A stretch of 64,000 nucleotides of DNA from Imbroritus primus (GTDB taxonomy: Bacteria > Pseudomonadota > Gammaproteobacteria > Burkholderiales > Burkholderiaceae), in the NCBI GenBank assembly GCA_000272025.2, contig AKCV02000011.1, positions 62,001-126,000 on the forward strand, in the 5' to 3' direction. Positions 1 through 64,000 of the stretch are shown in pieces. The position numbers were made by a program, and so were the translations under genes. Every line of letters starts with the position of its first letter. Position 1 is the stretch's first letter. Below the pieces are notes generated by a model, which made no database searches, was not told the DNA's origin, and saw nothing but the letters and a program-made list of their open reading frames with translations.

Positions 1-1
1 G

Positions 2-667
2 CCGACGCGCATGCTGTTCCACAGTACCTTCGTCACCGCCGCTCTCAGCGGCTGGGGCATCAGCTGGAAATCGCCACCGCGCGAGGATGCCGAGACCACC
101 TGGGGGGAAGCGATCCGCCGGCATGGCCTGTACACGCTGCTCGGTCTCGGCTGGGGCGCGCTCGTGTGGTGGCTCAATCCGTCTTATCTGCTGTGGCTGC
201 TGCCTATCGTCGGTGCGCTGGTCGTGTCGATTCCACTCTCGGTATTTCTTAGCCGTGTCTCGTTGGGTAGATGGCTGCGGCGCGCCCGCTTCTTCCTGAT
301 CCCGGAAGAGGCCCGCCCACCGCGCGAGTTGCGCGACATGCAGCGATATTTGCGCCGCACCCGGGCATTCCCCGGCTTCATCGATGCCGTGGTCGACCCG
401 CACGTCAACGCACTGGCCTGTGCCACCGGCACCGCACGGCCTCGCCAGCGTGCGGCACTGCGCTTCCAGAAATCCCGGCTGGTACAGATCGCACAGCGCA
501 ACGGACCGCAGGCACTCGACAACGCACAACGCAACCTGCTGCTGAGCGATCCGCTGGCACTATCGCAATTGCACCTCGCTGTGTGGAGCCACCCGGACAC
601 GCATGCCGACTGGGGCGTACCGGTGACTATGCCGCCATCTCCGTCAACTGGGCCGGCAGCCGGATAA
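2..667 (+). CDS. opgH: Glucan biosynthesis glucosyltransferase H, C-terminal part (gene starts before window)
   Basis: This is the last ~221 residues of the inner-membrane glucosyltransferase that polymerises the beta-1,2-glucan backbone of osmoregulated periplasmic glucans. The reading frame is open to the window edge and begins with P-T-R-M-L-F-H-S, the conserved segment entering the last membrane part of OpgH. Two hydrophobic segments follow (around LGWGALVWWL and YLLWLLPIVGALVVSI), then a soluble tail with the family's RFFLIPEE and PRELRDM stretches. The catalytic glycosyltransferase domain lies upstream and is not visible. The 3' end overlaps the convergent sensor kinase gene by 41 bases. 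The family assignment is firm; the missing 5' part cannot be judged. Confidence 0.93.
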   Translation, partial: PTRMLFHSTFVTAALSGWGISWKSPPREDAETTWGEAIRRHGLYTLLGLGWGALVWWLNPSYLLWLLPIVGALVVSIPLSVFLSRVSLGRWLRRARFFLIPEEARPPRELRDMQRYLRRTRAFPGFIDAVVDPHVNALACATGTARPRQRAALRFQKSRLVQIAQRNGPQALDNAQRNLLLSDPLALSQLHLAVWSHPDTHADWGVPVTMPPSPSTGPAAG

Positions 668-3032
668 AGAATGTCGCCCCAGCGCCATGCGCGCTGTGGA
701 CGCCGACATCGCCGTTGTGCCGCTGCACCACGGTCCGCACAAACACCAGCCCGAGCCCGATCCCTTCCGGCTGGACCTGGCCCGGGACCTGGATGCGCTG
801 GAACGGCTGAAACAGGCGCAACTGGTCTTCGGGTGAAATGCCCCGCCCCTGGTCGATGACCTCGATCACATAGACGTGGTCCTCCGCACGCAGGCGCAAG
901 GTCACCGTACCCTTGGCCGGGCTGAACTTGATGGCATTGCCGGTCAGGTTGATGACCGCACGCACCAGCAGGGAACGGTCACCCACCACCGACGCTTCAC
1001 TCACCTGCAAGTCGGTCAGCAAGGTCACGCCATGCGCATTGGCCAGGACCCACATTTCATCGGAGGCATCCATGACAATCTCGACCAGGTCGAGCGGCTC
1101 CTGCCGGATGACGCTTGATTCCGCCTTGGCAAGCTGGATGAATTCGTCCGCCAACCCCAGCGTGCGGCGCGCATAGTTACTCACACGCTGCGCCAGTTCG
1201 TTTTCGCTGACTGCCGTATTGCGGTCTTTCTGCAGTTCGAGCAAGGCGAGGATCGATGCCTGGGGAGAACGGATATCATGCGACAGGAAACGCATCATTT
1301 CCTCGCGCTTGCGCTCGGCCTGGCGAATCGAGTTGATGTCCACCCAGATGACGATATAGCCGGCCGTCGTGCCCATCGAGGTGCGCAATGGCCCGCCGCG
1401 CATTAGCATGGCTCGGCCGCTCCGGTCGGTCAGCTCGATGCCATCGACGCTACGCTCGCTCAGTGGCGCGGTCTCGCCAGCGATCAGTTGCTCGACGTAC
1501 CGCTGGCCGGCATCGGAGTCGGGGAACAGTTCCGCCACGATGTCGCGCAGTGCTGCGCCTCCGTCCTCCAGCCCGTCGCGCCCCACGCCCGGAACATCGA
1601 GGTGGCCGATCAGGGCGACCGCTTGCCGGTTGGCCAGCGTCACGCGCCCCCCCAGGTTACAGACCACAGTGGCATCCGGCACGCTATCGATGCCATCCGC
1701 CAGGAACTGCCGCAAATTGCGTACGCGCGATGTGACGCGGTGCATGTCCATGACACGCTGGTCGAGCGTATCGCTCATGCGATGCGTGCTGATCGCCTCA
1801 TGAAACAGCACAGGCTCCTGATCAAGCCGGCTGAACTCATCCGCCAGATAGCGCAGCGCTGCCTCCTGCCGGCGCCAGCTCCATATCGGATACACCAGTG
1901 CGATCCCGATGAGTGCAGCCATCGGCGCAAACCAGACGTGAGCGCGATCCAGCAGCACCAGGCAGAGCAGCAGCACGCTGACGAGAATCACACCGGTCGC
2001 CAGCAAGGCCCAGCGGGGCGGCAGCAGGAGCACGGCGCCGAGCGTCACCAGCACCGCGACCACGGACAACAGCATGCTCCACTGGCGTGACAGCGGTGCG
2101 ATCTCCGAGCCGTCCATCAGGCTTTGCATGACGGTGGCGATGATCTCCACCCCGCTCATGCCCTGCCCGGATCCCGAGACGGCTGTCGGAAAGCTATCGT
2201 TCAGGCCGGTCGCCGTCGCACCGATCAGCACATACTTGCCGGCGAACATGCTCTCCGGGACACTGCCACGCAGGACATCCACGTACGAGACCGTCTCGAA
2301 ACTGCCCGGTGGACCGACGAACGGGATATACATCCACTTGTCGCGCGTCCAGTTGGGCCCGAACATGGCGGATGCCGGGCGCGCACGCTGTCGCCTGACA
2401 TTAGGCAGCGCGCTGGGAAAACGCGGATCGTCTGCCACCATCTCGACGGCAAAATGGTCAAGTGGGTTGCGCCGGTCGCCCTCGACCAGGAAGACGCTGC
2501 GCGCAATCCCGTCGGAGTCGATTTCCAGGTTGATGTGTCCGTGCCGCGCCGCGAAGATCGACAGGGGACGTCGTACCTCCGCGCGATTGCTGCCGATCGA
2601 TTCGATGGTCGCCGGCAGGACCACATGTGGGCAGCGCCGCATGGCATTGGCCAGGGCCACGTCATCGTGGGGATAGCGCTCGTCGGGCTCGGAGAGGATC
2701 AGCGCCAGACCGAGGGCGCGGGGCTGCATGTCCGGGGTGGCACAGATGTGCGTCAGCAGCGAGGCATGCAGGGCGCGCCGCCACGGCCAGCGGCCGAGGG
2801 CCTGGATGCTTGCATCGTCGATCGCCACGATCACGATTTCCGGGGAGGGCGTGCGATGCAGGCGGGCAATACTGTGATCGTAGAGCGCCTGGTCAGGGCG
2901 TCCCAGGCCGCTGAACGATGCGGCATATGCTGTGAGGATGACGATGATCGGCGCGAAAATCAGCCACTCGACGATCGTGCGCCGGGTAAAGCTGGCCGTG
3001 GAGTCGGCGCTCTTCATCGCATGGATCCTCAC
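627..3032 (-). CDS. CHASE2-domain sensor histidine kinase
   Basis: An 801-residue membrane sensor kinase. In order it has an N-terminal membrane segment (~20-42), an extracytoplasmic CHASE2 domain (~45-300, with the typical IVIVAIDDASIQALGRWPW), three closely spaced membrane segments (~315-385), a PAS-like domain (~440-560), a HisKA domain with phospho-acceptor His585 in LSHDIRSPQ, and an HATPase domain with the N box (NLTGNAIKFSP) and G boxes (DQGRGIS, GIGLGLVF). CHASE2 kinases sense unknown extracellular signals. No response regulator is adjacent, so the partner is probably encoded elsewhere. Translation could begin at Met1 or Met6. The last 41 bases overlap the end of opgH on the other strand. 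A link to envelope or osmotic stress is only suggested by that neighbour. Confidence 0.9.
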   Translation of the reverse strand: MRIHAMKSADSTASFTRRTIVEWLIFAPIIVILTAYAASFSGLGRPDQALYDHSIARLHRTPSPEIVIVAIDDASIQALGRWPWRRALHASLLTHICATPDMQPRALGLALILSEPDERYPHDDVALANAMRRCPHVVLPATIESIGSNRAEVRRPLSIFAARHGHINLEIDSDGIARSVFLVEGDRRNPLDHFAVEMVADDPRFPSALPNVRRQRARPASAMFGPNWTRDKWMYIPFVGPPGSFETVSYVDVLRGSVPESMFAGKYVLIGATATGLNDSFPTAVSGSGQGMSGVEIIATVMQSLMDGSEIAPLSRQWSMLLSVVAVLVTLGAVLLLPPRWALLATGVILVSVLLLCLVLLDRAHVWFAPMAALIGIALVYPIWSWRRQEAALRYLADEFSRLDQEPVLFHEAISTHRMSDTLDQRVMDMHRVTSRVRNLRQFLADGIDSVPDATVVCNLGGRVTLANRQAVALIGHLDVPGVGRDGLEDGGAALRDIVAELFPDSDAGQRYVEQLIAGETAPLSERSVDGIELTDRSGRAMLMRGGPLRTSMGTTAGYIVIWVDINSIRQAERKREEMMRFLSHDIRSPQASILALLELQKDRNTAVSENELAQRVSNYARRTLGLADEFIQLAKAESSVIRQEPLDLVEIVMDASDEMWVLANAHGVTLLTDLQVSEASVVGDRSLLVRAVINLTGNAIKFSPAKGTVTLRLRAEDHVYVIEVIDQGRGISPEDQLRLFQPFQRIQVPGQVQPEGIGLGLVFVRTVVQRHNGDVGVHSAHGAGATFFIRLPAQLTEMAA

Positions 3033-3396
3033 TTGGGTCCGAGCCTGGATTCACCGCCATCGCGCGACACGGCACACTCCGGCACTTTCCGGCACACCGC
3101 CGGCGAGAGAATCAGACTCAGCGGGTGATGCAATGAATTTAGCAAACTCCCGTCAACCGGTCGAGCATCCGCCACGATTTAGGGCGCAGACAAGAAAATT
3201 CTTAAAATCCATGTGCTCGCATGGCATGCGCGGTCAGTCTCCGGTGCACCACGCCAGCAAGCATGTCCGGTATCTCGGGGAGGGTTGGCAAACAGGAAGG
3301 GCGCGGCGGAAGCCGCCGTCTCAGCGCGAAATCTGGCCGCAGGAAAAAAGCGGAAGGGGGGCCGGCGGCGACGGACGCGCCACCGGGCAAGTTGCG
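3033..3396. other. Intergenic region without a recognised gene
   Basis: These 364 bases lie between the 5' end of the sensor kinase and the 3' end of the DUF442 gene. Reading frames here have composition typical of antisense shadows and no recognisable motif. Near 3195-3212 there is a short A/T-rich patch, the only base change from the surroundings. The kinase promoter presumably lies close to 3033-3200, but I cannot place -35 and -10 boxes with confidence. Confidence 0.4.
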
Positions 3397-3738
3397 TTAC
3401 TTGACGCCGGAGATCTGGTACAGCGAAGTCGAACGCGCACCGCTGCGGCAATAGGCCAGCACCGGCGCCGGCATGTCCTGCAGCAGCTTGGCGAAGGCCG
3501 CGCCGTCAGCCGGCGTAATCATGCCCGGCACCACCGGCAGGTAGGCAAACGACAGGCCATGGGCCTGCGCGGCTTCCGCCACTGCAGCGCTGGCCGGCTG
3601 GTCAGGGCCACCCTCGCCATCGGGACGGTTGCAGACAATCGAACGGAACCCGGCGGCGGCGATCGCAGCCACATCCGCGGCGTCGATCTGGCCGGCGGTT
3701 GCGAACTGCGGCGTATGTTGCGTGACGGTGAGCGTCAT
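3397..3738 (-). CDS. DUF442 / TIGR01244-type sulfur transferase or phosphatase-like protein
   Basis: A 113-residue single-domain protein of the family that forms the N-terminal half of the Blh protein in bigR operons. The active loop CRSGARS carries Cys97 and a following Arg, as in rhodanese and cysteine-phosphatase loops, and the upstream segment GFRSIVCNRPDGE is characteristic. Family knowledge ties these proteins to sulfide and persulfide handling. In Xylella and Agrobacterium this domain is fused to a metallo-beta-lactamase-type dioxygenase; here that enzyme is separate, divergently encoded at 5030. The start was chosen at the ATG beginning MTLTVTQ; an in-frame start 30 bases upstream is possible. 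It is the last gene of the bigR-yeeE-yeeE transcription unit. Confidence 0.85.
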   Translation of the reverse strand: MTLTVTQHTPQFATAGQIDAADVAAIAAAGFRSIVCNRPDGEGGPDQPASAAVAEAAQAHGLSFAYLPVVPGMITPADGAAFAKLLQDMPAPVLAYCRSGARSTSLYQISGVK

Positions 3739-3764
3739 GATGAAACATCCTTCATTCAGAGAGA

Positions 3765-4178
3765 TCACTGACTAAAACGACTGAAACGGTAGACCGCCAT
3801 GCCAGCAAGCATGGCGGCCATGAATATCCAGGCCTTGGCATAACCTGCTGCCGCACCGACGATGGCCGGGCCGGGACAGAATCCCGCCACGCCCCAACCC
3901 ATGCCGAACAGCACGGCGCCAATGACCAGCCGGCGATCGATTTGGGTGGCTTCCGGGAGGCGGATCGGCCCGCCCAGCACCGTCCGGCCCCCACGACGCG
4001 CCACCGCGAAAGCAATCGAACCAACCGCGACCGCGCCCCCCATGACCAGCGCCAGAGAGGGATCCCAGCGCCCGGCCAGATCAAGAAATCCCAGGACCTT
4101 GGCCGGATTGCTCATGCCGGACAGGATCAGCCCCAGCCCGAACAGCAGCCCAGCGGAAAATGCACCGACCGTTATCAT
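3765..4178 (-). CDS. YeeE/YedE family transporter half, second copy
   Basis: A 137-residue membrane protein of the YeeE/YedE (sulfur-compound transport) family. Glycine-rich membrane segments include FSAGLLFGLGLILSGMSNPAKV and a C-terminal GVAGFCPGPAI motif, whose cysteine is conserved in the family and associated with thiosulfate or persulfide transfer. The start ATG overlaps the stop of the preceding half (ATGA, 4175-4178), showing translational coupling. Together the two half-size proteins match one full-length YeeE, so they probably work as a pair. A longer in-frame extension upstream would overlap the preceding gene heavily and has shadow composition, so it was rejected. The exact substrate (sulfide, persulfide or thiosulfate) is not shown by sequence. 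Confidence 0.85.
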   Translation of the reverse strand: MITVGAFSAGLLFGLGLILSGMSNPAKVLGFLDLAGRWDPSLALVMGGAVAVGSIAFAVARRGGRTVLGGPIRLPEATQIDRRLVIGAVLFGMGWGVAGFCPGPAIVGAAAGYAKAWIFMAAMLAGMAVYRFSRFSQ

Positions 4179-4615
4179 ACTGCGCCTCCCAGAACATGGC
4201 GTACCACATATACCGTAACGAAGCCTGCCGCCATGAACAGCAGGGTCGCCGCCAGGGAACGCGGCGAAGCTCGCGACACGCCGCACACGCCGTGCCCGCT
4301 GGTGCACCCGGAGCCGAGCTGCGTGCCGTAGCCGACCAGCAGCCCGGCCACAATCAGCTGCAGCGGACCTGCCTCGATCACGGCTTCCGGCATCGCGGCA
4401 AACAGCCGCCACGCAAACGGCGCAGCCAACAGGCCGAGCAGGAATGCCACACGCCAGCGCCGGTCCCCCGCCGGCGCGCGCAACAGGCCCCCGAGAATGC
4501 CGCTGATGCCGGCGATCCGGCCATTGACCAGCAGGAACAGCGCTGCGGCGAGGCCGATAAGGAGCCCGCCCGCGAGGGCTGTCCAGGGCGTGAAATTTAG
4601 CCAGTCCAGTGTCAT
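4175..4615 (-). CDS. YeeE/YedE family transporter half, first copy
   Basis: A 146-residue membrane protein with about four membrane segments. It has the YeeE signature GGLLIGLAAALFLLVNGRIAG near the N-terminus and YGTQLGSGCTSGHGVCG near the C-terminus; the latter holds the conserved cysteines of the thiosulfate/sulfide transporter family. The ATG at 4615 overlaps the stop of the bigR-like gene (ATGA, 4612-4615), which fixes the start and implies coupled translation. BigR operons in other proteobacteria carry the same YeeE-like pair and are thought to move sulfur species out of or into the cell during sulfide detoxification. That role is inferred from context here. Confidence 0.87.
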   Translation of the reverse strand: MTLDWLNFTPWTALAGGLLIGLAAALFLLVNGRIAGISGILGGLLRAPAGDRRWRVAFLLGLLAAPFAWRLFAAMPEAVIEAGPLQLIVAGLLVGYGTQLGSGCTSGHGVCGVSRASPRSLAATLLFMAAGFVTVYVVRHVLGGAV

Positions 4616-4941
4616 GCTGCCTCCCCGGGTTCGCAATAGAGACGGTGCAACGTATTCATCACTTCGATCGCTTCGGTGCCCGCCAGCCGGTAATAGATAT
4701 ATTTACCCTCGCGCCGGGTGGCCACCAGGCCTTCGTCGCGCAACACCGCCAGTTGCTGCGAGAGGGTTGGCTGGCGGATGTCGAGACATTCCTCGAGCCC
4801 GCCGACATTTGCTTCGCCCTGGGCCAGCTGGCACAGGATCACCAACCGGTCTTCATTGGCCAGGGCCTTGAGCAGGCCGCAGGCCTGCCCCGCGGCATGG
4901 CGCAACAGGCTGACATCCGGGGACTGTACAGTTTCGTTCAT
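4612..4941 (-). CDS. bigR: ArsR/SmtB-family repressor of the BigR/SqrR type (sulfide/persulfide sensor)
   Basis: A 109-residue winged-helix repressor. The recognition region reads IRQPTLSQQLAVLRDEGLV and the wing is TRREGKYIYYRL. Two cysteines, Cys37 and Cys103, are 66 residues apart, the same spacing as the redox pair of Xylella BigR (Cys42/Cys108) and Rhodobacter SqrR. In those proteins the pair forms a disulfide or tetrasulfide in response to reactive sulfur and releases DNA. No metal-binding ArsR motif (ELCVCDL) is present, which supports the sulfur-sensing reading. It heads a unit with two YeeE halves and the DUF442 gene and is divergent from a persulfide dioxygenase, with a palindromic operator candidate between. 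Confidence 0.9.
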   Translation of the reverse strand: MNETVQSPDVSLLRHAAGQACGLLKALANEDRLVILCQLAQGEANVGGLEECLDIRQPTLSQQLAVLRDEGLVATRREGKYIYYRLAGTEAIEVMNTLHRLYCEPGEAA

Positions 4942-4967
4942 GCAGATATGCTCCTGAGAGACTTCAT

Positions 4968-4986
4968 TATATTGACAAACAATATA
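4968..4986. promoter_or_regulatory. Candidate BigR operator
   Basis: A perfect inverted repeat TATATTG-ACAAA-CAATATA sits in the 88-base, A/T-rich gap between the divergent bigR-like and dioxygenase genes. Known BigR operators are A/T-rich palindromes in the same place. It could control both directions at once. A further TTGA/TCAA pair (4972-4994) extends the dyad loosely. Confidence 0.65.
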
Positions 4987-5029
4987 TAAATCAATAATAT
5001 GATTTCATTGGGCCATGAGGAGACCTGCC

Positions 5030-5908
5030 GTGCCAGCCAATGTGGAAGCCTTCTTCGACCCCGTGACCGCAACCGTCACCTATGTCGTATATGAAACCTC
5101 CGGATCGCGCTGCGCGATCATCGACTCGGTGCTCGACTACGATCCCAAGGCCGGACGCACATCTACCACGTCGGCAGATCGCGTCATCGCGTTCGTACGC
5201 GCGCAGCGGCTGACGGTCGACTGGCTGCTGGAAACCCATGCGCATGCCGACCATCTCTCGGCGGCACCCTATCTGCGCCAGCAACTCGGCGGGCGCATTG
5301 CCATTGGCGAGCAGATCCGCACGGTGCAACGCACCTTTCGACCGATCTTCAACCTCGAACCGGAATTTCGCCTCGACGGCTCGCAGTTCGACTACCTGTT
5401 CGCGCCCGACGAGATTTTCCAGATTGGCAATTTGCGGGCGCAAGCCTGGCATGTACCGGGACACACGCCGGCCGACATGGCGTACCGCATCGAGGGCGAT
5501 GACGAGCACAGCGAGATCGTGTTCGTCGGCGACACGCTATTCATGCCCGATGTCGGTACAGCGCGCTGCGATTTTCCCGGAGGCGACGCACACCATCTCT
5601 ATCAGTCCATCCAGCGCCTGCTCGGCCTGCCGCCCGACACGCGGCTGATGATGTGCCACGATTACCCGCCGCCCGGGCGCGAACCGGCCTGGGAAACGAC
5701 TGTCGCCGCCCAGCGCGCGCGCAATATCCACGTGCATGACGGCATCAGCGAAGCGGATTTCGTCGCCATGCGTGAGCAGCGCGATGCGACCCTGGCGATG
5801 CCCACGCTGATCCTGCCCGCGATCCAAATCAATATCCGGGCAGGCGACCTGCCGCCACCAGAAGCCAACGGCACGCGCTACCTGAAAATCCCGCTTGATC
5901 GCCTGTAA
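5030..5908 (+). CDS. MBL-fold persulfide dioxygenase (ETHE1/Blh-like)
   Basis: A 292-residue metallo-beta-lactamase-fold enzyme expected to oxidise glutathione persulfide to sulfite with O2 and a mononuclear iron. The metal motif THAHADHL places His70, His72, Asp74 and His75, followed by HVPGHTPADM and the family block GDTLFMPDVGTARCDFPGG. I prefer the GTG at 5030 because GAGGAG lies 7 bases before it at 5017-5022; the in-frame ATG at 5015 has no ribosome-binding site and itself overlaps that GAGGAG. The gene is divergent from bigR. In relatives this domain is fused behind DUF442 as Blh; here the two are separate proteins under the same regulator. Confidence 0.9.
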   Translation: MPANVEAFFDPVTATVTYVVYETSGSRCAIIDSVLDYDPKAGRTSTTSADRVIAFVRAQRLTVDWLLETHAHADHLSAAPYLRQQLGGRIAIGEQIRTVQRTFRPIFNLEPEFRLDGSQFDYLFAPDEIFQIGNLRAQAWHVPGHTPADMAYRIEGDDEHSEIVFVGDTLFMPDVGTARCDFPGGDAHHLYQSIQRLLGLPPDTRLMMCHDYPPPGREPAWETTVAAQRARNIHVHDGISEADFVAMREQRDATLAMPTLILPAIQINIRAGDLPPPEANGTRYLKIPLDRL

Positions 5909-5978
5909 TGGCACGGCAGGCGTGTGCCCGGGCCCAATCTCGGGCACACTGCTGCCTTCCGCATTCCAGAATAGCCCA

Positions 5979-7109
5979 ATGAACGCACCCGCCGTCCTGC
6001 AGTGGACCGAAGACGACACGCCGCACAGCGCTCGCTGGCATTCCGAGGCAGCCGCGCCTCCGCCGCGCCGCGTCGTGGTCGCGGACGACCGCATGCCGGC
6101 GGACACGGCATACCGTCTCATGTGCGAGGGTACAGCCCTGCTGTGGCGTGGCGATTTTCACAACGCACGCCAGCTGCTGCAAGCCGTGGCGCGACGTGTC
6201 GACGAGCCGCGCCGCAAACCCAAGGCCCCACCTGCCACGCCACTCGACGCCTTCAACCGCTATCGCCTCACGCAGGCGCAGCGCGCCCGCACCCTCGGCA
6301 TGCTGCTGATTCCCGTGGACGCCGGTCACGTCATTCCGCTACGGCGCGCGCCCGATGTGCGGCAGGCCTGCGAAGAAGCGCATGGCCCCGCCGACACGCC
6401 CTACGTGATGTCGCTGCGCGAACTGCAGGGCATCGTCGGCGCGCACGAGTGGCGCAAGAAGGGCGTGCCCGTGGCCGCGCTGAATGCCACGATCCATCCG
6501 CACTACGGTGTGTTCTCGCCGGTACGCGGCGAATATCTCGAACTGGTCGCCGCCGCCCCGCTACCCGCGACCGATCTCGCCTTCGATATCGGCACGGGCA
6601 CCGGCGTACTCGCGGCCATCTTGGCACGGCGCGGCATAACGCGCGTCGTTGCCACCGACCAGGATCCCCGTGCGCTGGCCTGCGCCGGCGAGAACATCGC
6701 GCGGCTCGGTCTGGCCGGTCAGGTCGAATTGCTGCAGGCCGACCTCTTCCCGCCCGGACGCGCGCCACTCATCGTCTGCAACCCGCCCTGGCTGCCAGCG
6801 CGTCCCGCGACGCCGCTGGAACACGCCGTCTATGACCCGGACAGCCGCATGTTGCGCGGCTTCCTGCAGGGATTGCCCGCGCATCTCGACACCGGCGGCG
6901 AAGGCTGGCTGATCCTGTCCGACCTGGCCGAGCACCTCGGCCTGCGCGCCCCGGACATGGTGCGCGAGACCATCGCAGCCGCCGGCTTGCGCCTGATCGA
7001 GCGCCATGACACGCGCCCAACCCATCCCAAGGCCACCGATGCGACGGATCCGCTGCATGCCGCGCGACGCCAGGAGATCACTTCGCTATGGCGGCTGACC
7101 CACGCGTGA
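5979..7109 (+). CDS. Class I SAM-dependent methyltransferase (PrmC/RlmG-like small-domain type)
   Basis: A 376-residue protein. The C-terminal half is a Rossmann-fold methyltransferase: the SAM motif LAFDIGTGTGVLAAILARRG, an acidic residue in VVATDQDPRAL, and the NPPW motif used by enzymes that methylate amide or exocyclic amino nitrogens (PrmC, RlmG and HemK relatives). The N-terminal ~170 residues have no recognised motif and may bind substrate. The start was placed at MNAPAV because upstream in-frame sequence is poorly conserved in character. It lies 70 bases after the dioxygenase gene on the same strand but is probably unrelated in function. The substrate (protein, rRNA or small molecule) cannot be told. 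Confidence 0.8.
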   Translation: MNAPAVLQWTEDDTPHSARWHSEAAAPPPRRVVVADDRMPADTAYRLMCEGTALLWRGDFHNARQLLQAVARRVDEPRRKPKAPPATPLDAFNRYRLTQAQRARTLGMLLIPVDAGHVIPLRRAPDVRQACEEAHGPADTPYVMSLRELQGIVGAHEWRKKGVPVAALNATIHPHYGVFSPVRGEYLELVAAAPLPATDLAFDIGTGTGVLAAILARRGITRVVATDQDPRALACAGENIARLGLAGQVELLQADLFPPGRAPLIVCNPPWLPARPATPLEHAVYDPDSRMLRGFLQGLPAHLDTGGEGWLILSDLAEHLGLRAPDMVRETIAAAGLRLIERHDTRPTHPKATDATDPLHAARRQEITSLWRLTHA

Positions 7110-7149
7110 TGCCCACATGAGGCCCAGGTGAAGCCCGCGCCGCTCGAGG

Positions 7150-7177
7150 TTGACGGATTTCCTGTAGCGGCTATACT
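7150..7177 (+). promoter_or_regulatory. Sigma70-type promoter
   Basis: TTGACG at 7150-7155 and TATACT at 7172-7177 are separated by 16 bases. It would start a transcript near 7184 that runs through the 450-base region before rnk, so rnk would have a leader of about 380 bases unless another promoter lies closer. Confidence 0.6.
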
Positions 7178-7212
7178 GGGCCATCGACTTTGACAGCATC
7201 CATCAGCACGCC

Positions 7213-7386
7213 GTGACTCTGCCACTTAACGCCTCGCCTGCGCTGCGCTCCTTCGGGAACGCGGGACGCGCTCGCGTTGCGTTTGCCGGCATGCTGACCT
7301 TTTCGCGTCAATTCGCGCGTACGCCGCAGATCATTGCGGGCAACGCGGAACGCGCCTGCTGCAAAGACCTCGCCTGCCTCTCCTAA
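7213..7386 (+). CDS. Possible small protein in the rnk leader (57 aa, GTG start)
   Basis: A GTG-initiated frame of 57 codons lies about 30 bases downstream of the promoter at 7150-7177. It reads MTLPLNASPALRSF and ends near CCKDLACLS. No Shine-Dalgarno stands out and the product matches no family I know. The rest of the 7110-7562 gap shows no other gene. The segment could equally be an untranslated leader or a non-coding RNA, so this is recorded as a weak candidate. Confidence 0.15.
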   Translation: MTLPLNASPALRSFGNAGRARVAFAGMLTFSRQFARTPQIIAGNAERACCKDLACLS

Positions 7387-7562
7387 GCTCGGCGAAGGTC
7401 TACCGGCCACACCGCGGGATCTCCCACGGCCGCCCCTTCCCGAGCACCTCACTCCCCGATACCTGACCCACTGATTACGCAGCGCGTGCTGAGGCACGGA
7501 CGCCCGGCGTAATCCATTTTGCTTGTGCCGCAAGGATGCGGCCATAGCGGAGGAAACTCGCC

Positions 7563-7970
7563 ATGAACCAACGAATCCTGTCCTACCAGGACGCCCTGCT
7601 CCTGAGCAAGCTGTCGGAACACCTGCTGCGCGTTGCCGGTCCCGAGACGTATGCTGCCGAACAACTGGTGGAGATCCTGTCCACCGCCACCATCCTGCCC
7701 GACGGCGAAATCCGCGAGGATCGCGTCGGGATCGGCAGCCTGGTGGTCTATCACGAGGCCGGCCAGCGCGAGCGCGACACCGCCACCATCGTCCCGCCGG
7801 AAGACGGCAACCCCTCGCTGGGCCGCATCTCGGTGCTGACACCCATGGCACTGGCCCTGATCGGCCGCAAGGTGGGCACGACCGTGGAAGTGCCGCTGCC
7901 GCTGCAGCGCACCAAGCAGTTCACCATTGCAGAGATCCAGTGCGCCACGGAACTGAGGAGGCTGGAGTAA
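7563..7970 (+). CDS. rnk: Nucleoside diphosphate kinase regulator / GreA-GreB C-terminal-like protein
   Basis: A 135-residue Rnk-family protein. Rnk binds RNA polymerase near the secondary channel through a short N-terminal coiled coil and a C-terminal FKBP-like GreA/GreB domain, and influences nucleotide pools. The C-terminal domain is seen in DRVGIGSLVVYHEAG, the turn ISVLTPMALALIGRKVG and the final strand VEVPLP. The N-terminus is short, as in Rnk and unlike the ~75-residue coiled coil of GreA. A Shine-Dalgarno GGAGGAA precedes the ATG. The stop codon overlaps the start of a 24-codon membrane-peptide frame (TAATG), so the two may be translated together. Confidence 0.88.
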   Translation: MNQRILSYQDALLLSKLSEHLLRVAGPETYAAEQLVEILSTATILPDGEIREDRVGIGSLVVYHEAGQRERDTATIVPPEDGNPSLGRISVLTPMALALIGRKVGTTVEVPLPLQRTKQFTIAEIQCATELRRLE

Positions 7971-8044
7971 TGCGGGCGGCATATTACAAAGCCCTGCTAG
8001 CCATAATAGCCACTGCGGCCGTATACTACGCGCTCGATTTTTGA
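7970..8044 (+). CDS. 24-residue hydrophobic peptide coupled to rnk
   Basis: The ATG at 7970 shares its A with the rnk TAA stop (TAATG) and opens a 24-codon frame reading MRAAYYKALLAIIATAAVYY then ALDF. It is one hydrophobic segment with a positively charged N-terminus and an acidic end, as expected for a single-pass small membrane protein. Ribosome reinitiation after rnk would suffice for translation. No family is recognised; it is too short to judge by composition alone. Confidence 0.45.
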   Translation: MRAAYYKALLAIIATAAVYYALDF

Positions 8045-8047
8045 ATT

Positions 8048-8077
8048 GAGGGACCGCGCGTGCTCGCTCGGTCCCTC
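8048..8077 (+). promoter_or_regulatory. Hairpin in the gdhA leader
   Basis: GAGGGACCG and CGGTCCCTC form a perfect 9-base-pair stem around a 12-base loop, ending 22 bases before the gdhA start. No T-run follows, so it is not a standard intrinsic terminator. It may be a leader structure or protein-binding site controlling gdhA. Confidence 0.4.
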
Positions 8078-8099
8078 GCCCAACCGAGCCCCCACGTTA

Positions 8100-9443
8100 A
8101 TGACTCTACCTTCCCTCGACAGCTTTCTCAGCCAGGTGGCATCTCGTGACCCTAACCAGCCGGAGTTCCTCCAGGCGGTGAAAGAAGTGATGCACAGCCT
8201 GTGGCCCTTTCTGCAGCAGTATCCGGAATATGCCAAGCATGGCCTGCTGGAACGTCTCGTCGAGCCGGAGCGGATCATCCAGTTCCGCGTGTCGTGGACG
8301 GACGACAAAGGCCAGGTCCACGTCAACCGTGCCTGGCGCATCCAGCACAGTTCGTCCATCGGCCCGTTCAAGGGCGGCATGCGCTTCCACCCGACCGTTA
8401 ATCTTTCGGTCCTCAAATTCCTCGCCTTCGAGCAGACCTTCAAGAACGCCCTGACGACCCTCCCCATGGGCGGCGCCAAGGGCGGTTCGGACTTCGACCC
8501 CAAGGGCAAGTCGGAACTCGAAGTGATGCGCTTCTGCCAGGCCCTCATGACCGAGCTCTATCGCCACATCGGCTCTGATACCGACGTACCGGCCGGCGAC
8601 ATCGGCGTGGGCGGACGTGAAGTCGGCTTCATGGCCGGCATGATGAAGAAGCTTTCGAACGACACGTCGAGCGTGTTCACCGGCAAGGGCGTAACCTTCG
8701 GCGGCAGCCTGATGCGTCCGGAAGCCACCGGCTACGGTACGGTGTACTTCGCGCAGGAAATGCTGCGCAAGCATGGCGATGGCTTTGAAGGCAAGCGCGT
8801 GCTGATCTCCGGTTCGGGCAACGTGGCGCAGTACGCCGCCGACAAGGCCATCGAACTCGGCGCCAAGGTCCTGTGCGTGAGCGACTCGGGCGGCACCATG
8901 CTGTACCCGGAAGGCATGAGCGAAGCGCAGCTCGCCGAACTGATGGAATTCAAGAACGAAGAGCGCGGCCGCCTCGCCGATTTCGCGCAGCGCCACAAGC
9001 TGCCGTTCGAAGCTGGCAAGCGACCCTGGCACATCCCGGCGGACATCGCCCTGCCGTGCGCTACCCAAAATGAACTCGACGCCAACGATGCGGAAACCCT
9101 GCTCGCCAACGGCGTGAAGTGCGTGGCCGAGGGCGCCAACATGCCGTCCACACTAGAAGCCGTGGACCGCTTCCTGGCCGCGCGCATCCTGTATGCACCG
9201 GGCAAGGCCAGCAACGCCGGCGGCGTGGCCACCTCGGGCCTGGAAATGTCGCAGAACGCCATGCGCCTGTCGTGGCAGCATGCCGAAGTGGACGAGAAAC
9301 TGCACGCCATCATGAAGGAAATCCACCTGAACTGCATCATGCATGGCCAGAAGGACGACGGCTTCGTCAACTACGTCGACGGCGCGAACATTGCCGGCTT
9401 CGTTAAGGTTGCCAATGCCATGCTGGGTCAGGGCGTGATCTGA
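8100..9443 (+). CDS. gdhA: NADP-specific glutamate dehydrogenase
   Basis: A 447-residue protein, the standard length for the hexameric bacterial enzyme that forms glutamate from 2-oxoglutarate and ammonium with NADPH. Visible motifs are the substrate-binding region GPFKGGMRFHPTVN, the lysine block LPMGGAKGGSDFDPKGKS, PAGDIGVGGREVGF, and the nucleotide-binding GSGNVAQYAADKA. The start was placed at MTLPSLDSF to match the family N-terminus; the longer in-frame extension runs back through the leader hairpin. It follows rnk on the same strand with a ~55-base leader after the small peptide frame. This is a core nitrogen-assimilation gene and shows no oddities. Confidence 0.96.
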   Translation: MTLPSLDSFLSQVASRDPNQPEFLQAVKEVMHSLWPFLQQYPEYAKHGLLERLVEPERIIQFRVSWTDDKGQVHVNRAWRIQHSSSIGPFKGGMRFHPTVNLSVLKFLAFEQTFKNALTTLPMGGAKGGSDFDPKGKSELEVMRFCQALMTELYRHIGSDTDVPAGDIGVGGREVGFMAGMMKKLSNDTSSVFTGKGVTFGGSLMRPEATGYGTVYFAQEMLRKHGDGFEGKRVLISGSGNVAQYAADKAIELGAKVLCVSDSGGTMLYPEGMSEAQLAELMEFKNEERGRLADFAQRHKLPFEAGKRPWHIPADIALPCATQNELDANDAETLLANGVKCVAEGANMPSTLEAVDRFLAARILYAPGKASNAGGVATSGLEMSQNAMRLSWQHAEVDEKLHAIMKEIHLNCIMHGQKDDGFVNYVDGANIAGFVKVANAMLGQGVI

Positions 9444-9477
9444 TCCACCGTTATCCGCAGCACTGCAACACCCTGAC

Positions 9478-9512
9478 ACGGCGCGCCGTCCGGCAATCGG
9501 GCGGCGCGCCGT
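9478..9512. terminator. Terminator-like hairpin after gdhA
   Basis: ACGGCGCGCCG and CGGCGCGCCGT form a perfect 11-base-pair, very G/C-rich stem. Only a weak T-containing tail (TTGCATTT) follows, so termination efficiency is uncertain. Confidence 0.45.
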
Positions 9513-9674
9513 TGCATTTGGTGGACGCACGCACCGCGTCCTCCAGGAATGTGCGGCGCTTACCCCCCATTTTTTCGCTTTACCGATCCGTATTCCATTC
9601 CTACACTGATCGTTACCACGTTGCGCCAGAACTGGCACCTCAAGTCAGTCGTCGCACGGGAATGGGGAAAAGGG

Positions 9675-11603
9675 ATGGGGGTGTCTCTCAACGCACATCA
9701 CCTGCTCGTGGCAGGCGTGGTGCCACTGGCCATTGTGATCGCCGCTGTCGCCATCGTACGCGGCGGGGAGGCTGGCAGCCTGCGTGCGCAAGCCTTCGCA
9801 CAGCAGCAGCAGGCCGCCATCGATGAAGCAGCTCCGCTCGATGCCGCCATCGATGTCCACTTCGACACCCTGACCCGCCTGCGCAGTCAATTGAGCTCGC
9901 TTGCAGTGCTTCCGGTTGCGGCACGCCAGCTCTCTGCTGACGACCCGACCGTCAACGCACTCTTCGCCGTCTCCCCCAATGGCCGAATCCAGGTCCATGG
10001 CGCACAGCGCCCGACCGCCCTGCAGATTCCTGACCAAGAGCTGATGACCTGGCTCGGTGGTTCCGCGACGGCGTATCTCTCGGTACCCGTCCAGAGCAAC
10101 GCGACTGGTACCCCCATGATCGCCATTGCCGTTCCTTGGCGCGATGCTCCCCAGCAGGCCGGCCTGATCGGCTTGCAGATCGATCTCTCAGATGAGCCTG
10201 CGCTGCGTGCCCTGACCCATCCGGCCACGCACCCTGGCACCAAGCGCTGCCTGCACGCAGGCGGACAGGTTCTGCAGATCAACGCCCGCACCGATGGCAG
10301 CGTGCGGCTCGATCCGGTCTCCGATTGCAGTCCGCCAGCCCCTGCGGCCGCGCCCTGGCTCGATCATCTCTTTCCGGTAGGGGATGTCACGGCCTACGTC
10401 CCGTTGCCACACACCGGCTGGATGCTCGAACGCACTACGCCGGCGCGCGAGGCGTTCGCCCCGTTCCGGGCGGCCCAGGCCACGCTCGGCATCGTGGCAC
10501 TGGCAATTCTCGCCATCTCGCTGGGTACGGCATGGTGGCTGTTCCGGCTGCTGATGCAGCCCTTGCGCGAACTGCAGCGGCTGACGGCACTCACCGAGCC
10601 CGGTACGCGTCCGCCGCCCGCCACCGAGATCACCGCGCTAACCGACGCATTCCGCCATTCCCTGATCCACCTGCGGCGTCGCGTCCGGCTCGTCACGCAC
10701 GCCTGCGATCATGCGACCCAGGTCGCCGAACGCGCGACGCTGACCGCCGACCTGTTTCCCGACCTGGCTGGGTTGATCGGACCCGACCGCTGTTTCATTC
10801 ACGTCAACAAGCCGCACGAGGCGCTGTTCGGCAAGCCGGCTTCCGCCATCATCGGCCGGCCAGTCCATGAGTTGTGGGGACATGAATCGTTTGCCGAGAT
10901 GGAGCCGTTCCTGACCCAGGCACTGCAAGGCAGCGCCGCGACCTTTACCATGCGCCACGGTCCGCCGCGCACCGCGCGCTGGCTGGAAACCACCTACCAG
11001 CCCGTGCTGACGCCCGAGACCGGCGACGTGCGCGCCGTGCACTTCCGCGTGCGCGATCTCACCACCGAGCGGCACAACGCATTGCGTCTGCAGCGCGAAG
11101 TACAGACCGATGCGCTGACCGGCCTGCTGAATCGGCGCGGCTTCAACTTCCGTCTCGAACGGGCACTGGCGCGGACCAGTGGCGACGGCGGCGCGATCAC
11201 GCTGATGTATGTCGACCTGGACCGCTTCAAGGAAGTCAACGACACCTACGGCCATGCCGTCGGTGATGAACTGCTGCGCACCTTTGCCCAGCGGCTGACC
11301 CATGCGGTGCGCAGCAATGATGCGCTCGGCCGCCTCGGCGGCGACGAGTTCGTCATCCTCATCGAGGGCGACGAAGCCGCCTATACCGATCGCGTTGCCA
11401 GAGCCGTCCTGGCCTGCGCACAACTGAGCTTCAACCTGCGCGAGCATTGGGTAGAGATTGGCGCCAGCATTGGCATAGCGTCGGGCCGCGGCGGCGAAAA
11501 AACCGTCCACCAGCTAAGCGAAGAAGCCGACGCCGCGCTCTACCAGGCCAAGCGCGACGGCAAAAACTGCTTCCGCCGCTTCCGCATCTCCGCCGCGGCG
11601 TAG
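9675..11603 (+). CDS. Membrane diguanylate cyclase with periplasmic sensor, PAS and GGDEF domains
   Basis: A 642-residue protein. A first membrane segment (~10-30), a periplasmic sensor region (~35-260, likely Cache-like), a second membrane segment (~275-298), a PAS-type domain (~360-470) and a GGDEF domain (~475-640) follow in order. The active site is a consensus GGDEF at residues 555-559. Five residues before it lies RSND, an RxxD product-inhibition site, so it should be an active, feedback-controlled c-di-GMP synthase. The ATG at 9675 is favoured by the purine-rich GGGGAAAAGGG before it; a GTG 126 bases upstream is in frame. The signal is unknown. Confidence 0.9.
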   Translation: MGVSLNAHHLLVAGVVPLAIVIAAVAIVRGGEAGSLRAQAFAQQQQAAIDEAAPLDAAIDVHFDTLTRLRSQLSSLAVLPVAARQLSADDPTVNALFAVSPNGRIQVHGAQRPTALQIPDQELMTWLGGSATAYLSVPVQSNATGTPMIAIAVPWRDAPQQAGLIGLQIDLSDEPALRALTHPATHPGTKRCLHAGGQVLQINARTDGSVRLDPVSDCSPPAPAAAPWLDHLFPVGDVTAYVPLPHTGWMLERTTPAREAFAPFRAAQATLGIVALAILAISLGTAWWLFRLLMQPLRELQRLTALTEPGTRPPPATEITALTDAFRHSLIHLRRRVRLVTHACDHATQVAERATLTADLFPDLAGLIGPDRCFIHVNKPHEALFGKPASAIIGRPVHELWGHESFAEMEPFLTQALQGSAATFTMRHGPPRTARWLETTYQPVLTPETGDVRAVHFRVRDLTTERHNALRLQREVQTDALTGLLNRRGFNFRLERALARTSGDGGAITLMYVDLDRFKEVNDTYGHAVGDELLRTFAQRLTHAVRSNDALGRLGGDEFVILIEGDEAAYTDRVARAVLACAQLSFNLREHWVEIGASIGIASGRGGEKTVHQLSEEADAALYQAKRDGKNCFRRFRISAAA

Positions 11604-11644
11604 CACAAGGTCCCCGCCAGCCACACTGTGGCACACTGGCGGCC

Positions 11645-12148
11645 ATGCTTTCCCTCAAGTATCTCAGTAGCTACCCGCCTGAACTGCTCGCCCAGGTCAG
11701 GCAGCTCATCGATTCCGGGCGGCTTGGCACGCATCTCGAGACACGCTATCCGGAACGCCACGACATCCAGACCGACCGCGCGTTGTATGACTTCGTGATG
11801 GAGCTGAAGCAGCGCCACCTGCGCACCGCGCCACCGATCCATCGCGTCAGCTATGAAGCGCGCCTCGATGTCGTGCGCAATGCCCTGGGGCTGCACACCA
11901 CGACCTCGCGCGTGCAGGGCGGCAAGCTCAAGGCCAAGAAGGACATCCGCATCGCGGCCCTGTTCAAGGATGTGCCACCGGAATTCCTCCACATGATCGT
12001 CGTACATGAACTGGCCCACCTGCGCGAGAGCGATCACAACAAGGCGTTCTACCGGCTATGCGACAGCATGCTGCCTGGCTATCACCAACTCGAGTTCGAT
12101 CTGCGCCTGTATCTCACCTGGCGCGACCTGCGCCAGGGCAAGACCTGA
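11645..12148 (+). CDS. YgjP-like M48-family metallopeptidase domain protein
   Basis: A 167-residue protein with a gluzincin-type zinc motif HELAHLRESDHNKAFY: HExxH followed by a third histidine in the DHNKAF block, as in YgjP/DUF45 proteins. It is cytoplasmic, with no signal peptide. The substrate in the family is not established. Translation starts at MLSLKYLSS just after the diguanylate cyclase stop; a longer in-frame start would run back inside that gene. It ends at a strong bidirectional terminator shared with the convergent Bug receptor gene. Confidence 0.85.
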   Translation: MLSLKYLSSYPPELLAQVRQLIDSGRLGTHLETRYPERHDIQTDRALYDFVMELKQRHLRTAPPIHRVSYEARLDVVRNALGLHTTTSRVQGGKLKAKKDIRIAALFKDVPPEFLHMIVVHELAHLRESDHNKAFYRLCDSMLPGYHQLEFDLRLYLTWRDLRQGKT

Positions 12149-12160
12149 TCCGCATGAAGC

Positions 12161-12189
12161 AAAATGGCCTCGCATAGCGAGGCCATTTT
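12161..12189. terminator. Bidirectional intrinsic terminator
   Basis: AAAATGGCCTCGC-ATA-GCGAGGCCATTTT is a perfect 13-base-pair hairpin with A- and T-tracts on both sides. It lies between two convergent genes and can serve both. Confidence 0.9.
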
Positions 12190-12213
12190 GTACGACCGGT
12201 CAAACCGGACGGA

Positions 12214-13173
12214 TCAGTCCTTGGCGGCAGCGCCAGCCACGGCCATGGTCTCGCGCTCTTCCTCGAAGGCACGCTTGGCATAGGCCGTGTAATCCGCCGA
12301 GTTGCGGTAGTTGATGTTCAGGCCCACCTGGCTGGCAAATGCCTTGAACTTCGGATCGTCGAGTGCCGACTTGAATGCTTCGTCAAGCTTCTGCACGACC
12401 GGCTGCGGCACGCCCACGGGCGCGATGATGCCGAACGGCGAGGCCTGCACCACCGGAAAGCCGAGTTCCTTGGCGGTCGGCGCGTCCGGGTAGTCGGCCG
12501 AACGCTTCTCGCCAAAGGTTGCCAGGATGCGGATCTTGTTGGTCTGCACGAACGGCACCATGCTGTTCGCCACCGTCGTCACCTGGGTATTGTGGCCAAG
12601 CATCGAAGTGATGGCTTCGGAGTCGCCCTTGAACGGCACGTGCGTCCAGTGCGCACCCGTGTTTTTGCCGAGCATCACCATGGCGAGGTGGTGGCTGCTG
12701 TAGGTGCCCGAGGTGCCATACGAAATGTTCGCGCCCGGCGCCTTGGCCGCGTTGACCAGATCCTTCAGCGTCTTGTATGGCGAATCGGCATTCACCCCCA
12801 CGGCAGAGCTGTAGCCGGCGATCATCGAGATATAGGTGAAGTCCTTGCGTGGGTCGAAACGCGTCTTTTGCATGTGCGGCACACGGAACACGCCGATCGG
12901 CGCCATCGACAGCAGATAGCCATCAGCCGGCTGGCCCACCAGTTGCGTCGCACCCATGGTGCCATTCACACCCGGACGGTTGTCGACCACGATCGGCTGG
13001 CCCAGCTTCTTGGCGGCGATGTCAGTCAGCTGGCGCGCCACCTGGTCGGTGATGCCGCCGGCCGCATACGGCACGATCAGGCGAATGGGACGGTCCGGGA
13101 ACGACTGGGCCGCAGCGCCGCCGGCCACCAGCATGGAGAGGAGAGCGGCTGCGCCGCGCAGTTTGCGAATCAT
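12214..13173 (-). CDS. Bug-family tripartite tricarboxylate transporter receptor
   Basis: A 319-residue periplasmic solute receptor. An N-terminal signal peptide ends near AGGAAAQ. The Bug hallmarks follow: FPDRPIRLIVPYAAGGITD, the VDNRPGVNGTMGA block, PADGYLLSM, and the second-domain PYKT and VPFKGDSEAI segments. Bug receptors bind carboxylates or amides and deliver them to TctAB-type membrane proteins or act as sensors. No TctA or TctB gene is adjacent. It is the gene following the thiolase on the same strand (34-base gap), so it may supply a carboxylic acid substrate for the acyl-CoA pathway. The ligand cannot be read from sequence. Confidence 0.9.
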   Translation of the reverse strand: MIRKLRGAAALLSMLVAGGAAAQSFPDRPIRLIVPYAAGGITDQVARQLTDIAAKKLGQPIVVDNRPGVNGTMGATQLVGQPADGYLLSMAPIGVFRVPHMQKTRFDPRKDFTYISMIAGYSSAVGVNADSPYKTLKDLVNAAKAPGANISYGTSGTYSSHHLAMVMLGKNTGAHWTHVPFKGDSEAITSMLGHNTQVTTVANSMVPFVQTNKIRILATFGEKRSADYPDAPTAKELGFPVVQASPFGIIAPVGVPQPVVQKLDEAFKSALDDPKFKAFASQVGLNINYRNSADYTAYAKRAFEEERETMAVAGAAAKD

Positions 13174-13206
13174 GTTTCTTGTCTCCTGATACGACAGCTT
13201 ACAGTG

Positions 13207-14382
13207 TTAGCACACTTCGAAAAGTCCGGCGGCACCCATGCCGCCGCCAATACACATCGTGACGACCACATAGCGGACCCCACGGCGTTTTCCTTCAATC
13301 AGGGCATGGCCCACGAGACGTGAACCGGTCACGCCGTACGGATGCCCCACGGCAATGGCTCCGCCGTTCACGTTCAGGCGGTCGTCCGGAATACCCAGGC
13401 GATCGCGGCAGTACAGTACCTGCACGGCGAAGGCTTCATTCAGTTCCCACAGGCCGATATCGTCGATACGCAAGCCGGTACGCTCCAGCAGGCGCGGAAT
13501 CGCGAACACCGGACCGATTCCCATCTCGTCGGGCTCGCAGCCGGCCACGGCATAGCCGCGGAAGATGCCCATCGGGGCGATGCCACGGCGCTTGGCCTCG
13601 TCGGCGGCCATGACCACGCAGGCCGAGGCGCCATCCGAGAACTGGCTCGCGTTACCGGCCGAGATCACCCCGCCCGGCAGTGCCGGACGGATATTGCAGA
13701 TACCTTCGTAGGTGGTGCCGGCGCGAATCCCTTCGTCGGCACTGAGCGTGATTTCCTGCGTCGAGACCTTGCCGCTCTTGTCGCTCACCGCCATGGTGGT
13801 CGTCACCGGCACGATCTCGTCGTCGAACAGGCCGGCAGCCTGTGCGGCGGCCGCGCGCTGCTGGCTGCGCGCACCGTAGTGGTCCTGCAGCTCGCGCGAA
13901 ATGCCATAGCGCTTTGCCACCATCTCGGCGGTCTGCAGCATGTTCCAGTAGATCTCCGGCTTGTGCTCCTTGAGCCAGTCGTCGTGCTGGAAATGGCGGT
14001 TGACTTCGTTCTGCACGCACGAGATCGACTCCACGCCACCAGCGACATAGATGCCGCCCTCGCCCGCAATCACGCGCTGCGCGCTCTGGGCAATGGCCTG
14101 CAGGCCGGACGAACAGAAACGGTTGAGCGTCATGCCCGCCACCGACACCGGCATGCCGGCCCGCAAGGCAATCTGGCGCGCGATATTGCTGCCGGTCGCG
14201 CCTTCAGGCTTGGCGCAGCCCATCACGACATCCTCGATGTCGGCCGGGTCCAGGCCCGCGCGCTCGACTGCAGCGCGCACCGCGAATGCGCCGAGCGTCG
14301 CGCCATGGGTCATATTGAAAGCGCCGCGCCAGGACTTGGCGAGCGGCGTACGTGCAGTAGAAACGATGACGGCTTCGGTCAT
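13207..14382 (-). CDS. Acetyl-CoA C-acyltransferase (thiolase, FadA-like)
   Basis: A 391-residue thiolase, the normal family length. Catalytic elements are the nucleophilic cysteine in [19 protein letters not shown], the [17 protein letters not shown] histidine block and the C-terminal [13 protein letters not shown] cysteine. It should cleave 3-ketoacyl-CoA to acetyl-CoA and a shortened acyl-CoA, completing beta-oxidation with the FadB-like protein encoded 63 bases upstream on the same strand. The start was chosen at [14 protein letters not shown], the conserved N-terminus. Chain-length or aromatic-acyl specificity cannot be told. Confidence 0.94.
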
Positions 14383-14444
14383 AAATCTTCTCTCCGGCAC
14401 GCGCGCTGGCGTGCCTGCAATCATGGGCAATTGAGAAATGCGGT

Positions 14445-16544
14445 TCAGGTCAGATCGGCAAAGCCACGGCCTTCGGACACGCAGCGCTCGAGCAGCGGCG
14501 CCGGTGTCCAGAAGGCTCCACCACCCACGCCGCGCGCTGCGTAACCGCGGATCGTGCGCAGCACGTTGAACAGGCCCACGCTTTCGGCGTAGTGCATCGG
14601 ACCGCCACGGAAGGCCGGAAAGCCGTAGCCCGTGAGGAATACCGCGTCAAGATCGGAGGCACGCTGCGCGATCCCTTCTTCCAGCAGCCGCGCGCCTTCG
14701 TTGACCAGCGCGAAGACGGTGCGCTCGACGATCTCCTGGTCACTGATACGGCGGCGCGTGATGCCGTGCTGCGCGCTGTATGCCTCGATCAGTGCGCGCA
14801 CTTCCGGATCCGGGATCGGATCGCGCTTGCCCGGCTCGTAGCGATACCAGCCCTTCCCGGCCTTCTGCCCGAGACGCCCGGCCTCGCACAGCGGATCGGC
14901 CACGCGTGCAAATGCCTGGTCGGGATACTCCACGTAACGCCGCTTGCGGATGGCCCAGCCGATGTCGTTGCCGACCATGTCGTTCATGCGGCACGGACCC
15001 ATCGCCATGCCGAATTTTTCGAGCGCGCGGTCCACCTGCTCGGGCAATGCGCCTTCTTCGAGCAGAAAATGCGCCTGGCGGATGTAGCGGTCCAGCATGC
15101 GATTGCCGATGAAGCCGTCGCACACACCCGACAGCACGCCCACCTTGCTGAAGCGCTTGGCCAGCGCCATGGCCGTAGCAATGACATCCGGTGCGGTGGC
15201 CGCACCCTGCACCACTTCCAGCAGGCGCATCACATTCGCGGGGCTGAAAAAATGCAGGCCGACCACATCCTGCGGACGCCGGGTGAATGCCGCGATGCGG
15301 TTCACGTCGAGCGTGGACGTATTCGTCGCCAGGATCGCACCCGGCTTCATGACTTCATCGAGCGTGCGGAACACGGTTTCCTTGACACCCCAGTCTTCGA
15401 ACACCGCCTCGATCACCACATCGGCCTGCGCGATATCCGCGTACTGCAGCGTCGGGCGAATCAGTGCCATGCGCTGTTCGACCTGCGCATCGGTCAGCCG
15501 CCCCTTCTTGGCGCTCGCCTCATAGTTGCGGCGGATGATGCCGAGGCCCCGATCCAGTGCCTCCTGCGAGGTCTCGCGCAGCCACACCGGGATGCCGGCG
15601 TTGGCGAAATTCATGGCGATACCGCCACCCATGGTGCCCGCACCGATCACCGCGCCAGCCTGCACATCGCGCGCTTGCGTGCCGGCAGGCAAAGCCGGAA
15701 TCTTCGGCGCCTCACGCTCGGCGAAAAAGCCGTGCTGCAGGGCGCGTGCCTCCCGGCTGCGCGACAGCTCGACGAACATCGCGCGCTCCTTGGGCAGACC
15801 GATATCGAATGGCTCGAGCGCGGCCGCGACGGCGTCCACGCATTTCAGCGGTGCCGGCAAATTGGGCGAACGCGCCTGCACGATGCGGCGCGCATGCTGG
15901 AAGAACGCATCGGCGCCTGGCAGCTTGACCTGGCGGTCGCGCACGCGGGGCAACGGTCGGCTATCCGCGACCTCTTGCGCCAGGGCCAGTGCGGCAGACA
16001 GGACTTCGCCGTCGACCACACGGTCGAACAGCGGCGCACCCAACGCAGCAGCAGTAACCGTCTTGCCGGTCACGATCATGTCAAGGGCAGCTTCCACACC
16101 CAGCAGGCGCGGCAGGCGCTGTGTGCCGCCCGCCCCCGGCAGGATGCCGCGCTTCACTTCAGGCAAGGCGACCTGGGTGCCAGCCTGCGCCACGCGATAG
16201 TGACAGGCCAGCGCCAGCTCAAGGCCACCACCCATGGCCACGCCTTCAATGGCGGCGATGACCGGCTTGCTGGTGTCGTCGAGGATGCGCAGCACCGTGC
16301 TGAGCGTGGGCTCCTGCGTGGCCGCGGGCGTGCCGAACTCGCGCATGTCCGCACCGGCGCTGAAGTAGCGGCCTGCGCCGACGATCACGATGGCGCGGAC
16401 GGCCACATCGGTATGCGCGCGATCCACGCCTTCGACAATGGCGCTACGAACGGCATGCGAAAGTGGATTGACCGGAGGCTGGCTGAGCGTGATGACGGCG
16501 ACACCGTTCTCGACGCGGTAGAGCGGACAAGGCGACTGACTCAC
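14445..16544 (-). CDS. Bifunctional enoyl-CoA hydratase / 3-hydroxyacyl-CoA dehydrogenase (MFE-1/FadB-like)
   Basis: A 699-residue fusion. The N-terminal crotonase domain (~1-190) shows the oxyanion-hole [10 protein letters not shown] and [12 protein letters not shown] with a catalytic Glu, and [18 protein letters not shown] with the second. The middle domain (~300-480) has the NAD motif [19 protein letters not shown] and the catalytic His in [10 protein letters not shown]. The dehydrogenase C-terminal domain follows (DGFIGNRML and [12 protein letters not shown]). Length and order match the peroxisomal MFE-1 type rather than E. coli FadB. The gene pairs with the thiolase and is divergent from an acyl-CoA dehydrogenase and a CoA ligase, giving a complete beta-oxidation set. 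Confidence 0.95.
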
Positions 16545-16618
16545 TACGACTCCTGATGCACAAGGGCCATCGCGCGCAGTGCCGAGGCAGCTGAAGCACT
16601 TTATGTCCCCTGATAGTT

Positions 16619-16646
16619 ATTCTGCTATGCAGAATTAAGTTCTGCA
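16619..16646. promoter_or_regulatory. Operator candidate A for the fadB-like operon
   Basis: ATTCTGC-TAT-GCAGAAT (16619-16635) is a perfect 7-3-7 palindrome, followed by a TTCTGCA half-site at 16640-16646. It lies just downstream of the putative minus-strand promoter, a repression position. An equivalent site precedes the divergent acyl-CoA dehydrogenase. The TTC-N9-GAA form suits an IclR-family regulator such as the one at 20382, by inference. Confidence 0.7.
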
Positions 16647-16653
16647 TTTTTAT

Positions 16654-16683
16654 ATCGTACTGCCACGAGTACCGGATGTAAAC
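16654..16683 (-). promoter_or_regulatory. Putative promoter of the fadB-like operon
   Basis: On the minus strand TTTACA (16678-16683) and TACGAT (16654-16659) are 18 bases apart. Operator candidate A lies immediately downstream. Confidence 0.4.
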
Positions 16684-16730
16684 AGTTTATCAGCCACATG
16701 ATTGACAGGGAGTTCAACAGCAAAAGCCCC

Positions 16731-16760
16731 TTGCCTGCCTGGCACGGCTTGCGCTATTCT
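16731..16760 (+). promoter_or_regulatory. Putative promoter of the acyl-CoA dehydrogenase operon
   Basis: TTGCCT (16731-16736) and TATTCT (16755-16760) are 18 bases apart, about 60 bases before the start codon, with operator candidate B just downstream. Confidence 0.4.
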
Positions 16761-16772
16761 CGATGCATATTT

Positions 16773-16799
16773 GCAGAACAGTATTCTGCATAGCAGAAT
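16773..16799. promoter_or_regulatory. Operator candidate B for the acyl-CoA dehydrogenase operon
   Basis: ATTCTGC-ATA-GCAGAAT (16783-16799) is a perfect 7-3-7 palindrome preceded by a GCAGAA half-site at 16773-16778. Its layout is the mirror image of candidate A, and the palindromes differ only in the central TAT/ATA. The two probably bind the same repressor and coordinate the divergent arms. Confidence 0.7.
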
Positions 16800-16819
16800 T
16801 AACAGCCAGAGACAGATCC

Positions 16820-18622
16820 ATGACATCGATGCTCATCAACCGGGAAGACCTCGACTTCCTGCTGTTCGACCTCGTGCAGGCCGAGACCCTGGTCACGCGT
16901 GACCGCTACGCTGAACACTCCGCCGACACCTTCCGCGCCATCATCGAGGCCGCGCACACGCTGGCCGAGGAAAAATTCGCGCCGCACAACCGCAAGGCGG
17001 ACGAGAACGAACCGACCTTCGATGGCGAGCGCGTGCATATGATTCCGGAAGTCGCCGAGGCGGTGAAAGCCTTTGCGGACGGTGGCTTCATGGCCGCGCC
17101 GCACGACGAGGAATGGGGCGGCATGCAGTTGCCGATCACCATCAACCAGGCCTGTCTCGCGTTGTTCCGCGCCGCCAATGTCGGTTCGTCAGCGTACTCA
17201 TTCCTGACCTCGGCCAATGCCAACCTGATCCGCGCGTTCGGCACGGAGAGCCAAAAGCAGCGCTTCCTCCCGCCGATGTTCGAAGGCCGCTGGTTCGGCA
17301 CGATGGCCCTGACCGAGCCGCACGCCGGCTCGTCCGTGCCCGACATCCGCACCACCGCCACGCCGGTGGGAGACGGCACCTACCGCATCAAGGGCAACAA
17401 GATCTTCATCTCGGGCGGCGATCACGAGCTGGGCGAGAACATTGTGCATCTCGTGCTGGCCCGCCTGCCCGGCGCCCCGGCCGGCGCGCGCGGCATCTCG
17501 CTGTTCCTCGTGCCGAAGTTCCGCGTGGATGCCGACGGCAAGCCGGGTGCGCGCAACGACGTCGCGCTGGCTGGCCTGATCCACAAGATGGGATATCGCG
17601 GCACCACCTCGACCATGCTCAACTTCGGCGAGAACGATGACTGCATCGGCGAGCTGATCGGCGAGGAAAACCGCGGCCTCACCTGCATGTTCCACATGAT
17701 GAACGAGGCGCGCATTGGCGTTGGCATGGGCGGCACGATGCTCGCCTATACAGCTTACCTGCACGCCGCCGAGTACGCCCGGACACGCGCGCAAGGCCGC
17801 CCCATCGAAGCCAAGGATCCGACTGCACCGCAGGTGCCGATTATCGAGCACGCCGATGTGCGCCGCATGCTGCTGATCCAGAAATCCTATGTGGAAGGCG
17901 CGCTCGGCCTGTGCTTCTATGCCGCCCGCCTGGCCGACGATGCCCGGACCGCGCCCGATGCGGCGGAACGTGCGGATGCCGAGCAATTGCTGGCCCTGCT
18001 GACCCCCATCGTCAAATCGTGGCCCGCGCAGTTCTGCCTGGAAGCCAACCACCTCGCCATCCAGATTCATGGCGGCTACGGCTACACACGCGAATATCCG
18101 GTGGAACAGTTCTACCGCGACAACCGCCTCAACGCGCTGCACGAAGGCACGCACGGCATCCAGGGCATCGACTTGCTGGGCCGCAAGGTCGCGCTCGAAG
18201 ACGGCGCGGTGCTCGCACTGCTGCGCAGGCGCATTGCCGCCACCGCCGACAGCGCGCGCGCCTGCGGCAATGCCGAACTGGCCAGCCACGCCGACGCCCT
18301 GCAAGCCGAGTGGGACACCATTGCCGAGACCACCACGCAGCTGCGCGCCGTCACGAAGGAAGATATCCGCCGTGGCCTGGCGAATGCCAGCGTGTATCTC
18401 GACATGTTCGGCCACGGCGTGATCGCCTGGATCTGGCTGCAGCAAGCGGTCGCCGCGCACCAGGCCCAGCAGGCCGGCACGCGCAGCGCGGCCTTCTGCG
18501 CTGGCAAGCTGGCTGCCGCACGCTGGTTCTTCAACTGCGAGCTGCCGAAGGCCGGCCCCCAACACGCACTGCTGCGCCGGCTCGATGCCACGGCGCTTGA
18601 CGCACAGGCCGACTGGTTCTGA
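16820..18622 (+). CDS. Acyl-CoA dehydrogenase, long (~600 aa) type
   Basis: A 600-residue flavoprotein with an N-terminal extension, the acyl-CoA dehydrogenase core, and a C-terminal alpha-helical domain typical of the DmdC/long-chain subgroup. The flavin and substrate signature ALTEPHAGSSVPDI, the IQIHGGYGYTREYPVEQFYR block and catalytic Glu442 in LHEGTHGIQ are present. It should oxidise an acyl-CoA to the trans-2-enoyl-CoA with electrons passed to ETF. The start is the ATG at 16820, downstream of operator B; an in-frame upstream ATG would run through the operator. It opens a unit with a CoA ligase and an IclR regulator. Confidence 0.93.
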   Translation: MTSMLINREDLDFLLFDLVQAETLVTRDRYAEHSADTFRAIIEAAHTLAEEKFAPHNRKADENEPTFDGERVHMIPEVAEAVKAFADGGFMAAPHDEEWGGMQLPITINQACLALFRAANVGSSAYSFLTSANANLIRAFGTESQKQRFLPPMFEGRWFGTMALTEPHAGSSVPDIRTTATPVGDGTYRIKGNKIFISGGDHELGENIVHLVLARLPGAPAGARGISLFLVPKFRVDADGKPGARNDVALAGLIHKMGYRGTTSTMLNFGENDDCIGELIGEENRGLTCMFHMMNEARIGVGMGGTMLAYTAYLHAAEYARTRAQGRPIEAKDPTAPQVPIIEHADVRRMLLIQKSYVEGALGLCFYAARLADDARTAPDAAERADAEQLLALLTPIVKSWPAQFCLEANHLAIQIHGGYGYTREYPVEQFYRDNRLNALHEGTHGIQGIDLLGRKVALEDGAVLALLRRRIAATADSARACGNAELASHADALQAEWDTIAETTTQLRAVTKEDIRRGLANASVYLDMFGHGVIAWIWLQQAVAAHQAQQAGTRSAAFCAGKLAAARWFFNCELPKAGPQHALLRRLDATALDAQADWF

Positions 18623-18808
18623 GCGGCCGCGATGACAACAGGCGGCGCTGGCACGGCACACGGATGCGCAGACACATCAGCACTCCGCACGGTGCCAGAC
18701 GCCCCGGCAACGAGACAACACACAGGCGTGGCTCATCCTGCCCGGCCCGGCTTCCTGATGGCAGCCGCGCTGAGGATGGCCACTCCCTCAACGACCTATC
18801 CGACCAAG

Positions 18809-20356
18809 ATGAGTACTCAAGATCTTCTCCAAGGCCTGCCTGAACGGCTGCATGAAACCATCACCGAATGGGTGAGCAAGCAGCCCGATGCACTCGCCGT
18901 CGAGGATGACCTCACCGCGCTGAGCTACGGACAGTTCGACGCCGCCACCATCGCCGCCGCACAAAAGCTGACCGAACTGGGCGTGCGCGCCGGCGACCGC
19001 GTTATCTTCGTGGCCGAGAATTGCGTGGCGCTCGCGGTGCTGTTCTTCGCCATGAGCCGGCTCGATGCGTGGGCGTGCGTCGTCAATGCGCGCTTGTCCG
19101 CCGCGGAGATCGAAGCCATCCGCGCGCACTCCGACGCGCGCCGCGTGTTCTACCTGCACCGCCTGTCCCCGGCCGCTGCGGCACATGCCGATGCCGCCGG
19201 CGCCGTGCAAGTGGATTTCGAAGCCATCGGTGCAGTACGTACCGGCCCTCGCAATACCACTTGCACGCCGGAACCAGTCGAAGCCGCCGGCGCCGACCAG
19301 GTGGCCGCGCTCATCTACACCTCGGGCACCACCGGCAAACCCAAGGGCGTGATGCTCACGCACCGCAACCTGATTTTCGTAGGCGATACCTATCGCCGCA
19401 ACCGCATGCAGACCCCGGCCGACAAAGCCTACGCGATCCTGCCGATGTCGCATGTCTATGGCCTGTCGTCGGTACTGATCGGCATGCTGGTCAGTGGCGG
19501 CGCGCTGCTGCTCGAATGCCGCTTCGACCCCGCACGCGTGGCCGACGCATGGGCACGGCGCGGCATCACCGTGATGCACGGCGTGTCGGCCATGTACGCT
19601 AAGCTGCTCGAATGGTCGCGTCAGACTGGCACGCCCTTGCACGCGCCGCACCTGCGCATCGCCCAGGGTGGCGGCGGTCCGCTGTCGCAGTCGCTGAAAG
19701 ACGATTTTGAACAGACCACGGGCGTGGTCCTGCATCTCGGCTACGGCATGACGGAGACCTCGCCTACCGTCGCGCAGACACGCCTGGACAAACCTTCGCG
19801 CGATGTCTCGTCGGGCCAGCCGATACCCGGTATTGAACTGCGCCGCGTCGACAGCGACGGCAACGACGTCGGCCCGGATGCGGTCGGCGAGGTGCTGGTG
19901 CGCGGCCCCAACGTCATGAAAGGCTACTATCGCGATCCGGAACAGACTGCCCTCGCACTCTCCGCCGACGGCTGGCTGCGTACCGGCGATCTGGGCCGGC
20001 AGGACGCCGAGGGCAACCTCACCATCGTGGGACGCGCCAAGGAGTTGATCATTCGCTCCGGCTTCAACGTCTATCCGGTCGAAGTCGAAAGCGCCATCAA
20101 CGCCCATCCTGAAGTGCTGCAGTCCGCCGTGGTGGGACGCGAAGTCACGGACAACGAAGAGGTCGTCGCCTTCCTCGAAACCCGCGAGAACGCCACGCTC
20201 ACGCCTGAGACGCTTGAAACATGGCTGCGCGAGCGGCTGTCTCCCTATAAAATCCCCAGCGAAATCGTCATTCTGGAACATCTGCCCGCGGCTGCCACGG
20301 GCAAGATCCTGAAAACAGAGCTCAAGCGCATGGCTGCCGCCCGCCGGCACGCCTGA
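18809..20356 (+). CDS. AMP-dependent acyl-CoA synthetase / ligase
   Basis: A 515-residue ANL-superfamily ligase that would activate a carboxylic acid to its CoA thioester. Motifs are the P-loop-like YTSGTTGKPKGVMLTH, the A5 motif GYGMTETSPT, GWLRTGDLGRQD, the hinge GRAKELIIRSGFNVYP and the catalytic lysine near the end in PAAATGKILKTEL. It supplies substrate for the acyl-CoA dehydrogenase encoded upstream. ATG 18809 was chosen by typical length; in-frame ATGs at 18776 and further upstream are possible, leaving a gap of about 150-190 bases after the dehydrogenase. The acid may be fatty or aromatic. Confidence 0.9.
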   Translation: MSTQDLLQGLPERLHETITEWVSKQPDALAVEDDLTALSYGQFDAATIAAAQKLTELGVRAGDRVIFVAENCVALAVLFFAMSRLDAWACVVNARLSAAEIEAIRAHSDARRVFYLHRLSPAAAAHADAAGAVQVDFEAIGAVRTGPRNTTCTPEPVEAAGADQVAALIYTSGTTGKPKGVMLTHRNLIFVGDTYRRNRMQTPADKAYAILPMSHVYGLSSVLIGMLVSGGALLLECRFDPARVADAWARRGITVMHGVSAMYAKLLEWSRQTGTPLHAPHLRIAQGGGGPLSQSLKDDFEQTTGVVLHLGYGMTETSPTVAQTRLDKPSRDVSSGQPIPGIELRRVDSDGNDVGPDAVGEVLVRGPNVMKGYYRDPEQTALALSADGWLRTGDLGRQDAEGNLTIVGRAKELIIRSGFNVYPVEVESAINAHPEVLQSAVVGREVTDNEEVVAFLETRENATLTPETLETWLRERLSPYKIPSEIVILEHLPAAATGKILKTELKRMAAARRHA

Positions 20357-20381
20357 TGCGTCGAGGCCAACGGGAAGAGAC

Positions 20382-21233
20382 ATGAGAGGGAAGACTACCG
20401 GTGTGGCGCGTCCGACGACGGATGCTACTTTGAGCGCCACATCGAACACTAGGTCGAACGCCGCGGAAGACCGCCATTTTGTGACCGCGCTAGCGCGCGG
20501 CCTCGACGTGCTGTCGTGCTTCCGCGATGCCAGCAAGCTACTCGGCAACCAGGAAATCGCCGAGCGCTGCCACTTGCCGAAATCGACCGTCTCGCGCCTG
20601 ACCTACACGCTGACGCGGCTCGGCTATCTCGATCTCATCAAGGATGTAGGCAAGTACCGGCTCGGTACCGCCTCAGCTGCGCTGGGCGCTTCGGCGCTCA
20701 GCAAGTTCGATGCGCGGCTGGTCGCGGCGCCGCTGATGCGCGAGCTGGCCGATTTCTCGCGCGCCTCGATCTCACTCGGCGTGCGTGAGCGGCTCAATAT
20801 CGTCTACATCGAAAACGCGCGCGGCGACTCGACCTTCACGCTCAATGTGGATGCCGGCTGGCGCGTGCCGATCGCCACCACGTCCATCGGACGCGCCTAT
20901 CTCGCTGCCTGCTCGTACAGCGAGCGCGCCTTCCTCATGGACTCGATCCGCGAGGAGAACGAAGCCACGTGGCCCAACCTGCGCCAGCAGATCGAAGCCT
21001 CCATCGCGCAGTACAACGACATCGGCTGCTGCTGCTCGTTCGGGGACTGGCATCCGGAAGTCAACGCTATTGCCGTGGCATTCAATCGCGGCCAGGACCA
21101 GCCGCCCATGGCCCTCAACTGCGGCGGCCCGAAGTTCTCGTTGAAGCCCGAGTTCCTGCTCGAGGAAGTGCGCCCACGCATGATCGCGGTCGCCAAGCAG
21201 ATCGAACGCAGCGTGCAGGCGGCCAGCTACTGA
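20382..21233 (+). CDS. IclR-family transcriptional regulator
   Basis: A 283-residue regulator with an N-terminal winged helix (ARGLDVLSCF, then EIAERCHLPKSTVSRLTYTL) and a C-terminal IclR effector domain with the helix TTSIGRAYLAA and the cysteine-rich CCCSFGDWHPEVNAIAVAF region. The ~30-residue N-terminal tail is polar and unstructured. It lies 25 bases after the CoA ligase in the same direction and is the best candidate for binding the paired ATTCTGC palindromes at 16619-16799, which would make it an autogenously linked acyl-CoA or carboxylate-responsive regulator of the beta-oxidation genes. That assignment rests on position only. Confidence 0.9.
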   Translation: MRGKTTGVARPTTDATLSATSNTRSNAAEDRHFVTALARGLDVLSCFRDASKLLGNQEIAERCHLPKSTVSRLTYTLTRLGYLDLIKDVGKYRLGTASAALGASALSKFDARLVAAPLMRELADFSRASISLGVRERLNIVYIENARGDSTFTLNVDAGWRVPIATTSIGRAYLAACSYSERAFLMDSIREENEATWPNLRQQIEASIAQYNDIGCCCSFGDWHPEVNAIAVAFNRGQDQPPMALNCGGPKFSLKPEFLLEEVRPRMIAVAKQIERSVQAASY

Positions 21234-21307
21234 CAGCCCGGGGCGCGATAGGCCCCAGCGCAATAGGTCCAGAACACACAAACTGTAGGTCCACCCACCC
21301 TTAGTTC

Positions 21308-21336
21308 TTGAGTTCAGTTGTCAGGCTCTCTATGCT
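21308..21336 (+). promoter_or_regulatory. Sigma70-type promoter of the GntR gene
   Basis: TTGAGT (21308-21313) and TATGCT (21331-21336) are 17 bases apart. The predicted transcription start falls at the edge of the palindrome at 21343-21358. Confidence 0.6.
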
Positions 21337-21342
21337 GAATCC

Positions 21343-21358
21343 AAATTGGATCCAATTT
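21343..21358. promoter_or_regulatory. GntR operator candidate
   Basis: AAATTGGATCCAATTT is a perfect 16-base palindrome between the promoter and the start codon of the GntR/FCD gene. The TTGGATCCAA core is like operators of FCD-type regulators such as VanR. Autoregulation by promoter blocking is likely. Confidence 0.7.
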
Positions 21359-21374
21359 AGAAGTTCCCGACACC

Positions 21375-22031
21375 ATGGACTCACTCACCGTCTACACCGA
21401 ACTGCGCAACATGATTCTCTCGGGCGCGATGCAACCGGGAGAACGGCTGGTCTCGCAGCAGATCGCCGATCAACTCGGCGCCTCGCGCACGCCGGTACGT
21501 GAGGCGCTGGCGCGGCTGGAGACCACCGGCCTGGTGACACGTCTCGACCGCTGGGGTTACGCCGTGCGCAGCCTGACGCTGCACGATGCCGAGCATCTCT
21601 TTGAATCGCGCATCGTGGTCGAGGTCGCCAATGCAGGACTGGCGGCGCGGCGCGTGAGCCCAACCCAGCTGGATGCCATGCAGGCCACGCGCGAGCGCGC
21701 CAATGCCCTGCTCGAGGCCGGCCGCATCGCTGAATTCCAGCGCGCGTCGCGGCGCTTCCATGAGTACATTGCCGAAAGTACCGACAACGGCCTCATGCTG
21801 CAGATGTTCTACCAGATCAACGATCTGGTGACGCTGTTCGGCATCACGCTGCTGCGCGCGAGCCCGACGCGCGCCGCCGAGATCGCGCAGGAAAACGCCC
21901 TGCTGTACGACGCCATCGCCAAGCGCGACCCGGCGCTCGCGGAAGCCACCATGCGCGACCACATCACGCATGCCCACGGCCATTTCCGCCGCTCCATCGA
22001 CAACGCCCGCATCAACCTCGCCTTCCGCTGA
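21375..22031 (+). CDS. GntR-family regulator, FCD (FadR/VanR-like) type
   Basis: A 218-residue regulator. The winged helix is complete (ILSGAMQPGERLVSQQIADQ, then GASRTPVREALARLETTGLV) and an all-helical FCD domain follows, with the metal-ligand pattern typical of the family (RRFHEYI, and DHITHAHGHFRRSI near the C-terminus). FCD regulators bind carboxylic acids, often with a metal. It is 41 bases upstream of a metallophosphoesterase gene and in line with the next Bug receptor, so it may control those genes as well as itself through the 16-base palindrome in front of it. Confidence 0.92.
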   Translation: MDSLTVYTELRNMILSGAMQPGERLVSQQIADQLGASRTPVREALARLETTGLVTRLDRWGYAVRSLTLHDAEHLFESRIVVEVANAGLAARRVSPTQLDAMQATRERANALLEAGRIAEFQRASRRFHEYIAESTDNGLMLQMFYQINDLVTLFGITLLRASPTRAAEIAQENALLYDAIAKRDPALAEATMRDHITHAHGHFRRSIDNARINLAFR

Positions 22032-22072
22032 CCGCCATCGCCTATCCACACATGTCCCCACAGGACCACTCC

Positions 22073-24163
22073 ATGACCGCCGCTCCCACCCCTGCCCTTG
22101 CCCCACACGGAGACCGACTGTTCCGCTTTGTCGTGATCGCCGATACGCACATCAACCAGACGGATGACAAGGCCTCGTCCTTCTTTGCCCTCAATCGCCT
22201 GGCCAACGGCCGTGCCGCCGATGCCTTCCATGCCGCACAGCGTTATGCGCCAGCCTTCGTGCTGCACCTGGGTGATATCGTGCACCCGATTCCCTCGCAC
22301 CCCGAATTCGGCCAGGCGGCCGCCAACTACCGCGCCCTGGCTGCCGGCTTCGACTGTCCGGTGTACCTCACGCCGGGCAATCACGACATCGGCGACAAGC
22401 CGTGGCCGCTGGCCCCGGTCGCGCAGATCGCACCGGATTTCATGGCGGCGTACGATCGCGAGTTCGGCAAGCAATGGCTGACGTGGTCGCACGACGGCTG
22501 CGATTTTTTCATCATCAATACCTCGCTGCTCAATTCCGGCCTGCCGGAAGAGGCCGAGCAGCAGGCGTGGTTCGAGGATGCCCTGCGCCGCAGCACCGGC
22601 CGCAAGTTTCTCGCCGTGCACTATCCGCCATTCGTACATAGCGCCGACGAGCCGAGCCACTACGACAATCTCGACGAGCCCGGACGCGGCTGGCTGCTCG
22701 GGCTGATGCGCACGCATGCCATCGAAGCAGTGTTCTGCGGCCATGTCCACAACCTGTGGTACGACCAGTACGGCGAGACGGAAATGTACCTGCTGCCGTC
22801 CACCGCCTTCGTGCGCCAGGACTACGCCGAGATGCAGCGCGTCTGCCCGCCCGGCGAGGAAGGCGGACGGCAGGATATCGACAAGCTCGGCTTCTTCGTG
22901 GTCGATGTGTATGCCAGGGGGCATATCGCGCACTACGTGCGGCTGCAGGGCGACGAGCGGCGCGGCGAACGACGCCAGGTCGCGCTCGCCGATACGCTCA
23001 GCGGCATGCCGCCGCATCCCAAGCGACCGTTGCTGCCCAACCTGGGCATCGACCCCGCCTATCCGTGGGCGGATGAAATCCTCGTGCCGCCAAGTGGCGC
23101 GCTCGATGCATTCGACAGCAAGTTCGTCCGCAACGACTATCCTTTGTTTGCCATGCTCGGCCTTGGGCTGTCGCGCATGCGTATTCCGCTGTCCGATCTC
23201 GATCATCCGGCCCGCGTCACGCGCCTTGCCAAGCTGGCACGCATCGGCATGCGGGCGCAGCTGGTGACCGCACGCCCGCTCGACGCCCGGCAGATCGAAC
23301 GCGTGGCCACGCTCGGGCCAGCTGTGGCCGCTATCGAGTTCGTCGCTACCGAAGCGGGCATCGCCGCTGCGGCACCGGCGCTGGCGGCCATGCAGCAGCA
23401 ACTGCCCGGCTGCGCGCTGGTACTTAGTAAGCTGCGCGGCCCCCAGGATGCCGCTGTCGACGGGCTGAATTATGGGCATCTGGTCTTCCACGGCTGGGTG
23501 CCGGCCGAGCAGCCGCGCATCGCCGCGCTGATGACGCAGCATGACTGGAAAGCCTCCACAGAGGTGCTGTTTCGCGCCCGCTTTACCGAGTCGCCGCTGG
23601 CCATGGCAGCCGGCATCGATGCGTTCTCGCGCGAGTGCGGCGTGCGCGCCGGGCTGCTGGTTCGCCTCGCCACCGATAATCCCGCCCAGCCGCAAGACGA
23701 TGCGCTGGCGCTGTGCAGCCTCGTGCTGGAAACCGCCATCGCCGCGCACCGCTATCCGGAGTTGCGCTTCACCATCGAAGGATTGGTCGATTTCGATCGC
23801 GGCTACTTCCTGCGGCTTGCGTTGGTCGACCGCTCGTTCAATCCGCGCTTGCCAGCGCTTGCCCTGCCGCACCTCTGCGCACGGTTGGCCGCGACCGGGA
23901 CCCAGATCACCGGCCATACCACCAGCATTGCCGCGGACGGTACCCGCACCATCCGCCTCGACACGGCACTGGGTGCGTTGTATATCGTGATCGCATGTGG
24001 CGCGGCCCTGGCGGCAGCACGCGCACAAGCCACAGATGCACTCGCACAGGGAGCGCGCTGCTGGACCCTCTCCGACGGCGAGCCGGTCGATGCAACCCAT
24101 GCAGCCCGCACGCCAACCGACCGGGAGACCGAAGCCATTCTGATCGACGCACGCCGGCCGTAG
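22073..24163 (+). CDS. Calcineurin-like metallophosphoesterase with a large C-terminal domain of unknown function
   Basis: A 696-residue cytoplasmic protein. The first ~310 residues are a calcineurin-fold phosphoesterase with all five metal motifs: VIADTHIN, LHLGDIVHP, TPGNHDIG, AVHYPPF and FCGHVHNLW. The remaining ~370 residues have alternating strands and helices (for example ALVLSKLRG, then VFHGWVPAEQP and LRFTIEGLVDFDRG) and may form a TIM-barrel, but I recognise no family. The start MTAAPTP was preferred because AGGACC precedes it; an in-frame ATG lies 21 bases upstream. It sits between a GntR regulator and a Bug receptor, so a phosphodiester or phosphonate-like nutrient is conceivable. 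The substrate is unknown. Confidence 0.8.
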   Translation: MTAAPTPALAPHGDRLFRFVVIADTHINQTDDKASSFFALNRLANGRAADAFHAAQRYAPAFVLHLGDIVHPIPSHPEFGQAAANYRALAAGFDCPVYLTPGNHDIGDKPWPLAPVAQIAPDFMAAYDREFGKQWLTWSHDGCDFFIINTSLLNSGLPEEAEQQAWFEDALRRSTGRKFLAVHYPPFVHSADEPSHYDNLDEPGRGWLLGLMRTHAIEAVFCGHVHNLWYDQYGETEMYLLPSTAFVRQDYAEMQRVCPPGEEGGRQDIDKLGFFVVDVYARGHIAHYVRLQGDERRGERRQVALADTLSGMPPHPKRPLLPNLGIDPAYPWADEILVPPSGALDAFDSKFVRNDYPLFAMLGLGLSRMRIPLSDLDHPARVTRLAKLARIGMRAQLVTARPLDARQIERVATLGPAVAAIEFVATEAGIAAAAPALAAMQQQLPGCALVLSKLRGPQDAAVDGLNYGHLVFHGWVPAEQPRIAALMTQHDWKASTEVLFRARFTESPLAMAAGIDAFSRECGVRAGLLVRLATDNPAQPQDDALALCSLVLETAIAAHRYPELRFTIEGLVDFDRGYFLRLALVDRSFNPRLPALALPHLCARLAATGTQITGHTTSIAADGTRTIRLDTALGALYIVIACGAALAAARAQATDALAQGARCWTLSDGEPVDATHAARTPTDRETEAILIDARRP

Positions 24164-24266
24164 CGTTTACCGCACGCGGTCTTCCCTCCTTCCCCGAGCC
24201 GGTGCGCGGACCTGTTCCACAGGTCCGGGGGGAGGCGTTTGCCCTGACATCTGCAAGGAAAGCATC

Positions 24267-25241
24267 ATGATTCGACGTCGAGCTGTTGCCCTGTTACTCC
24301 TGTTAGGCAGTTCCCTTCTCACTACCCTGCCGGTCCACGCGACCGAGTATCCCAACCGGCCGATCAAGATCATCGTGCCCTGGCCCGCTGGCGGCGCGGG
24401 CGATTTCCTGGCACGCACGGTCGGCCAGCGCATGTCGGAAAAGCTGTCGACCCCGGTGCTGGTGGAAAACCGGCCGGGCGCGGCCACCAATATCGGCACC
24501 CAGGCCGTGGCCAGCGCCGACCCCGACGGCTATACGCTGCTGCTGGCAAGCAGCAACAATGCCGTGAATGTCACGCTCTACCCGAAACTGAAATTCGATT
24601 TCGCCAAGGATTTCAAACCCGTGTCCAACCTGGGCCTGGCGCCCAATGTGCTGGTGGCGCACCCGTCGGTCCAGGCCAGTACGGTGCAGGAACTGATTGC
24701 CCTGGCCCGCAAGCAGCCCGGCAAGCTGACCTACGCCTCCTCGGGTAACGGCAGCGCCGCGCATCTCGGCGGTGAAAAATTCAAGCGCGCCGCGCAGGTG
24801 GACATCCTCGGCGTGCCTTACAAGGGCGCAGCCCCGGCGGTGACGGATCTGCTCGGCGGCCAGGTGTCGATGATGTTCACCGTGATTCCGGTGACGCTCG
24901 CGCATATCCAGACCAACCGGCTCAAGCTGCTGGCCGTGGCTTCCGCCCAGCGCCTGCCACAGTTTCCGAACGTGCCGACGGTTGCCGAAAGCGGCCTGCC
25001 GGGTTTCGAGTCGAGTATCTGGTATGGCATCGTGGCACCCACGGCCACGCCGCCGGCGATTGTCGCCAAGCTGCAGAAAGTGATTGCCGAATCGCTGAAG
25101 GAGCCAGCCATGATCGAGAAGCTGATGGCACAGGGCACGTTGCCGATCGGCGATACCTCGGAACACTTCGCCACGACCATCGCCAACGATATCCGCGGCT
25201 ATGCCGCACTGATCAAGAGCGCGGGGATCACCGCGGAATGA
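24267..25241 (+). CDS. Bug-family tripartite tricarboxylate transporter receptor
   Basis: A 324-residue periplasmic receptor with a signal peptide ending near PVHATEYP and the Bug core: YPNRPIKIIVPWPAGGAGDF, VENRPGAATNIGTQ, PDGYTLLLAS, GVPYKGAAPAVTDLLGGQV, and NVPTVAESGLPGF. It lies 103 bases downstream of the metallophosphoesterase on the same strand and probably belongs to the unit controlled by the GntR regulator at 21375. No TctA/TctB membrane genes are nearby, so it must share them with another locus or act in signalling. It is clearly a separate paralog from the other three Bug proteins here. Confidence 0.9.
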   Translation: MIRRRAVALLLLLGSSLLTTLPVHATEYPNRPIKIIVPWPAGGAGDFLARTVGQRMSEKLSTPVLVENRPGAATNIGTQAVASADPDGYTLLLASSNNAVNVTLYPKLKFDFAKDFKPVSNLGLAPNVLVAHPSVQASTVQELIALARKQPGKLTYASSGNGSAAHLGGEKFKRAAQVDILGVPYKGAAPAVTDLLGGQVSMMFTVIPVTLAHIQTNRLKLLAVASAQRLPQFPNVPTVAESGLPGFESSIWYGIVAPTATPPAIVAKLQKVIAESLKEPAMIEKLMAQGTLPIGDTSEHFATTIANDIRGYAALIKSAGITAE

Positions 25242-25283
25242 AGCGCCGCGCCTGCTGCACGCGTTGGCAGCAGGCCAGCGTAC

Positions 25284-26033
25284 TCAGCTGTCTTCCTTGG
25301 GCATTTGCGACACGATGAACTCGTGGTGCGCAGTGTCCAGCGTGGACACGCGCCACTCCACCGGCAGGCGATGGAACGAGAACGCCACACGGTGGATGCG
25401 GATCAACGGCGCACCGACATCGACACCGATCAGCCCGGCCTCGGTTTCGGTGGCCAGCACGGCGCGCAGCCGCTCTTCCGTCTGGATCACATTGACGCCG
25501 AACGCGTCCTGGTAGAAGTTGTACAGCGTATTCGGGCGTTCGCGCAGCTGGGTTTCCGTCAGGCCAGGAAACAGTCTTTCCGGCAGCATGATGTCGTCGA
25601 TCATCACCGGCCGCTCGTCGAGCGACAGCACGTTGGTGAAATGAAACACCCGCTCCCCTGATTCCAGTCCCAGCAGCGCACAGGCCGCCTTGTCGGCCTT
25701 GATGCGGCGAAACGATTTCTGCTGCACGGTCGGATAGCCGCGGTGGCCATCCTCGTGCGCCACCTTGAAGAAGCGGAAGAAATGGTCGTCGCGGCGGTGC
25801 ATGGCGACGAAGGTGCCGCGCCCCTGATGGCGGATCAGCAGGTTCTCGGCCACCAGCTCGTCGATTGCCTTGCGCAGCGTGCCGATGGACACACCGAAGC
25901 GCTCCACCAGTTTCTTTTCCGACGGAATGGCCTCGCCGGGCTTGAATTCGCCATCGGCCAGCGCTTGCAGCACGCGGCGCTTGACGTCCTTGTAGAGGAC
26001 GCCGCCTGGCGGAAGATCTCGCAGATTGCTCAT
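25284..26033 (-). CDS. suyR: GntR-family regulator, HutC/UTRA type (SuyR-like)
   Basis: A 249-residue regulator with a GntR winged helix (GEFKPGEAIPSEKKLVERFG, then SIGTLRKAIDELVAENLLIR) and a C-terminal UTRA ligand domain beginning around residue 85 and ending VEWRVSTLDTAHHEFIV. The ATG at 26033 was chosen; an in-frame ATG lies 42 bases upstream without a ribosome-binding site. It is divergent from suyA, as regulators called SuyR are in sulfolactate degraders, and a dyad overlapping the suyA -35 box is a natural target. The symbol is by context; the effector, perhaps sulfolactate, is inferred. Confidence 0.82.
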   Translation of the reverse strand: MSNLRDLPPGGVLYKDVKRRVLQALADGEFKPGEAIPSEKKLVERFGVSIGTLRKAIDELVAENLLIRHQGRGTFVAMHRRDDHFFRFFKVAHEDGHRGYPTVQQKSFRRIKADKAACALLGLESGERVFHFTNVLSLDERPVMIDDIMLPERLFPGLTETQLRERPNTLYNFYQDAFGVNVIQTEERLRAVLATETEAGLIGVDVGAPLIRIHRVAFSFHRLPVEWRVSTLDTAHHEFIVSQMPKEDS

Positions 26034-26084
26034 GGCTCGGTGTGGTTTTTTGAATGCATTGAATGTAGCAGACATTAAATCATA

Positions 26085-26108
26085 CAACTCATACATATGA
26101 CATAGTTG
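26085..26108. promoter_or_regulatory. Candidate SuyR operator
   Basis: The dyad CAACT-N4-CATATG-N4-AGTTG is centred on CATATG and overlaps the -35 box of the suy promoter by 3 bases. It lies in the divergent gap and could block suyA transcription and affect the regulator gene. Confidence 0.5.
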
Positions 26109-26134
26109 ACATGCAGGAATTTCGCTACTATTCT
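26106..26134 (+). promoter_or_regulatory. Sigma70 promoter of the suy operon
   Basis: A consensus TTGACA (26106-26111) and TATTCT (26129-26134) are 17 bases apart. The suyA start has a full AGGAGG at 26183-26188. This is one of the strongest-looking promoters in the window. Confidence 0.75.
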
Positions 26135-26193
26135 TTGCACATCCGGCCGCTGCTCTCCAGCCAGGCCGTAAATCAAGTCCCCAGGAGGAGTAT

Positions 26194-26475
26194 ATGATCC
26201 ACGTAGTGCTGCATGATGCAAAAGACACCGTCGCCGTGGCGGTGGTTGAGGGAATCCAGGCCGGTACCGAACTGAACGCCTGGATCATGGACGAAGACAA
26301 GACCATCCAGGTCGTCGCCAAGCAGCCGATCCCCATCGGCCACAAGGTCGCCCTGCGCGACATGGAAGTTGGCGAGACGGTGTTCAAGTACGGCATCGAC
26401 ATCGGCAAGGTGGTGGCCCCGATCAAGGCTGGCGATCACGCACACGTCCACAACATCAAGACCAAGCGCTGGTAA
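26194..26475 (+). CDS. suyA: (R)-sulfolactate sulfo-lyase, alpha (small) subunit; UxaA/SAF domain
   Basis: A 93-residue SAF-domain protein (VVAKQPIPIGHKVALRDM, GETVFKYG, HVHNIKTKRW), the size and form of the small subunit of the UxaA/GarD-type lyases. SuyAB cleaves (R)-3-sulfolactate to pyruvate and sulfite. Altronate or galactarate dehydratase is the alternative, but those are usually one fused chain, and the following genes (a sulfolactate-type pair of dehydrogenases) favour sulfolactate. A perfect AGGAGG lies 5 bases before the ATG and a strong promoter precedes it. It opens the operon suyA-suyB-slcC-comC. Confidence 0.85.
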   Translation: MIHVVLHDAKDTVAVAVVEGIQAGTELNAWIMDEDKTIQVVAKQPIPIGHKVALRDMEVGETVFKYGIDIGKVVAPIKAGDHAHVHNIKTKRW

Positions 26476-26522
26476 TCCGCGCCTGACCGTCCCCTCCCCA
26501 TACATCTATTGAGAGAACATTC

Positions 26523-27698
26523 ATGTCCGTGATCGACCAAAACACCACTTTCTGGGGCTACCGCCGTGACAACGGCCGCGTCGGCGTCCGTAACCATGTG
26601 ATCATCCTGCCCCTGGACGACCTGTCCAACGCCGCTGCCGAAGCAGTTGCCGTGGCCATCAAGGGCACCATGGCCATCCCCCACCCGTACGGCCGCCTGC
26701 AGTTCGGTCCGGACCTGGACCTGCACTTCCGCACCCTGATCGGCGCCGGCAGCAACCCGAACGTCGCCGCCGTGGTGGTGATCGGTATTGAAGACGGCTG
26801 GACCAAGAAGGTTGTCGACGGCATCGCCAAGACTGGCAAGCCGGTTGTCGGCTTCGGTATCGAAGGCCACGGCGACCACGACACCATCATGCGTGCCTCG
26901 AAGGCCGCCAAGGAATTCGTGCAGTATGCCACCGCCCTGCACCGTGTCGAATGCCCGATCAGCGACCTGTGGGTGTCGACCAAGTGCGGCGAATCCGACA
27001 CGACCTCGGGCTGCGGCGCCAACCCGACCGTGGGTAACGCCTTCGACAAGCTGCATCCGCTCGGTACCACCCTGGTGTTCGGCGAAACCTCTGAGCTCAC
27101 CGGTGGCGAACACATCGTGGCAGCCCGCTGCGCCAATGACTCGGTGCGCGAGGACTTCATGAAGATGTTCAATCGCTACCAGGACATGATCGACCGCTGG
27201 AAGACCACCGACCTGTCCGAGTCGCAACCGACCAAGGGCAACATCGCTGGTGGCCTGACGACCATCGAAGAAAAAGCCCTGGGTAACATCCAGAAGATCG
27301 GCAAGAAGTGCACCGTGGACGGCGTGCTGGACAAGGCTGAAGAGCCGACCCACCCGGGCCTGTGGTTCATGGATTCGTCGTCGGCTGCGGCTGAAATGGT
27401 TACGCTGTGCGCCGCTTCGGGCTTCGTCGTGCACTTCTTCCCGACGGGCCAGGGCAACGTGATCGGCAACCCGATCGTTCCGGTCATCAAGCTGTGCGCC
27501 AACCCGCGTACCGTCCGCCTGATGAGCGAGCACATGGACGTCGATTGCTCGGGCCTGCTGCAGCGCGAGCTGACGCTGGACCAGACCGGCGACAAGCTGC
27601 TCGAGTGCATGCTCCAGACCATCAACGGCCGCTGGACTGCCGCTGAAGCCCTGGGCCACCGCGAATTCGTGCTCACGCGTATCCACGAGTCCGCATAA
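26523..27698 (+). CDS. suyB: (R)-sulfolactate sulfo-lyase, beta (large) subunit
   Basis: A 391-residue UxaA-family C-terminal subunit. It begins [20 protein letters not shown], the family's N-terminal signature, and carries conserved cysteines in [20 protein letters not shown] and the block [19 protein letters not shown]. Length and opening match SuyB of Paracoccus and Cupriavidus more than the ~490-residue altronate dehydratases. With SuyA it eliminates sulfite from (R)-sulfolactate, giving pyruvate. The stop overlaps the slcC start (TAATG at 27696-27700). Codon usage here is notably regular, with few rare codons, suggesting a well-expressed gene. Confidence 0.85.
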
Positions 27699-28633
27699 TG
27701 AAGCAAGTCTGCATCAGCGAGTTCATGGACCCTGATGCCGTGGCGGTGCTGGACAAGTGCGTCCAGCTCCGTTACGAGCCGACATGGGTCGACCAGCGCG
27801 ATGTCCTGCTGAAGTCCTTGGCGAACGTCGATGCCTTGATCGTGCGTAACCGCACCCAGGTCAACGCCGAACTGCTTGACGCCGCTCCGGCGTTGAAAGT
27901 GGTCGGTCGCCTGGGTGTCGGTCTCGACAATATCGATGTCAAGGCCTGCGAAGCACGCGGCATTCGCGTCATTCCCGCCACTGGCGCCAACGCGCGCTCG
28001 GTGGCCGAGTATGTGGTCACGTCCGCGCTGATGCTGATGCGCGGCGCTTACCTCAGCCATGCGGAAATGGTGGCTGGTAAGTGGCCGCGCGCCCGTTTGT
28101 CCGAAGGCCACGAGGCTTTCGGACGAACGCTCGGTCTGATCGGATTCGGCGATATCGGCCGGCTCACGGCGCGGCTTGCCGCGGCGCTGGGCATGCAGGT
28201 GGTCGCGCACGATCCGATGCTCCCGGCCGATCATCCGGCCTGGGCCGAAAATAATGTGAAGCCGCTGGCGCTGGACGCGCTGCTGGCCACCGCCGATGCG
28301 GTGAGCCTGCATGTGCCCCTGGTTCCGGCCACACGGCACCTGATCAATGCAGAACGCATCCGCGGCATGAAGCGCGGTGCGGTTCTGATCAATACCGCGC
28401 GGGGCGGCGTCGTCGATGAGGCCGCCCTCGCTACCGCCCTCAAGGAGGGGACACTGGCAGGCGCCGCGCTCGACGTGTTCGAAAACGAACCGTTGAGCGC
28501 TGGCGGCGTGCTGGCAGACGCCCCCAACCTGGTCCTGACCCCGCACATCGGCGGCGTCAGTCACGAAGCCAATGTCCGGGTGTCGATGATGATCGCCGAC
28601 GCCGTCCGCGACGCTCTCGGAGTGCAGGCATGA
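27698..28633 (+). CDS. slcC: D-isomer-specific 2-hydroxyacid dehydrogenase; (S)-sulfolactate dehydrogenase
   Basis: A 311-residue NAD-dependent dehydrogenase of the phosphoglycerate-dehydrogenase family. The Rossmann motif is LIGFGDIGRLTAR, and the catalytic Arg, Glu and His are visible in NTARGGVVDE, ALDVFENEPL and LTPHIGGVS. Placement between suyB and a second, unrelated dehydrogenase matches the sulfolactate pathway of Chromohalobacter, where SlcC oxidises (S)-sulfolactate to sulfopyruvate and ComC reduces it to the (R) form for SuyAB. It overlaps both neighbours (TAATG and ATGA), so the four genes are translationally linked. The substrate is inferred from context. Confidence 0.8.
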   Translation: MKQVCISEFMDPDAVAVLDKCVQLRYEPTWVDQRDVLLKSLANVDALIVRNRTQVNAELLDAAPALKVVGRLGVGLDNIDVKACEARGIRVIPATGANARSVAEYVVTSALMLMRGAYLSHAEMVAGKWPRARLSEGHEAFGRTLGLIGFGDIGRLTARLAAALGMQVVAHDPMLPADHPAWAENNVKPLALDALLATADAVSLHVPLVPATRHLINAERIRGMKRGAVLINTARGGVVDEAALATALKEGTLAGAALDVFENEPLSAGGVLADAPNLVLTPHIGGVSHEANVRVSMMIADAVRDALGVQA

Positions 28634-29634
28634 CCGCGTACCGCGCAGAAGAACTCGAACAGCTCGCGGCTGCCGCGCTGCGCAACGGCGGCGCCAGCGC
28701 CGCCCAGGCCAGCGCCACTGCCAAAGCGCTGGTACAGGCGGATCTCGCTGGCCTGCCCTCGCACGGCGTCTCGCGCGTGCCGATGTACGTGGCCCATCTG
28801 CGCCACCAGCGCGTGAACGGCAACGCCCAGCCAGTGATCGCTCGCCAGACCCAGAGCACGACGCTGATCGATGCCCAGTCCGGCTTTGCCTTCCCTGCCT
28901 GTGCCCAGGCCGTCAACGCGGCCATCGCCAGCGCACGTGAATATGGCATTGGCATTGGCGTGGTCACGAACAGCCATCACTTCGGTGCGGCTGCCCTGCA
29001 TCTCGACCCTGTGGCCGAAGCCGGCATGATCGGCATGGCCATGGGCAATTCACCGGCTGCCATGCCCGCATGGGGCGGCAAGACCCCGCTGTTTGGCACC
29101 AATCCGATCGCCGCAGTATTCCCGCGCACCGGCCAGAATCCACTGGTGATCGACCTTTCGCTGTCGGAAGTGGCACGCGGCAAGATCATGGTCGCCGCCA
29201 AGCAGGGCAAGCCGATTCCGCTCGGTTGGGCGCTCGATGCCGAAGGCAATCCGACGACCGATCCGAACGAAGCGCTGCGCGGCTCGATGCTGCCGGCCGG
29301 CGGTGTCAAGGGCGCGATGCTGGCGCTGATCGTCGAGCTGCTGATCGTCTCGCTCGCCGGCGCGCAGTTCGGCGCGGAAGCCGATTCGTTCTTCGAGGAT
29401 GCCGGCAACCAGCCACGCATCGGCCAGCTGTTCATCGTATTCAATCCGGCTGCCTTCGCCGGCGAAGCGGTCTATCACGCCCGCCTCGAAGCCCTGATTG
29501 CCGCGATGCTGGCCGACCAGGGCACCCGCCTGCCGGGCACGCGTCGCTTCGACGCACAAGCCAAGGCAGAAGCCGATGGCATCACCGTGCCCGAAGCACT
29601 GGACAAGGAGTTGCAGGCCCTCGCCCAGCGTTGA
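28630..29634 (+). CDS. comC: Malate/L-lactate (LDH2) family dehydrogenase; (R)-sulfolactate dehydrogenase
   Basis: A 334-residue member of the Ldh2/MDH2 oxidoreductase family, which has its own fold, unlike ordinary malate dehydrogenases. Family landmarks are LAGLPSHGVSRVP, the catalytic histidine in VVTNSHHFGAAA, NPIAAVFPR and the glycine-rich GGVKGAMLALIVELL. In sulfolactate degraders ComC reduces sulfopyruvate to (R)-sulfolactate with NAD(P)H, so that with SlcC both enantiomers reach SuyAB. The ATGA overlap with slcC fixes the start. In a different setting this family also acts on ureidoglycolate or malate, so the assignment depends on its neighbours. Confidence 0.8.
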   Translation: MTAYRAEELEQLAAAALRNGGASAAQASATAKALVQADLAGLPSHGVSRVPMYVAHLRHQRVNGNAQPVIARQTQSTTLIDAQSGFAFPACAQAVNAAIASAREYGIGIGVVTNSHHFGAAALHLDPVAEAGMIGMAMGNSPAAMPAWGGKTPLFGTNPIAAVFPRTGQNPLVIDLSLSEVARGKIMVAAKQGKPIPLGWALDAEGNPTTDPNEALRGSMLPAGGVKGAMLALIVELLIVSLAGAQFGAEADSFFEDAGNQPRIGQLFIVFNPAAFAGEAVYHARLEALIAAMLADQGTRLPGTRRFDAQAKAEADGITVPEALDKELQALAQR

Positions 29635-29845
29635 TCGTTCATTCGGTTTTCGGTCGGTCATTCACTTAGCCGTTCATCCAGTCAAAGCTGGTCGCCCGCG
29701 CAGCCTGGCGCTGCATGGGCGCCGCTCCGCAGTGCCGCCGGGTCGGCGCTGAGGGAGGCGCTTTGACCGCCTGCGCACCCGGGCAAGCAGTTGTCGTACC
29801 CTCGGCGCCCCGCAGAGAGGCGCCTGTTCCACCACAGGAGACACT

Positions 29846-30829
29846 ATGTACCGCAATCTCGTCCGCCGCCTTGCCGTTCCCTCGCTCGCCGCCGTGGCCA
29901 TGCTGGCCGCTCCGGCCAGTGCCAGTGCGCAGGCGACGGATTTCCCCAACAAGGCCGTCCGCTATGTCATTCCGTTCGCCGCAGGCGGCCTGACCGATAT
30001 TTCCGCACGCCAGGTCGGCCAGTTCCTGGCCCAGGAATGGAAACAGCCGGTGGTCGTGGAAAACAAGCCGGGCGGCAACGCCAACATCGGCGCGGAGCAG
30101 GTCGCGCGCGCCCCGGCGGATGGTTACACGTGGCTAGGCGTGACGCTCGCGCACTCGGCCAACCCGACGCTGTTCCCCAAGCTGTCGTTCAACTTCCAGA
30201 AAGACCTGGTACCGGTGGCGCGCATCGCCTCGTCACCGATGATGGTGGTGGTGCCGGCCAATTCGCCGATCAAGACACTTAAGGAGCTGGCCGAGGCCGC
30301 GCACAAGAAGCCGCTGAATGCCGGTTCGAGCGGCAACGGCACCCCTCCGCACCTGACGCTGGCGCTGTTTGAAACGCTGACCAAGACCAACTTCACGCAC
30401 GTGCCCTACAAGGGCGGCGCGCCCTCGATGAACGACCTGATCGGCGGCCAGATCGACGTGGTGTTCTCGAACTTCCCGGAATCGCTGCAGTTCGTGAAGG
30501 GTGGCAAGCTGCGCGCCCTGGCCGTGACCACGCGTGAACGCCACCCGCTGATGCCGAACGTGCCGACCGTGGCCGAAGCCGGCTTCCCCGACCTGATCGT
30601 GGAAAACTGGACCGGCCTGATGATGCCTGCCGGTACGCCGAAACCCATCATCGACAAGACGGCCAGCGCCATCGGCAAGATGATGGAAGTGAAGAGCGTG
30701 CGTGAGCGCATCATCGCCATCGGTTTCACGCCGGCGCCGCAGAACTCGGCTGACTTCACCAAGTACTACAACGCCGAAGTCGCACGCTGGGGCAAGCTGA
30801 TCAAGGAACGCAACATCCAGGCGGACTGA
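29846..30829 (+). CDS. Bug-family receptor, likely for the sulfolactate operon
   Basis: A 327-residue periplasmic receptor. The signal peptide ends near ASAQATDFPN and the core has FPNKAVRYVIPFAAGGLTDI, VENKPGGNANIGAEQVA, PADGYTWLGV, VPYKGGAPSMNDLIGGQ and NVPTVAEAGFPDL. It follows comC in the same direction after 211 bases and ends in a strong terminator, so it may be expressed with the suy genes. Chromohalobacter uses a tripartite tricarboxylate transporter (SlcHFG) for sulfolactate; this protein would equal the receptor, but its two membrane partners are missing here. Sulfolactate as ligand is inferred. Confidence 0.85.
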   Translation: MYRNLVRRLAVPSLAAVAMLAAPASASAQATDFPNKAVRYVIPFAAGGLTDISARQVGQFLAQEWKQPVVVENKPGGNANIGAEQVARAPADGYTWLGVTLAHSANPTLFPKLSFNFQKDLVPVARIASSPMMVVVPANSPIKTLKELAEAAHKKPLNAGSSGNGTPPHLTLALFETLTKTNFTHVPYKGGAPSMNDLIGGQIDVVFSNFPESLQFVKGGKLRALAVTTRERHPLMPNVPTVAEAGFPDLIVENWTGLMMPAGTPKPIIDKTASAIGKMMEVKSVRERIIAIGFTPAPQNSADFTKYYNAEVARWGKLIKERNIQAD

Positions 30830-30857
30830 TCGCCAAACCGTTTTACCCTTGCCTTTC

Positions 30858-30894
30858 AAGAGGTTGCCTGCGCTCGCCAGGCAGCCTCTTTTTT
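30858..30894 (+). terminator. Intrinsic terminator of the suy unit
   Basis: AAGAGGTTGCCTG and CAGGCAGCCTCTT form a 13-base-pair stem (one G-U pair) around a 7-base loop, followed by TTTT. It sits 28 bases after the Bug gene and also lies at the end of the convergent LysR gene. Confidence 0.88.
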
Positions 30895-30911
30895 CTTTGG
30901 CGCGGCTAGCG

Positions 30912-31838
30912 CTAGCTGGGGGTGAAAGGGCGCGGGGCTTGTGCCACCTTGCTGCGGATCGCCCCGCTCTGGCGGAAATAACCCTTGATGACATCCGTGA
31001 ACGCCATGCGGGCATGCGCCGCACGTTCGAGCAGGCCTACCCGGCGATGCACATCCACGCCTTCCAGCGGCACCACGCGCAGCAGCCGGTCGGCCTCCCA
31101 GCGCACGTTGGCGAGCTGCGGCACGATCGACACGCCGAAACCCTGTCGCACCAGCTCGATAATGGCTTCGTTCGAGTTGAGCTGCATGCTCTCCTGCACC
31201 GAGACGCCACAGCGGTCGATGACTTCCTGGACCAGATTGCCGGTCCACGTGGCAGGCTCGAACCGCATGAAAGGTGCCACGCCGAGGATGTCGCGGGCAT
31301 CGTCCGGCAGCACGAAATGCGGATGACGCGGCACGATCAGGACCATCGGCTCTGTATACAGTTCGGTCCACACCAGGTTCTTGGCCAGCGGACGCGGCGA
31401 TTGCGTCACCACCGCGGCGTCGATTTCCCCACGCTCGACCTTGCCGGCAAAGTCGGCCGACAAACCGGCGAACAGTCGCACGTCGACCAGCGGATGCTCC
31501 TGCTTGAGTGCCCACAGGGCATCTGCAAATGCGCCCATCAATGCTGACACCAGCGCGCCCATCATTACCGTACCGGAGAGTGCGTCCTCACGTCCGCTGG
31601 CCAGCACCTCGTAGCGATGGACCAGTGCTTCCAGTTCCGGTACCAGGGCGCGGCCGGCGGGATTGAGGATGGCGGCGCGGGCCGTGCGGTCGAACAGCTG
31701 GCAGTGGAGGTCTTCTTCCAGCGCGCGGATCTGCAGCCCAACCGCTGCCGAAGTCAGGCCGATGTGCTTGCCGGCGGCCGCGAAGGTGCCGTGGCGGGCC
31801 ACGGCGAGAAAGGTCTTGAAAGTACGGATCGAAGGCAT
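30912..31838 (-). CDS. LysR-family transcriptional regulator
   Basis: A 308-residue LysR protein: the winged helix FKTFLAVARHGTFAAAGKHI then GLTSAAVGLQIRALEEDL, and a PBP2-type effector domain. It is convergent with the suy Bug gene and divergent from the succinate dehydrogenase-like operon, from which it is separated by 219 bases holding an A/T-rich palindrome. LysR regulators usually activate the divergent operon in response to its substrate, so it probably controls the genes 32058-37830. The effector is not predictable, but a dicarboxylate is a reasonable guess from the target genes. Confidence 0.92.
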   Translation of the reverse strand: MPSIRTFKTFLAVARHGTFAAAGKHIGLTSAAVGLQIRALEEDLHCQLFDRTARAAILNPAGRALVPELEALVHRYEVLASGREDALSGTVMMGALVSALMGAFADALWALKQEHPLVDVRLFAGLSADFAGKVERGEIDAAVVTQSPRPLAKNLVWTELYTEPMVLIVPRHPHFVLPDDARDILGVAPFMRFEPATWTGNLVQEVIDRCGVSVQESMQLNSNEAIIELVRQGFGVSIVPQLANVRWEADRLLRVVPLEGVDVHRRVGLLERAAHARMAFTDVIKGYFRQSGAIRSKVAQAPRPFTPS

Positions 31839-31924
31839 GGCGGGACCGGAAAAGCGAGGTGGCGGGGAAATGGCAGAGCAGACACATCCGCACGCCTGCC
31901 GTGCGGGCTCGCCATTGAAAAAGT

Positions 31925-31947
31925 TTTTCTTTATCTAAATAAGAAAA
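31925..31947. promoter_or_regulatory. LysR operator candidate
   Basis: TTTTCTT-TATCTAAAT-AAGAAAA is a perfect 7-9-7 inverted repeat in the divergent gap, about 12 bases before a plausible -35 box. Position and symmetry fit a LysR recognition site. Confidence 0.55.
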
Positions 31948-31958
31948 TTACTAGCTTT

Positions 31959-31987
31959 TTGTTTCTGGTGCAATCCGCAACAATACT
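31959..31987 (+). promoter_or_regulatory. Putative promoter of the frd-like operon
   Basis: TTGTTT (31959-31964) and AATACT (31982-31987) are 17 bases apart. The -35 box is weak, as expected for a LysR-activated promoter. Confidence 0.4.
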
Positions 31988-32057
31988 CTTCAAGCCGGTC
32001 GTAAACATCCATATGATTTAGATGATAACCGGTCACAACACTCCCCCGATCGAACCC

Positions 32058-32771
32058 ATGACAACACTGAACGTTCGTGTATGGCGCGGCAATGAGGACG
32101 GCGAATTCGTCTCCTACGAAGTGCCCCGTCACGCCAGCCAGACGGTGCTCGACGTCGTCACCTATATCCAGCGCAACCTCGAACCCGACCTGGGCTACCG
32201 CTTTGCCTGCCGGGTCGGCATGTGTGGCTCGTGCGCCATGACCGTCAACGGCAAGGCGCGCTGGACCTGCCGCACGCACGTCTCCAAGGTGGTGGAGAAT
32301 AACGCGCTCGAAATCGCTCCGCTGTCGAACATGCCGGTTATCAAGGACCTGGCGGCCGACATGACGACCTTCTTCGACAAGTGGTCTGCCGCCAAGGGCC
32401 AGTTCAAGGGCAACCAGACTCGTCATGACGAGTTCGCCACGGTTGAGCCTGGCTCGCCCGAACGCCAGGCCGTAGATGCCGGCATCGAATGCATCGGCTG
32501 CGGCGTCTGCTACGCCTCGTGCGATGTCGTCACGTGGCGCCCTGACTATCTCGGCCCGGCCGCGCTCAACCGCGCCTGGACCCTGGTCAACGATGTACGC
32601 GACGTGCGCGGGGCCGAGCGCCTGCGCGCCGTGGCCGGCGATGCCGGCTGCCATAGCTGCCACACGCAGGGCTCGTGTACCGAGCGTTGCCCGAAGCAGC
32701 TCGCCCCGACCGCCGGTATCGCCGGACTGAAACGCAAGGTTGCCAAGGCAGCGATCAAGGGGGAGCTATGA
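32058..32771 (+). CDS. Succinate dehydrogenase/fumarate reductase-like iron-sulfur subunit
   Basis: A 237-residue subunit with three iron-sulfur sites. The [2Fe-2S] ligands lie in FACRVGMCGSCAMTVNGKARW followed by TC. The C-terminal half has CIGCGVCYASCD and CHSCHTQGSCTERCPK for the [4Fe-4S] and [3Fe-4S] clusters. It relays electrons between the flavoprotein encoded at 36106 and the two membrane anchors encoded next. ATG 32058 (MTTLNVRV) fits the family N-terminus; an in-frame ATG at 32022 is possible. The stop overlaps the next start (ATGA). This complex is separate from housekeeping sdhCDAB by gene order (B-C-D-Bug-fumarase-A) and by its fumarase and Bug partners. Confidence 0.9.
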   Translation: MTTLNVRVWRGNEDGEFVSYEVPRHASQTVLDVVTYIQRNLEPDLGYRFACRVGMCGSCAMTVNGKARWTCRTHVSKVVENNALEIAPLSNMPVIKDLAADMTTFFDKWSAAKGQFKGNQTRHDEFATVEPGSPERQAVDAGIECIGCGVCYASCDVVTWRPDYLGPAALNRAWTLVNDVRDVRGAERLRAVAGDAGCHSCHTQGSCTERCPKQLAPTAGIAGLKRKVAKAAIKGEL

Positions 32772-33133
32772 GCCAGTCCCTGTCCGTCGTCACGCAGGCC
32801 AAGCTGTGGTACTGGCAGCGCATCAGCGCCATGGTCCTGGCAGTCTGCGTGATCATCCATCTTGTCGGCATTGTCTTGGCAGTACGCGGCGGTCTCTCGG
32901 GCGCCGAAGTGCTTGCGCGCACGCAAGGCAACTGGCTGTTCGGCGCCTTTTACGCGACGTTCGTGCTGGCCAGCACGGTCCATGTACCGATCGGCCTGAT
33001 GCGTATCGCTGAAGAATGGTTTGGCTGGCGCTCGCGCAGCGTCGTCATTGCTGCCTGGCTGTTTGCCGCGCTGCTGGCCTTTGCCGGCCTGCGCGCCGTC
33101 TACGCGGTCATCGTGCCGGGAGGTGCAGCATGA
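32768..33133 (+). CDS. Succinate dehydrogenase/fumarate reductase-like membrane anchor 1
   Basis: A 121-residue protein with three membrane segments: AMVLAVCVIIHLVGIVLAVR, GAFYATFVLASTVHVPIGLM and VVIAAWLFAALLAFAGLRAV. Histidines in the first two (IIHLVG, STVHVPIG) are placed to bind heme b, and the N-terminal LWYWQRISAM fits the quinone-side motif of SdhC/FrdC-type anchors. It overlaps both neighbours by ATGA, so the complex genes are tightly coupled. It would hold the FrdB-FrdA-like pair at the membrane and exchange electrons with quinone. Confidence 0.8.
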   Translation: MSQSLSVVTQAKLWYWQRISAMVLAVCVIIHLVGIVLAVRGGLSGAEVLARTQGNWLFGAFYATFVLASTVHVPIGLMRIAEEWFGWRSRSVVIAAWLFAALLAFAGLRAVYAVIVPGGAA

Positions 33134-33483
33134 GAAAGAACGACCTGCGCGCCCGCAACCATGCGGCTTACTGGGCCTTCGTGGTTCATCGCCTTTCGGG
33201 ACTGGCGCTCGCGCTGTTCCTGCCCGCGCACTTCTGGGCGCTGGGCCATGCAATTCAGGGGGAGGCCTCGCTCGACGGCTTCCTGAAGCTTGCCGACAAC
33301 CCGTTGTTCAAGGCAGGCGAATGGGGTCTGGTCATTCTGCTGTCGCTCCACTTGGTGGGCGGCGTGCGTTTGCTCCTGATCGAGTTCAAACCCTGGAGCG
33401 GCCTCCGCAAGGATTGGGTCGCACTGAGTCTCGGGGCAGGTATTTGCACCGGGCTTGCATTCATGCTGTCGCTGTTTTCATGA
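33130..33483 (+). CDS. Succinate dehydrogenase/fumarate reductase-like membrane anchor 2
   Basis: A 117-residue protein with three membrane segments. The N-terminal WAFVVHRLSGLALALFLPAH is the SdhC-type HR..SG signature, with His ligand candidates there and in LSLHLVGGVRLLLIEF. Together with the preceding anchor it forms a two-protein membrane domain for heme and quinone. It ends 107 bases before the Bug receptor. The assignment to the SDH/FRD anchor family is good; whether the complex works as oxidase or reductase is not shown. Confidence 0.8.
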   Translation: MRKNDLRARNHAAYWAFVVHRLSGLALALFLPAHFWALGHAIQGEASLDGFLKLADNPLFKAGEWGLVILLSLHLVGGVRLLLIEFKPWSGLRKDWVALSLGAGICTGLAFMLSLFS

Positions 33484-33589
33484 GGCTTCAGCGTAAACAC
33501 TGTTTCATAAACACCGCTTCATAAACACAATAAGGCGAGCGTCGGTCCCGTAGAGGCGCCGCGCTCTTCCCTCACCGAAGGAGACTGCC

Positions 33590-34582
33590 ATGACGTTGTT
33601 GAAGAAATCCACCCGCCGCCAATGGATCTCGCTGTGCCTCGGCGCGGTTGCCGCCCTGAGCGTGGGCACGGCTCAGGCCCAGACCTGGCCTACCCGTCCC
33701 GTGACGATGATCGTCCCGTTCGCCGCTGGCGGCACCACCGACGTAGTCGGACGCGTGCTGGGCCAGAAGCTCGGCGAACTGTGGAAGCAGAGCGTGGTGA
33801 TCGACAACCGTCTTGGCGCCGGCGGCGCGGTCGGCGCACAGGCCACAGCCAAGGCCCCGGCGGACGGCTACACCATCATGCTGGCCTCGGGCAGCATGTT
33901 CACCGTCAACCCGTTCATCTACCAACGCCTGCCGTACAGCGCCAAGGATTTCTCCTTCATCACCAACGTGGCCAGCGGCCCGATGCTGGTGGTGGTCAAT
34001 CCTGAAGTGCCGGCGAAGAACCTGAAGGAACTGATCGCCCTGGCCAAGTCCAAGCCGGGCCAGCTGAACTTCGGCTCGGCCGGTACTGGCAGCCAGGTGC
34101 ACATGGCCGGCGAAGCATTCGCCGACGCCGCTGGCGTCAACATCACCCACGTTCCGTACAAGGGTGAAGCGCTGGGCTACAACGACCTGATGGCTGGCCA
34201 GGTGCAACTGATGGTCGGCAATATCGCTGCGTCGTCGAACTTCGCCAAGTCGGGCAAGCTGCGCGCGCTGGCCGTGACCGGCAAGGAGCGCTCGCCGATG
34301 ATGCCGGACGTGCCGACGGCGGCGGAAGCCGGCCTGAACGGCATGGACGACGTGACCGGCTGGTTCGGCTTCGTGGTACCGGCTGGTACGCCGAAGGAGA
34401 TTGTCGACAAGATCTACCGCGACACCGTGAAGGTGCTGGCTGATCCGGACACGCAGGCCCGCCTGGCCGCCCAGGGCATGAAGGCCGTGGGCAACACCCC
34501 GCAACAGCTGACGGCTCAGATTGCTGCGGAATCGCAAAAATGGGAAAAGGTTGTCAAGAACCGCAAGCTGTCGGCCAACTGA
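33590..34582 (+). CDS. Bug-family receptor in the frd/fumarase operon
   Basis: A 330-residue periplasmic receptor. The signal peptide ends near VGTAQAQTWP and the Bug core follows: WPTRPVTMIVPFAAGGTTDV, IDNRLGAGGAVGAQATA, PADGYTIMLASG, HVPYKGEALGYNDLMAGQ and DVPTAAEAGLNGM. It lies inside an operon for a succinate dehydrogenase-like complex and a class I fumarase, which strongly suggests a C4 or substituted C4-C6 dicarboxylate ligand. No TctA/TctB is linked. Placement between anchor and fumarase genes, all on one strand, argues for a shared function rather than chance. Confidence 0.9.
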   Translation: MTLLKKSTRRQWISLCLGAVAALSVGTAQAQTWPTRPVTMIVPFAAGGTTDVVGRVLGQKLGELWKQSVVIDNRLGAGGAVGAQATAKAPADGYTIMLASGSMFTVNPFIYQRLPYSAKDFSFITNVASGPMLVVVNPEVPAKNLKELIALAKSKPGQLNFGSAGTGSQVHMAGEAFADAAGVNITHVPYKGEALGYNDLMAGQVQLMVGNIAASSNFAKSGKLRALAVTGKERSPMMPDVPTAAEAGLNGMDDVTGWFGFVVPAGTPKEIVDKIYRDTVKVLADPDTQARLAAQGMKAVGNTPQQLTAQIAAESQKWEKVVKNRKLSAN

Positions 34583-34616
34583 TTTCCCGCTGTAACGAAG
34601 AAGACCGAGGAACCTC

Positions 34617-35492
34617 ATGAAAGTTGATCTCGCCGCCGTGGAAGAGGCGGCCAAGGAACTGTACATCCGTGCCTTGAAGCTGCTGCCGCCCGATGTCAAG
34701 GATGGCATCGAGCAGCTGCGCACCAAGGAAACATCCGACACGGCGCGCAATGTCCTGGCCACCATGAGCAAGAACATCCGCATCGCGGAAGAGACCGACA
34801 ATCTGCTGTGCCAGGATACCGGCGTACCGATCTACAACCTGTTGATCGGCGCCGGTGTCGAGGCCGATGGCCATGCCATCAAGGAGGCCATCCGCCGCGG
34901 CTGCGAGCGCGCCACGCGCGAGCATCCGCTGCGCTCCTCGGTCGTCCACCCCCTCACTCGCAAGAACAACCACACGTCGTGCGGTATCGAAGTGCCGGTG
35001 ATCCACATCGATTTCGATGACACGCCGGAACGCATGACGCTGGAGATGGTGCCCAAGGGCAGCGGCTCCGAAAACAACTCATTCCTCAAGATGGCGATTC
35101 CCGCCGAGGGCATCGACGCCATCAAGACTTTCGTGATCGACAGCGTGATCGCCGCGGGCGGCAAGACCTGCCCGCCGACCATCGTCGGCGTGGGCCTGGG
35201 CGGCACCTCCGACCTGTGCGTGGCACTCGCCAAGCGCGCCGCCACACGCGAACTCGGCACGGTGTGCAGCGATCCGGAAGGCGCCAAGCTGGAAGCCGAA
35301 CTGTCGGCTGCCGTGAACAAGCTTGGCGTCGGCCCGCAAGGCCTGGGTGGTGACGCCACCGCCTACGCCGTACACATCGAGCTGGCGCACACGCACATCA
35401 CCATGAACCCGATCGCGGTCAACATGCAGTGCCACTCGGCGCGCCGCGCCTCGGCCACGTTCACGCCCGACGGCCTTACTTACGGATTCTGA
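34617..35492 (+). CDS. Class I fumarase/tartrate dehydratase-type hydro-lyase, alpha subunit
   Basis: A 291-residue subunit of an oxygen-sensitive [4Fe-4S] hydro-lyase. Cys65 (LLCQDTGVP), Cys185 (KTCPPT) and Cys272 (NMQCHSARR) are spaced like the three cluster ligands of TtdA (intervals 120 and 87), with GLGGDATAYAVHIE between. It pairs with the beta subunit encoded three bases later. Such two-subunit enzymes hydrate fumarate, mesaconate or L-tartrate-type substrates. Coupled to a succinate dehydrogenase-like complex it would turn a succinate analogue into its hydroxy acid. The exact substrate is not clear. Confidence 0.9.
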   Translation: MKVDLAAVEEAAKELYIRALKLLPPDVKDGIEQLRTKETSDTARNVLATMSKNIRIAEETDNLLCQDTGVPIYNLLIGAGVEADGHAIKEAIRRGCERATREHPLRSSVVHPLTRKNNHTSCGIEVPVIHIDFDDTPERMTLEMVPKGSGSENNSFLKMAIPAEGIDAIKTFVIDSVIAAGGKTCPPTIVGVGLGGTSDLCVALAKRAATRELGTVCSDPEGAKLEAELSAAVNKLGVGPQGLGGDATAYAVHIELAHTHITMNPIAVNMQCHSARRASATFTPDGLTYGF

Positions 35493-35494
35493 CC

Positions 35495-36109
35495 ATGGCG
35501 CACTACGAACTTTCCACGCCGGTGACGGAAGAGCAGATCCGCCAACTGCGCATCAATGACACCGTGACGCTGCAGACCACGCTGTTCGGCATCCGCGACG
35601 CCACGCAGATCCACATGTTCGACCGCGGCCGCAAGACCCGCTTCGACCTGCGCGGCCATGCGGTGATCCACACCGCCCCGAATGTGCGCAAGGTCGAGCC
35701 AAGCCCCGAGTTTCCCGCCGGTTACCAGCAGATCTGCATCGGCACCACCACGTCGGACCGCATGGAACGCTTCACCCGCCCGCTGATGACGGAATACGGT
35801 GTGCGCATGATCGTCGGCAAGGGTGGCATGCGCGAAGGCTCGCAGGAGGCCTTCAAGGAACTCGGCGGCGTGTACCTCGCCATCATCGGCGGCACGGCGG
35901 CACTGGAAACGACCTGGATCGAGCAGATCGAAGACGTGGATCTCGACGACCTCAATCCGGAATCGCTGTGGAAATTCAAGATCCGCAATTTCGGCCCGCT
36001 GCTGGTCGCCATGGATAGCCACGGCGGCAGCCTCTACACGGCCGTCAAGCAAAACACCGCTGACCAGCGCGCGGCTGTGCTGGCCAGCCTCGGAGTGGCC
36101 AAGGCATGA
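35495..36109 (+). CDS. Class I fumarase/tartrate dehydratase-type hydro-lyase, beta subunit
   Basis: A 204-residue subunit corresponding to the C-terminal half of FumA and to TtdB. It has LRINDTVTLQTTLFGIRDAT near the start, GTTTSDRMERFTRPLM, the GKGGMREGSQEAF loop and the NFGPLLVAMDSHGGSLY segment that lines the substrate site. The start MAHYELS is favoured by the short 2-base gap after the alpha gene; an earlier in-frame start would overlap alpha. The stop overlaps the flavoprotein start by ATGA, showing that hydro-lyase and oxidoreductase are made together. Confidence 0.9.
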   Translation: MAHYELSTPVTEEQIRQLRINDTVTLQTTLFGIRDATQIHMFDRGRKTRFDLRGHAVIHTAPNVRKVEPSPEFPAGYQQICIGTTTSDRMERFTRPLMTEYGVRMIVGKGGMREGSQEAFKELGGVYLAIIGGTAALETTWIEQIEDVDLDDLNPESLWKFKIRNFGPLLVAMDSHGGSLYTAVKQNTADQRAAVLASLGVAKA

Positions 36110-37830
36110 GCATCAAACGACTGCAGACCGATGTGCTGATCCTCGGCTCCGGCGGCGCTGGCCTGTTCGCCGCGCTGCATGCGCACCAGAGCGCGCCGGA
36201 CCTGAAGATCACTGTCGCGGTAAAAGGCTTGCTGGGCAAATGCGGCTGCACGCGCATGGTCCAGGGCGGCTACAACGTGGCGCTCGCCCAGGGCGACTCC
36301 GTCGAGCGCCACTTCATGGACACCATCGAGGGCAGCAAGTGGCTGGCCGACCAGGAACTCGCCTGGACCCTGGTCAAGACCGCTGTGGAGCGCATCCATG
36401 AACTCGAGAACGAGCTCGGCTGCTTCTTCGACCGCAATCCCGATGGCACCGTCCACCAGAAAGCCTTCGCTGGCCAGACCTTCGACCGCACCGTACACAA
36501 GGGCGACCTGACGGGCATCGAGATCATCAACCGCCTCGCCGAGCAGGTGTGGAGCCGCGGCATCAACCGCCTCGAGGAACACCGCGCGGTCGAGCTGATC
36601 AAGACCCCGGACGGCTCCGCGCTGGCCGGCGTGCTGATGATCGACATGCGCAGCGGCGAATTTGTGTTCGTCCAGGCCAAGGCGGTGCTGCTCGCCACTG
36701 GCGGCGGCCCGACCATGTACAAGTTCCACACGCCGTCTGGCGACAAGAGCTGCGACGGCCTCTCCATGGCCCTGCGCGCCGGCCTGCCGCTGCGTGACAT
36801 GGAGATGGTGCAGTTCCACCCGACCGGGCTGCTTGCCGGCAAGGAAACCCGCATGACCGGCACGGTCCTCGAAGAAGGCTTGCGCGGTGCGGGCGGCTGG
36901 CTGCTGAACGGCAACAAAGAGCGCTTCATGCAGAACTACGACCCGCGCAACGAGCGCGCCACGCGTGACATCGTCTCGCGCGGCATCTACTCGGAGATGC
37001 GCGCGGGCCGTACGTCGCCCAACGGCGGCGTGTACATCCAGATGAGCCATCTCGGTCCGGACAAGGTGCGCAAGCAGTTCAAGGGCATGGTCGAGCGCTG
37101 CGGTGATTGCGGTTTCGATCTGGCCGGCGATCTCGTGGAAGTGGTGCCGACCGCCCACTACATGATGGGCGGCGTGCAGTTCAAGCCGGATTGCACCACC
37201 GAGCTGCACGGCCTGTTCGCAGCCGGAGAGGATACCGGCGGCGTGCATGGCGCGAACCGCCTCGGCGGCAACGGCGTGGCCAACTCGACCGTGTTCGGCG
37301 GCATTGCCGGCGACAGCATGGCGGCCTGGGTGAAGCAGAATAACGCGCTGCGCATGCCGGACGAATCCGCCATCAGCGCCGCCATCGCCGCGATGGAAGC
37401 GCCGTTCCGCCAGCCCGCCGGCCGGCTCGACGCGATCCGCGAGGGCCTCTACGATTGCATGTGGGACGATGCCGGCATCATGCGCACCGAAGCCGGACTG
37501 CTGCGGGCCCGCAAGCGCCTTGCCGAACTGAGCGAAGCGCTTGCCGCCACCGGCGTCGCCGACGGCCATCGCGGCTTCAATGTCACCTGGCACGACTGGC
37601 TCAACCTGCGCAGCCTGATCGACGTGAGCCGCGTCATCGTGGAAGCCGCACTGTCCCGCGAGGATTCGCGTGGCGCGCATTTCCGCGACGACTTCCCGGC
37701 AACCGGCGACCTGCCCAGCTCGTCCTTTACCGTGGTGCGTCAACGCAATGGCGAACTGGATATCACACGCTCGCCAGTCCAGTTCACGCGTGTCGCTCCC
37801 GGCCAAACAATCCTGGAGGACGCCGCCTGA
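36106..37830 (+). CDS. Succinate dehydrogenase/fumarate reductase-like flavoprotein lacking the covalent-FAD histidine
   Basis: A 574-residue flavoprotein. The FAD Rossmann motif is VLILGSGGAGLFAALHAH, the substrate His is in VQFHPTGLLAG, a second His is in VVPTAHYMMGGVQF, and the catalytic Arg is in ATRDIVSRGIY. In SdhA/FrdA the FAD is attached to a His five residues before a conserved Gln (SHTVSAQGG). Here the matching stretch is GCTRMVQGG and the position is Cys48, so FAD is probably not covalently bound, as in L-aspartate oxidase. Catalytic residues are otherwise intact. It completes the complex begun at 32058, with fumarase genes inserted between. Confidence 0.9.
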   Translation: MSIKRLQTDVLILGSGGAGLFAALHAHQSAPDLKITVAVKGLLGKCGCTRMVQGGYNVALAQGDSVERHFMDTIEGSKWLADQELAWTLVKTAVERIHELENELGCFFDRNPDGTVHQKAFAGQTFDRTVHKGDLTGIEIINRLAEQVWSRGINRLEEHRAVELIKTPDGSALAGVLMIDMRSGEFVFVQAKAVLLATGGGPTMYKFHTPSGDKSCDGLSMALRAGLPLRDMEMVQFHPTGLLAGKETRMTGTVLEEGLRGAGGWLLNGNKERFMQNYDPRNERATRDIVSRGIYSEMRAGRTSPNGGVYIQMSHLGPDKVRKQFKGMVERCGDCGFDLAGDLVEVVPTAHYMMGGVQFKPDCTTELHGLFAAGEDTGGVHGANRLGGNGVANSTVFGGIAGDSMAAWVKQNNALRMPDESAISAAIAAMEAPFRQPAGRLDAIREGLYDCMWDDAGIMRTEAGLLRARKRLAELSEALAATGVADGHRGFNVTWHDWLNLRSLIDVSRVIVEAALSREDSRGAHFRDDFPATGDLPSSSFTVVRQRNGELDITRSPVQFTRVAPGQTILEDAA

Positions 37831-37852
37831 TGTAATGCATGGAGGAGACGCC

Positions 37853-38059
37853 ATGAACCACGAGCCGCCCCAGGCGGTCAACACCATCGGTGCGCGGTTG
37901 CCGGATGATTCCATCCGGCAGCGGCGATTCGGCCGGTTCGCGCCAGTCTGGCGCGACCGGCTATCCTTTTTTGTACGGGGCGTCTCGCCCTGCACGGCCT
38001 GGCGTGCCCGCAGGCCCTCCTCGACCCTCTACGCGACGCTACCCGTCTCGTCACGATAG
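37853..38059 (+). CDS. Possible 68-aa small protein between the flavoprotein and TPP-enzyme genes
   Basis: An ATG with a strong GGAGGAG at 37841-37847 (5-base spacing) opens a 68-codon frame, MNHEPPQAVNTIGARL and onward, arginine-rich and without recognised motifs. The sequence also holds a terminator hairpin at 37933-37972 inside the frame. It may be a leader peptide, a real small protein or chance. No other feature is seen in the 37831-38091 gap. Confidence 0.25.
   Translation: MNHEPPQAVNTIGARLPDDSIRQRRFGRFAPVWRDRLSFFVRGVSPCTAWRARRPSSTLYATLPVSSR
37933..37972 (+). terminator. Intrinsic terminator after the frd/fumarase operon
   Basis: CCGG(T)TCGCGCCA and TGGCGCGACCGG form a 12-base-pair stem with one bulged T around a 3-base loop, followed after six bases by TTTTTT. 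It would end or attenuate transcription before the TPP-enzyme gene. Confidence 0.7.
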
Positions 38060-38091
38060 CGTCTCCCAACCCCCGTCACACAGGAGCAGAC

Positions 38092-39711
38092 ATGGCGAAG
38101 AAACAACGTGGCGCAGATGCACTGACCGCCGCACTCCGGCAGTCCGGTATCGATCGCATCTTCACCCTCTCGGGGAATCACATCATGCCGATCTTCGATG
38201 CCTGCATCGATGCGGACATCGATCTGATCCACACCCGCCATGAAGGCTCCACGGTGCACATGGCCGATGCCTGGTCGCGCATCACCGGCCAGGTCGGCAT
38301 TGCCATGGTGACGGGCGGCCCGGGCCATGCCAATGCCGTGTCGGCGCTGTACACCGCACAGATGTCGGAGGCACCGGTGGTGCTGCTCTCCGGCCACGCA
38401 CCGAATAACCAGCGCGGCGCGGGCGCCTTCCAGGAAATGCGCCAGGCCGACATGGCCGAGCCAGTCACCAAGGCCTCGTGGACCTGTGCGAGCCCCGACG
38501 CGATTGCCGCCGACATCCAGCTCGCCATGCAGATCGCCGCCAGCGGCCGGCCCGGTCCAGTGCACTTGAGCCTGCCGAGCGATGCGCTGGAACTCGATGT
38601 GAAGCAGCCGGGCAATGCATCGATCGCCGTGCCCGCAAGCCTGCCAGCCTGCGATGCACAGACGGCCAAGCAGGTGCTGGAGGCCCTGGCGCGCGCCAAG
38701 CGTCCGCTGGTGCTGGCCGGTCCGGCCTGGCTGACAGCGCGCGCGCGCAAGCAGATTGCCGAACTGGAAGCCCGCCTCGGCATTCCCGTGGTGGGCATGG
38801 AAAGCCCGCGCGGCAATAACGACCCGAGCCTCGGCGCATTCGCGCAGATGCTGGCGCAGGCCGACTGCGTGCTGCTGCTCGGCAAGCGTCTCGATTTCAC
38901 GCTCAAGTTCGGCAAGGCACCCGCCTTTGCCGCAGACTGCACCTTTTTGCACATCGACGCCGAGCAGTCGGAACTCGACCGCAGCCGCCGCGCCGTCGGC
39001 GAACGCCTGGCCATCGCCCAGCGCGCCGATGTCGGCAGTGCCATTGCGCAATTGCTCGAGCAGGCCAAGGGCGGCCAGCATCAGGCATGGCTGGCCGAGG
39101 TTGCCGATGCCATCCGTTATCGCCCGGCGTCCTGGGACACCGCATCGTCGCAAGGCGCGCTCCATCCAGTGCAGGTCTGCCGCCCACTGCAGACCATCCT
39201 AGACAGCCATCCGGAAGCCGTGCTGGTGTCCGATGGCGGCGAGTTCGGCCAGTGGGCGCAAGCCTGCCTGAGCGCCCCGCACCGCGTGATCAACGGCCCG
39301 GCTGGCGCCATTGGCAGCGCCCTGCCGATGGCGCTGGCGGCGCGTGTGGCGCGCCGCGATGCGCCGGTCATCGCCATGATGGGTGATGGCACGACCGGCT
39401 TCCATATCGCCGAGTTCGACACCGCCGTGCGCTACGGCCTGCCGTTTGTCGCCGTGGTCGGCAACGATGCCCGTTGGAACGCCGAATACCAGATCCAGAT
39501 CAACAGCTTTGGCAAGGACCGCCTGGTCGGCTGCGAGCTGCTGCCAACGCGCTACGACCAGGTGTGCGCGGCTTTCGGCGGCCACGGGGAGTTGGTACAG
39601 CGACCGGAAGACATGCTGCCGGCCGTGCAGCGCGCCATCGCCTCCGGCAAGCCGGCGTGCGTGAACGTGACAATGGAAGGCATTCCGGCGCCGTCGGTCT
39701 CGCGCAAGTAA
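38092..39711 (+). CDS. Thiamine-diphosphate-dependent enzyme (acetolactate synthase/decarboxylase superfamily)
   Basis: A 539-residue enzyme with three domains: N-terminal Pyr domain with the catalytic Glu in TRHEGSTVHMADAWSRITG, a central domain (~190-330), and a C-terminal PP domain with the ThDP motif MMGDGTTGFHIAEFDTAVRY ending in GNDARWN. The superfamily includes acetolactate synthase, oxalyl-CoA decarboxylase, sulfopyruvate and sulfoacetaldehyde enzymes. It is not the ~600-residue Xsc type. A Shine-Dalgarno AGGAG precedes the ATG and a terminator follows, so it can be its own unit. The substrate is unknown; a 2-keto acid from the neighbouring operons is possible. Confidence 0.85.
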   Translation: MAKKQRGADALTAALRQSGIDRIFTLSGNHIMPIFDACIDADIDLIHTRHEGSTVHMADAWSRITGQVGIAMVTGGPGHANAVSALYTAQMSEAPVVLLSGHAPNNQRGAGAFQEMRQADMAEPVTKASWTCASPDAIAADIQLAMQIAASGRPGPVHLSLPSDALELDVKQPGNASIAVPASLPACDAQTAKQVLEALARAKRPLVLAGPAWLTARARKQIAELEARLGIPVVGMESPRGNNDPSLGAFAQMLAQADCVLLLGKRLDFTLKFGKAPAFAADCTFLHIDAEQSELDRSRRAVGERLAIAQRADVGSAIAQLLEQAKGGQHQAWLAEVADAIRYRPASWDTASSQGALHPVQVCRPLQTILDSHPEAVLVSDGGEFGQWAQACLSAPHRVINGPAGAIGSALPMALAARVARRDAPVIAMMGDGTTGFHIAEFDTAVRYGLPFVAVVGNDARWNAEYQIQINSFGKDRLVGCELLPTRYDQVCAAFGGHGELVQRPEDMLPAVQRAIASGKPACVNVTMEGIPAPSVSRK

Positions 39712-39753
39712 GCGCGAGGGCCCGCAGTGTAGTCTCGTGGGTCGTCAGGATGC

Positions 39754-39788
39754 AAAACGCCGGACAGGGCATCCCTATCCGGCGTTTT
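39754..39788. terminator. Intrinsic terminator
   Basis: AAAACGCCGGA and TCCGGCGTTTT enclose an inner AGGG-CAT-CCCT stem, giving one long hairpin with A and T tracts on both sides. It separates the convergent TPP-enzyme and TauE/SafE genes. Confidence 0.9.
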
Positions 39789-39855
39789 CTTTTCGCCTGT
39801 GTTTTCACCCGTGCGCCGGTCCGGCATACCGGATGCCGGTGATGTTCCCGGGCCG

Positions 39856-40623
39856 CTAGCCCACGGTGCTGCGCACCAGCAGACCCACGCCCGCCACGAT
39901 CAGCACGGCCCACACCACGCGCACTACCTTGGCCGGGGCAATACGCTTGTGCAGCCACACGCCGATGAGATAGCCGATGAAGGCAAACGGCACCAGCATG
40001 GCAGCCAGCACGAAGATCGCGGTATTCACATAGAGCCCGGCCAGCGCGAACAGGATCAGCCGCGTGAAGGCAGTGATGACCACCAGGATGCTGGTGGTGG
40101 CGCGCAGTTGCGCAGGATCGCGCAAGCGGCCGGCGAGATAGATTGCATAGACCGGGCCGCCCGTGCCGAACATCGAGGTTAGCATGCCGCCAGCAAGGCC
40201 GAAGGGCGTCGACAAACGTGGATCGAGCTCAGAGAAGCCTCGCTTGAAGAGCAGGCTCCAGCCCGAATGCAGCAGCACGAACAGGCCCAGCACGAACAGC
40301 AGTGGCCGCTCCGGCGCATAGACTAGCAGCATCAGGCCCAGGACCATGCCAGCGATGACGCTCGGCACGATGCGTTTCAACTCACCGGTATGCACGTTAT
40401 GGCGGTTACGCAGGCCCAGCATCGTGCCGAGGATGATGTCGAACAGCAGGATCATCGGCACCGCGGTGCGCAGCGGCACGATCTGCGTGAGCAGCGGGAT
40501 GGCCATGATGGACGAGCCGAAACCGGTCAATCCGAAAATCGTGTAAGCCCAGATGATGATCGCAGCGACGCCAGCGAACTGCACCAGTGACAGGTCAGTT
40601 TGCAGCAGAAGGGATTCCAGCAT
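39856..40623 (-). CDS. TauE/SafE-family membrane exporter
   Basis: A 255-residue membrane protein with seven to eight hydrophobic segments and the TauE/SafE landmarks GLTGFGSSIMAIPLL near the N-terminus and GLAGGMLTSMFGTGGPVYAIYL in the second half. Members export sulfite, sulfoacetate or other small anions. The start was set at MLESLLLQTD. In a neighbourhood with SuyAB, which liberates sulfite from sulfolactate, sulfite export is an attractive role, but the gene is about 10 kb from suyAB and convergent with the TPP enzyme. The link is therefore an inference. Confidence 0.85.
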   Translation of the reverse strand: MLESLLLQTDLSLVQFAGVAAIIIWAYTIFGLTGFGSSIMAIPLLTQIVPLRTAVPMILLFDIILGTMLGLRNRHNVHTGELKRIVPSVIAGMVLGLMLLVYAPERPLLFVLGLFVLLHSGWSLLFKRGFSELDPRLSTPFGLAGGMLTSMFGTGGPVYAIYLAGRLRDPAQLRATTSILVVITAFTRLILFALAGLYVNTAIFVLAAMLVPFAFIGYLIGVWLHKRIAPAKVVRVVWAVLIVAGVGLLVRSTVG

Positions 40624-40897
40624 GGCGGGGATGCAAGGCAAAAAGCGAGGCGGGAAGCAGGCCGCACGCGCGTAGCGCAACACGCGTCAGGGGGAGCCCC
40701 ATCATAGGTCATGCGACCCATTCCCGTCAATCAGATCATATAGATGAATTGCTTACGCAGCACATGGCCCCACTTGAGGATGAGGCCGCTTTCCCCCGAA
40801 CGGAGGATAGGCAGTCATTTGGCGATCCTTTATCGTCCCGCACGGCACTTCCTGCGTCAGACAGCGAAGGCCGACACGATAAAAACCGGGGGTCGTC

Positions 40898-42391
40898 TTG
40901 AAACTGTCCAACCTGCGCGCCATTCCGATGGTCGCCGGCGCGCTGCTGCTCAGCGCATGTGCCCAGAACTATCACACCAAGGTCGCCGACACGGCCCAAC
41001 ACTGGACCAGCGGCAACGTCGAAGGCGCACTCGCCGCACATGACAAGGCCTATGCTGACGTCAAGCCGGCCGATCGTGACCTGCTCTACTACCTGGAACG
41101 CGGCGAACTGCTGCGCAGTAGCGAGAAGAACCTGGCCGATTCCACCGAGGCATGGCAGCAGGCAAACAACCAGCTGCAAACGTGGGAAGACGACACCCGC
41201 ACCAACCTGACCAAGGGCGCTGGCGAACTCGGTGCCCTGCTGCTGAGCGATGGCTTTCGGCGCTACGAAGGACAGGACTACGAAAAGGTCATGCTCAGCA
41301 CGCGCCTCGCCGGCAACCACCTGACAGCCGGCAACTGGAACGATGCGCGTGTCGAGATCCGCAAGATGTACGAGCGCGAGACGCTGATCGCCCAGTTCCG
41401 CGAGAAGGAAGTCGATGCCCTGAAAGCTGCTGCCGAAGAGAAAGGCAGCCAGGCCGGCACGGTGAAGATGGAGCAGATCAAGGGCTATCCGGTCGAGATC
41501 TTCGACGATCCCGAAGTGACCAGCCTGCGCAACGCGTACCAGAGCGCTGTCTCGCACTATCTCGCCGGCTTCGTGTTCGAAGCGCTGAACGAGCCGAGCC
41601 TCGCGGCCGCCGGTTATCGGCAGGCGATCGAACTGCGCCCCGATGTGCCAGTGCTGAAGGCCGGCCTCGAGCGCATCGGCGCAAAACGCCGTCCCGCAGC
41701 CGGTACCACCGATGTGCTGTTCATGGTCGAGTCGGGCACCATGCCGGCGCGCGACACCGTGAAGATCACGCTGCCGGTGCCGATTGGCGCAGGCATCAAG
41801 CTGCTGACGGCAGCCTATCCGGTGATCCGCCCCAGCACCGACAAGTTCGTGCCGGCGACGCTGGACGTAGGCGGCAAATCCGTGCCGGTGGCCATGGTAA
41901 CCAACCTCGATGCCATGGCACGGCGCGCACTGCGCGATGAAATGCCTGCGGCCATCGCCCGCAGCACCGTACGCATGGTGGTCTCCGGCGTGGCACAGGA
42001 AGCGCTCGAACGCCAGGGCGGCCTCGCCGGCACGCTGATGTCGCTCGCGGTCGGCGTGGCCAGCGCAGCCACGGCCGATACCGATACGCGCCAGTGGCGC
42101 ACCTTGCCGTCGCGCATTTCGCTGGCGCGCACCACGGTGAAAAGCGGTACGCACACGGTCGCCTACGCGACGCCGAGCGGCATCGTCAAGACCGACATTA
42201 CGGTCGAAGGCCCGTATGCCGTGGTCGTGCTGCGCAGCATCGGCCCGACGCTGATGGCCATGACTTCCAAGCACGATGGCACGCTGATCGCGGCCGCGCC
42301 TGCCGCGCCAGCAGCCGCTGAAAAAACCAAGGCCGCGCCGCGGACGCGCGCGGCACGTACCGTTGCCCGCAAGGCCGACGGGACAAAGTGA
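40898..42391 (+). CDS. COG3014-type lipoprotein with TPR-like repeats
   Basis: A 497-residue predicted lipoprotein: signal peptide with lipobox LLLSAC and mature Cys21, then helical TPR-like repeats (HWTSGNVEGALAAHDKAY, DREL-type segments up to ~260) and a C-terminal domain ending in an Ala/Lys/Arg-rich tail. The start codon is TTG (40898), with GGGGG shortly before it; no better start exists in frame. This family sits with ycfL and lpoB in Vibrio and Shewanella, as here, and is likely an outer-membrane partner in cell-envelope maintenance. Its biochemical role is not known. Confidence 0.85.
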   Translation: MKLSNLRAIPMVAGALLLSACAQNYHTKVADTAQHWTSGNVEGALAAHDKAYADVKPADRDLLYYLERGELLRSSEKNLADSTEAWQQANNQLQTWEDDTRTNLTKGAGELGALLLSDGFRRYEGQDYEKVMLSTRLAGNHLTAGNWNDARVEIRKMYERETLIAQFREKEVDALKAAAEEKGSQAGTVKMEQIKGYPVEIFDDPEVTSLRNAYQSAVSHYLAGFVFEALNEPSLAAAGYRQAIELRPDVPVLKAGLERIGAKRRPAAGTTDVLFMVESGTMPARDTVKITLPVPIGAGIKLLTAAYPVIRPSTDKFVPATLDVGGKSVPVAMVTNLDAMARRALRDEMPAAIARSTVRMVVSGVAQEALERQGGLAGTLMSLAVGVASAATADTDTRQWRTLPSRISLARTTVKSGTHTVAYATPSGIVKTDITVEGPYAVVVLRSIGPTLMAMTSKHDGTLIAAAPAAPAAAEKTKAAPRTRAARTVARKADGTK

Positions 42392-42450
42392 GGCGAAGTA
42401 GCGCACTCCGCCATCTGCGCAGCCACCCGTTTCTCGATACAGGACACACC

Positions 42451-42885
42451 ATGCATTTTTCTTCCGCCCGCCGCATGTTCGCCATGCTGACTGCCGCCCT
42501 GGCCCTCGGCGCGGCCACACCGGGTGCAGCCGCCCAGACGATCGCTTCGAAGCTCGAGACGCTCGGTGACATGACCTACATCCGCGTCGCGGCGCTGCGC
42601 AGCACCGTGCAGAACGGCCGCCTGTATGTGCAGGCGCGCCTGCAGAACGACAGCACGGATCGCCAGTCGCTGGCCTACCGCATCAAATGGCTCGACGACG
42701 GCCAGTTCTCGGTGTGGGAGGACGAAGCCTGGAAGCCGCTGCTGCTGAATGGCCGTCAGGCGCTGGAGATCCAGGGGCTGTCGCCCACTACGCGCGCCAC
42801 CGATTTTCGCATCGAGCTGCATGCTGCCGATAACTCGACGCCGCTGTTCAACATGAACAGCCAGCCCGTTACCCCCAATTACTGA
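42451..42885 (+). CDS. ycfL: YcfL-family (DUF1425) periplasmic protein
   Basis: A 144-residue exported protein. The signal peptide ends around TPGAAAQT and the mature domain is a beta-sandwich typical of DUF1425: RNGRLYVQ-like segment VQNGRLYVQARLQNDS, YRIKWLDDGQFSVW and the FRIELHA strand. Unlike E. coli YcfL, no lipobox cysteine is seen, so it may be soluble in the periplasm. It lies 59 bases after the COG3014 gene, with AGGACA before its ATG, and 22 bases before lpoB. This matches the conserved ycfL-lpoB order. Confidence 0.8.
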   Translation: MHFSSARRMFAMLTAALALGAATPGAAAQTIASKLETLGDMTYIRVAALRSTVQNGRLYVQARLQNDSTDRQSLAYRIKWLDDGQFSVWEDEAWKPLLLNGRQALEIQGLSPTTRATDFRIELHAADNSTPLFNMNSQPVTPNY

Positions 42886-42907
42886 TCGATCTGTTTCCAG
42901 GATAGCC

Positions 42908-43519
42908 ATGATGTCTTTTTCGCCCCCCCGCCTCTCCGCCGCAGCACTGTGTTCCGCCGTCGTCCTGAGCGGCTGCGCGAACGTCGCCGGTCCCCATGTG
43001 GGCGGCAACGTGCAGTACGGTGATGCCCGCGCCGTGGAAACCGTGACCAACGAGTTCGGCTCGACCGACCTGCAGACCATCGCCGAGTCGATGACGCGCT
43101 CGCTGCTGCAGTCGCGCGCCATTACGGGCGCGCGCGAGACGCCGATCGTGGCGCTGGCGGAAGTCAAGAACAAGACGAGCGAATACATCGATACGCGCGC
43201 CATCACGGAAAAGATCCGCGTGCAGCTGACCAAGAGCGGCGCGGTGAAGTTCGCGGTAAGCACGAACGAGATGCAGAACCAGCTCGACGAACTCACCCGC
43301 CAGAACCAGACCGGCCTGTACAAGAACAAGGGCAAGGCGCGTATCGGCCAGATGCAGGGCTCGCGCTATCGCCTCGAAGGCTCCATCTCGTCCATCGTGA
43401 AGCGCTCGTCATCGACCAAGGACGTGTTCTATCTGTTCAACCTGAGTCTCGTGGATAACGAATCGGGCCTGCTGGAATGGGCTGACGAGAAGGAAATCCG
43501 CAAGACCTCGGCACGCTGA
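42908..43519 (+). CDS. lpoB: LpoB-like penicillin-binding protein activator lipoprotein
   Basis: A 203-residue outer-membrane lipoprotein. The lipobox VVLSGC puts the lipidated Cys near residue 23, and the C-terminal domain carries the LpoB/CsgG-like fold (VALAEVKNKTSEYIDTRAIT, RYRLEGSISSIVK, FNLSLVDNESGLLEW). In E. coli LpoB reaches through the peptidoglycan to stimulate PBP1b. ATG at 42908 or 42911 is equally possible. The gene is third in the envelope operon COG3014-ycfL-lpoB-CsgG-like, an arrangement known from other proteobacteria. Whether it activates a PBP in this organism is inferred from the family. Confidence 0.85.
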   Translation: MMSFSPPRLSAAALCSAVVLSGCANVAGPHVGGNVQYGDARAVETVTNEFGSTDLQTIAESMTRSLLQSRAITGARETPIVALAEVKNKTSEYIDTRAITEKIRVQLTKSGAVKFAVSTNEMQNQLDELTRQNQTGLYKNKGKARIGQMQGSRYRLEGSISSIVKRSSSTKDVFYLFNLSLVDNESGLLEWADEKEIRKTSAR

Positions 43520-43564
43520 TTGCGCTGACGTCCCCTGATCCGCCCCCGATCCATCGAGACCCCC

Positions 43565-44362
43565 ATGCTCCGATCCCTGCTTGCCTGCGCCGCCCTGCTG
43601 CTGTCCGCGGGCGCTGTCGCCCAGCCGCGTATTGCCGTGGCTGACCTGACCTACAAGGACACTGTACGCGAGCACTTCTCGTACGCCGCCGGTTACGAGA
43701 AATCATCCTCGCGCGCGTCGATGAGCACCCGCGATTCCGACTTCTCGAGCAGCGAACGCGCCAGCGCCAGCCACCGGCGCGAGGCGGGCTTCGTGCAGGC
43801 CTCGGGCACCGTGACACGCATCGAGTATGGCGAACTGCGCAAGTTCACGGCCGACCTGAAGGGCGAACTGATCCGCTCGCAGGCCTTCCGCATCGTGCAG
43901 GCGCGTCCCTACACGGACGCCAAGCCCAACGAGCAGATCTTCGACATCATCAACCGCATCAAGCGCGGCGCGTTTCCTGGTGCGGACTACGTGCTGTTCG
44001 GCACGGTCTCGAGCGTCGAGTGGCGCAACGACCAGCAACCGGTGCAAGACACACGCAATACGATGCTGCTGTACAGCCTCGAGCTGGGTGTGGATTTCAG
44101 CCTGATCAACACCAAGACCTATCAGGTACACGCCGCGTTCTCCGCCGTGGGTGAAGGCAGCGACAGCAAGATCTGGTCGGCCGGTGCACGCCTCACGCCG
44201 AACCGGGCGCGCGTCATGCAGGAGGTGTCGCGTAGCCTGGCGGAAGAGGCGCTGCAGCAGATCGATGCCCAGTTCAAGCCGCTGGGCATGGAGCGCCGCT
44301 CCGACGACCGCCGTGCGCGCGAGGATGCTCCGGCGCAGGGCCAGGTGACGGTCTACCAGTAA
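43565..44362 (+). CDS. CsgG/LpoB-like exported protein
   Basis: A 265-residue protein with a signal peptide ending near GAVAQPRIAV and a CsgG-like domain: RIAVADLTYKDTVREHF, LKGELIRSQAFRIVQARPYT, GADYVLFGTVSSVEW and LGVDFSLINTKTYQVHAAFS. No lipobox Cys is visible, so it may be soluble or surface associated. A ~50-residue Ser/Arg-rich insertion (around KSSSRASMSTRDSDFSSSER) is unusual for the family. It closes the envelope operon and ends at a strong terminator. It probably cooperates with LpoB, since both share the fold, but its job is unknown. Confidence 0.8.
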   Translation: MLRSLLACAALLLSAGAVAQPRIAVADLTYKDTVREHFSYAAGYEKSSSRASMSTRDSDFSSSERASASHRREAGFVQASGTVTRIEYGELRKFTADLKGELIRSQAFRIVQARPYTDAKPNEQIFDIINRIKRGAFPGADYVLFGTVSSVEWRNDQQPVQDTRNTMLLYSLELGVDFSLINTKTYQVHAAFSAVGEGSDSKIWSAGARLTPNRARVMQEVSRSLAEEALQQIDAQFKPLGMERRSDDRRAREDAPAQGQVTVYQ

Positions 44363-44409
44363 CGCCATCACTGCGCCGCATGGCCCACGGACCGAGCGTG
44401 GGCCGGATA

Positions 44410-44437
44410 AAAAAGCCCCGCATATGCGGGGCTTTTT
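44410..44437. terminator. Bidirectional intrinsic terminator
   Basis: AAAAAGCCCCGC-ATAT-GCGGGGCTTTTT forms a perfect 12-base-pair hairpin between the convergent CsgG-like and fatty-acid hydroxylase genes. Confidence 0.92.
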
Positions 44438-44453
44438 CCTTGGCCGATCTTGC

Positions 44454-45260
44454 TTACATCTGCATAGCGCGCTGCTCATCCGCGTTCAGCACGGGGCCGT
44501 CCAGCGTCACGTGTTTCTCGTCGTAGCGGAACTTCTGGATGATTGGCTTGAGCTCTTCCTTGATGTGCTTCTCGCTGTAGCCATTGAACAGATGGCCCAG
44601 CAGGCCGCGCCGCAGGTCGCTCGTGTTCATGAACCAGTCCGCGATGGGGAAAGTCAGGTTCATGTTGTACTTCATCATGATGCCCATATTGTGGTGCGCC
44701 GTATGGTGGCGGCGGATGGTATTGATGAAGGGCATGTTGCGCACGAACCAGTTCTCGTGGACGTGGCAGCAGTAGTGGAAGGTCTCGTACACGAGATACT
44801 GCGCCACCATCGTCAGGAAGACGATATAACCGGCGTTCGGGTTGATCAGCCATGCCGCCAGTCCGCCAAACACCAGGCCGCCGACGCCGAGCGTGGCGAG
44901 CACGCGCCACGGGAAGAACACGATGCGGAATTCGCGCGTGGTGTCGATGGTTGCTTCGTTATCGGTGAAATACTGGTGGTGCTGGCGCGTATGCCGCTCG
45001 TAGATGGCGCGCAAGGCAAACACGTCGATACGGCGATGCATCACGTAGCGGTGCATAAACCATTCGACGAAATTGCCGGCGAGGAACACCGGCAGTACCA
45101 GGAACCACTCCCAGGTCGCGGCCTGCAGGTGCGTGATGCAATAGTAGACGGCGGCGATCCCCACCGCGTACATCACGCCGATATGGACCAGTCCGTTGTA
45201 GAGGGGGCTGATATTGGCCTTGTACTCTTCGCGGAATTTCCGCTGGCGCTCGGTCATCAT
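44454..45260 (-). CDS. Fatty acid hydroxylase / sterol desaturase superfamily membrane enzyme
   Basis: A 268-residue membrane di-iron enzyme. The histidine clusters are HRYVMH, HTRQHHQY, HYCCHVH and HHTAHH, the pattern expected for the superfamily that hydroxylates or desaturates lipid chains. About four membrane segments surround them (MYAVGIAAVYYCI, FLVLPVFLAGNFVEW, VLATLGVGGLVFGGLAAWLI, YIVFLTMVAQYLVY). ATG 45260 or 45257 could be used. It is preceded by a perfect AACTAATATATTAGTT palindrome 35 bases upstream, sharing its core with sites before the MFS and hydrolase genes, so the three may be coregulated. Substrate unknown. Confidence 0.85.
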   Translation of the reverse strand: MMTERQRKFREEYKANISPLYNGLVHIGVMYAVGIAAVYYCITHLQAATWEWFLVLPVFLAGNFVEWFMHRYVMHRRIDVFALRAIYERHTRQHHQYFTDNEATIDTTREFRIVFFPWRVLATLGVGGLVFGGLAAWLINPNAGYIVFLTMVAQYLVYETFHYCCHVHENWFVRNMPFINTIRRHHTAHHNMGIMMKYNMNLTFPIADWFMNTSDLRRGLLGHLFNGYSEKHIKEELKPIIQKFRYDEKHVTLDGPVLNADEQRAMQM

Positions 45261-45294
45261 AATGTGTCTCCTGCCTGATACATGTGTAATACGT

Positions 45295-45310
45295 AACTAA
45301 TATATTAGTT
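45295..45310. promoter_or_regulatory. Shared AT motif, copy A (perfect palindrome)
   Basis: AACTAATATATTAGTT is a perfect 16-base palindrome 35-50 bases upstream of the hydroxylase start. Its CTAATATAT core recurs at 46853 and 49155 before the next two minus-strand units. Confidence 0.6.
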
Positions 45311-45396
45311 GCTGCAAAAAAATTGTCAATGCCGGCGGGCGCAGAACCGGGCAGTGGCCCGGGTTGCCCGCACGGCATTGCCGTGCCGTCGATGCG

Positions 45397-46779
45397 TTAC
45401 TGCGAAACTTCCTCGAGGGCGCGGCCCTTGGTTTCGACGCCCAGTATCGCGACCGCGATCGCCGCGACCACGAAGGAAAGTGCACCCAGCGTAAACACGC
45501 CGGACTGCCCCGCGACCGGCAGGATCACGCCGACAATGTACGGACCGAGCAGCGAACCGACTCGCCCGATCGATGAGGCAAAGCCGGAACCGGTAGCGCG
45601 CGAACGCGTGGCATACAGCTCCGGCGTGTAGGCATACAGCACCGACCACATGCCGAACAGGAAGAACTGCATGCACAGGCCGGCGGCGATCAGCTGGCCT
45701 GGTGCCACCAGGTTGCTGGCCGCGTTGCCGTAGAAATACGCAGACACGGCGCTGCCGAGCAACATCAGCACGCAGGTGCCCTTGCGGCCCCATGCTTCAA
45801 GCAGCCATGCGGAGAAGATGAAGCCCGGGATGCCCGCCAGCGAGATCAGGATGGTGTAGAACACCGACTTGGTCACTTCATAGCCGGCCTGCTGCAGCAG
45901 CGCGCCCAGCCAGGTGGTGAGCCCGTAGTATCCCAGCAGCGCGAAGAACCAGAGGATCCACAGCATGATGGTGCGGCGCGCATAGCCTTCGCGGAACAGA
46001 TCGGCAAAACCGGCCTTGCGGGCAGCCGCAGGCGCAGCCTTGAACGTTTCCACGACCGGCGGCAAGGCGATGCCGCCCAGTGCCTGACGCACCCGCTGCT
46101 CGAAACGCGTCATGATCGACTCCGCCTCCTCGTGCCGGCCCACCTCGGCCAGCCAGCGCGGCGACTCCGGCATATGGCGGCGCACGATGAAGACAAACAC
46201 CGACGGCACCGCGAGCATGATGAAGATGCCGCGCCAGCCGACGATCGGCATCATGAAGTACACGAGGATGCCGGCCGCGATGAAGCCTAGCGGCCAGAAG
46301 CCTTCGAGAATGGCGATATACCTGCCGCGGCTCTTGGCCGGCACGATCTCGGACACCATCGACTGCCCGATGGGAAACTCCATGCCCATGCCGAAGCCCA
46401 GCACGACACGGTAGATCATGAGCATCGTGACGGTGTCCGACAGCCCGCACATCAGGCTGCCCACGCCCCAGAACACCATGCTCACCTGGAACACCGGTTT
46501 GCGCCCGAACTTGTCGGCCAGCATGCCGGCAATCGCCGCTCCCAGGAACATGCCGAGGAAACTCGAGCTGGCGAGCAGGCCCGCCTGCGTGGCGCTCAGG
46601 CCGAACTCGGTGCGGATCGATCCCAGCAGGAAAGTCATCGCGCCGAGGTCCATCGAATCAAAGAACCATGCCGTGGCGATGATGCCGAACAGCGCGCGCT
46701 GGTAGTTGGTCATGGGCAGCCGCTCGAGGCGTGCTGCTATGGAATAGCGGACGCTGCTGCCGTCTGCGATAGAACTCAT
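45397..46779 (-). CDS. MFS transporter, organic acid/aromatic or sugar-porter like
   Basis: A 460-residue permease with 12 predicted membrane segments. The MFS signature between segments 2 and 3 is GMLADKFGRKPVF and the matching second-half loop is LLEAWGRKGTC. PESPRWL after segment 6 is typical of sugar-porter and aromatic-acid symporter groups, and RSRATGSGFASSIGRVGSLLGP marks the second half. ATG 46779 has GGAGAC before it; an upstream in-frame start is unlikely. It sits 136 bases from the hydroxylase gene and 374 bases from the Fe-alcohol dehydrogenase, all on the minus strand, which suggests a small catabolic cluster. The solute cannot be told. Confidence 0.88.
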   Translation of the reverse strand: MSSIADGSSVRYSIAARLERLPMTNYQRALFGIIATAWFFDSMDLGAMTFLLGSIRTEFGLSATQAGLLASSSFLGMFLGAAIAGMLADKFGRKPVFQVSMVFWGVGSLMCGLSDTVTMLMIYRVVLGFGMGMEFPIGQSMVSEIVPAKSRGRYIAILEGFWPLGFIAAGILVYFMMPIVGWRGIFIMLAVPSVFVFIVRRHMPESPRWLAEVGRHEEAESIMTRFEQRVRQALGGIALPPVVETFKAAPAAARKAGFADLFREGYARRTIMLWILWFFALLGYYGLTTWLGALLQQAGYEVTKSVFYTILISLAGIPGFIFSAWLLEAWGRKGTCVLMLLGSAVSAYFYGNAASNLVAPGQLIAAGLCMQFFLFGMWSVLYAYTPELYATRSRATGSGFASSIGRVGSLLGPYIVGVILPVAGQSGVFTLGALSFVVAAIAVAILGVETKGRALEEVSQ

Positions 46780-47153
46780 GGATGTCTCCTCCGGGTGAAT
46801 TCCTGAATGCCTGGCCACCGGTCTGCATGCCGGCCTGCACCATGACACACATCTAATATATCTCTAAGATAATAGTGGCATCCCAAGAGATTGGACAGAG
46901 GGTATACCCGCCTCCCAGCCCTTGCGGGAAGCGGCCCCAGCGCCCACGGCAATGGCATTTGAGGCCAGGCAGGACGCCAAGAAAGAGACGCCGCTCAGGG
47001 AGCACAGCAGGTGGCATAAAAGGCTGTGCCGACGCCGGGACGGCATGCGCACCCGGCGCCGCTTTTATTGTCCGGCACTTATCCCGACGTTCATTGAGGG
47101 CAGAAGCCGGCACCAAGCCGCCGGCGCGCGGGCGGGCCGCGGCACGGCCTTGC
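46780..47153. other. Intergenic region upstream of the MFS gene
   Basis: No gene is seen in these 374 bases. They hold AT-motif copy B at 46850-46875 and a G/C-rich inverted repeat at 47030-47061 (CGACGCCGGG / CCCGGCGCCG, one mismatch) flanked on both sides by AAAAG or CTTTT, which may be a terminator for the Fe-alcohol dehydrogenase gene or an accidental fold. Confidence 0.4.
46850..46875. promoter_or_regulatory. Shared AT motif, copy B
   Basis: This 26-base element starts CATCTAATATATC and ends ATAATAG. It is identical at 21 of 26 positions to copy C at 49152-49177 and lies 71-96 bases before the MFS start. It may be a promoter with operator or a regulator-binding site. Confidence 0.55.
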
Positions 47154-48389
47154 TCAGTCGCCGATCCGGCCTTCCCAGGCGCGCCGCACGATGCGCGCAT
47201 AGGCAGCAGCGCCATCCGCCACCGGAAATGCCTTGCGCAGGCGCGCCACAGCCAGGGCATCGCACGTCATGCCGTCGAGCTGCGCTTCGGTGATACCGAA
47301 AGCATTGAGATCGGCGGGAATGTCCAGGCGCGCCACCAGATCACGCAGCATCGCCGGCAGGCGTGCGGCAGCCTGTGCCGGAGGCCCGTCGATGCCGAAG
47401 AGCTGCGCCACCTCTGCCAGTTCCGCGGTGCGCGTGGCGCGCAGGGCATCGACCACATACGGCAGCATCACGGCATTGGTGCTGCCGTGCGACTTGTGGG
47501 TGATACCGGCGACAGCATAGGCAATGCCGTGGACGGCGTTGAGCCCCGCGCTGCCATACGAGAGTGCGGCATAGATGCTGGCGTAGGCCATGCCATGGCG
47601 CGCCTCGTGGTCACTGCCATCACGGTAGGCACGTTCCAGATAGGCGGCGCACAGGCGGATGGCCTCGCGCGCGAACAGCATGGTGACGGCTGAACGACCG
47701 CTGTAGCCGGGGTCCACCGAGCCCTCGCGGTCGAATGCACTGGAGTCGAGCGTGACGAACGATTCGAGCGCATGCGTCAGGGCGTCGATGCCGGCGTCGG
47801 CGGTCACGCGTGGGGGGCAGGTATAGGTCAGTTCGGGGTCGACGAGCGCCACCTGCGGCCGCAATGAATTGTCCATCACGGCGATCTTCGTGGCATTTTC
47901 GGGATCGAGCAGGATCGCCCCCGGCGTGGCTTCAGAACCGGTACCGGCCGTGGTTGGCACGGCAATCAGCGGCAGCGGACGGCTGCCGTCCGGCAATACG
48001 CCGACGAATGACTTGACCGGCGCACCCGTGGGCAGCGTCAGGCACAGCGCCTTGGCGAGGTCAATGTTGCTGCCGCCGCCAAGTGCAATCACATGATCCG
48101 GCACTGTTCCGCGCAACTGCGTCCGCACCTCGGCGGTGGCCGCATCGCACAGGGTGGTGGTGGGATCCGGCAGGCCACCGTCATACACCGTCGTGGCAAT
48201 GCCGAGCTGCGCGGCGGCATCGACGTACTCGCGCACCCAGGGCGTATGCCTGGTAAAGAAGGTGTCGGTGACCAGCACACCGTGCCGGTAACCCAGGCGC
48301 TGCATCAGCGCCGGCAGCTGGGACCGCGCGCCGCCAGCAATGATCAGCCGCGCCGGTGCACAGAAATGCACCAGATCATCCATTCTCAT
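47154..48389 (-). CDS. Iron-containing alcohol dehydrogenase family protein
   Basis: A 411-residue group III (Fe-dependent) dehydrogenase. The nucleotide motif is VIALGGGSNIDLAKAL, TTAGTGSEATPGAIL follows, and the four metal ligands are complete: Asp and His four residues apart in GIDALTHALE, then two His 14 residues apart starting in NAVHGIAYAV. Enzymes of this group reduce aldehydes, ketones or maleylacetate. The stop of the upstream hydrolase overlaps this start (ATGA, 48386-48389), supporting Met1 at 48389 and a two-gene unit. Ring-cleavage or ester-derived products are plausible substrates given the hydrolase, but nothing shows which. Confidence 0.88.
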   Translation of the reverse strand: MRMDDLVHFCAPARLIIAGGARSQLPALMQRLGYRHGVLVTDTFFTRHTPWVREYVDAAAQLGIATTVYDGGLPDPTTTLCDAATAEVRTQLRGTVPDHVIALGGGSNIDLAKALCLTLPTGAPVKSFVGVLPDGSRPLPLIAVPTTAGTGSEATPGAILLDPENATKIAVMDNSLRPQVALVDPELTYTCPPRVTADAGIDALTHALESFVTLDSSAFDREGSVDPGYSGRSAVTMLFAREAIRLCAAYLERAYRDGSDHEARHGMAYASIYAALSYGSAGLNAVHGIAYAVAGITHKSHGSTNAVMLPYVVDALRATRTAELAEVAQLFGIDGPPAQAAARLPAMLRDLVARLDIPADLNAFGITEAQLDGMTCDALAVARLRKAFPVADGAAAYARIVRRAWEGRIGD

Positions 48390-49108
48390 CGTGTTTCCTT
48401 CGTGGGGGAGGACAGGACCGGCAGGAAGCCGCGCAGCACGGCGGCCACCTGCTCCGTGTTGTGGGTCAGCACGCTGTGGCCGGCGCCGCCGATACCGAGC
48501 AGCGAGGCGTGCGGCAACCCCGCGCAGAGGGCCAACGCATGCGACCAGGGTGAATCGCCGTCGTCGCGGCCATGGATCACCAGCGCGGGTTCGCGCACTG
48601 CGGCCAGTTGCCCGGCCTGGCGCTGCGCGCGAATGGCTTGCCAGGTAGCGACCACCGCCGCGTGATCCGCCGCCTCCTTGAGACCCAGGCGCAGTTCGCG
48701 CGCGCGGACTTCAGCCAGCAGCGCCTCTGCGTCGGTCGCGGCAAACCAGGGGGCCTCGGGCAAATTGGCGGTGCCCGACACAAGGCACAGGCCCGTGGGC
48801 CGGCGCGCACCGGTGCGCGCCAAATAGGCCAGCGCCACCGACACGCCCATGCTCCATCCGGCCAGGATGAAAGGGCCGCGTACCCGGGCCTCGATCGCTT
48901 CGGCGGCATCCGCCGCATAGGCTTCCAGCGCGTAGTCGCCAGGGCCGGCAGCGCGTACCGCGGTCCCGCGCCCGCGCAGGTTTGGCAGCGTAAACGTCGC
49001 CGCATCAGCCAGCATGTCGGCCAGCGGCAGCCATGCCGCCCGCGTCCCCTGGATGCCATGCAGCGCGACGATCTGAACCGGCCCCGCGCCGACCTGGATG
49101 CAATCCAT
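48386..49108 (-). CDS. Alpha/beta-fold hydrolase
   Basis: A 240-residue hydrolase. The oxyanion region is VALHGIQGTR, the nucleophile Ser lies in LAGWSMGVS, the acid in VIHGRDDGD and the His in GGAGHSVL, giving a full triad. It has no signal peptide. It is co-translated with the Fe-alcohol dehydrogenase and preceded by AT-motif copy C, and divergent from a GntR regulator with a 175-base gap, so the GntR protein is the likely regulator. Esterase, lactonase or C-C hydrolase action are all possible. Confidence 0.86.
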   Translation of the reverse strand: MDCIQVGAGPVQIVALHGIQGTRAAWLPLADMLADAATFTLPNLRGRGTAVRAAGPGDYALEAYAADAAEAIEARVRGPFILAGWSMGVSVALAYLARTGARRPTGLCLVSGTANLPEAPWFAATDAEALLAEVRARELRLGLKEAADHAAVVATWQAIRAQRQAGQLAAVREPALVIHGRDDGDSPWSHALALCAGLPHASLLGIGGAGHSVLTHNTEQVAAVLRGFLPVLSSPTKETR

Positions 49109-49151
49109 CGGTGTCTCCTCCGCCCCGCCGCTGCTGCGGCATATTCTGATC

Positions 49152-49177
49152 CATCTAATATATCAAAAGAATAATAG
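49152..49177. promoter_or_regulatory. Shared AT motif, copy C
   Basis: This 26-base element begins CATCTAATATATC and ends ATAATAG. It lies 44-69 bases before the hydrolase start, in the divergent gap with the GntR gene, and matches copy B at 21 of 26 positions. The GntR regulator encoded alongside is a candidate binder. Confidence 0.55.
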
Positions 49178-49283
49178 CATGCTGGAACCACACCGCCGGA
49201 CATCCCCGCAGCGCCGCAAGGAATTTGCAAAACGGCTGTGAGGCCTCATATACAATGGGGTGTCCATTCATCCGGGTTGTCTC

Positions 49284-50006
49284 ATGATCAAGAAAGCCGT
49301 GCCGGCCAGTCGCGCCAAATCCTCCGGAACGGAAGCGCGCAGCGCGGTATCGACCAACGGGGCCAAAGCGAAGCTGACCGACCTGGCCTACGAACGCATC
49401 GAGGAAGCCATCGTCACGCTCGCCCTGCCGCCCGGCAGCGCGATTTCCGAACTGCAATTGAGCGAGATGACCGGTATCGGCCGCACACCGATCCGCGAGG
49501 CGATCCAGCGCCTGGCGCGCGAACGGTTGATCATGGTGCTGCCGCAGCGCGGCTTGCTGATTCCCGAGATCGATGTGGCACGCCAGCTCCGCCTGCTCGA
49601 GACGCGCCGCGAAGTGGAGCGGCTGATCTGCCGTTCCGGCGCCAAGCGCGCCACGCCGGCGCAGCGCGAGCGCTTCCGCGAACTGGTGCACGAGTTCGAG
49701 GAAGCCGCGGCGCAGAACGACGATGTGCGTTTCGTGCGCGCCGACCGCGATCTCAACGAGTTGACGCTGGCGGCTTCGCACAACGAGTTCGCGGAAGGGG
49801 CCATGCGCCTGATGCACGGCTTGTCGCGCCGCTTCTGGTACTACCACTACAAGCAGGCCGCCGACATGCCCGAGATGGGCAGGCTGCACGCCAACGTGGC
49901 GCGCGCCATTGCCGATGGCGATGTCGATGGCGCCGGCAAGGCGCTGGATGCACTGCTCGACAATATCGAATCGTTTACCCGCAACACGGTACTCGACGCC
50001 CGCTGA
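49284..50006 (+). CDS. GntR-family regulator, FCD type
   Basis: A 240-residue regulator. A polar N-terminal tail of ~25 residues is followed by the GntR winged helix (LALPPGSAISELQLSEMTGI, GRTPIREAIQRLARERLI) and an FCD-type helical domain (VRADRDLNELTLAASHN, LMHGLSRRFWYYHYKQA, HANVARAIADGDVDGA). The start MIKKAVPA was chosen; a GTG at 49260 is also in frame. It is divergent from the hydrolase-dehydrogenase pair and is the most likely regulator of the units that carry the CTAATATAT motif. The effector is unknown. Confidence 0.9.
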   Translation: MIKKAVPASRAKSSGTEARSAVSTNGAKAKLTDLAYERIEEAIVTLALPPGSAISELQLSEMTGIGRTPIREAIQRLARERLIMVLPQRGLLIPEIDVARQLRLLETRREVERLICRSGAKRATPAQRERFRELVHEFEEAAAQNDDVRFVRADRDLNELTLAASHNEFAEGAMRLMHGLSRRFWYYHYKQAADMPEMGRLHANVARAIADGDVDGAGKALDALLDNIESFTRNTVLDAR

Positions 50007-50352
50007 GCAGCGGCGTGCCTGCACGCTGCAGCACGCATTCCGCCGCACGCCCTCTCACACCCCCTCTGCGCCCTCTTTGCACCGCAGTGTGCACCCGGGT
50101 GCCCAGCGCGCCACCACGCCAGCCGGCGGACCCCAAACCCGCCCTTGCCGGCGACCGTCTCCCGGCATGGCCGCACGCCGGCCCGAATTGCCTGCGGGCG
50201 GGCCACCGGCGCATCACCTGCCCGCTTTCGCATATGCGACTCCACCGGGAATTTTCATCAAGATTAGGGTTAATCCCGATCAGCCTGTTCTTCCCCCATC
50301 CCCGCAATGCACAATGCCAACAAAGGCGCTGTTGATAAGGCTTCTTCGCGCA

Positions 50353-50371
50353 TGATCGAAATATTCGATCA
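50353..50371. promoter_or_regulatory. Operator candidate 1 upstream of the ABC transporter operon
   Basis: TGATCGAA-ATA-TTCGATCA is a perfect 8-3-8 inverted repeat, with further loose symmetry outward (TTCGCGCA to TGCGTGAA). The TTCGA half-site suits IclR- or LysR-type regulators such as those encoded after the transporter. Confidence 0.55.
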
Positions 50372-50415
50372 ACTTGCGTGAATTAAATGCGCTAACAAGA
50401 GATTCGCTCTTCGAG

Positions 50416-50436
50416 TAACTTTCGATTTGAAAGTTA
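50416..50436. promoter_or_regulatory. Operator candidate 2 upstream of the ABC transporter operon
   Basis: TAACTTTC-GATTT-GAAAGTTA is a perfect 8-5-8 inverted repeat, 45 bases after the first palindrome. A second protein or a second contact of the same one could bind here. Confidence 0.5.
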
Positions 50437-50579
50437 GAACTTAAAACGCTTTTCCGATTTGCGGAACAGCCATCATCACCACAAAGGCGCTGCACCTGCC
50501 ATTCCATGCGGATGGCAATGATGTTCCTGCCCGGATGTTGAGGTTTGTGGCGGCAGGTGCAGCGAGACAGGGGAGACAG

Positions 50580-51335
50580 ATGAGTCACGATGTGATCCTG
50601 GAAGCGAAAGGGCTGACGAAGGAATTCGAAGGCTTCACCGCGGTCAACAACGTCGACCTGCGCGTCCGGCGCGGCTCGATCCATGCCTTGATCGGACCCA
50701 ACGGCGCAGGCAAGACCACCCTGTTCAGCCTGCTGACGCGCTTTCTCAGCGCGACGCGCGGCACCATCCGGTTCAATGGCCAGGACATCACGCGTGCCCA
50801 CCCGGCGGATATCGCGCGACGCGGGCTGGTGCGCTCCTTTCAGATCTCGGCGGTCTACCCCAAGTTGAGCGTCCTCGAGAACGTGCGACTCGGACTGCAG
50901 CGCCGCGTCGGCTCGTCATTCGAGTTCTGGCGCCGCGAATCGAGCCTGCATGGCCTGAACGCACGCGCCCACGAGCTGATCGATGCTGTCGGACTGTCCT
51001 CATTCGTCGGCCACACCGCCGAGGAACTGCCCTATGGCCGCAAGCGCGCCCTGGAGATCGCCGCCACCCTGGCGCTCGATCCCGAGATGATGCTGCTCGA
51101 CGAGCCCACCGCCGGCATGGGCCATGAAGACATTTTCAAGATCGCGGAACTGATCAAGCAGGTAGCCGCCAACCGCACCGTGCTCGTGGTGGAGCACAAC
51201 CTCAACGTGGTCGCCCACCTGTCCGACACCATCACCGTGCTGCAGCGCGGCGCGATCCTGGCCGAAGGCACCTATGCCGACGTCTCGAACAATCCGGCAG
51301 TACGCGAAGCCTATATGGGGACAGGACATGCTTGA
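50580..51335 (+). CDS. livG: Liv-type ABC transporter ATP-binding protein (LivG-like)
   Basis: A 251-residue ATPase of the hydrophobic amino acid uptake (HAAT) family. Walker A is GPNGAGKTTLF, the signature region is EELPYGRKRALEIA, which is LivG-like in lacking a full LSGG, Walker B is EMMLLDEPTAG and the H-loop is VVEHNLNVV. Liv-type importers in Burkholderiaceae often carry aromatic or short-chain carboxylates instead of branched-chain amino acids; the nearby Rieske oxygenase and regulators suggest such a role. ATG 50580 follows GGGGAGA. It overlaps livF by eight bases. Confidence 0.9.
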   Translation: MSHDVILEAKGLTKEFEGFTAVNNVDLRVRRGSIHALIGPNGAGKTTLFSLLTRFLSATRGTIRFNGQDITRAHPADIARRGLVRSFQISAVYPKLSVLENVRLGLQRRVGSSFEFWRRESSLHGLNARAHELIDAVGLSSFVGHTAEELPYGRKRALEIAATLALDPEMMLLDEPTAGMGHEDIFKIAELIKQVAANRTVLVVEHNLNVVAHLSDTITVLQRGAILAEGTYADVSNNPAVREAYMGTGHA

Positions 51336-52047
51336 CACACGCAAGGTCGCCGACATGCTGTCGGTCAGCGGACTCAACGCCTACTACGGTGAATCGCATG
51401 TGCTGCACGATGTGGCGCTGAACGTGCGCCAGGGCGAAGTGGTTACCCTGCTCGGCCGCAACGGCGCGGGCAAGACCACGACGCTGAAGTCCATCATGGG
51501 CATCATCGCCAAGCGCACCGGTTCGATCAACTTTACCGGCACGGAACTGATCCAACTGCGCGCGGATCAGATCGCCCGCCTGGGCGTTGCATTCTGCCCG
51601 GAGGAACGTGCCATTTTTTCCACGCTGAACGTGGAAGAGAACCTGCTGCTGCCGCCAGTCGTCAAGCCGGGCGGCATGCCGCTCGACGAGATCTACGAAC
51701 TCTTCCCCAACCTGCTCGAACGCCGCCGCAGCCAGGGCACGAAGCTGTCTGGCGGTGAACAGCAGATGCTCGCCATTGCACGCATTCTGCGCACCGGCGC
51801 GACGCTGCTGATGCTCGATGAACCGACCGAGGGCCTGGCGCCGGTCATCGTGCAGCAGATCGGCGAAATGATCCGCAAGCTGCAGACGCGCGGCTTCACC
51901 ATCCTGCTGGTGGAACAGAACTTCCACTTCGCCGCGACGCTCGCCGACCGCCACTATGTGATGGAAAGCGGCAAGATCATCGACATGATCGAGAAAGAGC
52001 AGGTCGCGGCCAGCATGGACAAGCTCAACGAGTACCTAGGCGTGTAG
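51328..52047 (+). CDS. livF: Liv-type ABC transporter ATP-binding protein (LivF-like)
   Basis: A 239-residue ATPase: Walker A GRNGAGKTTTL, signature KLSGGEQQMLAIAR, Walker B TLLMLDEPTEGLAP and H-loop-equivalent LVEQNFHFA, typical of LivF. It is preceded by ACAGGA and overlaps the end of livG. An internal ATG at 51355 (MLSVSG) is an alternative start that matches the usual shorter N-terminus. With LivG it energises the LivH-LivM channel. The gene order G-F-K-H-M, with the receptor gene in the middle, differs from the E. coli order. Confidence 0.9.
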   Translation: MLDTRKVADMLSVSGLNAYYGESHVLHDVALNVRQGEVVTLLGRNGAGKTTTLKSIMGIIAKRTGSINFTGTELIQLRADQIARLGVAFCPEERAIFSTLNVEENLLLPPVVKPGGMPLDEIYELFPNLLERRRSQGTKLSGGEQQMLAIARILRTGATLLMLDEPTEGLAPVIVQQIGEMIRKLQTRGFTILLVEQNFHFAATLADRHYVMESGKIIDMIEKEQVAASMDKLNEYLGV

Positions 52048-52131
52048 CAACCACAAGATCCCGCCAAGAGGATCAGTCTTGCAATCAGGCGGCCAAGGCC
52101 GTGCAGACCATATCAAAAATGGAGAGAGACA

Positions 52132-53340
52132 ATGAAAGCGAAAACCATCCGGACTTTGCGTGTCAGCCTGCTGGGCGGCGTCGCGGCGGCGCTGTTTGCC
52201 ACCTCGGTCGCGGCCCAGGTCAAGATTGGCGTACTGGGCGACATGAGCGGCGCCTATGCCGACCTCGGCGGCAAGGGGTCGACCATGGCGGCACGCATGG
52301 CCATCGAGGATTTCGGCGGGCAGGTGCTGGGCAAGCCGATCGAACTCGTGTCGGCTGACCACCAGAACAAGACCGACGTGGCCGCCAGTATCGCGCGGCG
52401 CTGGTATGACCGCGAAGGCGTGACGATGATCACCGACCTGACCAACTCCGCAGTCGCGATCGCCGTGCAGGGCATCTCGCGCGAGAAGAAAAAGATCAAC
52501 CTGGTGACCAGTACCGCCACCAACGCGCTGACCAACAAGGAATGTTCGCCGTGGGGCGTGCACTGGACCTACGATTCCTACGCCCTGGCCAACGCGCCGG
52601 TCCGCGCGATGATCGAGGGCGGCGCGAAGAAATGGTTCTTCATCACTGCCGATTACACCTTCGGGCATAACCTGCAGGAAACCACCGAGAAGATGATCAA
52701 GCAGCTGGGCGGCACGGTAGTCGGCACCGCGACGCACCCGTTCACCAGCCAGGACTTCTCCTCGCAGCTGCTCAAGGCCCAGGCCTCGGGCGCGGACATC
52801 ATTGCCCTCGCCAACTCCGGCTCGGATACGACCAACAGCGTCAAGCAGGCCAATGAGTTCGGCATCACCAAGAAACAGAAGCTGGTGTCCCTGCTGACCT
52901 TCATCACCGATGTGCACAGCATGGGCTTGCCGATCGCCCAGGGCCTGGTGTTCTCCGAGGCTTTCTACTGGGACCAGAACGATGAAACGCGCGCCTGGTC
53001 GCAGAAATTCATGAAGCGCCACGGCACCATGCCGTCGATGGTGCACGCCGGCACGTATTCCGCCGTCACGCACTACCTGAAGGCCGTCAAGGCCGCTAAC
53101 TCGGTCGACTCGGATGCCGTGATGGCGAAGATGCGCGAGATGCCGGTCAACGACTTCGCCTTCAAGAACGGCTCGATCCGCCCGGATGGTGTCCACGATC
53201 ACGCCATGTACCTGTTCCAGGTGAAGACCCCGAAGGAATCCAAGTATGCCTGGGACTACTACAAGCAACTCGCCGTGATTCCGAAGGGCAAGACCTTCCA
53301 GCCGCTCGAAGAAGTCGATTGCCCGCTGCTGAAGAAGTAA
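52132..53340 (+). CDS. ABC transporter substrate-binding protein (LivK-like)
   Basis: A 402-residue periplasmic protein of the type I binding-protein fold. The signal peptide ends near FATSVAAQVK, and the mature part starts VKIGVLGDMSGAYADLGGKG. The ligand pocket residues are not the branched-chain amino acid set of LivJ/K; the family with WDQNDETRAWSQKF and NDFAFKNGSIRPDG occurs widely beside aromatic catabolic genes in Burkholderia and Cupriavidus. Ligand unknown. An AGAGAGAC-type ribosome site precedes the ATG. It lies between the ATPase and permease genes. Confidence 0.88.
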   Translation: MKAKTIRTLRVSLLGGVAAALFATSVAAQVKIGVLGDMSGAYADLGGKGSTMAARMAIEDFGGQVLGKPIELVSADHQNKTDVAASIARRWYDREGVTMITDLTNSAVAIAVQGISREKKKINLVTSTATNALTNKECSPWGVHWTYDSYALANAPVRAMIEGGAKKWFFITADYTFGHNLQETTEKMIKQLGGTVVGTATHPFTSQDFSSQLLKAQASGADIIALANSGSDTTNSVKQANEFGITKKQKLVSLLTFITDVHSMGLPIAQGLVFSEAFYWDQNDETRAWSQKFMKRHGTMPSMVHAGTYSAVTHYLKAVKAANSVDSDAVMAKMREMPVNDFAFKNGSIRPDGVHDHAMYLFQVKTPKESKYAWDYYKQLAVIPKGKTFQPLEEVDCPLLKK

Positions 53341-53428
53341 GCCTGCGGTAATCCGGCACGAGGCGCCGCCTGTCACCCCGGCGCCTCGTCTTGTTCACCC
53401 GAAGTGCTCACTTGAAGGGAGCAACACG

Positions 53429-54313
53429 ATGTTGGATGGACTGTCGCTACAAATGCTGGTCGGACAGTTGATGGTCGGGCTGGTCAACGGTTCGTTCTAT
53501 GCCCTGCTGAGTCTCGGGCTCGGCGTGATCTTCGGCATGCTGAACGTGATCAACTTCGTGCATGGCGCGTTGTATATGACCGGCGCCTTTGCAAGCTATC
53601 TGCTGCTGCAGTATGCCGGTGTGCCGTATGCCGTCTCGCTGCTGCTGTCGCCGCTGATCGTGGCCTGCCTGGGCGTGTTCATCGAACGCGTGCTGCTGTC
53701 GCGCATTTACAAGATCGACCATATCTATGGCTGGCTCCTGACGTTCGGCATCGCGCTGATGCTGGAGTCGGTCTTCCGCAGGTTCTACGGCGTCTCCGGC
53801 AAGCCTTATCCGACTCCGGACTGGCTCACCGGCGCCATCGACATGGGCTTCATGATGCTGCCCACCTACCGCGCCTGGGTCATCGTTGTTTCGCTCCTGG
53901 TGTGCTTTGGTACCTGGTATGCCATCGAACGCACGCGCCTCGGCTCCTACCTGCGCGCCGCGACGGAAAACCCGGTGATCGTGCGCAGCTTCGGCATCAA
54001 CGTGACCTTGCTGATCACCCTGACCTACGCCTTCGGTGTCGGCCTGGCCGCCTTCGCCGGCGTGCTCGCCGCGCCGATCTACCAAGTGAATCCGCTGATG
54101 GGTTCGAACATCATCGTGGTGATCTTTGCCGTGGTGGTAATTGGCGGCCTGGGTTCGATCCTCGGCACCATCGTCACCGGCCTGGGCATCGGCCTGATCG
54201 AGGGCGTCACCAAGATCTTCTATCCGGAAGCCGCGCACGTCGTGGTGTTCGTGATCATGGCCATCGTGCTGCTGACCAAACCCACCGGACTGTTCGGACG
54301 CCGCGTCCGCTGA
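53429..54313 (+). CDS. livH: Liv-type ABC transporter permease (LivH-like)
   Basis: A 294-residue inner-membrane permease with about eight membrane segments. The N-terminal LVNGSFYALLSLGLGVIFGM and NVINFVHGALYMTGAF are the LivH signature, and the cytoplasmic EAA-like loop is RAATENPVIVRSFGINV. GGLGSILGTIVTGLGIGLIE closes the channel core. AGGGAG lies 5-10 bases before the ATG. It pairs with LivM, encoded 26 bases downstream. Confidence 0.92.
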   Translation: MLDGLSLQMLVGQLMVGLVNGSFYALLSLGLGVIFGMLNVINFVHGALYMTGAFASYLLLQYAGVPYAVSLLLSPLIVACLGVFIERVLLSRIYKIDHIYGWLLTFGIALMLESVFRRFYGVSGKPYPTPDWLTGAIDMGFMMLPTYRAWVIVVSLLVCFGTWYAIERTRLGSYLRAATENPVIVRSFGINVTLLITLTYAFGVGLAAFAGVLAAPIYQVNPLMGSNIIVVIFAVVVIGGLGSILGTIVTGLGIGLIEGVTKIFYPEAAHVVVFVIMAIVLLTKPTGLFGRRVR

Positions 54314-54339
54314 CCGCCGCCCACTGCGAGGAGACTCCG

Positions 54340-55338
54340 ATGAAATACGTGCTTTGTGCCTTGCTGGCCGTGGCCGCGCTGCTGGCGCCGTTGTACTACT
54401 ACCCGACGTTCCTGATGACGATCCTGTGCTTCGCCATCTATGCGGGTGCGTTCAATCTGCTGTTCGGCTACACCGGCCTGCTGTCGTTCGGCCATGCCGC
54501 CTACTTTGGCTTTGCGGCCTATATCTGCGGCTACGCGGCGAAATCGCTGGGCCTCACGCCAGAGCTGGCGATCATCGCCGGCGGCCTGTCGTCTGCCCTG
54601 CTCGGCCTGATCGTCGGCTACCTCGCGGTGCGCCAGCAAGGCATCATCTTTGCGATGGTCACCTTCGCGCTGGCCGAGGTGGTCTACTTCATCTGTCTGC
54701 GCGCCCCCTTCACAGGCGGCGAGGATGGCATGCAGTCGATTCCGCGCGGCCATCTGTTCGGCCTGATCGACCTGTCGAACTCGATGACCATGTACTACTT
54801 CGTGCTAGCGATCTTCCTGCTGTGCTTCTGGATGCTCTACCGCATCGTGCACTCGCCCTTCGGCCAGGTCCTGCGCGCCATTCGCGAGAACGAGACACGC
54901 GCCATCTCGATGGGCTACAAGACTGACCAGTACAAGCTGGCGGCCTTCGTGCTATCGGCCACACTGGCCGGCATTGCCGGATCGACCAAGACGCTGGTCT
55001 TCCAGCTCGCGACGCTCACCGACGTGCACTGGCACAAGTCCGGCGAGGTGATCCTGATGACGCTGCTCGGCGGCCTCGGCACGCTGGCCGGCCCGGTGGT
55101 CGGCTCCGGTCTGGTGGTATCGCTCAGCGAAGGGCTGGCTGAACTCGGCGAATGGGTACCGTTCATCCTCGGGGTTTCGTTCGTGGTGTGCGTGCTGGCC
55201 TTCCGGCGTGGCATTGTCGGCGAACTGCTGGCGTACCTCGAGCGCCGCCGCCAGCGCACCCTGCCCGCCGGGACGGCGCGTACAGATGCACCCGCACAGG
55301 GCACGAGCGAACTGGCAACGGCAGGCAAGGAACATTGA
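54340..55338 (+). CDS. livM: Liv-type ABC transporter permease (LivM-like)
   Basis: A 332-residue permease with around nine membrane segments. Signatures are YTGLLSFGHAAYFGFAAYI, the EAA-like loop VLRAIRENETRAISMGYKTD and LLGGLGTLAGPVVGSGLVV. The C-terminal ~40 residues are hydrophilic. GAGGAGA precedes the ATG at 54340; the longer upstream frame overlaps livH and was rejected. It completes the five-gene importer. The LysR gene begins 183 bases later. Confidence 0.92.
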   Translation: MKYVLCALLAVAALLAPLYYYPTFLMTILCFAIYAGAFNLLFGYTGLLSFGHAAYFGFAAYICGYAAKSLGLTPELAIIAGGLSSALLGLIVGYLAVRQQGIIFAMVTFALAEVVYFICLRAPFTGGEDGMQSIPRGHLFGLIDLSNSMTMYYFVLAIFLLCFWMLYRIVHSPFGQVLRAIRENETRAISMGYKTDQYKLAAFVLSATLAGIAGSTKTLVFQLATLTDVHWHKSGEVILMTLLGGLGTLAGPVVGSGLVVSLSEGLAELGEWVPFILGVSFVVCVLAFRRGIVGELLAYLERRRQRTLPAGTARTDAPAQGTSELATAGKEH

Positions 55339-55521
55339 GCGGCGTCGCTGCGAAGCATACTGCGCGACGATAATGCTCGGCACCGCGACGCTGAATGGCG
55401 ATGCCGGAGCAGGTACGGAACGAGGCCCGACCGCGCCGGACAGCCGGGATGATCCCCATTGGCAGGCCCGGCGCGGGTCGGGTACCGTGATGGCGAAGAC
55501 GCTCATGCAGGGGAACGCGCC

Positions 55522-56457
55522 ATGAACATGAAGCAACTCGAAACACTTGTCTGGATCGTGCGGCTCGGGAGTTTCGCGGCCGCGGCAGACCGGCTGTGCA
55601 CCACGCAATCCACCGTCTCATGCCGGATCCAGGAGCTGGAGCAGGATTTCGACATCCAGCTGTTCGACCGCAGCCATCACAAGGCACGCCTTACCGCCAA
55701 GGGCAAGGAACTGTTCCACTACGCCGAGCGCCTCATCGATCTGGCCTCGGAAATGCGCCACCGTATCGGCAATCCTGAGTCGCTCTCGGGCCTGATCCGG
55801 CTCGGCGTCGCGGAGGTGGTGGCACTCACCTGGTTGCCGCAGCTGGTCCACGCGATCCGCAACACGTATCGTGACGTGGTACTGGAACTGGATGTGCAAC
55901 TGACACGTCCGCTGATCTCCCGGCTGCGCGAGGGCGACCTGGACCTGCTGCTGATCCCCGGTCCAGTGGCCGAGCCAGGGCTGACGTCGGATACCGTCGG
56001 CAAGGTCGAGTTCCGCTGGATGGCGGGCCCGCACTTCAAGGTGCCGAGCGGCATTCTCTCGCCAGAAGTGCTGCAGACATTGCCGGTTCTGAGCCTGTCG
56101 GCAGATTCGCACCACCACACGCTGATCGAGCAATGGTTCACGCGCAATCAGGCGCAATACAACTTTGTCACGCGGTGCAACAACCTCAATGTGGTCGCTT
56201 CATTGACCATGGCCAACGAAGGCATCGGCTACCTGCCCGTGGCGGCCTACAGTCAGGAAATCGCCGACGGCCGGCTGGTCATGCTGAAGACACGGCCACG
56301 CATGCCCGCCGTGGAATTTGTCGCCGTGGCAACATCGGGGCGCTTCCAGCCACTGGTGGATGCAGTCCGGACATTGGCGGTGGAAAGCGCCTACACCAGC
56401 GAGCTTGGCATGAGCGGCGTCACCGCTCCCATCTCACGCATCGGCAGCGCGCGCTGA
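55522..56457 (+). CDS. LysR-family transcriptional regulator, paralog of the one at 59891
   Basis: A 311-residue LysR protein: MKQLETLVWIVRLGSFAAAA and CTTQSTVSCRIQELEQDFD form the winged helix, followed by a two-lobe effector domain with GVAEVVALTWLPQLVHAI. Its N-terminal half resembles the LysR protein at 59891-60772 closely, with the same LGSFAAAA-RL-TTQSTVS and LGVAEVV landmarks, so the two arose by duplication. It lies downstream of livM in the same direction, with AGGGGAA before its ATG. It could regulate the importer, the oxygenase, or both. Confidence 0.92.
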   Translation: MNMKQLETLVWIVRLGSFAAAADRLCTTQSTVSCRIQELEQDFDIQLFDRSHHKARLTAKGKELFHYAERLIDLASEMRHRIGNPESLSGLIRLGVAEVVALTWLPQLVHAIRNTYRDVVLELDVQLTRPLISRLREGDLDLLLIPGPVAEPGLTSDTVGKVEFRWMAGPHFKVPSGILSPEVLQTLPVLSLSADSHHHTLIEQWFTRNQAQYNFVTRCNNLNVVASLTMANEGIGYLPVAAYSQEIADGRLVMLKTRPRMPAVEFVAVATSGRFQPLVDAVRTLAVESAYTSELGMSGVTAPISRIGSAR

Positions 56458-56485
56458 AGCGCGCCATCACGCACGCAACAGGATC

Positions 56486-57223
56486 ATGGACAAGACGCTA
56501 CTGAAGGGACTCACGGTACTCGAGGCGTTGATCGACAATGACCGGCCCTGTGGCGTCACTGCGCTGGCCAACCAATTGCAGATGTCCAAGAGCAGCGTGC
56601 ACCGGATCCTGCAGACACTCGTGAGCCGCCAGTTTGCCCGCCAGGACATGCTCTCGCAGCAGTACCAGCCGACGCTCAAGCTGTGGGAGTACGGCACCAG
56701 AGTGCTGGCGCGCATTGACTTCAAGCGCGTCGCGGCGCCCCAGCTTGAGCTGCTGTCGCGCCAGACCTCCGAAACCGTGCATCTGTCGATCCTCGATGGC
56801 AAGGAAGTGGTGTACGTGGACAAGGTGGACGGCTTGCTGCCGATCCGCGCCTATTCGGAAATCGGCGGACGCGCCCCGGCCTACTGCGTGGCGACTGGCA
56901 AGGCTCTGCTGGCCTACCAGCCCGAGGCAGTACTCGAGCAGTTCGGCCCCGAGATGGAGCAGTTCTCGCCACGGACGCTGCACGATGTCGCCAGCCTGCG
57001 CAATGAGCTCAAGCGCGTGCGCAAGCTCGGCTATGCAGTGAATCGTGGCGAGTGGCGCGAAGGCGTATGGGGCGTCGCCGCGCCCATCTTCGATGGCACG
57101 GGCCAGGTGACAGCCGCAATCGGCCTGTCGGGACCCGCACAACGCATGCGTCCGGCCCACATCCGCGAATATGCGGCGCTGCTAATCCAGGCCAGCGAGG
57201 CGGTGACGCGCGATCTGCGCTGA
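56486..57223 (+). CDS. IclR-family transcriptional regulator
   Basis: A 245-residue regulator: winged helix KGLTVLEALIDNDRPCGVTA then QMSKSSVHRILQTLVSRQF, and an IclR effector domain (VHLSILDGKEVVYVDKV, YCVATGKALLAY, YAVNRGEWREGVWGVAAPIF). It begins 28 bases after the LysR gene, so the two are likely co-transcribed. Paired LysR and IclR regulators next to a Liv-type importer and a Rieske oxygenase are typical of aromatic-acid catabolic loci. It ends near a terminator that acts on the opposite strand. Confidence 0.92.
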   Translation: MDKTLLKGLTVLEALIDNDRPCGVTALANQLQMSKSSVHRILQTLVSRQFARQDMLSQQYQPTLKLWEYGTRVLARIDFKRVAAPQLELLSRQTSETVHLSILDGKEVVYVDKVDGLLPIRAYSEIGGRAPAYCVATGKALLAYQPEAVLEQFGPEMEQFSPRTLHDVASLRNELKRVRKLGYAVNRGEWREGVWGVAAPIFDGTGQVTAAIGLSGPAQRMRPAHIREYAALLIQASEAVTRDLR

Positions 57224-57351
57224 GCCTGGGCCACATCGGTACCTACCGGGCCGCCGCTGAGGCGGTGCCCGCCTGCCTGTTCGCGCGTCGCGCGAGCCCA
57301 CCGTCAGACCTGCGTGGCCCCGCGCTTGTGTTGCATGCCTGCCACGTCATG

Positions 57352-57384
57352 AAAAACACCGGTCACGCTTGCGCGCGACCGGTG
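57352..57384 (-). terminator. Intrinsic terminator of the oxygenase operon
   Basis: Read on the minus strand, CACCGGTC and GACCGGTG form an 8-base-pair stem around a 12-base loop, followed by TTTTTC. It lies 29 bases after the oxygenase stop codon. Confidence 0.8.
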
Positions 57385-57412
57385 CCTGAACCAGCGGAGG
57401 GTGGCCGGATCG

Positions 57413-58531
57413 TTACTGCTGCGCTGCCGACACGGGGATCACCTGCACCTTCTGCGTGCGCTGCTCTGCCGCGGCACGCTCCTGGCGCTGCAGGCCCATC
57501 AGGATCTGGCGGGCGCGACGCAGTGCCTTGTCCGACTTCAGGAACACTTCCGAGTAGTCATCGTCCGGATAGTCGAACATGTTCTGCTGGCGCTCGAGCG
57601 CCCACTGGTCCTGAGCCACCACGGACGGGAACATCTCCGCCACCTTGAGCGCGGTCGGCGTATCCGGATCGCTGAGGGGCCGGTGCTCCTTCTTGGTAGT
57701 ACAGGTCCAGCGCCACACCAGGTTGCGTGCATCGACCGGATAGAACAGGTGCAGCAGCGTGTAGCCGCGCTCGGCCTCGGTTCCAAGCTGCCCGGACGGC
57801 GCCACGTGCATCTTCACACGGCACATGCCCGGGCTGATCATGGCGTGCGTGTGCAGGCGCTCCACCACGTCATACAGGAACCACTCGCGCAGGAATGGCG
57901 GCTGTTCGTAGCCATCGACGCGACGGATGGTCTTGATGTATTCATAGCCTTCGGACACGCCTTCGTCGAGTTCGACCGGGATCAGGCTGTTGGCCTTGTC
58001 ACCGATGTTACCGTCGTGCAGCGGATAGAAGTGACTGATGTCGAGCAGGTTCTCGATCAGCAGCAGATAGTTGGCTGGCGCCTCGATGCGCTCTGGCGAT
58101 ACGGCGGTCACGCAACTGGTATCAGTCAGCTCCGGCGTACGCGGCGGATTGAGGGTGGAGGCCTGCTCCACGTCGCCGGGCCACAGCCACACCACGCCGT
58201 CCTGTTCCTTGATGGGCACGGTATGCAGGCGGGCCTGCGGCGGAATCGCCTTGTCCGGCTGCGAGGGGATCTCCACGCACTTGCCGCTGCTGTCATAGCA
58301 CAACCCGTGATAGGCACATTCGAGGCGGCCATCGTCGAGCAGCTTGCTCTCCGACAGCGGGAAACGCTTGTGGCAGCAGCGATCGTCGAACGCCACGACC
58401 TCGCCTTCCGCAGTGCGCCAGATGACGATCGGCTTGTCCGCCACCTTCAAACCCTGCAGGTCGCCTGCCTTGAACTCATGGCTGAAGCCGACCGGATACC
58501 ACGTATTCCTGACGTACTCGAACTTGCTCAT
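57413..58531 (-). CDS. Rieske non-heme iron oxygenase, VanA-like
   Basis: A 372-residue terminal oxygenase. The Rieske ligands are Cys52 and His54 in RCCHKRF and Cys72 and His75 in LECAYHGLCYD. The catalytic iron is expected at His167 and His172 in LLDISHFYPLHDG, with bridging Asp164. Relatives (VanA, phenoxybenzoate dioxygenase alpha) O-demethylate or cleave aromatic ethers. Cys53 beside Cys52 is unusual but harmless. The reductase is encoded 66 bases upstream on the same strand, so this is the second gene of a two-gene unit. The substrate is not identifiable; vanillate is only one possibility. Confidence 0.88.
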   Translation of the reverse strand: MSKFEYVRNTWYPVGFSHEFKAGDLQGLKVADKPIVIWRTAEGEVVAFDDRCCHKRFPLSESKLLDDGRLECAYHGLCYDSSGKCVEIPSQPDKAIPPQARLHTVPIKEQDGVVWLWPGDVEQASTLNPPRTPELTDTSCVTAVSPERIEAPANYLLLIENLLDISHFYPLHDGNIGDKANSLIPVELDEGVSEGYEYIKTIRRVDGYEQPPFLREWFLYDVVERLHTHAMISPGMCRVKMHVAPSGQLGTEAERGYTLLHLFYPVDARNLVWRWTCTTKKEHRPLSDPDTPTALKVAEMFPSVVAQDQWALERQQNMFDYPDDDYSEVFLKSDKALRRARQILMGLQRQERAAAEQRTQKVQVIPVSAAQQ

Positions 58532-58597
58532 GGGGTTGTCTCCTTCATTATGAATTGCGCCGGGACATGCCCGGCAATCCGGTGCTCAGATCGATGC

Positions 58598-59608
58598 TCA
58601 GATATCAAGCACCAGTTTCTTGCTCTTGGCGCGGCTGCAGCAGATCATCACGAACTCCTCGCGGTCTTCCTCGTCGAGCACGGAGTCGCGGTGAATCGGT
58701 TCACCTTCGAGATAGCGCGTCATGCATGTACCGCAGTAGCCCTCCTCGCAGGACACGTCGATGTCCATGCCGTGCGCCTGCATGACATGCACGATGGACT
58801 GGCCCGGCGGCACGGTGAACGTTTTCTGGGAACGCTTCAGCTCGACTTCGAACGCGGTATCGGCCGACGTATCGATCGCCTCGCCGGCGGGCGCGCTGAA
58901 ACGCTCGCAGTGCGTCGTGCCCTTGGGCCAGTGCTGGACCGCCCGGTCGATGGCATCGAGGAAGCCATTCGGGCCACAGTAGTAGACGTGGGTGCCGGGC
59001 GTGACATCGCGCAGCAGCGCCGCCAGGTCGACACCCTGCGTCGGGTCGCCGTGATCGTGGTGCAGCGTCACATGGCCGCTGGCGATCAGCGGCTGCAGTT
59101 CGCGCAAGAAGGCCGTACGCTGCGGTGAGCGCGTGCAGTACACCAGATGAAAATCCTGGCCGCGCGCCCGCACTTCCGCGATCATCGACATCAGCGGCGT
59201 GATGCCGATACCACCGCCGATGAACAGGTAGCGCGTGGCGTCATCCGACAGCTCGAAATGGTTGCGCGGCGCGGATACCGTGACCAGCATGCCGGCGCGC
59301 AGCGCGTCGTGCATGGCGACCGAACCGCCGCGTCCATTGGGGTCGCGCAGGACGGCGACAACGTAGCGATGCGTTTCGGTCGGATCGTTGCAGAGCGAAT
59401 ACTGGCGAATGGCCCCGTCGGGCAGATGCACGTCGATATGCGCGCCTGCCGTGAACTGTGGCAGCGACTTGTGTTCCGGATCGACGAACTCGAAACTGCA
59501 GATATCGTCAGCCAGGCAGGTAATGGCGCGCAGCTGCAATTGCAGCTTGGCTGGGGATGCGGGGCTGGCGGTAGCAGCTACCGGCGCACCGGCAACGGTT
59601 GCAGACAT
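58598..59608 (-). CDS. Rieske oxygenase reductase, VanB-like (FMN/NAD/2Fe-2S)
   Basis: A 336-residue class IA reductase. The FMN site is RQYSLCNDP, the NAD site begins LFIGGGIGITPLMSMIAEV, and the C-terminal plant-type ferredoxin has CEEGYCGTCMTRYLEGEP followed by the fourth Cys in MICCSRAKS. It moves electrons from NADH to the Rieske oxygenase encoded next. An unstructured Ala-rich stretch of ~20 residues precedes the flavin domain, a slight extension over VanB. It is the first gene of the unit and its promoter lies in 59609-59890 with a clear dyad. Confidence 0.9.
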   Translation of the reverse strand: MSATVAGAPVAATASPASPAKLQLQLRAITCLADDICSFEFVDPEHKSLPQFTAGAHIDVHLPDGAIRQYSLCNDPTETHRYVVAVLRDPNGRGGSVAMHDALRAGMLVTVSAPRNHFELSDDATRYLFIGGGIGITPLMSMIAEVRARGQDFHLVYCTRSPQRTAFLRELQPLIASGHVTLHHDHGDPTQGVDLAALLRDVTPGTHVYYCGPNGFLDAIDRAVQHWPKGTTHCERFSAPAGEAIDTSADTAFEVELKRSQKTFTVPPGQSIVHVMQAHGMDIDVSCEEGYCGTCMTRYLEGEPIHRDSVLDEEDREEFVMICCSRAKSKKLVLDI

Positions 59609-59739
59609 GGCCGTTCTCCTTGGTTATTCCGGCCACCGTTTCCGGCGCGTGCGGCATGGTTGCCGTTCTTGTCACCGGTTGCGGGGTGAATCCATCATGC
59701 ACCGTGCTTACATCAAATTCAAACGAGAAATTTGGCTGT

Positions 59740-59766
59740 AATTACATCGATTTTATTGATGTAATT
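59740..59766. promoter_or_regulatory. LysR operator candidate of the oxygenase operon
   Basis: AATTACATC-GATTTTATT-GATGTAATT is a perfect 9-9-9 inverted repeat in the 282-base gap between the LysR gene and the reductase gene, both on the minus strand. A further TTACATC half-site occurs at 59708-59714, 30 bases closer to the reductase. The layout fits LysR recognition and activation sites. Confidence 0.7.
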
Positions 59767-59890
59767 ATTGGGCCCGCCAGGAGGCCTCTAGGTGCCCACG
59801 AGCGCACTCAAGGCACCATTCCCTAAAGCAAAAATGCAATGGGAAGGACTTGTAGAGGCCGCGACGAAGATGCGGCAGGCCCCGGCGGGC

Positions 59891-60772
59891 TCAGCTGAAG
59901 TCGCTGACCTCGCGGGCGATCTCAGCGACGCTGGCGGCCAGCGAGTAAGCATGGCCGAGCGGGAACGCCGCGACGAACTCGACGGGCTCGAGCGGATCGC
60001 TCACCGGAATGATCTGCATCCGCCCTGAGGCAAGCTCGGCCTCATAGTAGCGCAACGGAAGGTAGGCGATGCCCATCGCGGCCATGGTCATCGAGCCGGC
60101 CACGGCAAAGCTCTTGCAGCGGGCGAGGTAGTGGCAGCGCACATGGTCGCGCCGGAACCAGTCTTCGATGGCGGAATAGTGGAATGACTCAGGTTGCAGG
60201 CCGATCACCGGCCACGCGGCCAGTTCGGCGGGAGTATGCAGGTGCGTGCCGGCGCCCAGGGCTGGGCTGGCCATCCAGGCAAACTCGACCTTGCCCAGCG
60301 ACACGCTGCGCACGTCGGGCATGCGTGTATAGCCCGGCGCCAGCACCAGTTCAAGTTCGCCGCGATGCAGGCTGGCCATCAGGTCGCTGGTCAGGCCTTC
60401 CTCAATTTCGAGGCGCAGTTGCGGGTAGCGTGCGGACAGCGCCCGCACGAGTTGCGGCAGCCAGCTGGTGGAGACGACCTCGGCCACGCCGAAGCGTACC
60501 GAGCCCGCTAGCGATTCCGGCGTGGCGATGCGATGCTGCAGCTCGGTGGAAAGGTCGAGCATGCGGCTTGCGTACTCCATCAGCTCGCGCCCCTTGGGGG
60601 TGAGGCGCGCACTGCGCAGCGAGCGGTCGAACAGATCGACGCCGAGGCTGCGCTCCAGTTCGCGCACGCGCATCGACACGGTCGACTGCGTGGTGTAGAG
60701 CCGCTCCGCCGCGGCAGCGAAACTGCCGAGCGTCACAGTCCAGAAGAACGTTTCGAGCTGCTGCAGCGTCAT
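59891..60772 (-). CDS. LysR-family transcriptional regulator, upstream of the oxygenase operon
   Basis: A 293-residue LysR protein: LQQLETFFWTVTLGSFAAAA and TTQSTVSMRVRELERSLG form the winged helix, and FGVAEVVSTSWLPQLVRAL opens the effector domain. It is a clear paralog of the LysR protein at 55522. It is encoded upstream of the oxygenase genes on the same strand, unlike the usual divergent LysR arrangement, and the perfect palindrome at 59740-59766 lies after it. It probably activates the VanAB-like genes in response to their substrate. Confidence 0.92.
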   Translation of the reverse strand: MTLQQLETFFWTVTLGSFAAAAERLYTTQSTVSMRVRELERSLGVDLFDRSLRSARLTPKGRELMEYASRMLDLSTELQHRIATPESLAGSVRFGVAEVVSTSWLPQLVRALSARYPQLRLEIEEGLTSDLMASLHRGELELVLAPGYTRMPDVRSVSLGKVEFAWMASPALGAGTHLHTPAELAAWPVIGLQPESFHYSAIEDWFRRDHVRCHYLARCKSFAVAGSMTMAAMGIAYLPLRYYEAELASGRMQIIPVSDPLEPVEFVAAFPLGHAYSLAASVAEIAREVSDFS

Positions 60773-60918
60773 GGCCCCCTCTTCCCCATGCGCGGTGGTC
60801 CGCGCCTCTGCGTTGCTAGTGTAGCGGGAAGAGACGGCGTCGCGTCAAGGACAGGGCGCCTCGGTGGCGGGGACAAGGCGTCCACGCCCACGCTGCGCAT
60901 TGTCGCAGCAAGCCGGCA

Positions 60919-61395
60919 TCAGGCCAGCGCCGCCTCCGCCACCGGCCAGTCGCCGATGTAGGACTTGAGCATGCGGTTCTCGAAATCCTGTTCTTCGTGC
61001 ACGGCCTTGGCCACGTCATGGAACGACACCACGCCCAGCAGCGTGCCCTGGCGTACCACCGGCATGTAGCGCTGGTGATGCTGCACCATCAGGCCGCGCA
61101 GGTCGATCACGTTCATGTCGTCGTTGATGACGATCGGCTCGCTGTTCATCACGTGGCGCACGCGCAGGTCGGCGACCGGCGGGGTCGGGCCCTGGCGCTG
61201 TTCCTTCTGGCGCTGCGCGAGGATATGGATGATCTCGCGGAAGGTGAGCAATCCGACCAGTTCGCCGCGCTCCATCACGACCAGCGAACCGACATCGTTG
61301 TCGGCCATGGTAATCACGCAATCCGACAGCAGCGTCGCCGGCGAAACGGTAAACAGCGTATTGCCCTTTACTTTGAGAATGTCACTGACGCGCAC
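60919..61395 (-). CDS. CBS-domain pair protein
   Basis: A 158-residue protein made of two CBS motifs (~10-65 and ~85-145; NDVGSLVVMERGELVGLLTF and RYMPVVRQGTLLGVVSFHD). CBS pairs bind adenosine nucleotides and act as energy sensors. I chose the GTG at 61395, because AGGAGG lies 5 bases before it (minus strand) and the resulting start MRVSDILKVKG matches the family; a longer ATG frame upstream adds ~40 unconserved residues. A near-palindrome ~100 bases upstream may be its operator. The partner protein or process is unknown. Confidence 0.88.
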   Translation of the reverse strand: MRVSDILKVKGNTLFTVSPATLLSDCVITMADNDVGSLVVMERGELVGLLTFREIIHILAQRQKEQRQGPTPPVADLRVRHVMNSEPIVINDDMNVIDLRGLMVQHHQRYMPVVRQGTLLGVVSFHDVAKAVHEEQDFENRMLKSYIGDWPVAEAALA

Positions 61396-61490
61396 GATAG
61401 CCTCCTGCCTGCTCTGTCTATTCTGTTTGCTTGGTTCTGCCTGTGTTTCGATCCGGATCCCATGGTATGGATGGGGTCCGTGAATATATT

Positions 61491-61516
61491 CTATCATCCT
61501 ATTCATAGAATGATAG
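61491..61516. promoter_or_regulatory. Near-palindrome upstream of the CBS gene
   Basis: CTATCAT and ATGATAG close a 26-base dyad that also holds an inner CTAT/ATAG pair, with a C/A mismatch at each side. It lies in an A/T-rich patch 96-121 bases before the GTG start and may be an operator or promoter element. Confidence 0.4.
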
Positions 61517-61554
61517 TAAAACTTTAAAAAAAGCGATCGGGCGTGCGTAAACGA

Positions 61555-61581
61555 CAACGGCGACCTTGCAGGTCGCCGTTG
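61555..61581 (-). terminator. Terminator hairpin after the zinc-ribbon gene
   Basis: CAACGGCGACCT-TGC-AGGTCGCCGTTG is a perfect 12-base-pair hairpin. On the minus strand, TCGTTT follows it, a short T-tract. It lies ~70 bases after the stop of the small zinc-ribbon gene. Confidence 0.65.
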
Positions 61582-61648
61582 CTGGGGGAGAAAAGGAAAG
61601 TCGGGAAGCCGTGGACCCAGAACTGGAGCTTGCCGCCCCAGGCGGCGC

Positions 61649-61933
61649 TCAGGCCGCAGGCCGGATCGCCGGCAAGGCCACGGCAGCACTCAGTTCCGCC
61701 GGCAGCGATCCAGCGGGGCGCGCGGCAATCCAGTGCACGAAGAGGGACTGATCAGCGTCGCAGAGGGTCCAGTGCGTGTCGCAATGGCGGCACACAAACT
61801 GCAGCGTGCGCGCCCGCACGCCCGATTCCAGCACACGCTCCACCGGCTGGCTGTTGACCATCCGCAAGCCATCATGGGGCGTGCGCCGGCGCCCGTCGAC
61901 CTCAAGTTGCAAACACGCCTCACAACGTTGCAT
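61649..61933 (-). CDS. Small zinc-ribbon-like hypothetical protein
   Basis: A 94-residue protein with CEAC near the N-terminus (MQRCEACLQLEVDG) and CRHC further in (LQFVCRHCDTHWTLCD), four cysteines that can hold one zinc. No catalytic motif is seen and no named family is recognised. AGGAGGAAG lies seven bases before the chosen ATG, so translation is well supported. It lies between pntB and the CBS gene on the same strand and has its own terminator hairpin. Its role is unknown; nucleic-acid binding or a cofactor-binding role are both possible. Confidence 0.7.
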   Translation of the reverse strand: MQRCEACLQLEVDGRRRTPHDGLRMVNSQPVERVLESGVRARTLQFVCRHCDTHWTLCDADQSLFVHWIAARPAGSLPAELSAAVALPAIRPAA

Positions 61934-62040
61934 GACTCTTCCTCCTGTACTCCCTACGATGCAGTGTAGCAAGGGCATGTCCGGCCCGGCAAATATCGTG
62001 GACGATCTGCCGTACCGGACCGTCATGCAACCGCGCAGGT

Positions 62041-63498
62041 TTACTCCACTGCCTTGACCATGTCCTCGACCACCTTCTTGGCATCGCCGAAGACCATCAT
62101 GGTCTTGTCCATGTAGAACAGCTCATTGTCCAGACCAGCGTAGCCAGCCGCCATCGAACGCTTGTTGACGATGATGGTCTTGGCCTTGTACGCCTCCAGG
62201 ATCGGCATGCCGGCGATCGGCGACTGCGGATCGGTCTTGGCCGCCGGGTTCACCACGTCGTTGGCGCCCAGCACCAGCACCACGTCGCATTGGCCAAACT
62301 CGCCGTTGATGTCCTCCATCTCGAAGACCTGGTCGTACGGTACCTCGGCTTCGGCCAGCAGCACGTTCATGTGGCCCGGCATGCGGCCCGCTACCGGATG
62401 GATGGCGTACTTGACGGTCACGCCGTTGTGGGTGAGTTTCTCGGTCAGTTCCTTCAGTGCGTGCTGGGCGCGCGCCACGGCCAGACCGTAGCCGGGCACG
62501 ATCAGCACGGTTTCGGCGTTGCCGAGCAGGAAGGCGGCGTCATCGGGCGAGCCTGACTTGACGCTGCGCTGCTCGCCGCCACCCGCATTGCTGCTGGCCG
62601 CCTCGCCGCCAAAGCCGCCGAGGATCACGTTAAAGAACGAGCGGTTCATCGCCTTGCACATGATGTACGAGAGGATTGCGCCCGAGGAACCCACCAGCGA
62701 CCCGGCGATGATCAGCATCGGGTTGTTGAGCGAGAAGCCGATGCCGGCAGCCGCCCAGCCAGAGTACGAGTTCAGCATCGACACCACCACCGGCATGTCG
62801 GCGCCGCCGATGGGGATGATGATCAGCACGCCGAGCACAAAGGCGATGGCGGTCATGATGATGAACGGCGTCCAGCTCTGCGTCATGAAGTAGGCGATGC
62901 CGAAGCCGATCATAGCGATGGCCAGCGCCAGGTTGAGCATGTGCTGGCCCTTGAACTGCACCGGCGCGCCCTGGAACAGGCGGAACTTGTACTTGCCCGA
63001 AAGCTTGCCGAAGGCGATGACAGAGCCGGAAAACGTGATGGCGCCGACGAAGGTGCCGATGAACAGTTCGATGCGGTTGCCCAGCGGAATGTCACGGCTG
63101 CCGGCGGCGGTAATGCCGAAGGCATCGGGTTCGGCCACGGCGGCAATAGCGATGAACACCGCGGCCAGGCCGATTAGCGAGTGCATGGCGGCGACCAGCT
63201 CGGGCATCTTGGTCATCTCGACCTTCTTGGCGACGAAGGCGCCGATGCCGCCGCCGACCACTACGCCGAGGGCAATCAGGGCGAGGCCCGGATTGAATCC
63301 ACTCGCGGAGTGACCTGCCTGCATGTCGCTGGCGAGGCGGATGATCAGCGCAATCGTAGTAACCACGGCGATGGCCATGCCGGCCATGCCAAAGGCATTG
63401 CCGGCGCGCGCGGTGCGCGGGTGCGACAGGCCCTTGAGCGCCTGGATGAAACACACCGAGGCAATGAGGTACAGCAGGGTGACGAGGTTCATGCTCAT
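62041..63498 (-). CDS. pntB: NAD(P) transhydrogenase subunit beta
   Basis: A 485-residue membrane subunit of the proton-translocating transhydrogenase. Nine or so membrane segments (for example [23 protein letters not shown] start and [14 protein letters not shown]) are followed by the NADP(H)-binding domain III with [15 protein letters not shown] and the [22 protein letters not shown] block. It uses the proton gradient to pass hydride from NADH to NADP+. ATGA overlap with pntAB at 63495-63498 fixes the start. The three-gene pntAA-pntAB-pntB arrangement is typical of Burkholderiaceae and Rhodospirillum. Confidence 0.96.
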
Positions 63499-63803
63499 TT
63501 GGCGTCTCCCGCGCGGTCTTTCTTCTTGAACATCTCAAGCATGCGCTGGGTCACCAGAAAGCCGCCGAAGACGTTGACCGCGGCAAGTGCCACCGCGAGC
63601 GTCCCCATGACCTGGCCCAGGCCGGTCTGGGTGAGGCCGGCCGCCAGCATGGCGCCGACGATGATGATGGCGGAAATGGCGTTGGTCACGGCCATCAGCG
63701 GCGTATGCAATGCCGGCGTGACGGTCCACACTACGTGGTAGCCGACGTAGATCGCCAGCACGAAGATGATCAGGTTGATCACGGTTGGACTGATGAGTTC
63801 CAT
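63495..63803 (-). CDS. pntAB: NAD(P) transhydrogenase subunit alpha, part 2 (membrane part)
   Basis: A 102-residue membrane subunit with three segments ([60 protein letters not shown]), corresponding to the C-terminal membrane part of E. coli PntA, which is a separate protein in this group. [17 protein letters not shown] is the family motif. It overlaps pntB by four bases and follows pntAA by 52 bases. Confidence 0.95.
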
Positions 63804-63855
63804 AGCTGTCTCTTGTCTCTCTTGATCTCGTAATGGGCGCGTGGCCGGGGCCCCG

Positions 63856-64000
63856 TTATTGCGCGCGCGTGACCTGCCCGTCCTTGCACATCATGCAGGC
63901 GGCGACGATGTCGTCCTCGAGGTTGATCACAAGCTTGCCTTCCTTGTCGAAGATCAGCTTCATGAAGTCCAGGATGTTGCGCGCATACAGGGCCGAGGCG
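63856..64000 (-). CDS. pntAA: NAD(P) transhydrogenase subunit alpha part 1, C-terminal end (gene continues past window)
   Basis: The last 47 codons of pntAA are present, reading [20 protein letters not shown], then [20 protein letters not shown] and VTRAQ. This is the C-terminal tail of the soluble NAD(H)-binding subunit. The bulk of the gene lies beyond position 64000. It is the first gene of the pnt operon on the minus strand. Confidence 0.9.

Follow-up and report, generated by a model that had tools for sequence, protein, structure and literature searches.

We found that positions 25284-40748 of the 64,000-nucleotide stretch of Imbroritus primus DNA that was analysed (the window) carry suyR (GntR)–suyAB–slcC–comC–bug, lysR, sdhBDC–bug–fumAB–sdhA, a ThDP enzyme gene and tauE, in window order, and that this island probably encodes a route for 3-sulfopropanoate via an SDH-like complex, a fumarase, SlcC/ComC, SuyAB and TauE behind one operator-like motif. 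All genes claimed by a sequence-only reading of this DNA were found in place by ORF and Pfam checks. The anchors, the Bug receptors and both regulators were identified by sequence, position and homologues, and the remaining genes by a Pfam scan, which matched SAF, GD_AH_second/GD_AH_C, 2-Hacid_dh, Ldh_2, Fer2_3, Fumerase, Fumerase_C, FAD_binding_2 with Succ_DH_flav_C, TPP_enzyme_N/M/C and TauE. The features are as follows.

25284-26033, minus strand: suyR, GntR-family regulator (ORF, ATG 26033; divergent from suyA)
26088-26111, plus strand: GntR (SuyR) operator-like site before suyA (PWM 32.6 bits)
26194-26475, plus strand: suyA, small SAF-domain subunit of a predicted sulfolactate sulfo-lyase (Pfam SAF; adjoins suyB)
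26523-27698, plus strand: suyB, large subunit of a predicted (R)-sulfolactate sulfo-lyase (Pfam GD_AH; near-identical Cupriavidus homologue)
27698-28633, plus strand: slcC, D-2-hydroxyacid dehydrogenase, predicted (S)-sulfolactate dehydrogenase (Pfam 2-Hacid_dh)
28630-29634, plus strand: comC, Ldh_2-family, predicted (R)-sulfolactate dehydrogenase (best NCBIfam model L-sulfolactate dehydrogenase)
29846-30829, plus strand: Bug2, Bug/TctC-type periplasmic receptor (sequence; homologue behind comC elsewhere)
30912-31838, minus strand: lysR, LysR-family regulator (sequence; divergent from sdhB)
32004-32027, plus strand: GntR operator-like site before sdhB (PWM 19.7 bits)
32058-32771 (ORF opens 32022), plus strand: sdhB, iron-sulfur subunit (Pfam Fer2_3, NCBIfam dhsB)
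32768-33133, plus strand: sdhD-like membrane anchor (ORF; order conserved)
33130-33483, plus strand: sdhC-like membrane anchor (ORF; order conserved)
33590-34582, plus strand: Bug3, Bug/TctC-type periplasmic receptor encoded within the SDH operon (sequence)
34617-35492, plus strand: fumA, alpha subunit, two-subunit class I fumarase-type, predicted 3-sulfoacrylate hydratase (Pfam Fumerase)
35492-36109, plus strand: fumB, beta subunit, fumarase-type hydratase (Pfam Fumerase_C)
36106-37830, plus strand: sdhA, flavoprotein, predicted 3-sulfopropanoate dehydrogenase (Pfam FAD_binding_2 and Succ_DH_flav_C)
38092-39711, plus strand: ThDP-dependent enzyme of an accessory branch, predicted substrate sulfopyruvate (Pfam TPP_enzyme_N/M/C)
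39856-40623, minus strand: tauE, TauE/SafE-type, predicted sulfite exporter (Pfam TauE)
40725-40748, minus strand: GntR operator-like site before tauE (PWM 28.5 bits; ATG 40623 lies about 100 bp downstream)

The SDH-like complex would oxidise 3-sulfopropanoate, the sulfonate analogue of succinate, to 3-sulfoacrylate and pass the electrons of this first oxidation to the quinone pool through SdhB and the anchors; the two-subunit fumarase would add water to 3-sulfoacrylate to give 3-sulfolactate, SlcC and ComC would racemise this via sulfopyruvate, SuyAB would cleave (R)-sulfolactate to pyruvate and sulfite, and TauE would send the sulfite out. The logic would be that of the Krebs-cycle arm succinate-fumarate-malate-oxaloacetate with one carboxylate swapped for a sulfonate. 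We infer every substrate, and every reaction beyond family membership, from the observed gene content, linkage, shared motif and altered residue. That paralogues of complex II and fumarase were recruited to dedicated roles, the one as 3-sulfopropanoate:quinone oxidoreductase and the other as 3-sulfoacrylate hydratase, giving a Krebs arm duplicated for sulfonates and feeding the respiratory chain directly, has in our judgement a slightly better than even chance of being correct. The suggestion of the sequence-only reading that oxidation and hydration by the SDH-fumarase unit could precede sulfonate cleavage is supported as plausible; 3-sulfopropanoate was absent from its candidate substrates, but would fit better than the sulfosuccinate, itaconate and others listed there, because SDH and fumarase chemistry would directly yield the SuyAB substrate 3-sulfolactate. 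Sulfosuccinate, the main rival substrate, would need the same genes: the SDH-like complex would form sulfofumarate, the fumarase 3-sulfomalate and SlcC sulfo-oxaloacetate, and after loss of CO2 the resulting sulfopyruvate would be turned by ComC into sulfolactate for SuyAB. A sulfonated dicarboxylate would also match the transporters of these islands (Bug, DctA-type and tripartite), but the additional decarboxylation is required, the SDH site would presumably have to accommodate a branched trianion, and no sulfosuccinate pathway was found in the literature searched by title and abstract, where PMC5445686 mentions sulfosuccinate; we consider this substrate unlikely.

The 3-sulfopropanoate route would end in the sulfolactate module, where SuyAB is the predicted (R)-sulfolactate sulfo-lyase releasing sulfite and pyruvate. 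SuyAB has the two-subunit SAF and GD_AH architecture encoded by adjacent genes (Pfam), and SuyB is 95.9% identical over its full length (391 aa) to its homologue in Cupriavidus pinatubonensis HN-2, which sits in an hpsN-hpsO cluster; the (R)-sulfolactate sulfolyase identified in the relevant passage of PMC12890257 is SuyAB of C. pinatubonensis JMP134, a strain other than the HN-2 compared here. Overlaps of 1 bp and 4 bp join slcC to suyB and comC, respectively. For ComC the best model is NF040650 (L-sulfolactate dehydrogenase), at 236.5 bits yet below the curated cut-off of 500, and a Bug2 homologue lies behind comC in eight other loci.

A full SDH set is present (B, two anchors and A), with a Bug gene and fumAB inserted ahead of sdhA; it comprises the complex II subunits, namely an FAD flavoprotein, an iron-sulfur subunit and membrane anchors, the last assigned by sequence and position. 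SdhB scores 190.6 bits against NCBIfam dhsB (cut-off 88), and its start is more likely ATG 32058 than 32022, because the operator-like site covers 32022. The anchor order is conserved across the loci compared, and a Bug gene at the Bug3 place recurs in many loci. Passages of PMC10238741 give the active site of E. coli QFR as His232, Thr244, Arg287, His355 and Arg390, with FrdA Thr244 forming, in the transition state, a hydrogen bond to the carboxylate of the substrate. Island SdhA has Glu256 in the slot of Thr244, plus a loop insertion holding Arg249; this slot is Glu in 97/97 distinct island-type flavoproteins and the catalytic Thr in the succinate dehydrogenases compared. The other succinate-type active-site residues are kept, with E. 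coli QFR as the reference, whose active site also includes Glu245. Given Glu for Thr244, the island SDH is described here as related to complex II and is not filed as a succinate dehydrogenase; a separate canonical-type SdhA is encoded elsewhere in the genome, the island SDH being an extra copy beside the housekeeping one. Complex II may here be re-specialised for an organosulfonate, a shift that would be marked by one active-site change.

In the two-subunit fumarase, FumA C65, C185 and C272, which we take to bind the cluster, and FumB K110 (the KGG lysine) are conserved, likewise in the genome's own housekeeping fumarase; a full-length class I fumarase is encoded elsewhere in the genome and the island fumAB is an extra copy. 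FumA scores above the cut-off of the NCBIfam fumarate hydratase model (305.2 bits vs 276), and FumB below that of the L(+)-tartrate dehydratase beta model (148.9 bits vs 264). Because FumA passes the curated cut-off, FumAB may simply hydrate fumarate. This also favours the alternative that the island encodes sulfite-tolerant Krebs-cycle isoenzymes, which would handle succinate and fumarate during sulfite release and be co-induced for protection or flux. Such a reading resembles that given for Paracoccus wurundjeri cluster 3 (MDP0926751-0926761) in passages of PMC12421959, where fumarate/tartrate-annotated genes and a TauE homologue are induced by sulfofucose together with SlcC, ComC and SuyAB, and the authors connect them with the Krebs cycle; the likeness to the island is by annotation. 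However, Glu replaces the catalytic Thr in all the distinct homologues, the operon includes a Bug receptor gene and the genome retains separate canonical-type copies, and we regard isoenzymes as a quite improbable explanation, somewhat behind sulfosuccinate. With class I fumarases and complex II (SDH/QFR) in general, the island has in common the subunit set, the domains for FAD and Fe-S and most of the residues of the active site, whereas the Glu, the Arg loop insertion, fumAB and Bug in the gene order and the sulfonate surroundings set it apart.

Next, we examined the linkage of the modules across genomes. Within the family, the SDH-like flavoprotein occurs in 13 of 150 genomes and SuyB in 25/150, and all 13 SDH-positive genomes also carry SuyB (Fisher p-value 1.7e-11, own genome excluded, relatedness ignored), in 12 of them on the same contig with gaps of 4.3-10.3 kb. 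The claim of one catabolic island is thus borne out by family linkage (12/13 within about 10 kb) and by the shared motif. The independence of the modules in relatives, which the sequence-only reading had named as evidence against itself, is mostly not seen in the family, and the association is looser phylum-wide, with SuyB in 4/7 SDH-positive genomes (3/6 without the own genome) and no SuyB at E <= 1e-100 in the other 3. Among 80 named SdhA loci, SuyB lies on the retrieved piece in 36; in 41 further genomes, where it does not, 34 have SuyB elsewhere in the genome at 63% identity or more, 5 give no SuyB match and 2 only a 36-39% match. The suyB and sdhB genes are co-directional and 0.08-2.2 kb apart in 22/80 loci, with a ThDP gene between them in 10 of the 22. 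In a second lineage the SDH is 65-71% identical and the fumarase only 27-39%; SuyAB was near SDH on the retrieved piece in 0/10 named loci, and most of those genomes have SuyAB elsewhere. Sulfolactate and C4-dicarboxylate modules could also stand side by side by chance, as the separate contigs of one genome and the two plasmids of Paracoccus seriniphilus might suggest, but the linkage recurs in several genera, on Methylobacterium and Rhodococcus plasmids too, and a motif is common to suyA, sdhB and tauE, leaving this explanation largely refuted and very improbable.

Divergent pairs of suyA and a suyR homologue occur at 31 other loci (30 distinct), and those of sdhB and a lysR homologue at 22 other loci. 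The GntR operator PWM was trained on promoter regions of suyA from other genomes (31, of which 30 are distinct) and no window sequence, with the maximum over 200 Markov-simulated windows, 17.1 bits, as the threshold. Only three places in the window exceed it, before suyA, tauE and sdhB, and a pattern from these sites (at most 2 mismatches) gave no fourth site in the 3.8-Mb genome. The site before tauE supports the earlier claim that the exporter belongs to the island, which we predict to act as a single sulfonate regulon. At 10 bits or more, the motif precedes sdhB in 6/79 other upstream regions and tauE in 0/23, with a background rate of 1.2% of 1,140 random segments; since it is rare before these genes in other loci, the evidence for a three-site regulon is confined to this genome.

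Among known systems, the suyAB-slcC-comC sets that passages of PMC12421959 and PMC11382572 describe for Chromohalobacter salexigens and Paracoccus pantotrophus are like the island in the sulfo-lyase, the two-dehydrogenase racemase and the exporter. In the island these are joined by an SDH-like complex and a fumarase of two subunits, with the same operator-like motif in front. The hpsNOP-suyAB degradation of dihydroxypropanesulfonate in Cupriavidus pinatubonensis (a passage of PMC11382572) also ends in sulfolactate and SuyAB, but its upstream oxidation is by NAD-dependent HpsN, and the island at 25284-40748 has no HpsN-family gene. The chemical sequence proposed here is that reported for Roseovarius nubinhibens ISM, from homotaurine through 3-sulfopropanoate and sulfoacrylate to sulfolactate (J. 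Mayer thesis, cited in PMC11489063), and the citing passage names no genes for either of the two steps. According to passages of the same 2024 study, 3-sulfopropanoate is formed by Enterococcus gilvus out of sulfoquinovose, an abundant sugar of plants, and by other bacteria out of homotaurine; it can serve Bilophila as an electron acceptor, along a route still to be investigated, and its bacterial degradation was previously unreported apart from a thesis (PMC11489063). We found no genes named for 3-sulfopropanoate breakdown in the open-access literature searched, and the island supplies candidate genes, themselves widespread, for an aerobic route. If this reading is correct, 3-sulfopropanoate mineralisation would for the first time have a gene set assigned to it, one that ranges from Burkholderiales (small Polynucleobacter genomes among them) to Alphaproteobacteria and Rhodococcus, and complex II, a textbook Krebs-cycle enzyme, would prove to be re-specialised for an organosulfonate.

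The ThDP enzyme gene is present in 25/80 SdhA loci, and its product scores 207.6 bits against Xsc (TIGR03457), below the cut-off of 676.4; a separate Xsc gene elsewhere in the genome reaches 1055.6 bits. As a guess at its role, the ThDP enzyme probably forms a dispensable branch that decarboxylates sulfopyruvate, and its product could pass to the separate Xsc. TauE, the predicted sulfite exporter, scores 99 bits against PF01925 (cut-off 32.6), and the Bug receptors, which are of the tripartite tricarboxylate type, probably contribute to uptake. Of the 33 neighbour families that recur, 20 were annotated, and neither homotaurine aminotransferase nor sulfopropanal dehydrogenase was among these. 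At other loci SdhA repeatedly has as neighbours a TauB/SsuB-like ABC importer, a YeiH-type sulfate exporter, a SoxC-type sulfite dehydrogenase, HisD-family (HpsN-like) and SDR (HpsO-like) enzymes and an extra TauE.

We found that all three gene sets named in the sequence-only reading are present at window 25284-40748, with the gene names correct. The whole window lies on one contig of the 3.8-Mb genome, and the sets are as follows.

Within 25284-40748: suyR, suyAB, slcC, comC and a Bug receptor gene
Within 25284-40748: lysR, sdhB, two membrane-anchor genes, a Bug gene, fumA, fumB, sdhA and the ThDP enzyme gene
Within 25284-40748, opposite strand: tauE

Downstream, the genes at 40898-44362, which by their appearance we take to be a lipoprotein/LpoB-type outer-membrane set, bound the island on its right. 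Upstream, window 18632-25241 holds genes named from sequence as an AMP-dependent ligase, IclR and GntR regulators, a metallophosphoesterase and a further Bug receptor, and this stretch looks like a separate catabolic cluster.

Across a family sample of 150 genomes, we observe the island flavoprotein (SdhA, the FAD subunit of the SDH-like complex) in 13 and SuyB in 25, with both present in all 13 SDH-positive genomes; in 12 of these 13, the two lie on the same contig with a gap of 4.3-10.3 kb. The 1.66-Mb genome G093 has a partial SuyB alongside a broken SDH copy, with SdhA and SlcC in pieces, and this locus (L070) is a decaying island copy. When scanning named genomes, the best 80 loci among the matches listed came from Massilia, Polaromonas, Caballeronia, Thiomonas, Allopusillimonas, Polynucleobacter and Methylobacterium, together with many metagenome bins. 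In 36 of these 80 the fetched piece includes SuyB, many pieces stopping at contig ends; among 41 genomes from the remaining loci (L093 and L130, two loci without SuyB, being left out of this search), 36 have a SuyB match outside the fetched piece at E <= 1e-60, 34 of them at identities of at least 63% and two at only 36-39%, and five have no such match at this threshold. Synteny maps display the same gene set in orders that differ between genomes, and suyB and sdhB are consecutive on the same strand, at most 2.2 kb apart, in 22 of the 80 best loci, with the ThDP gene between them in ten of the 22. Plasmids carry the genes as well: on the Methylobacterium oryzae plasmid a single 19-kb block combines the set with genes for a sulfate exporter and a molybdopterin oxidoreductase; on Paracoccus versutus pTAV3 a stretch of 26 kb encompasses SDH, divergent fumAB, TauE, SlcC, ComC, SuyAB and HpsNOP-looking genes; and Rhodococcus jostii pRHL1 has FumAB, SdhA, SdhB, TauE, ComC, SlcC and SuyAB within about 28 kb, a region with no match to the membrane anchors, with a sulfate-exporter family gene and with an integrase gene in between. 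The Rhodococcus island also holds an aldehyde dehydrogenase piece.

Upon extending the comparison to 299 Pseudomonadota genomes, we found the SDH subfamily in 7, SuyB in 8 and both in 4, the own genome included (Fisher test with the own genome excluded, p = 1.6e-4; our Fisher tests of SuyB-SDH co-occurrence ignore relatedness and are a guide only). Subfamily membership was set where scores fall from 952 to 367 bits (members at least 952), a cut that drops 48 of the 55 genomes matched at E <= 1e-100 as carriers of generic SDH/FRD flavoproteins. The three SDH-positive genomes without SuyB represent a second lineage with a different fumarase. Because the SDH copy in one of them (L186) has next to it one HisD-family gene (HpsN-like) and one for an FMN 2-hydroxyacid dehydrogenase, and that in another (L187) has TauE, two of the three could have a neighbourhood fit for sulfonates without SuyAB. 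This lineage, with the same SDH and a FumAB only 27-39% identical to the island copies, occurs mostly in Alphaproteobacteria; its loci include L127, L128, L137, L144, L150, L153, L157-L159 and L161.

We also observe a 24-bp motif that recurs 5' of suyA, beside the GntR gene, in other genomes. With a matrix trained on 31 suyA upstream regions (30 distinct), the window sequence excluded, the sites before suyA, tauE and sdhB in the window score 32.6, 28.5 and 19.7 bits, respectively, and the top score in 200 simulated windows is 17.1 bits. A pattern made from these three sites, with up to two mismatches, matches the same three sites only in the whole genome, a result in which recovering the three is built in but the lack of a fourth is not, and its reversed control gave zero matches. 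The sequence-only reading had suggested one catabolic island, and the joint presence and linkage in the family sample, together with the shared motif, bear this out; we reject the alternative of independent modules on the recurrent linkage and the motif, and consider it very likely that the genes form a single island for sulfonate catabolism. The wiring differs between genomes: outside the own genome, the motif stands before sdhB (6 of 79 cases), slcC (9 of 46) and the ThDP gene (2 of 34) but never before tauE (0 of 23), the background being 1.2% of 1,140 random segments (one genome fetched twice, as L052 and L139, adds one to the pooled motif, upstream-region, neighbour and flavoprotein-row counts). 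By the sdhB and tauE counts, a SuyR operator before both genes is unsupported as a general rule. Elsewhere, sdhB is often on the same strand behind suyAB or divergent from lysR, and in the fetched loci L053, L143 and L152 a GntR gene is divergent from sdhB.

Upon examining the sulfolactate end, we found SuyB to be 95.9% identical across 391 residues to the homologue encoded within an hpsN-hpsO cluster of Cupriavidus pinatubonensis HN-2. An excerpt of PMC12890257 has the (R)-sulfolactate sulfolyase identified in C. pinatubonensis JMP134, and excerpts of PMC11382572 describe the hps-suyAB cluster of that strain and the interconversion of sulfolactate enantiomers by SlcC/ComC; given this likeness and these reports, the predicted pathway end is known chemistry. 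ComC scores 236.5 bits, below the curated cut-off of 500 of the L-sulfolactate dehydrogenase model, and its assignment therefore rests on context. Separately, in the fetched loci L044 and L045 a second suyA-like gene adjoins tauE, with no suyB match beside it.

Outside the island, the own genome has a full-length class I fumarase and two further family flavoproteins, which their sequences suggest to be the housekeeping SdhA and NadB. The island flavoprotein shares 34% identity with the housekeeping SdhA; aligned with E. coli FrdA, it retains His232, Glu245, Arg287, His355 and Arg390, with Thr244 replaced by Glu and a loop insertion bearing an Arg. All 97 distinct island-type flavoproteins have Glu in the Thr244 slot (68 with island-type fumarase, 16 with divergent fumarase and 13 without fumarase on the locus), and the loop Arg is found in 69 of 69 rows with island-type and 15 of 16 with divergent fumarase, the Arg counts leaving out the 13 SdhA rows lacking FumA on the locus that the Glu count includes. 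The fumarase groups T1 and T2 reflect a 55% identity cut on FumA, which assigns Rhodococcus (47%) to T2. The same slot holds Thr in the housekeeping SdhA and Ser in the NadB-like protein, both compared with one SdhA row in six. In FrdA, according to a passage of PMC10238741, the Thr244 hydrogen bond to the substrate carboxylate carries the reaction past the transition state, and the replacement of this donor by Glu thus speaks against the island enzyme being a spare succinate dehydrogenase, although the residue change does not name the substrate. As a counterpoint, FumA clears the curated fumarate hydratase cut-off. The AlphaFold model of SdhA (12 rows) has a mean pLDDT of 66.5, with loop 239-262 below 50, and therefore carries no claim.

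Since sulfonate islands gain a dehydrogenase and a hydratase of succinate- and fumarate-acting types, we suggest that the island substrate is a succinate look-alike that yields sulfolactate, a requirement that 3-sulfopropanoate fits exactly. The SDH-like complex would dehydrogenate 3-sulfopropanoate to 3-sulfoacrylate, and the fumarase would hydrate the latter to 3-sulfolactate. We predict that SDH-fumarase is likely the upstream half of the pathway and, with moderate confidence, that 3-sulfopropanoate is the substrate. A passage of PMC11489063 cites a thesis for the sequence sulfopropanoate, sulfoacrylate, sulfolactate in Roseovarius nubinhibens on homotaurine, and the paper states that bacteria had not otherwise been reported to degrade 3-sulfopropionate; among the open-access literature matches listed, no genes are assigned to these steps. 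In an excerpt of PMC12421959, sulfofucose induces a cluster of fumarate/tartrate genes that includes a TauE homologue, together with SlcC, ComC and SuyAB.

We surveyed the neighbours of SdhA in 100 of 101 loci (L055, having no SdhA, drops out) and annotated 20 of 33 recurrent families. Among these is an ABC importer (ATPase in 21, receptor in 20 and permease in 19 loci), with the taurine model as the best match of its ATPase, below cut-off.

Further recurrent neighbours of SdhA
YeiH-type sulfate exporter: 12 loci
Dicarboxylate symporter: 10 loci
Additional TauE: 10 loci
TctA: 9 loci
DctM: 8 loci
SoxC-type sulfite dehydrogenase family, above cut-off: 7 loci
Another molybdopterin family: 4 loci
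HisD-family and SDR genes: 6 loci each
GlcD-like FAD oxidases: 5 loci
FMN-type 2-hydroxyacid dehydrogenases: 5 loci

A homotaurine aminotransferase as linked entry gene is absent among the 20 annotated families. Eleven loci carry a member of one sulfatase family, and TauD-family dioxygenases lie about 7 kb from SdhA in L105, L109, L113, L116, L128, L140 and L148.

Finally, we reject the reading of the ThDP enzyme as Xsc, as its score is far under the Xsc cut-off. As an essential step it is unsupported, being present in 25 of the 80 best loci and having a Variovorax homologue with none of the island set annotated in the 25.6 kb around it. This homologue (64%) adjoins an MFS gene, with a TauD/TfdA-family dioxygenase about 4 kb away; the genes looked for and absent from that annotation are SuyAB, TauE and SDH. 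Six of seven plasmids with a ThDP homologue (E <= 1e-90) also have SDH; the seventh, from Variovorax, is absent among the SDH matches. The recurrence of GlcD-like FAD oxidases and FMN 2-hydroxyacid dehydrogenases near SdhA suggests an optional side branch, SlcD being GlcD-like, in which a 2-hydroxyacid would be oxidised to a 2-oxoacid and decarboxylated; we would guess at sulfolactate, sulfopyruvate and sulfoacetaldehyde as its compounds. The own genome has an Xsc gene outside the island (G000:C7:399167-400909; 1055.6 bits, far above the curated cut-off) and four molybdopterin oxidoreductase-domain genes, and given these it perhaps has more than one sulfonate route. On the Paracoccus seriniphilus plasmid p449297 (L164), the ThDP gene is apart from the SDH copy and near tauE and genes annotated as D-cysteine desulfhydrase, amino acid racemase and histidinol dehydrogenase.
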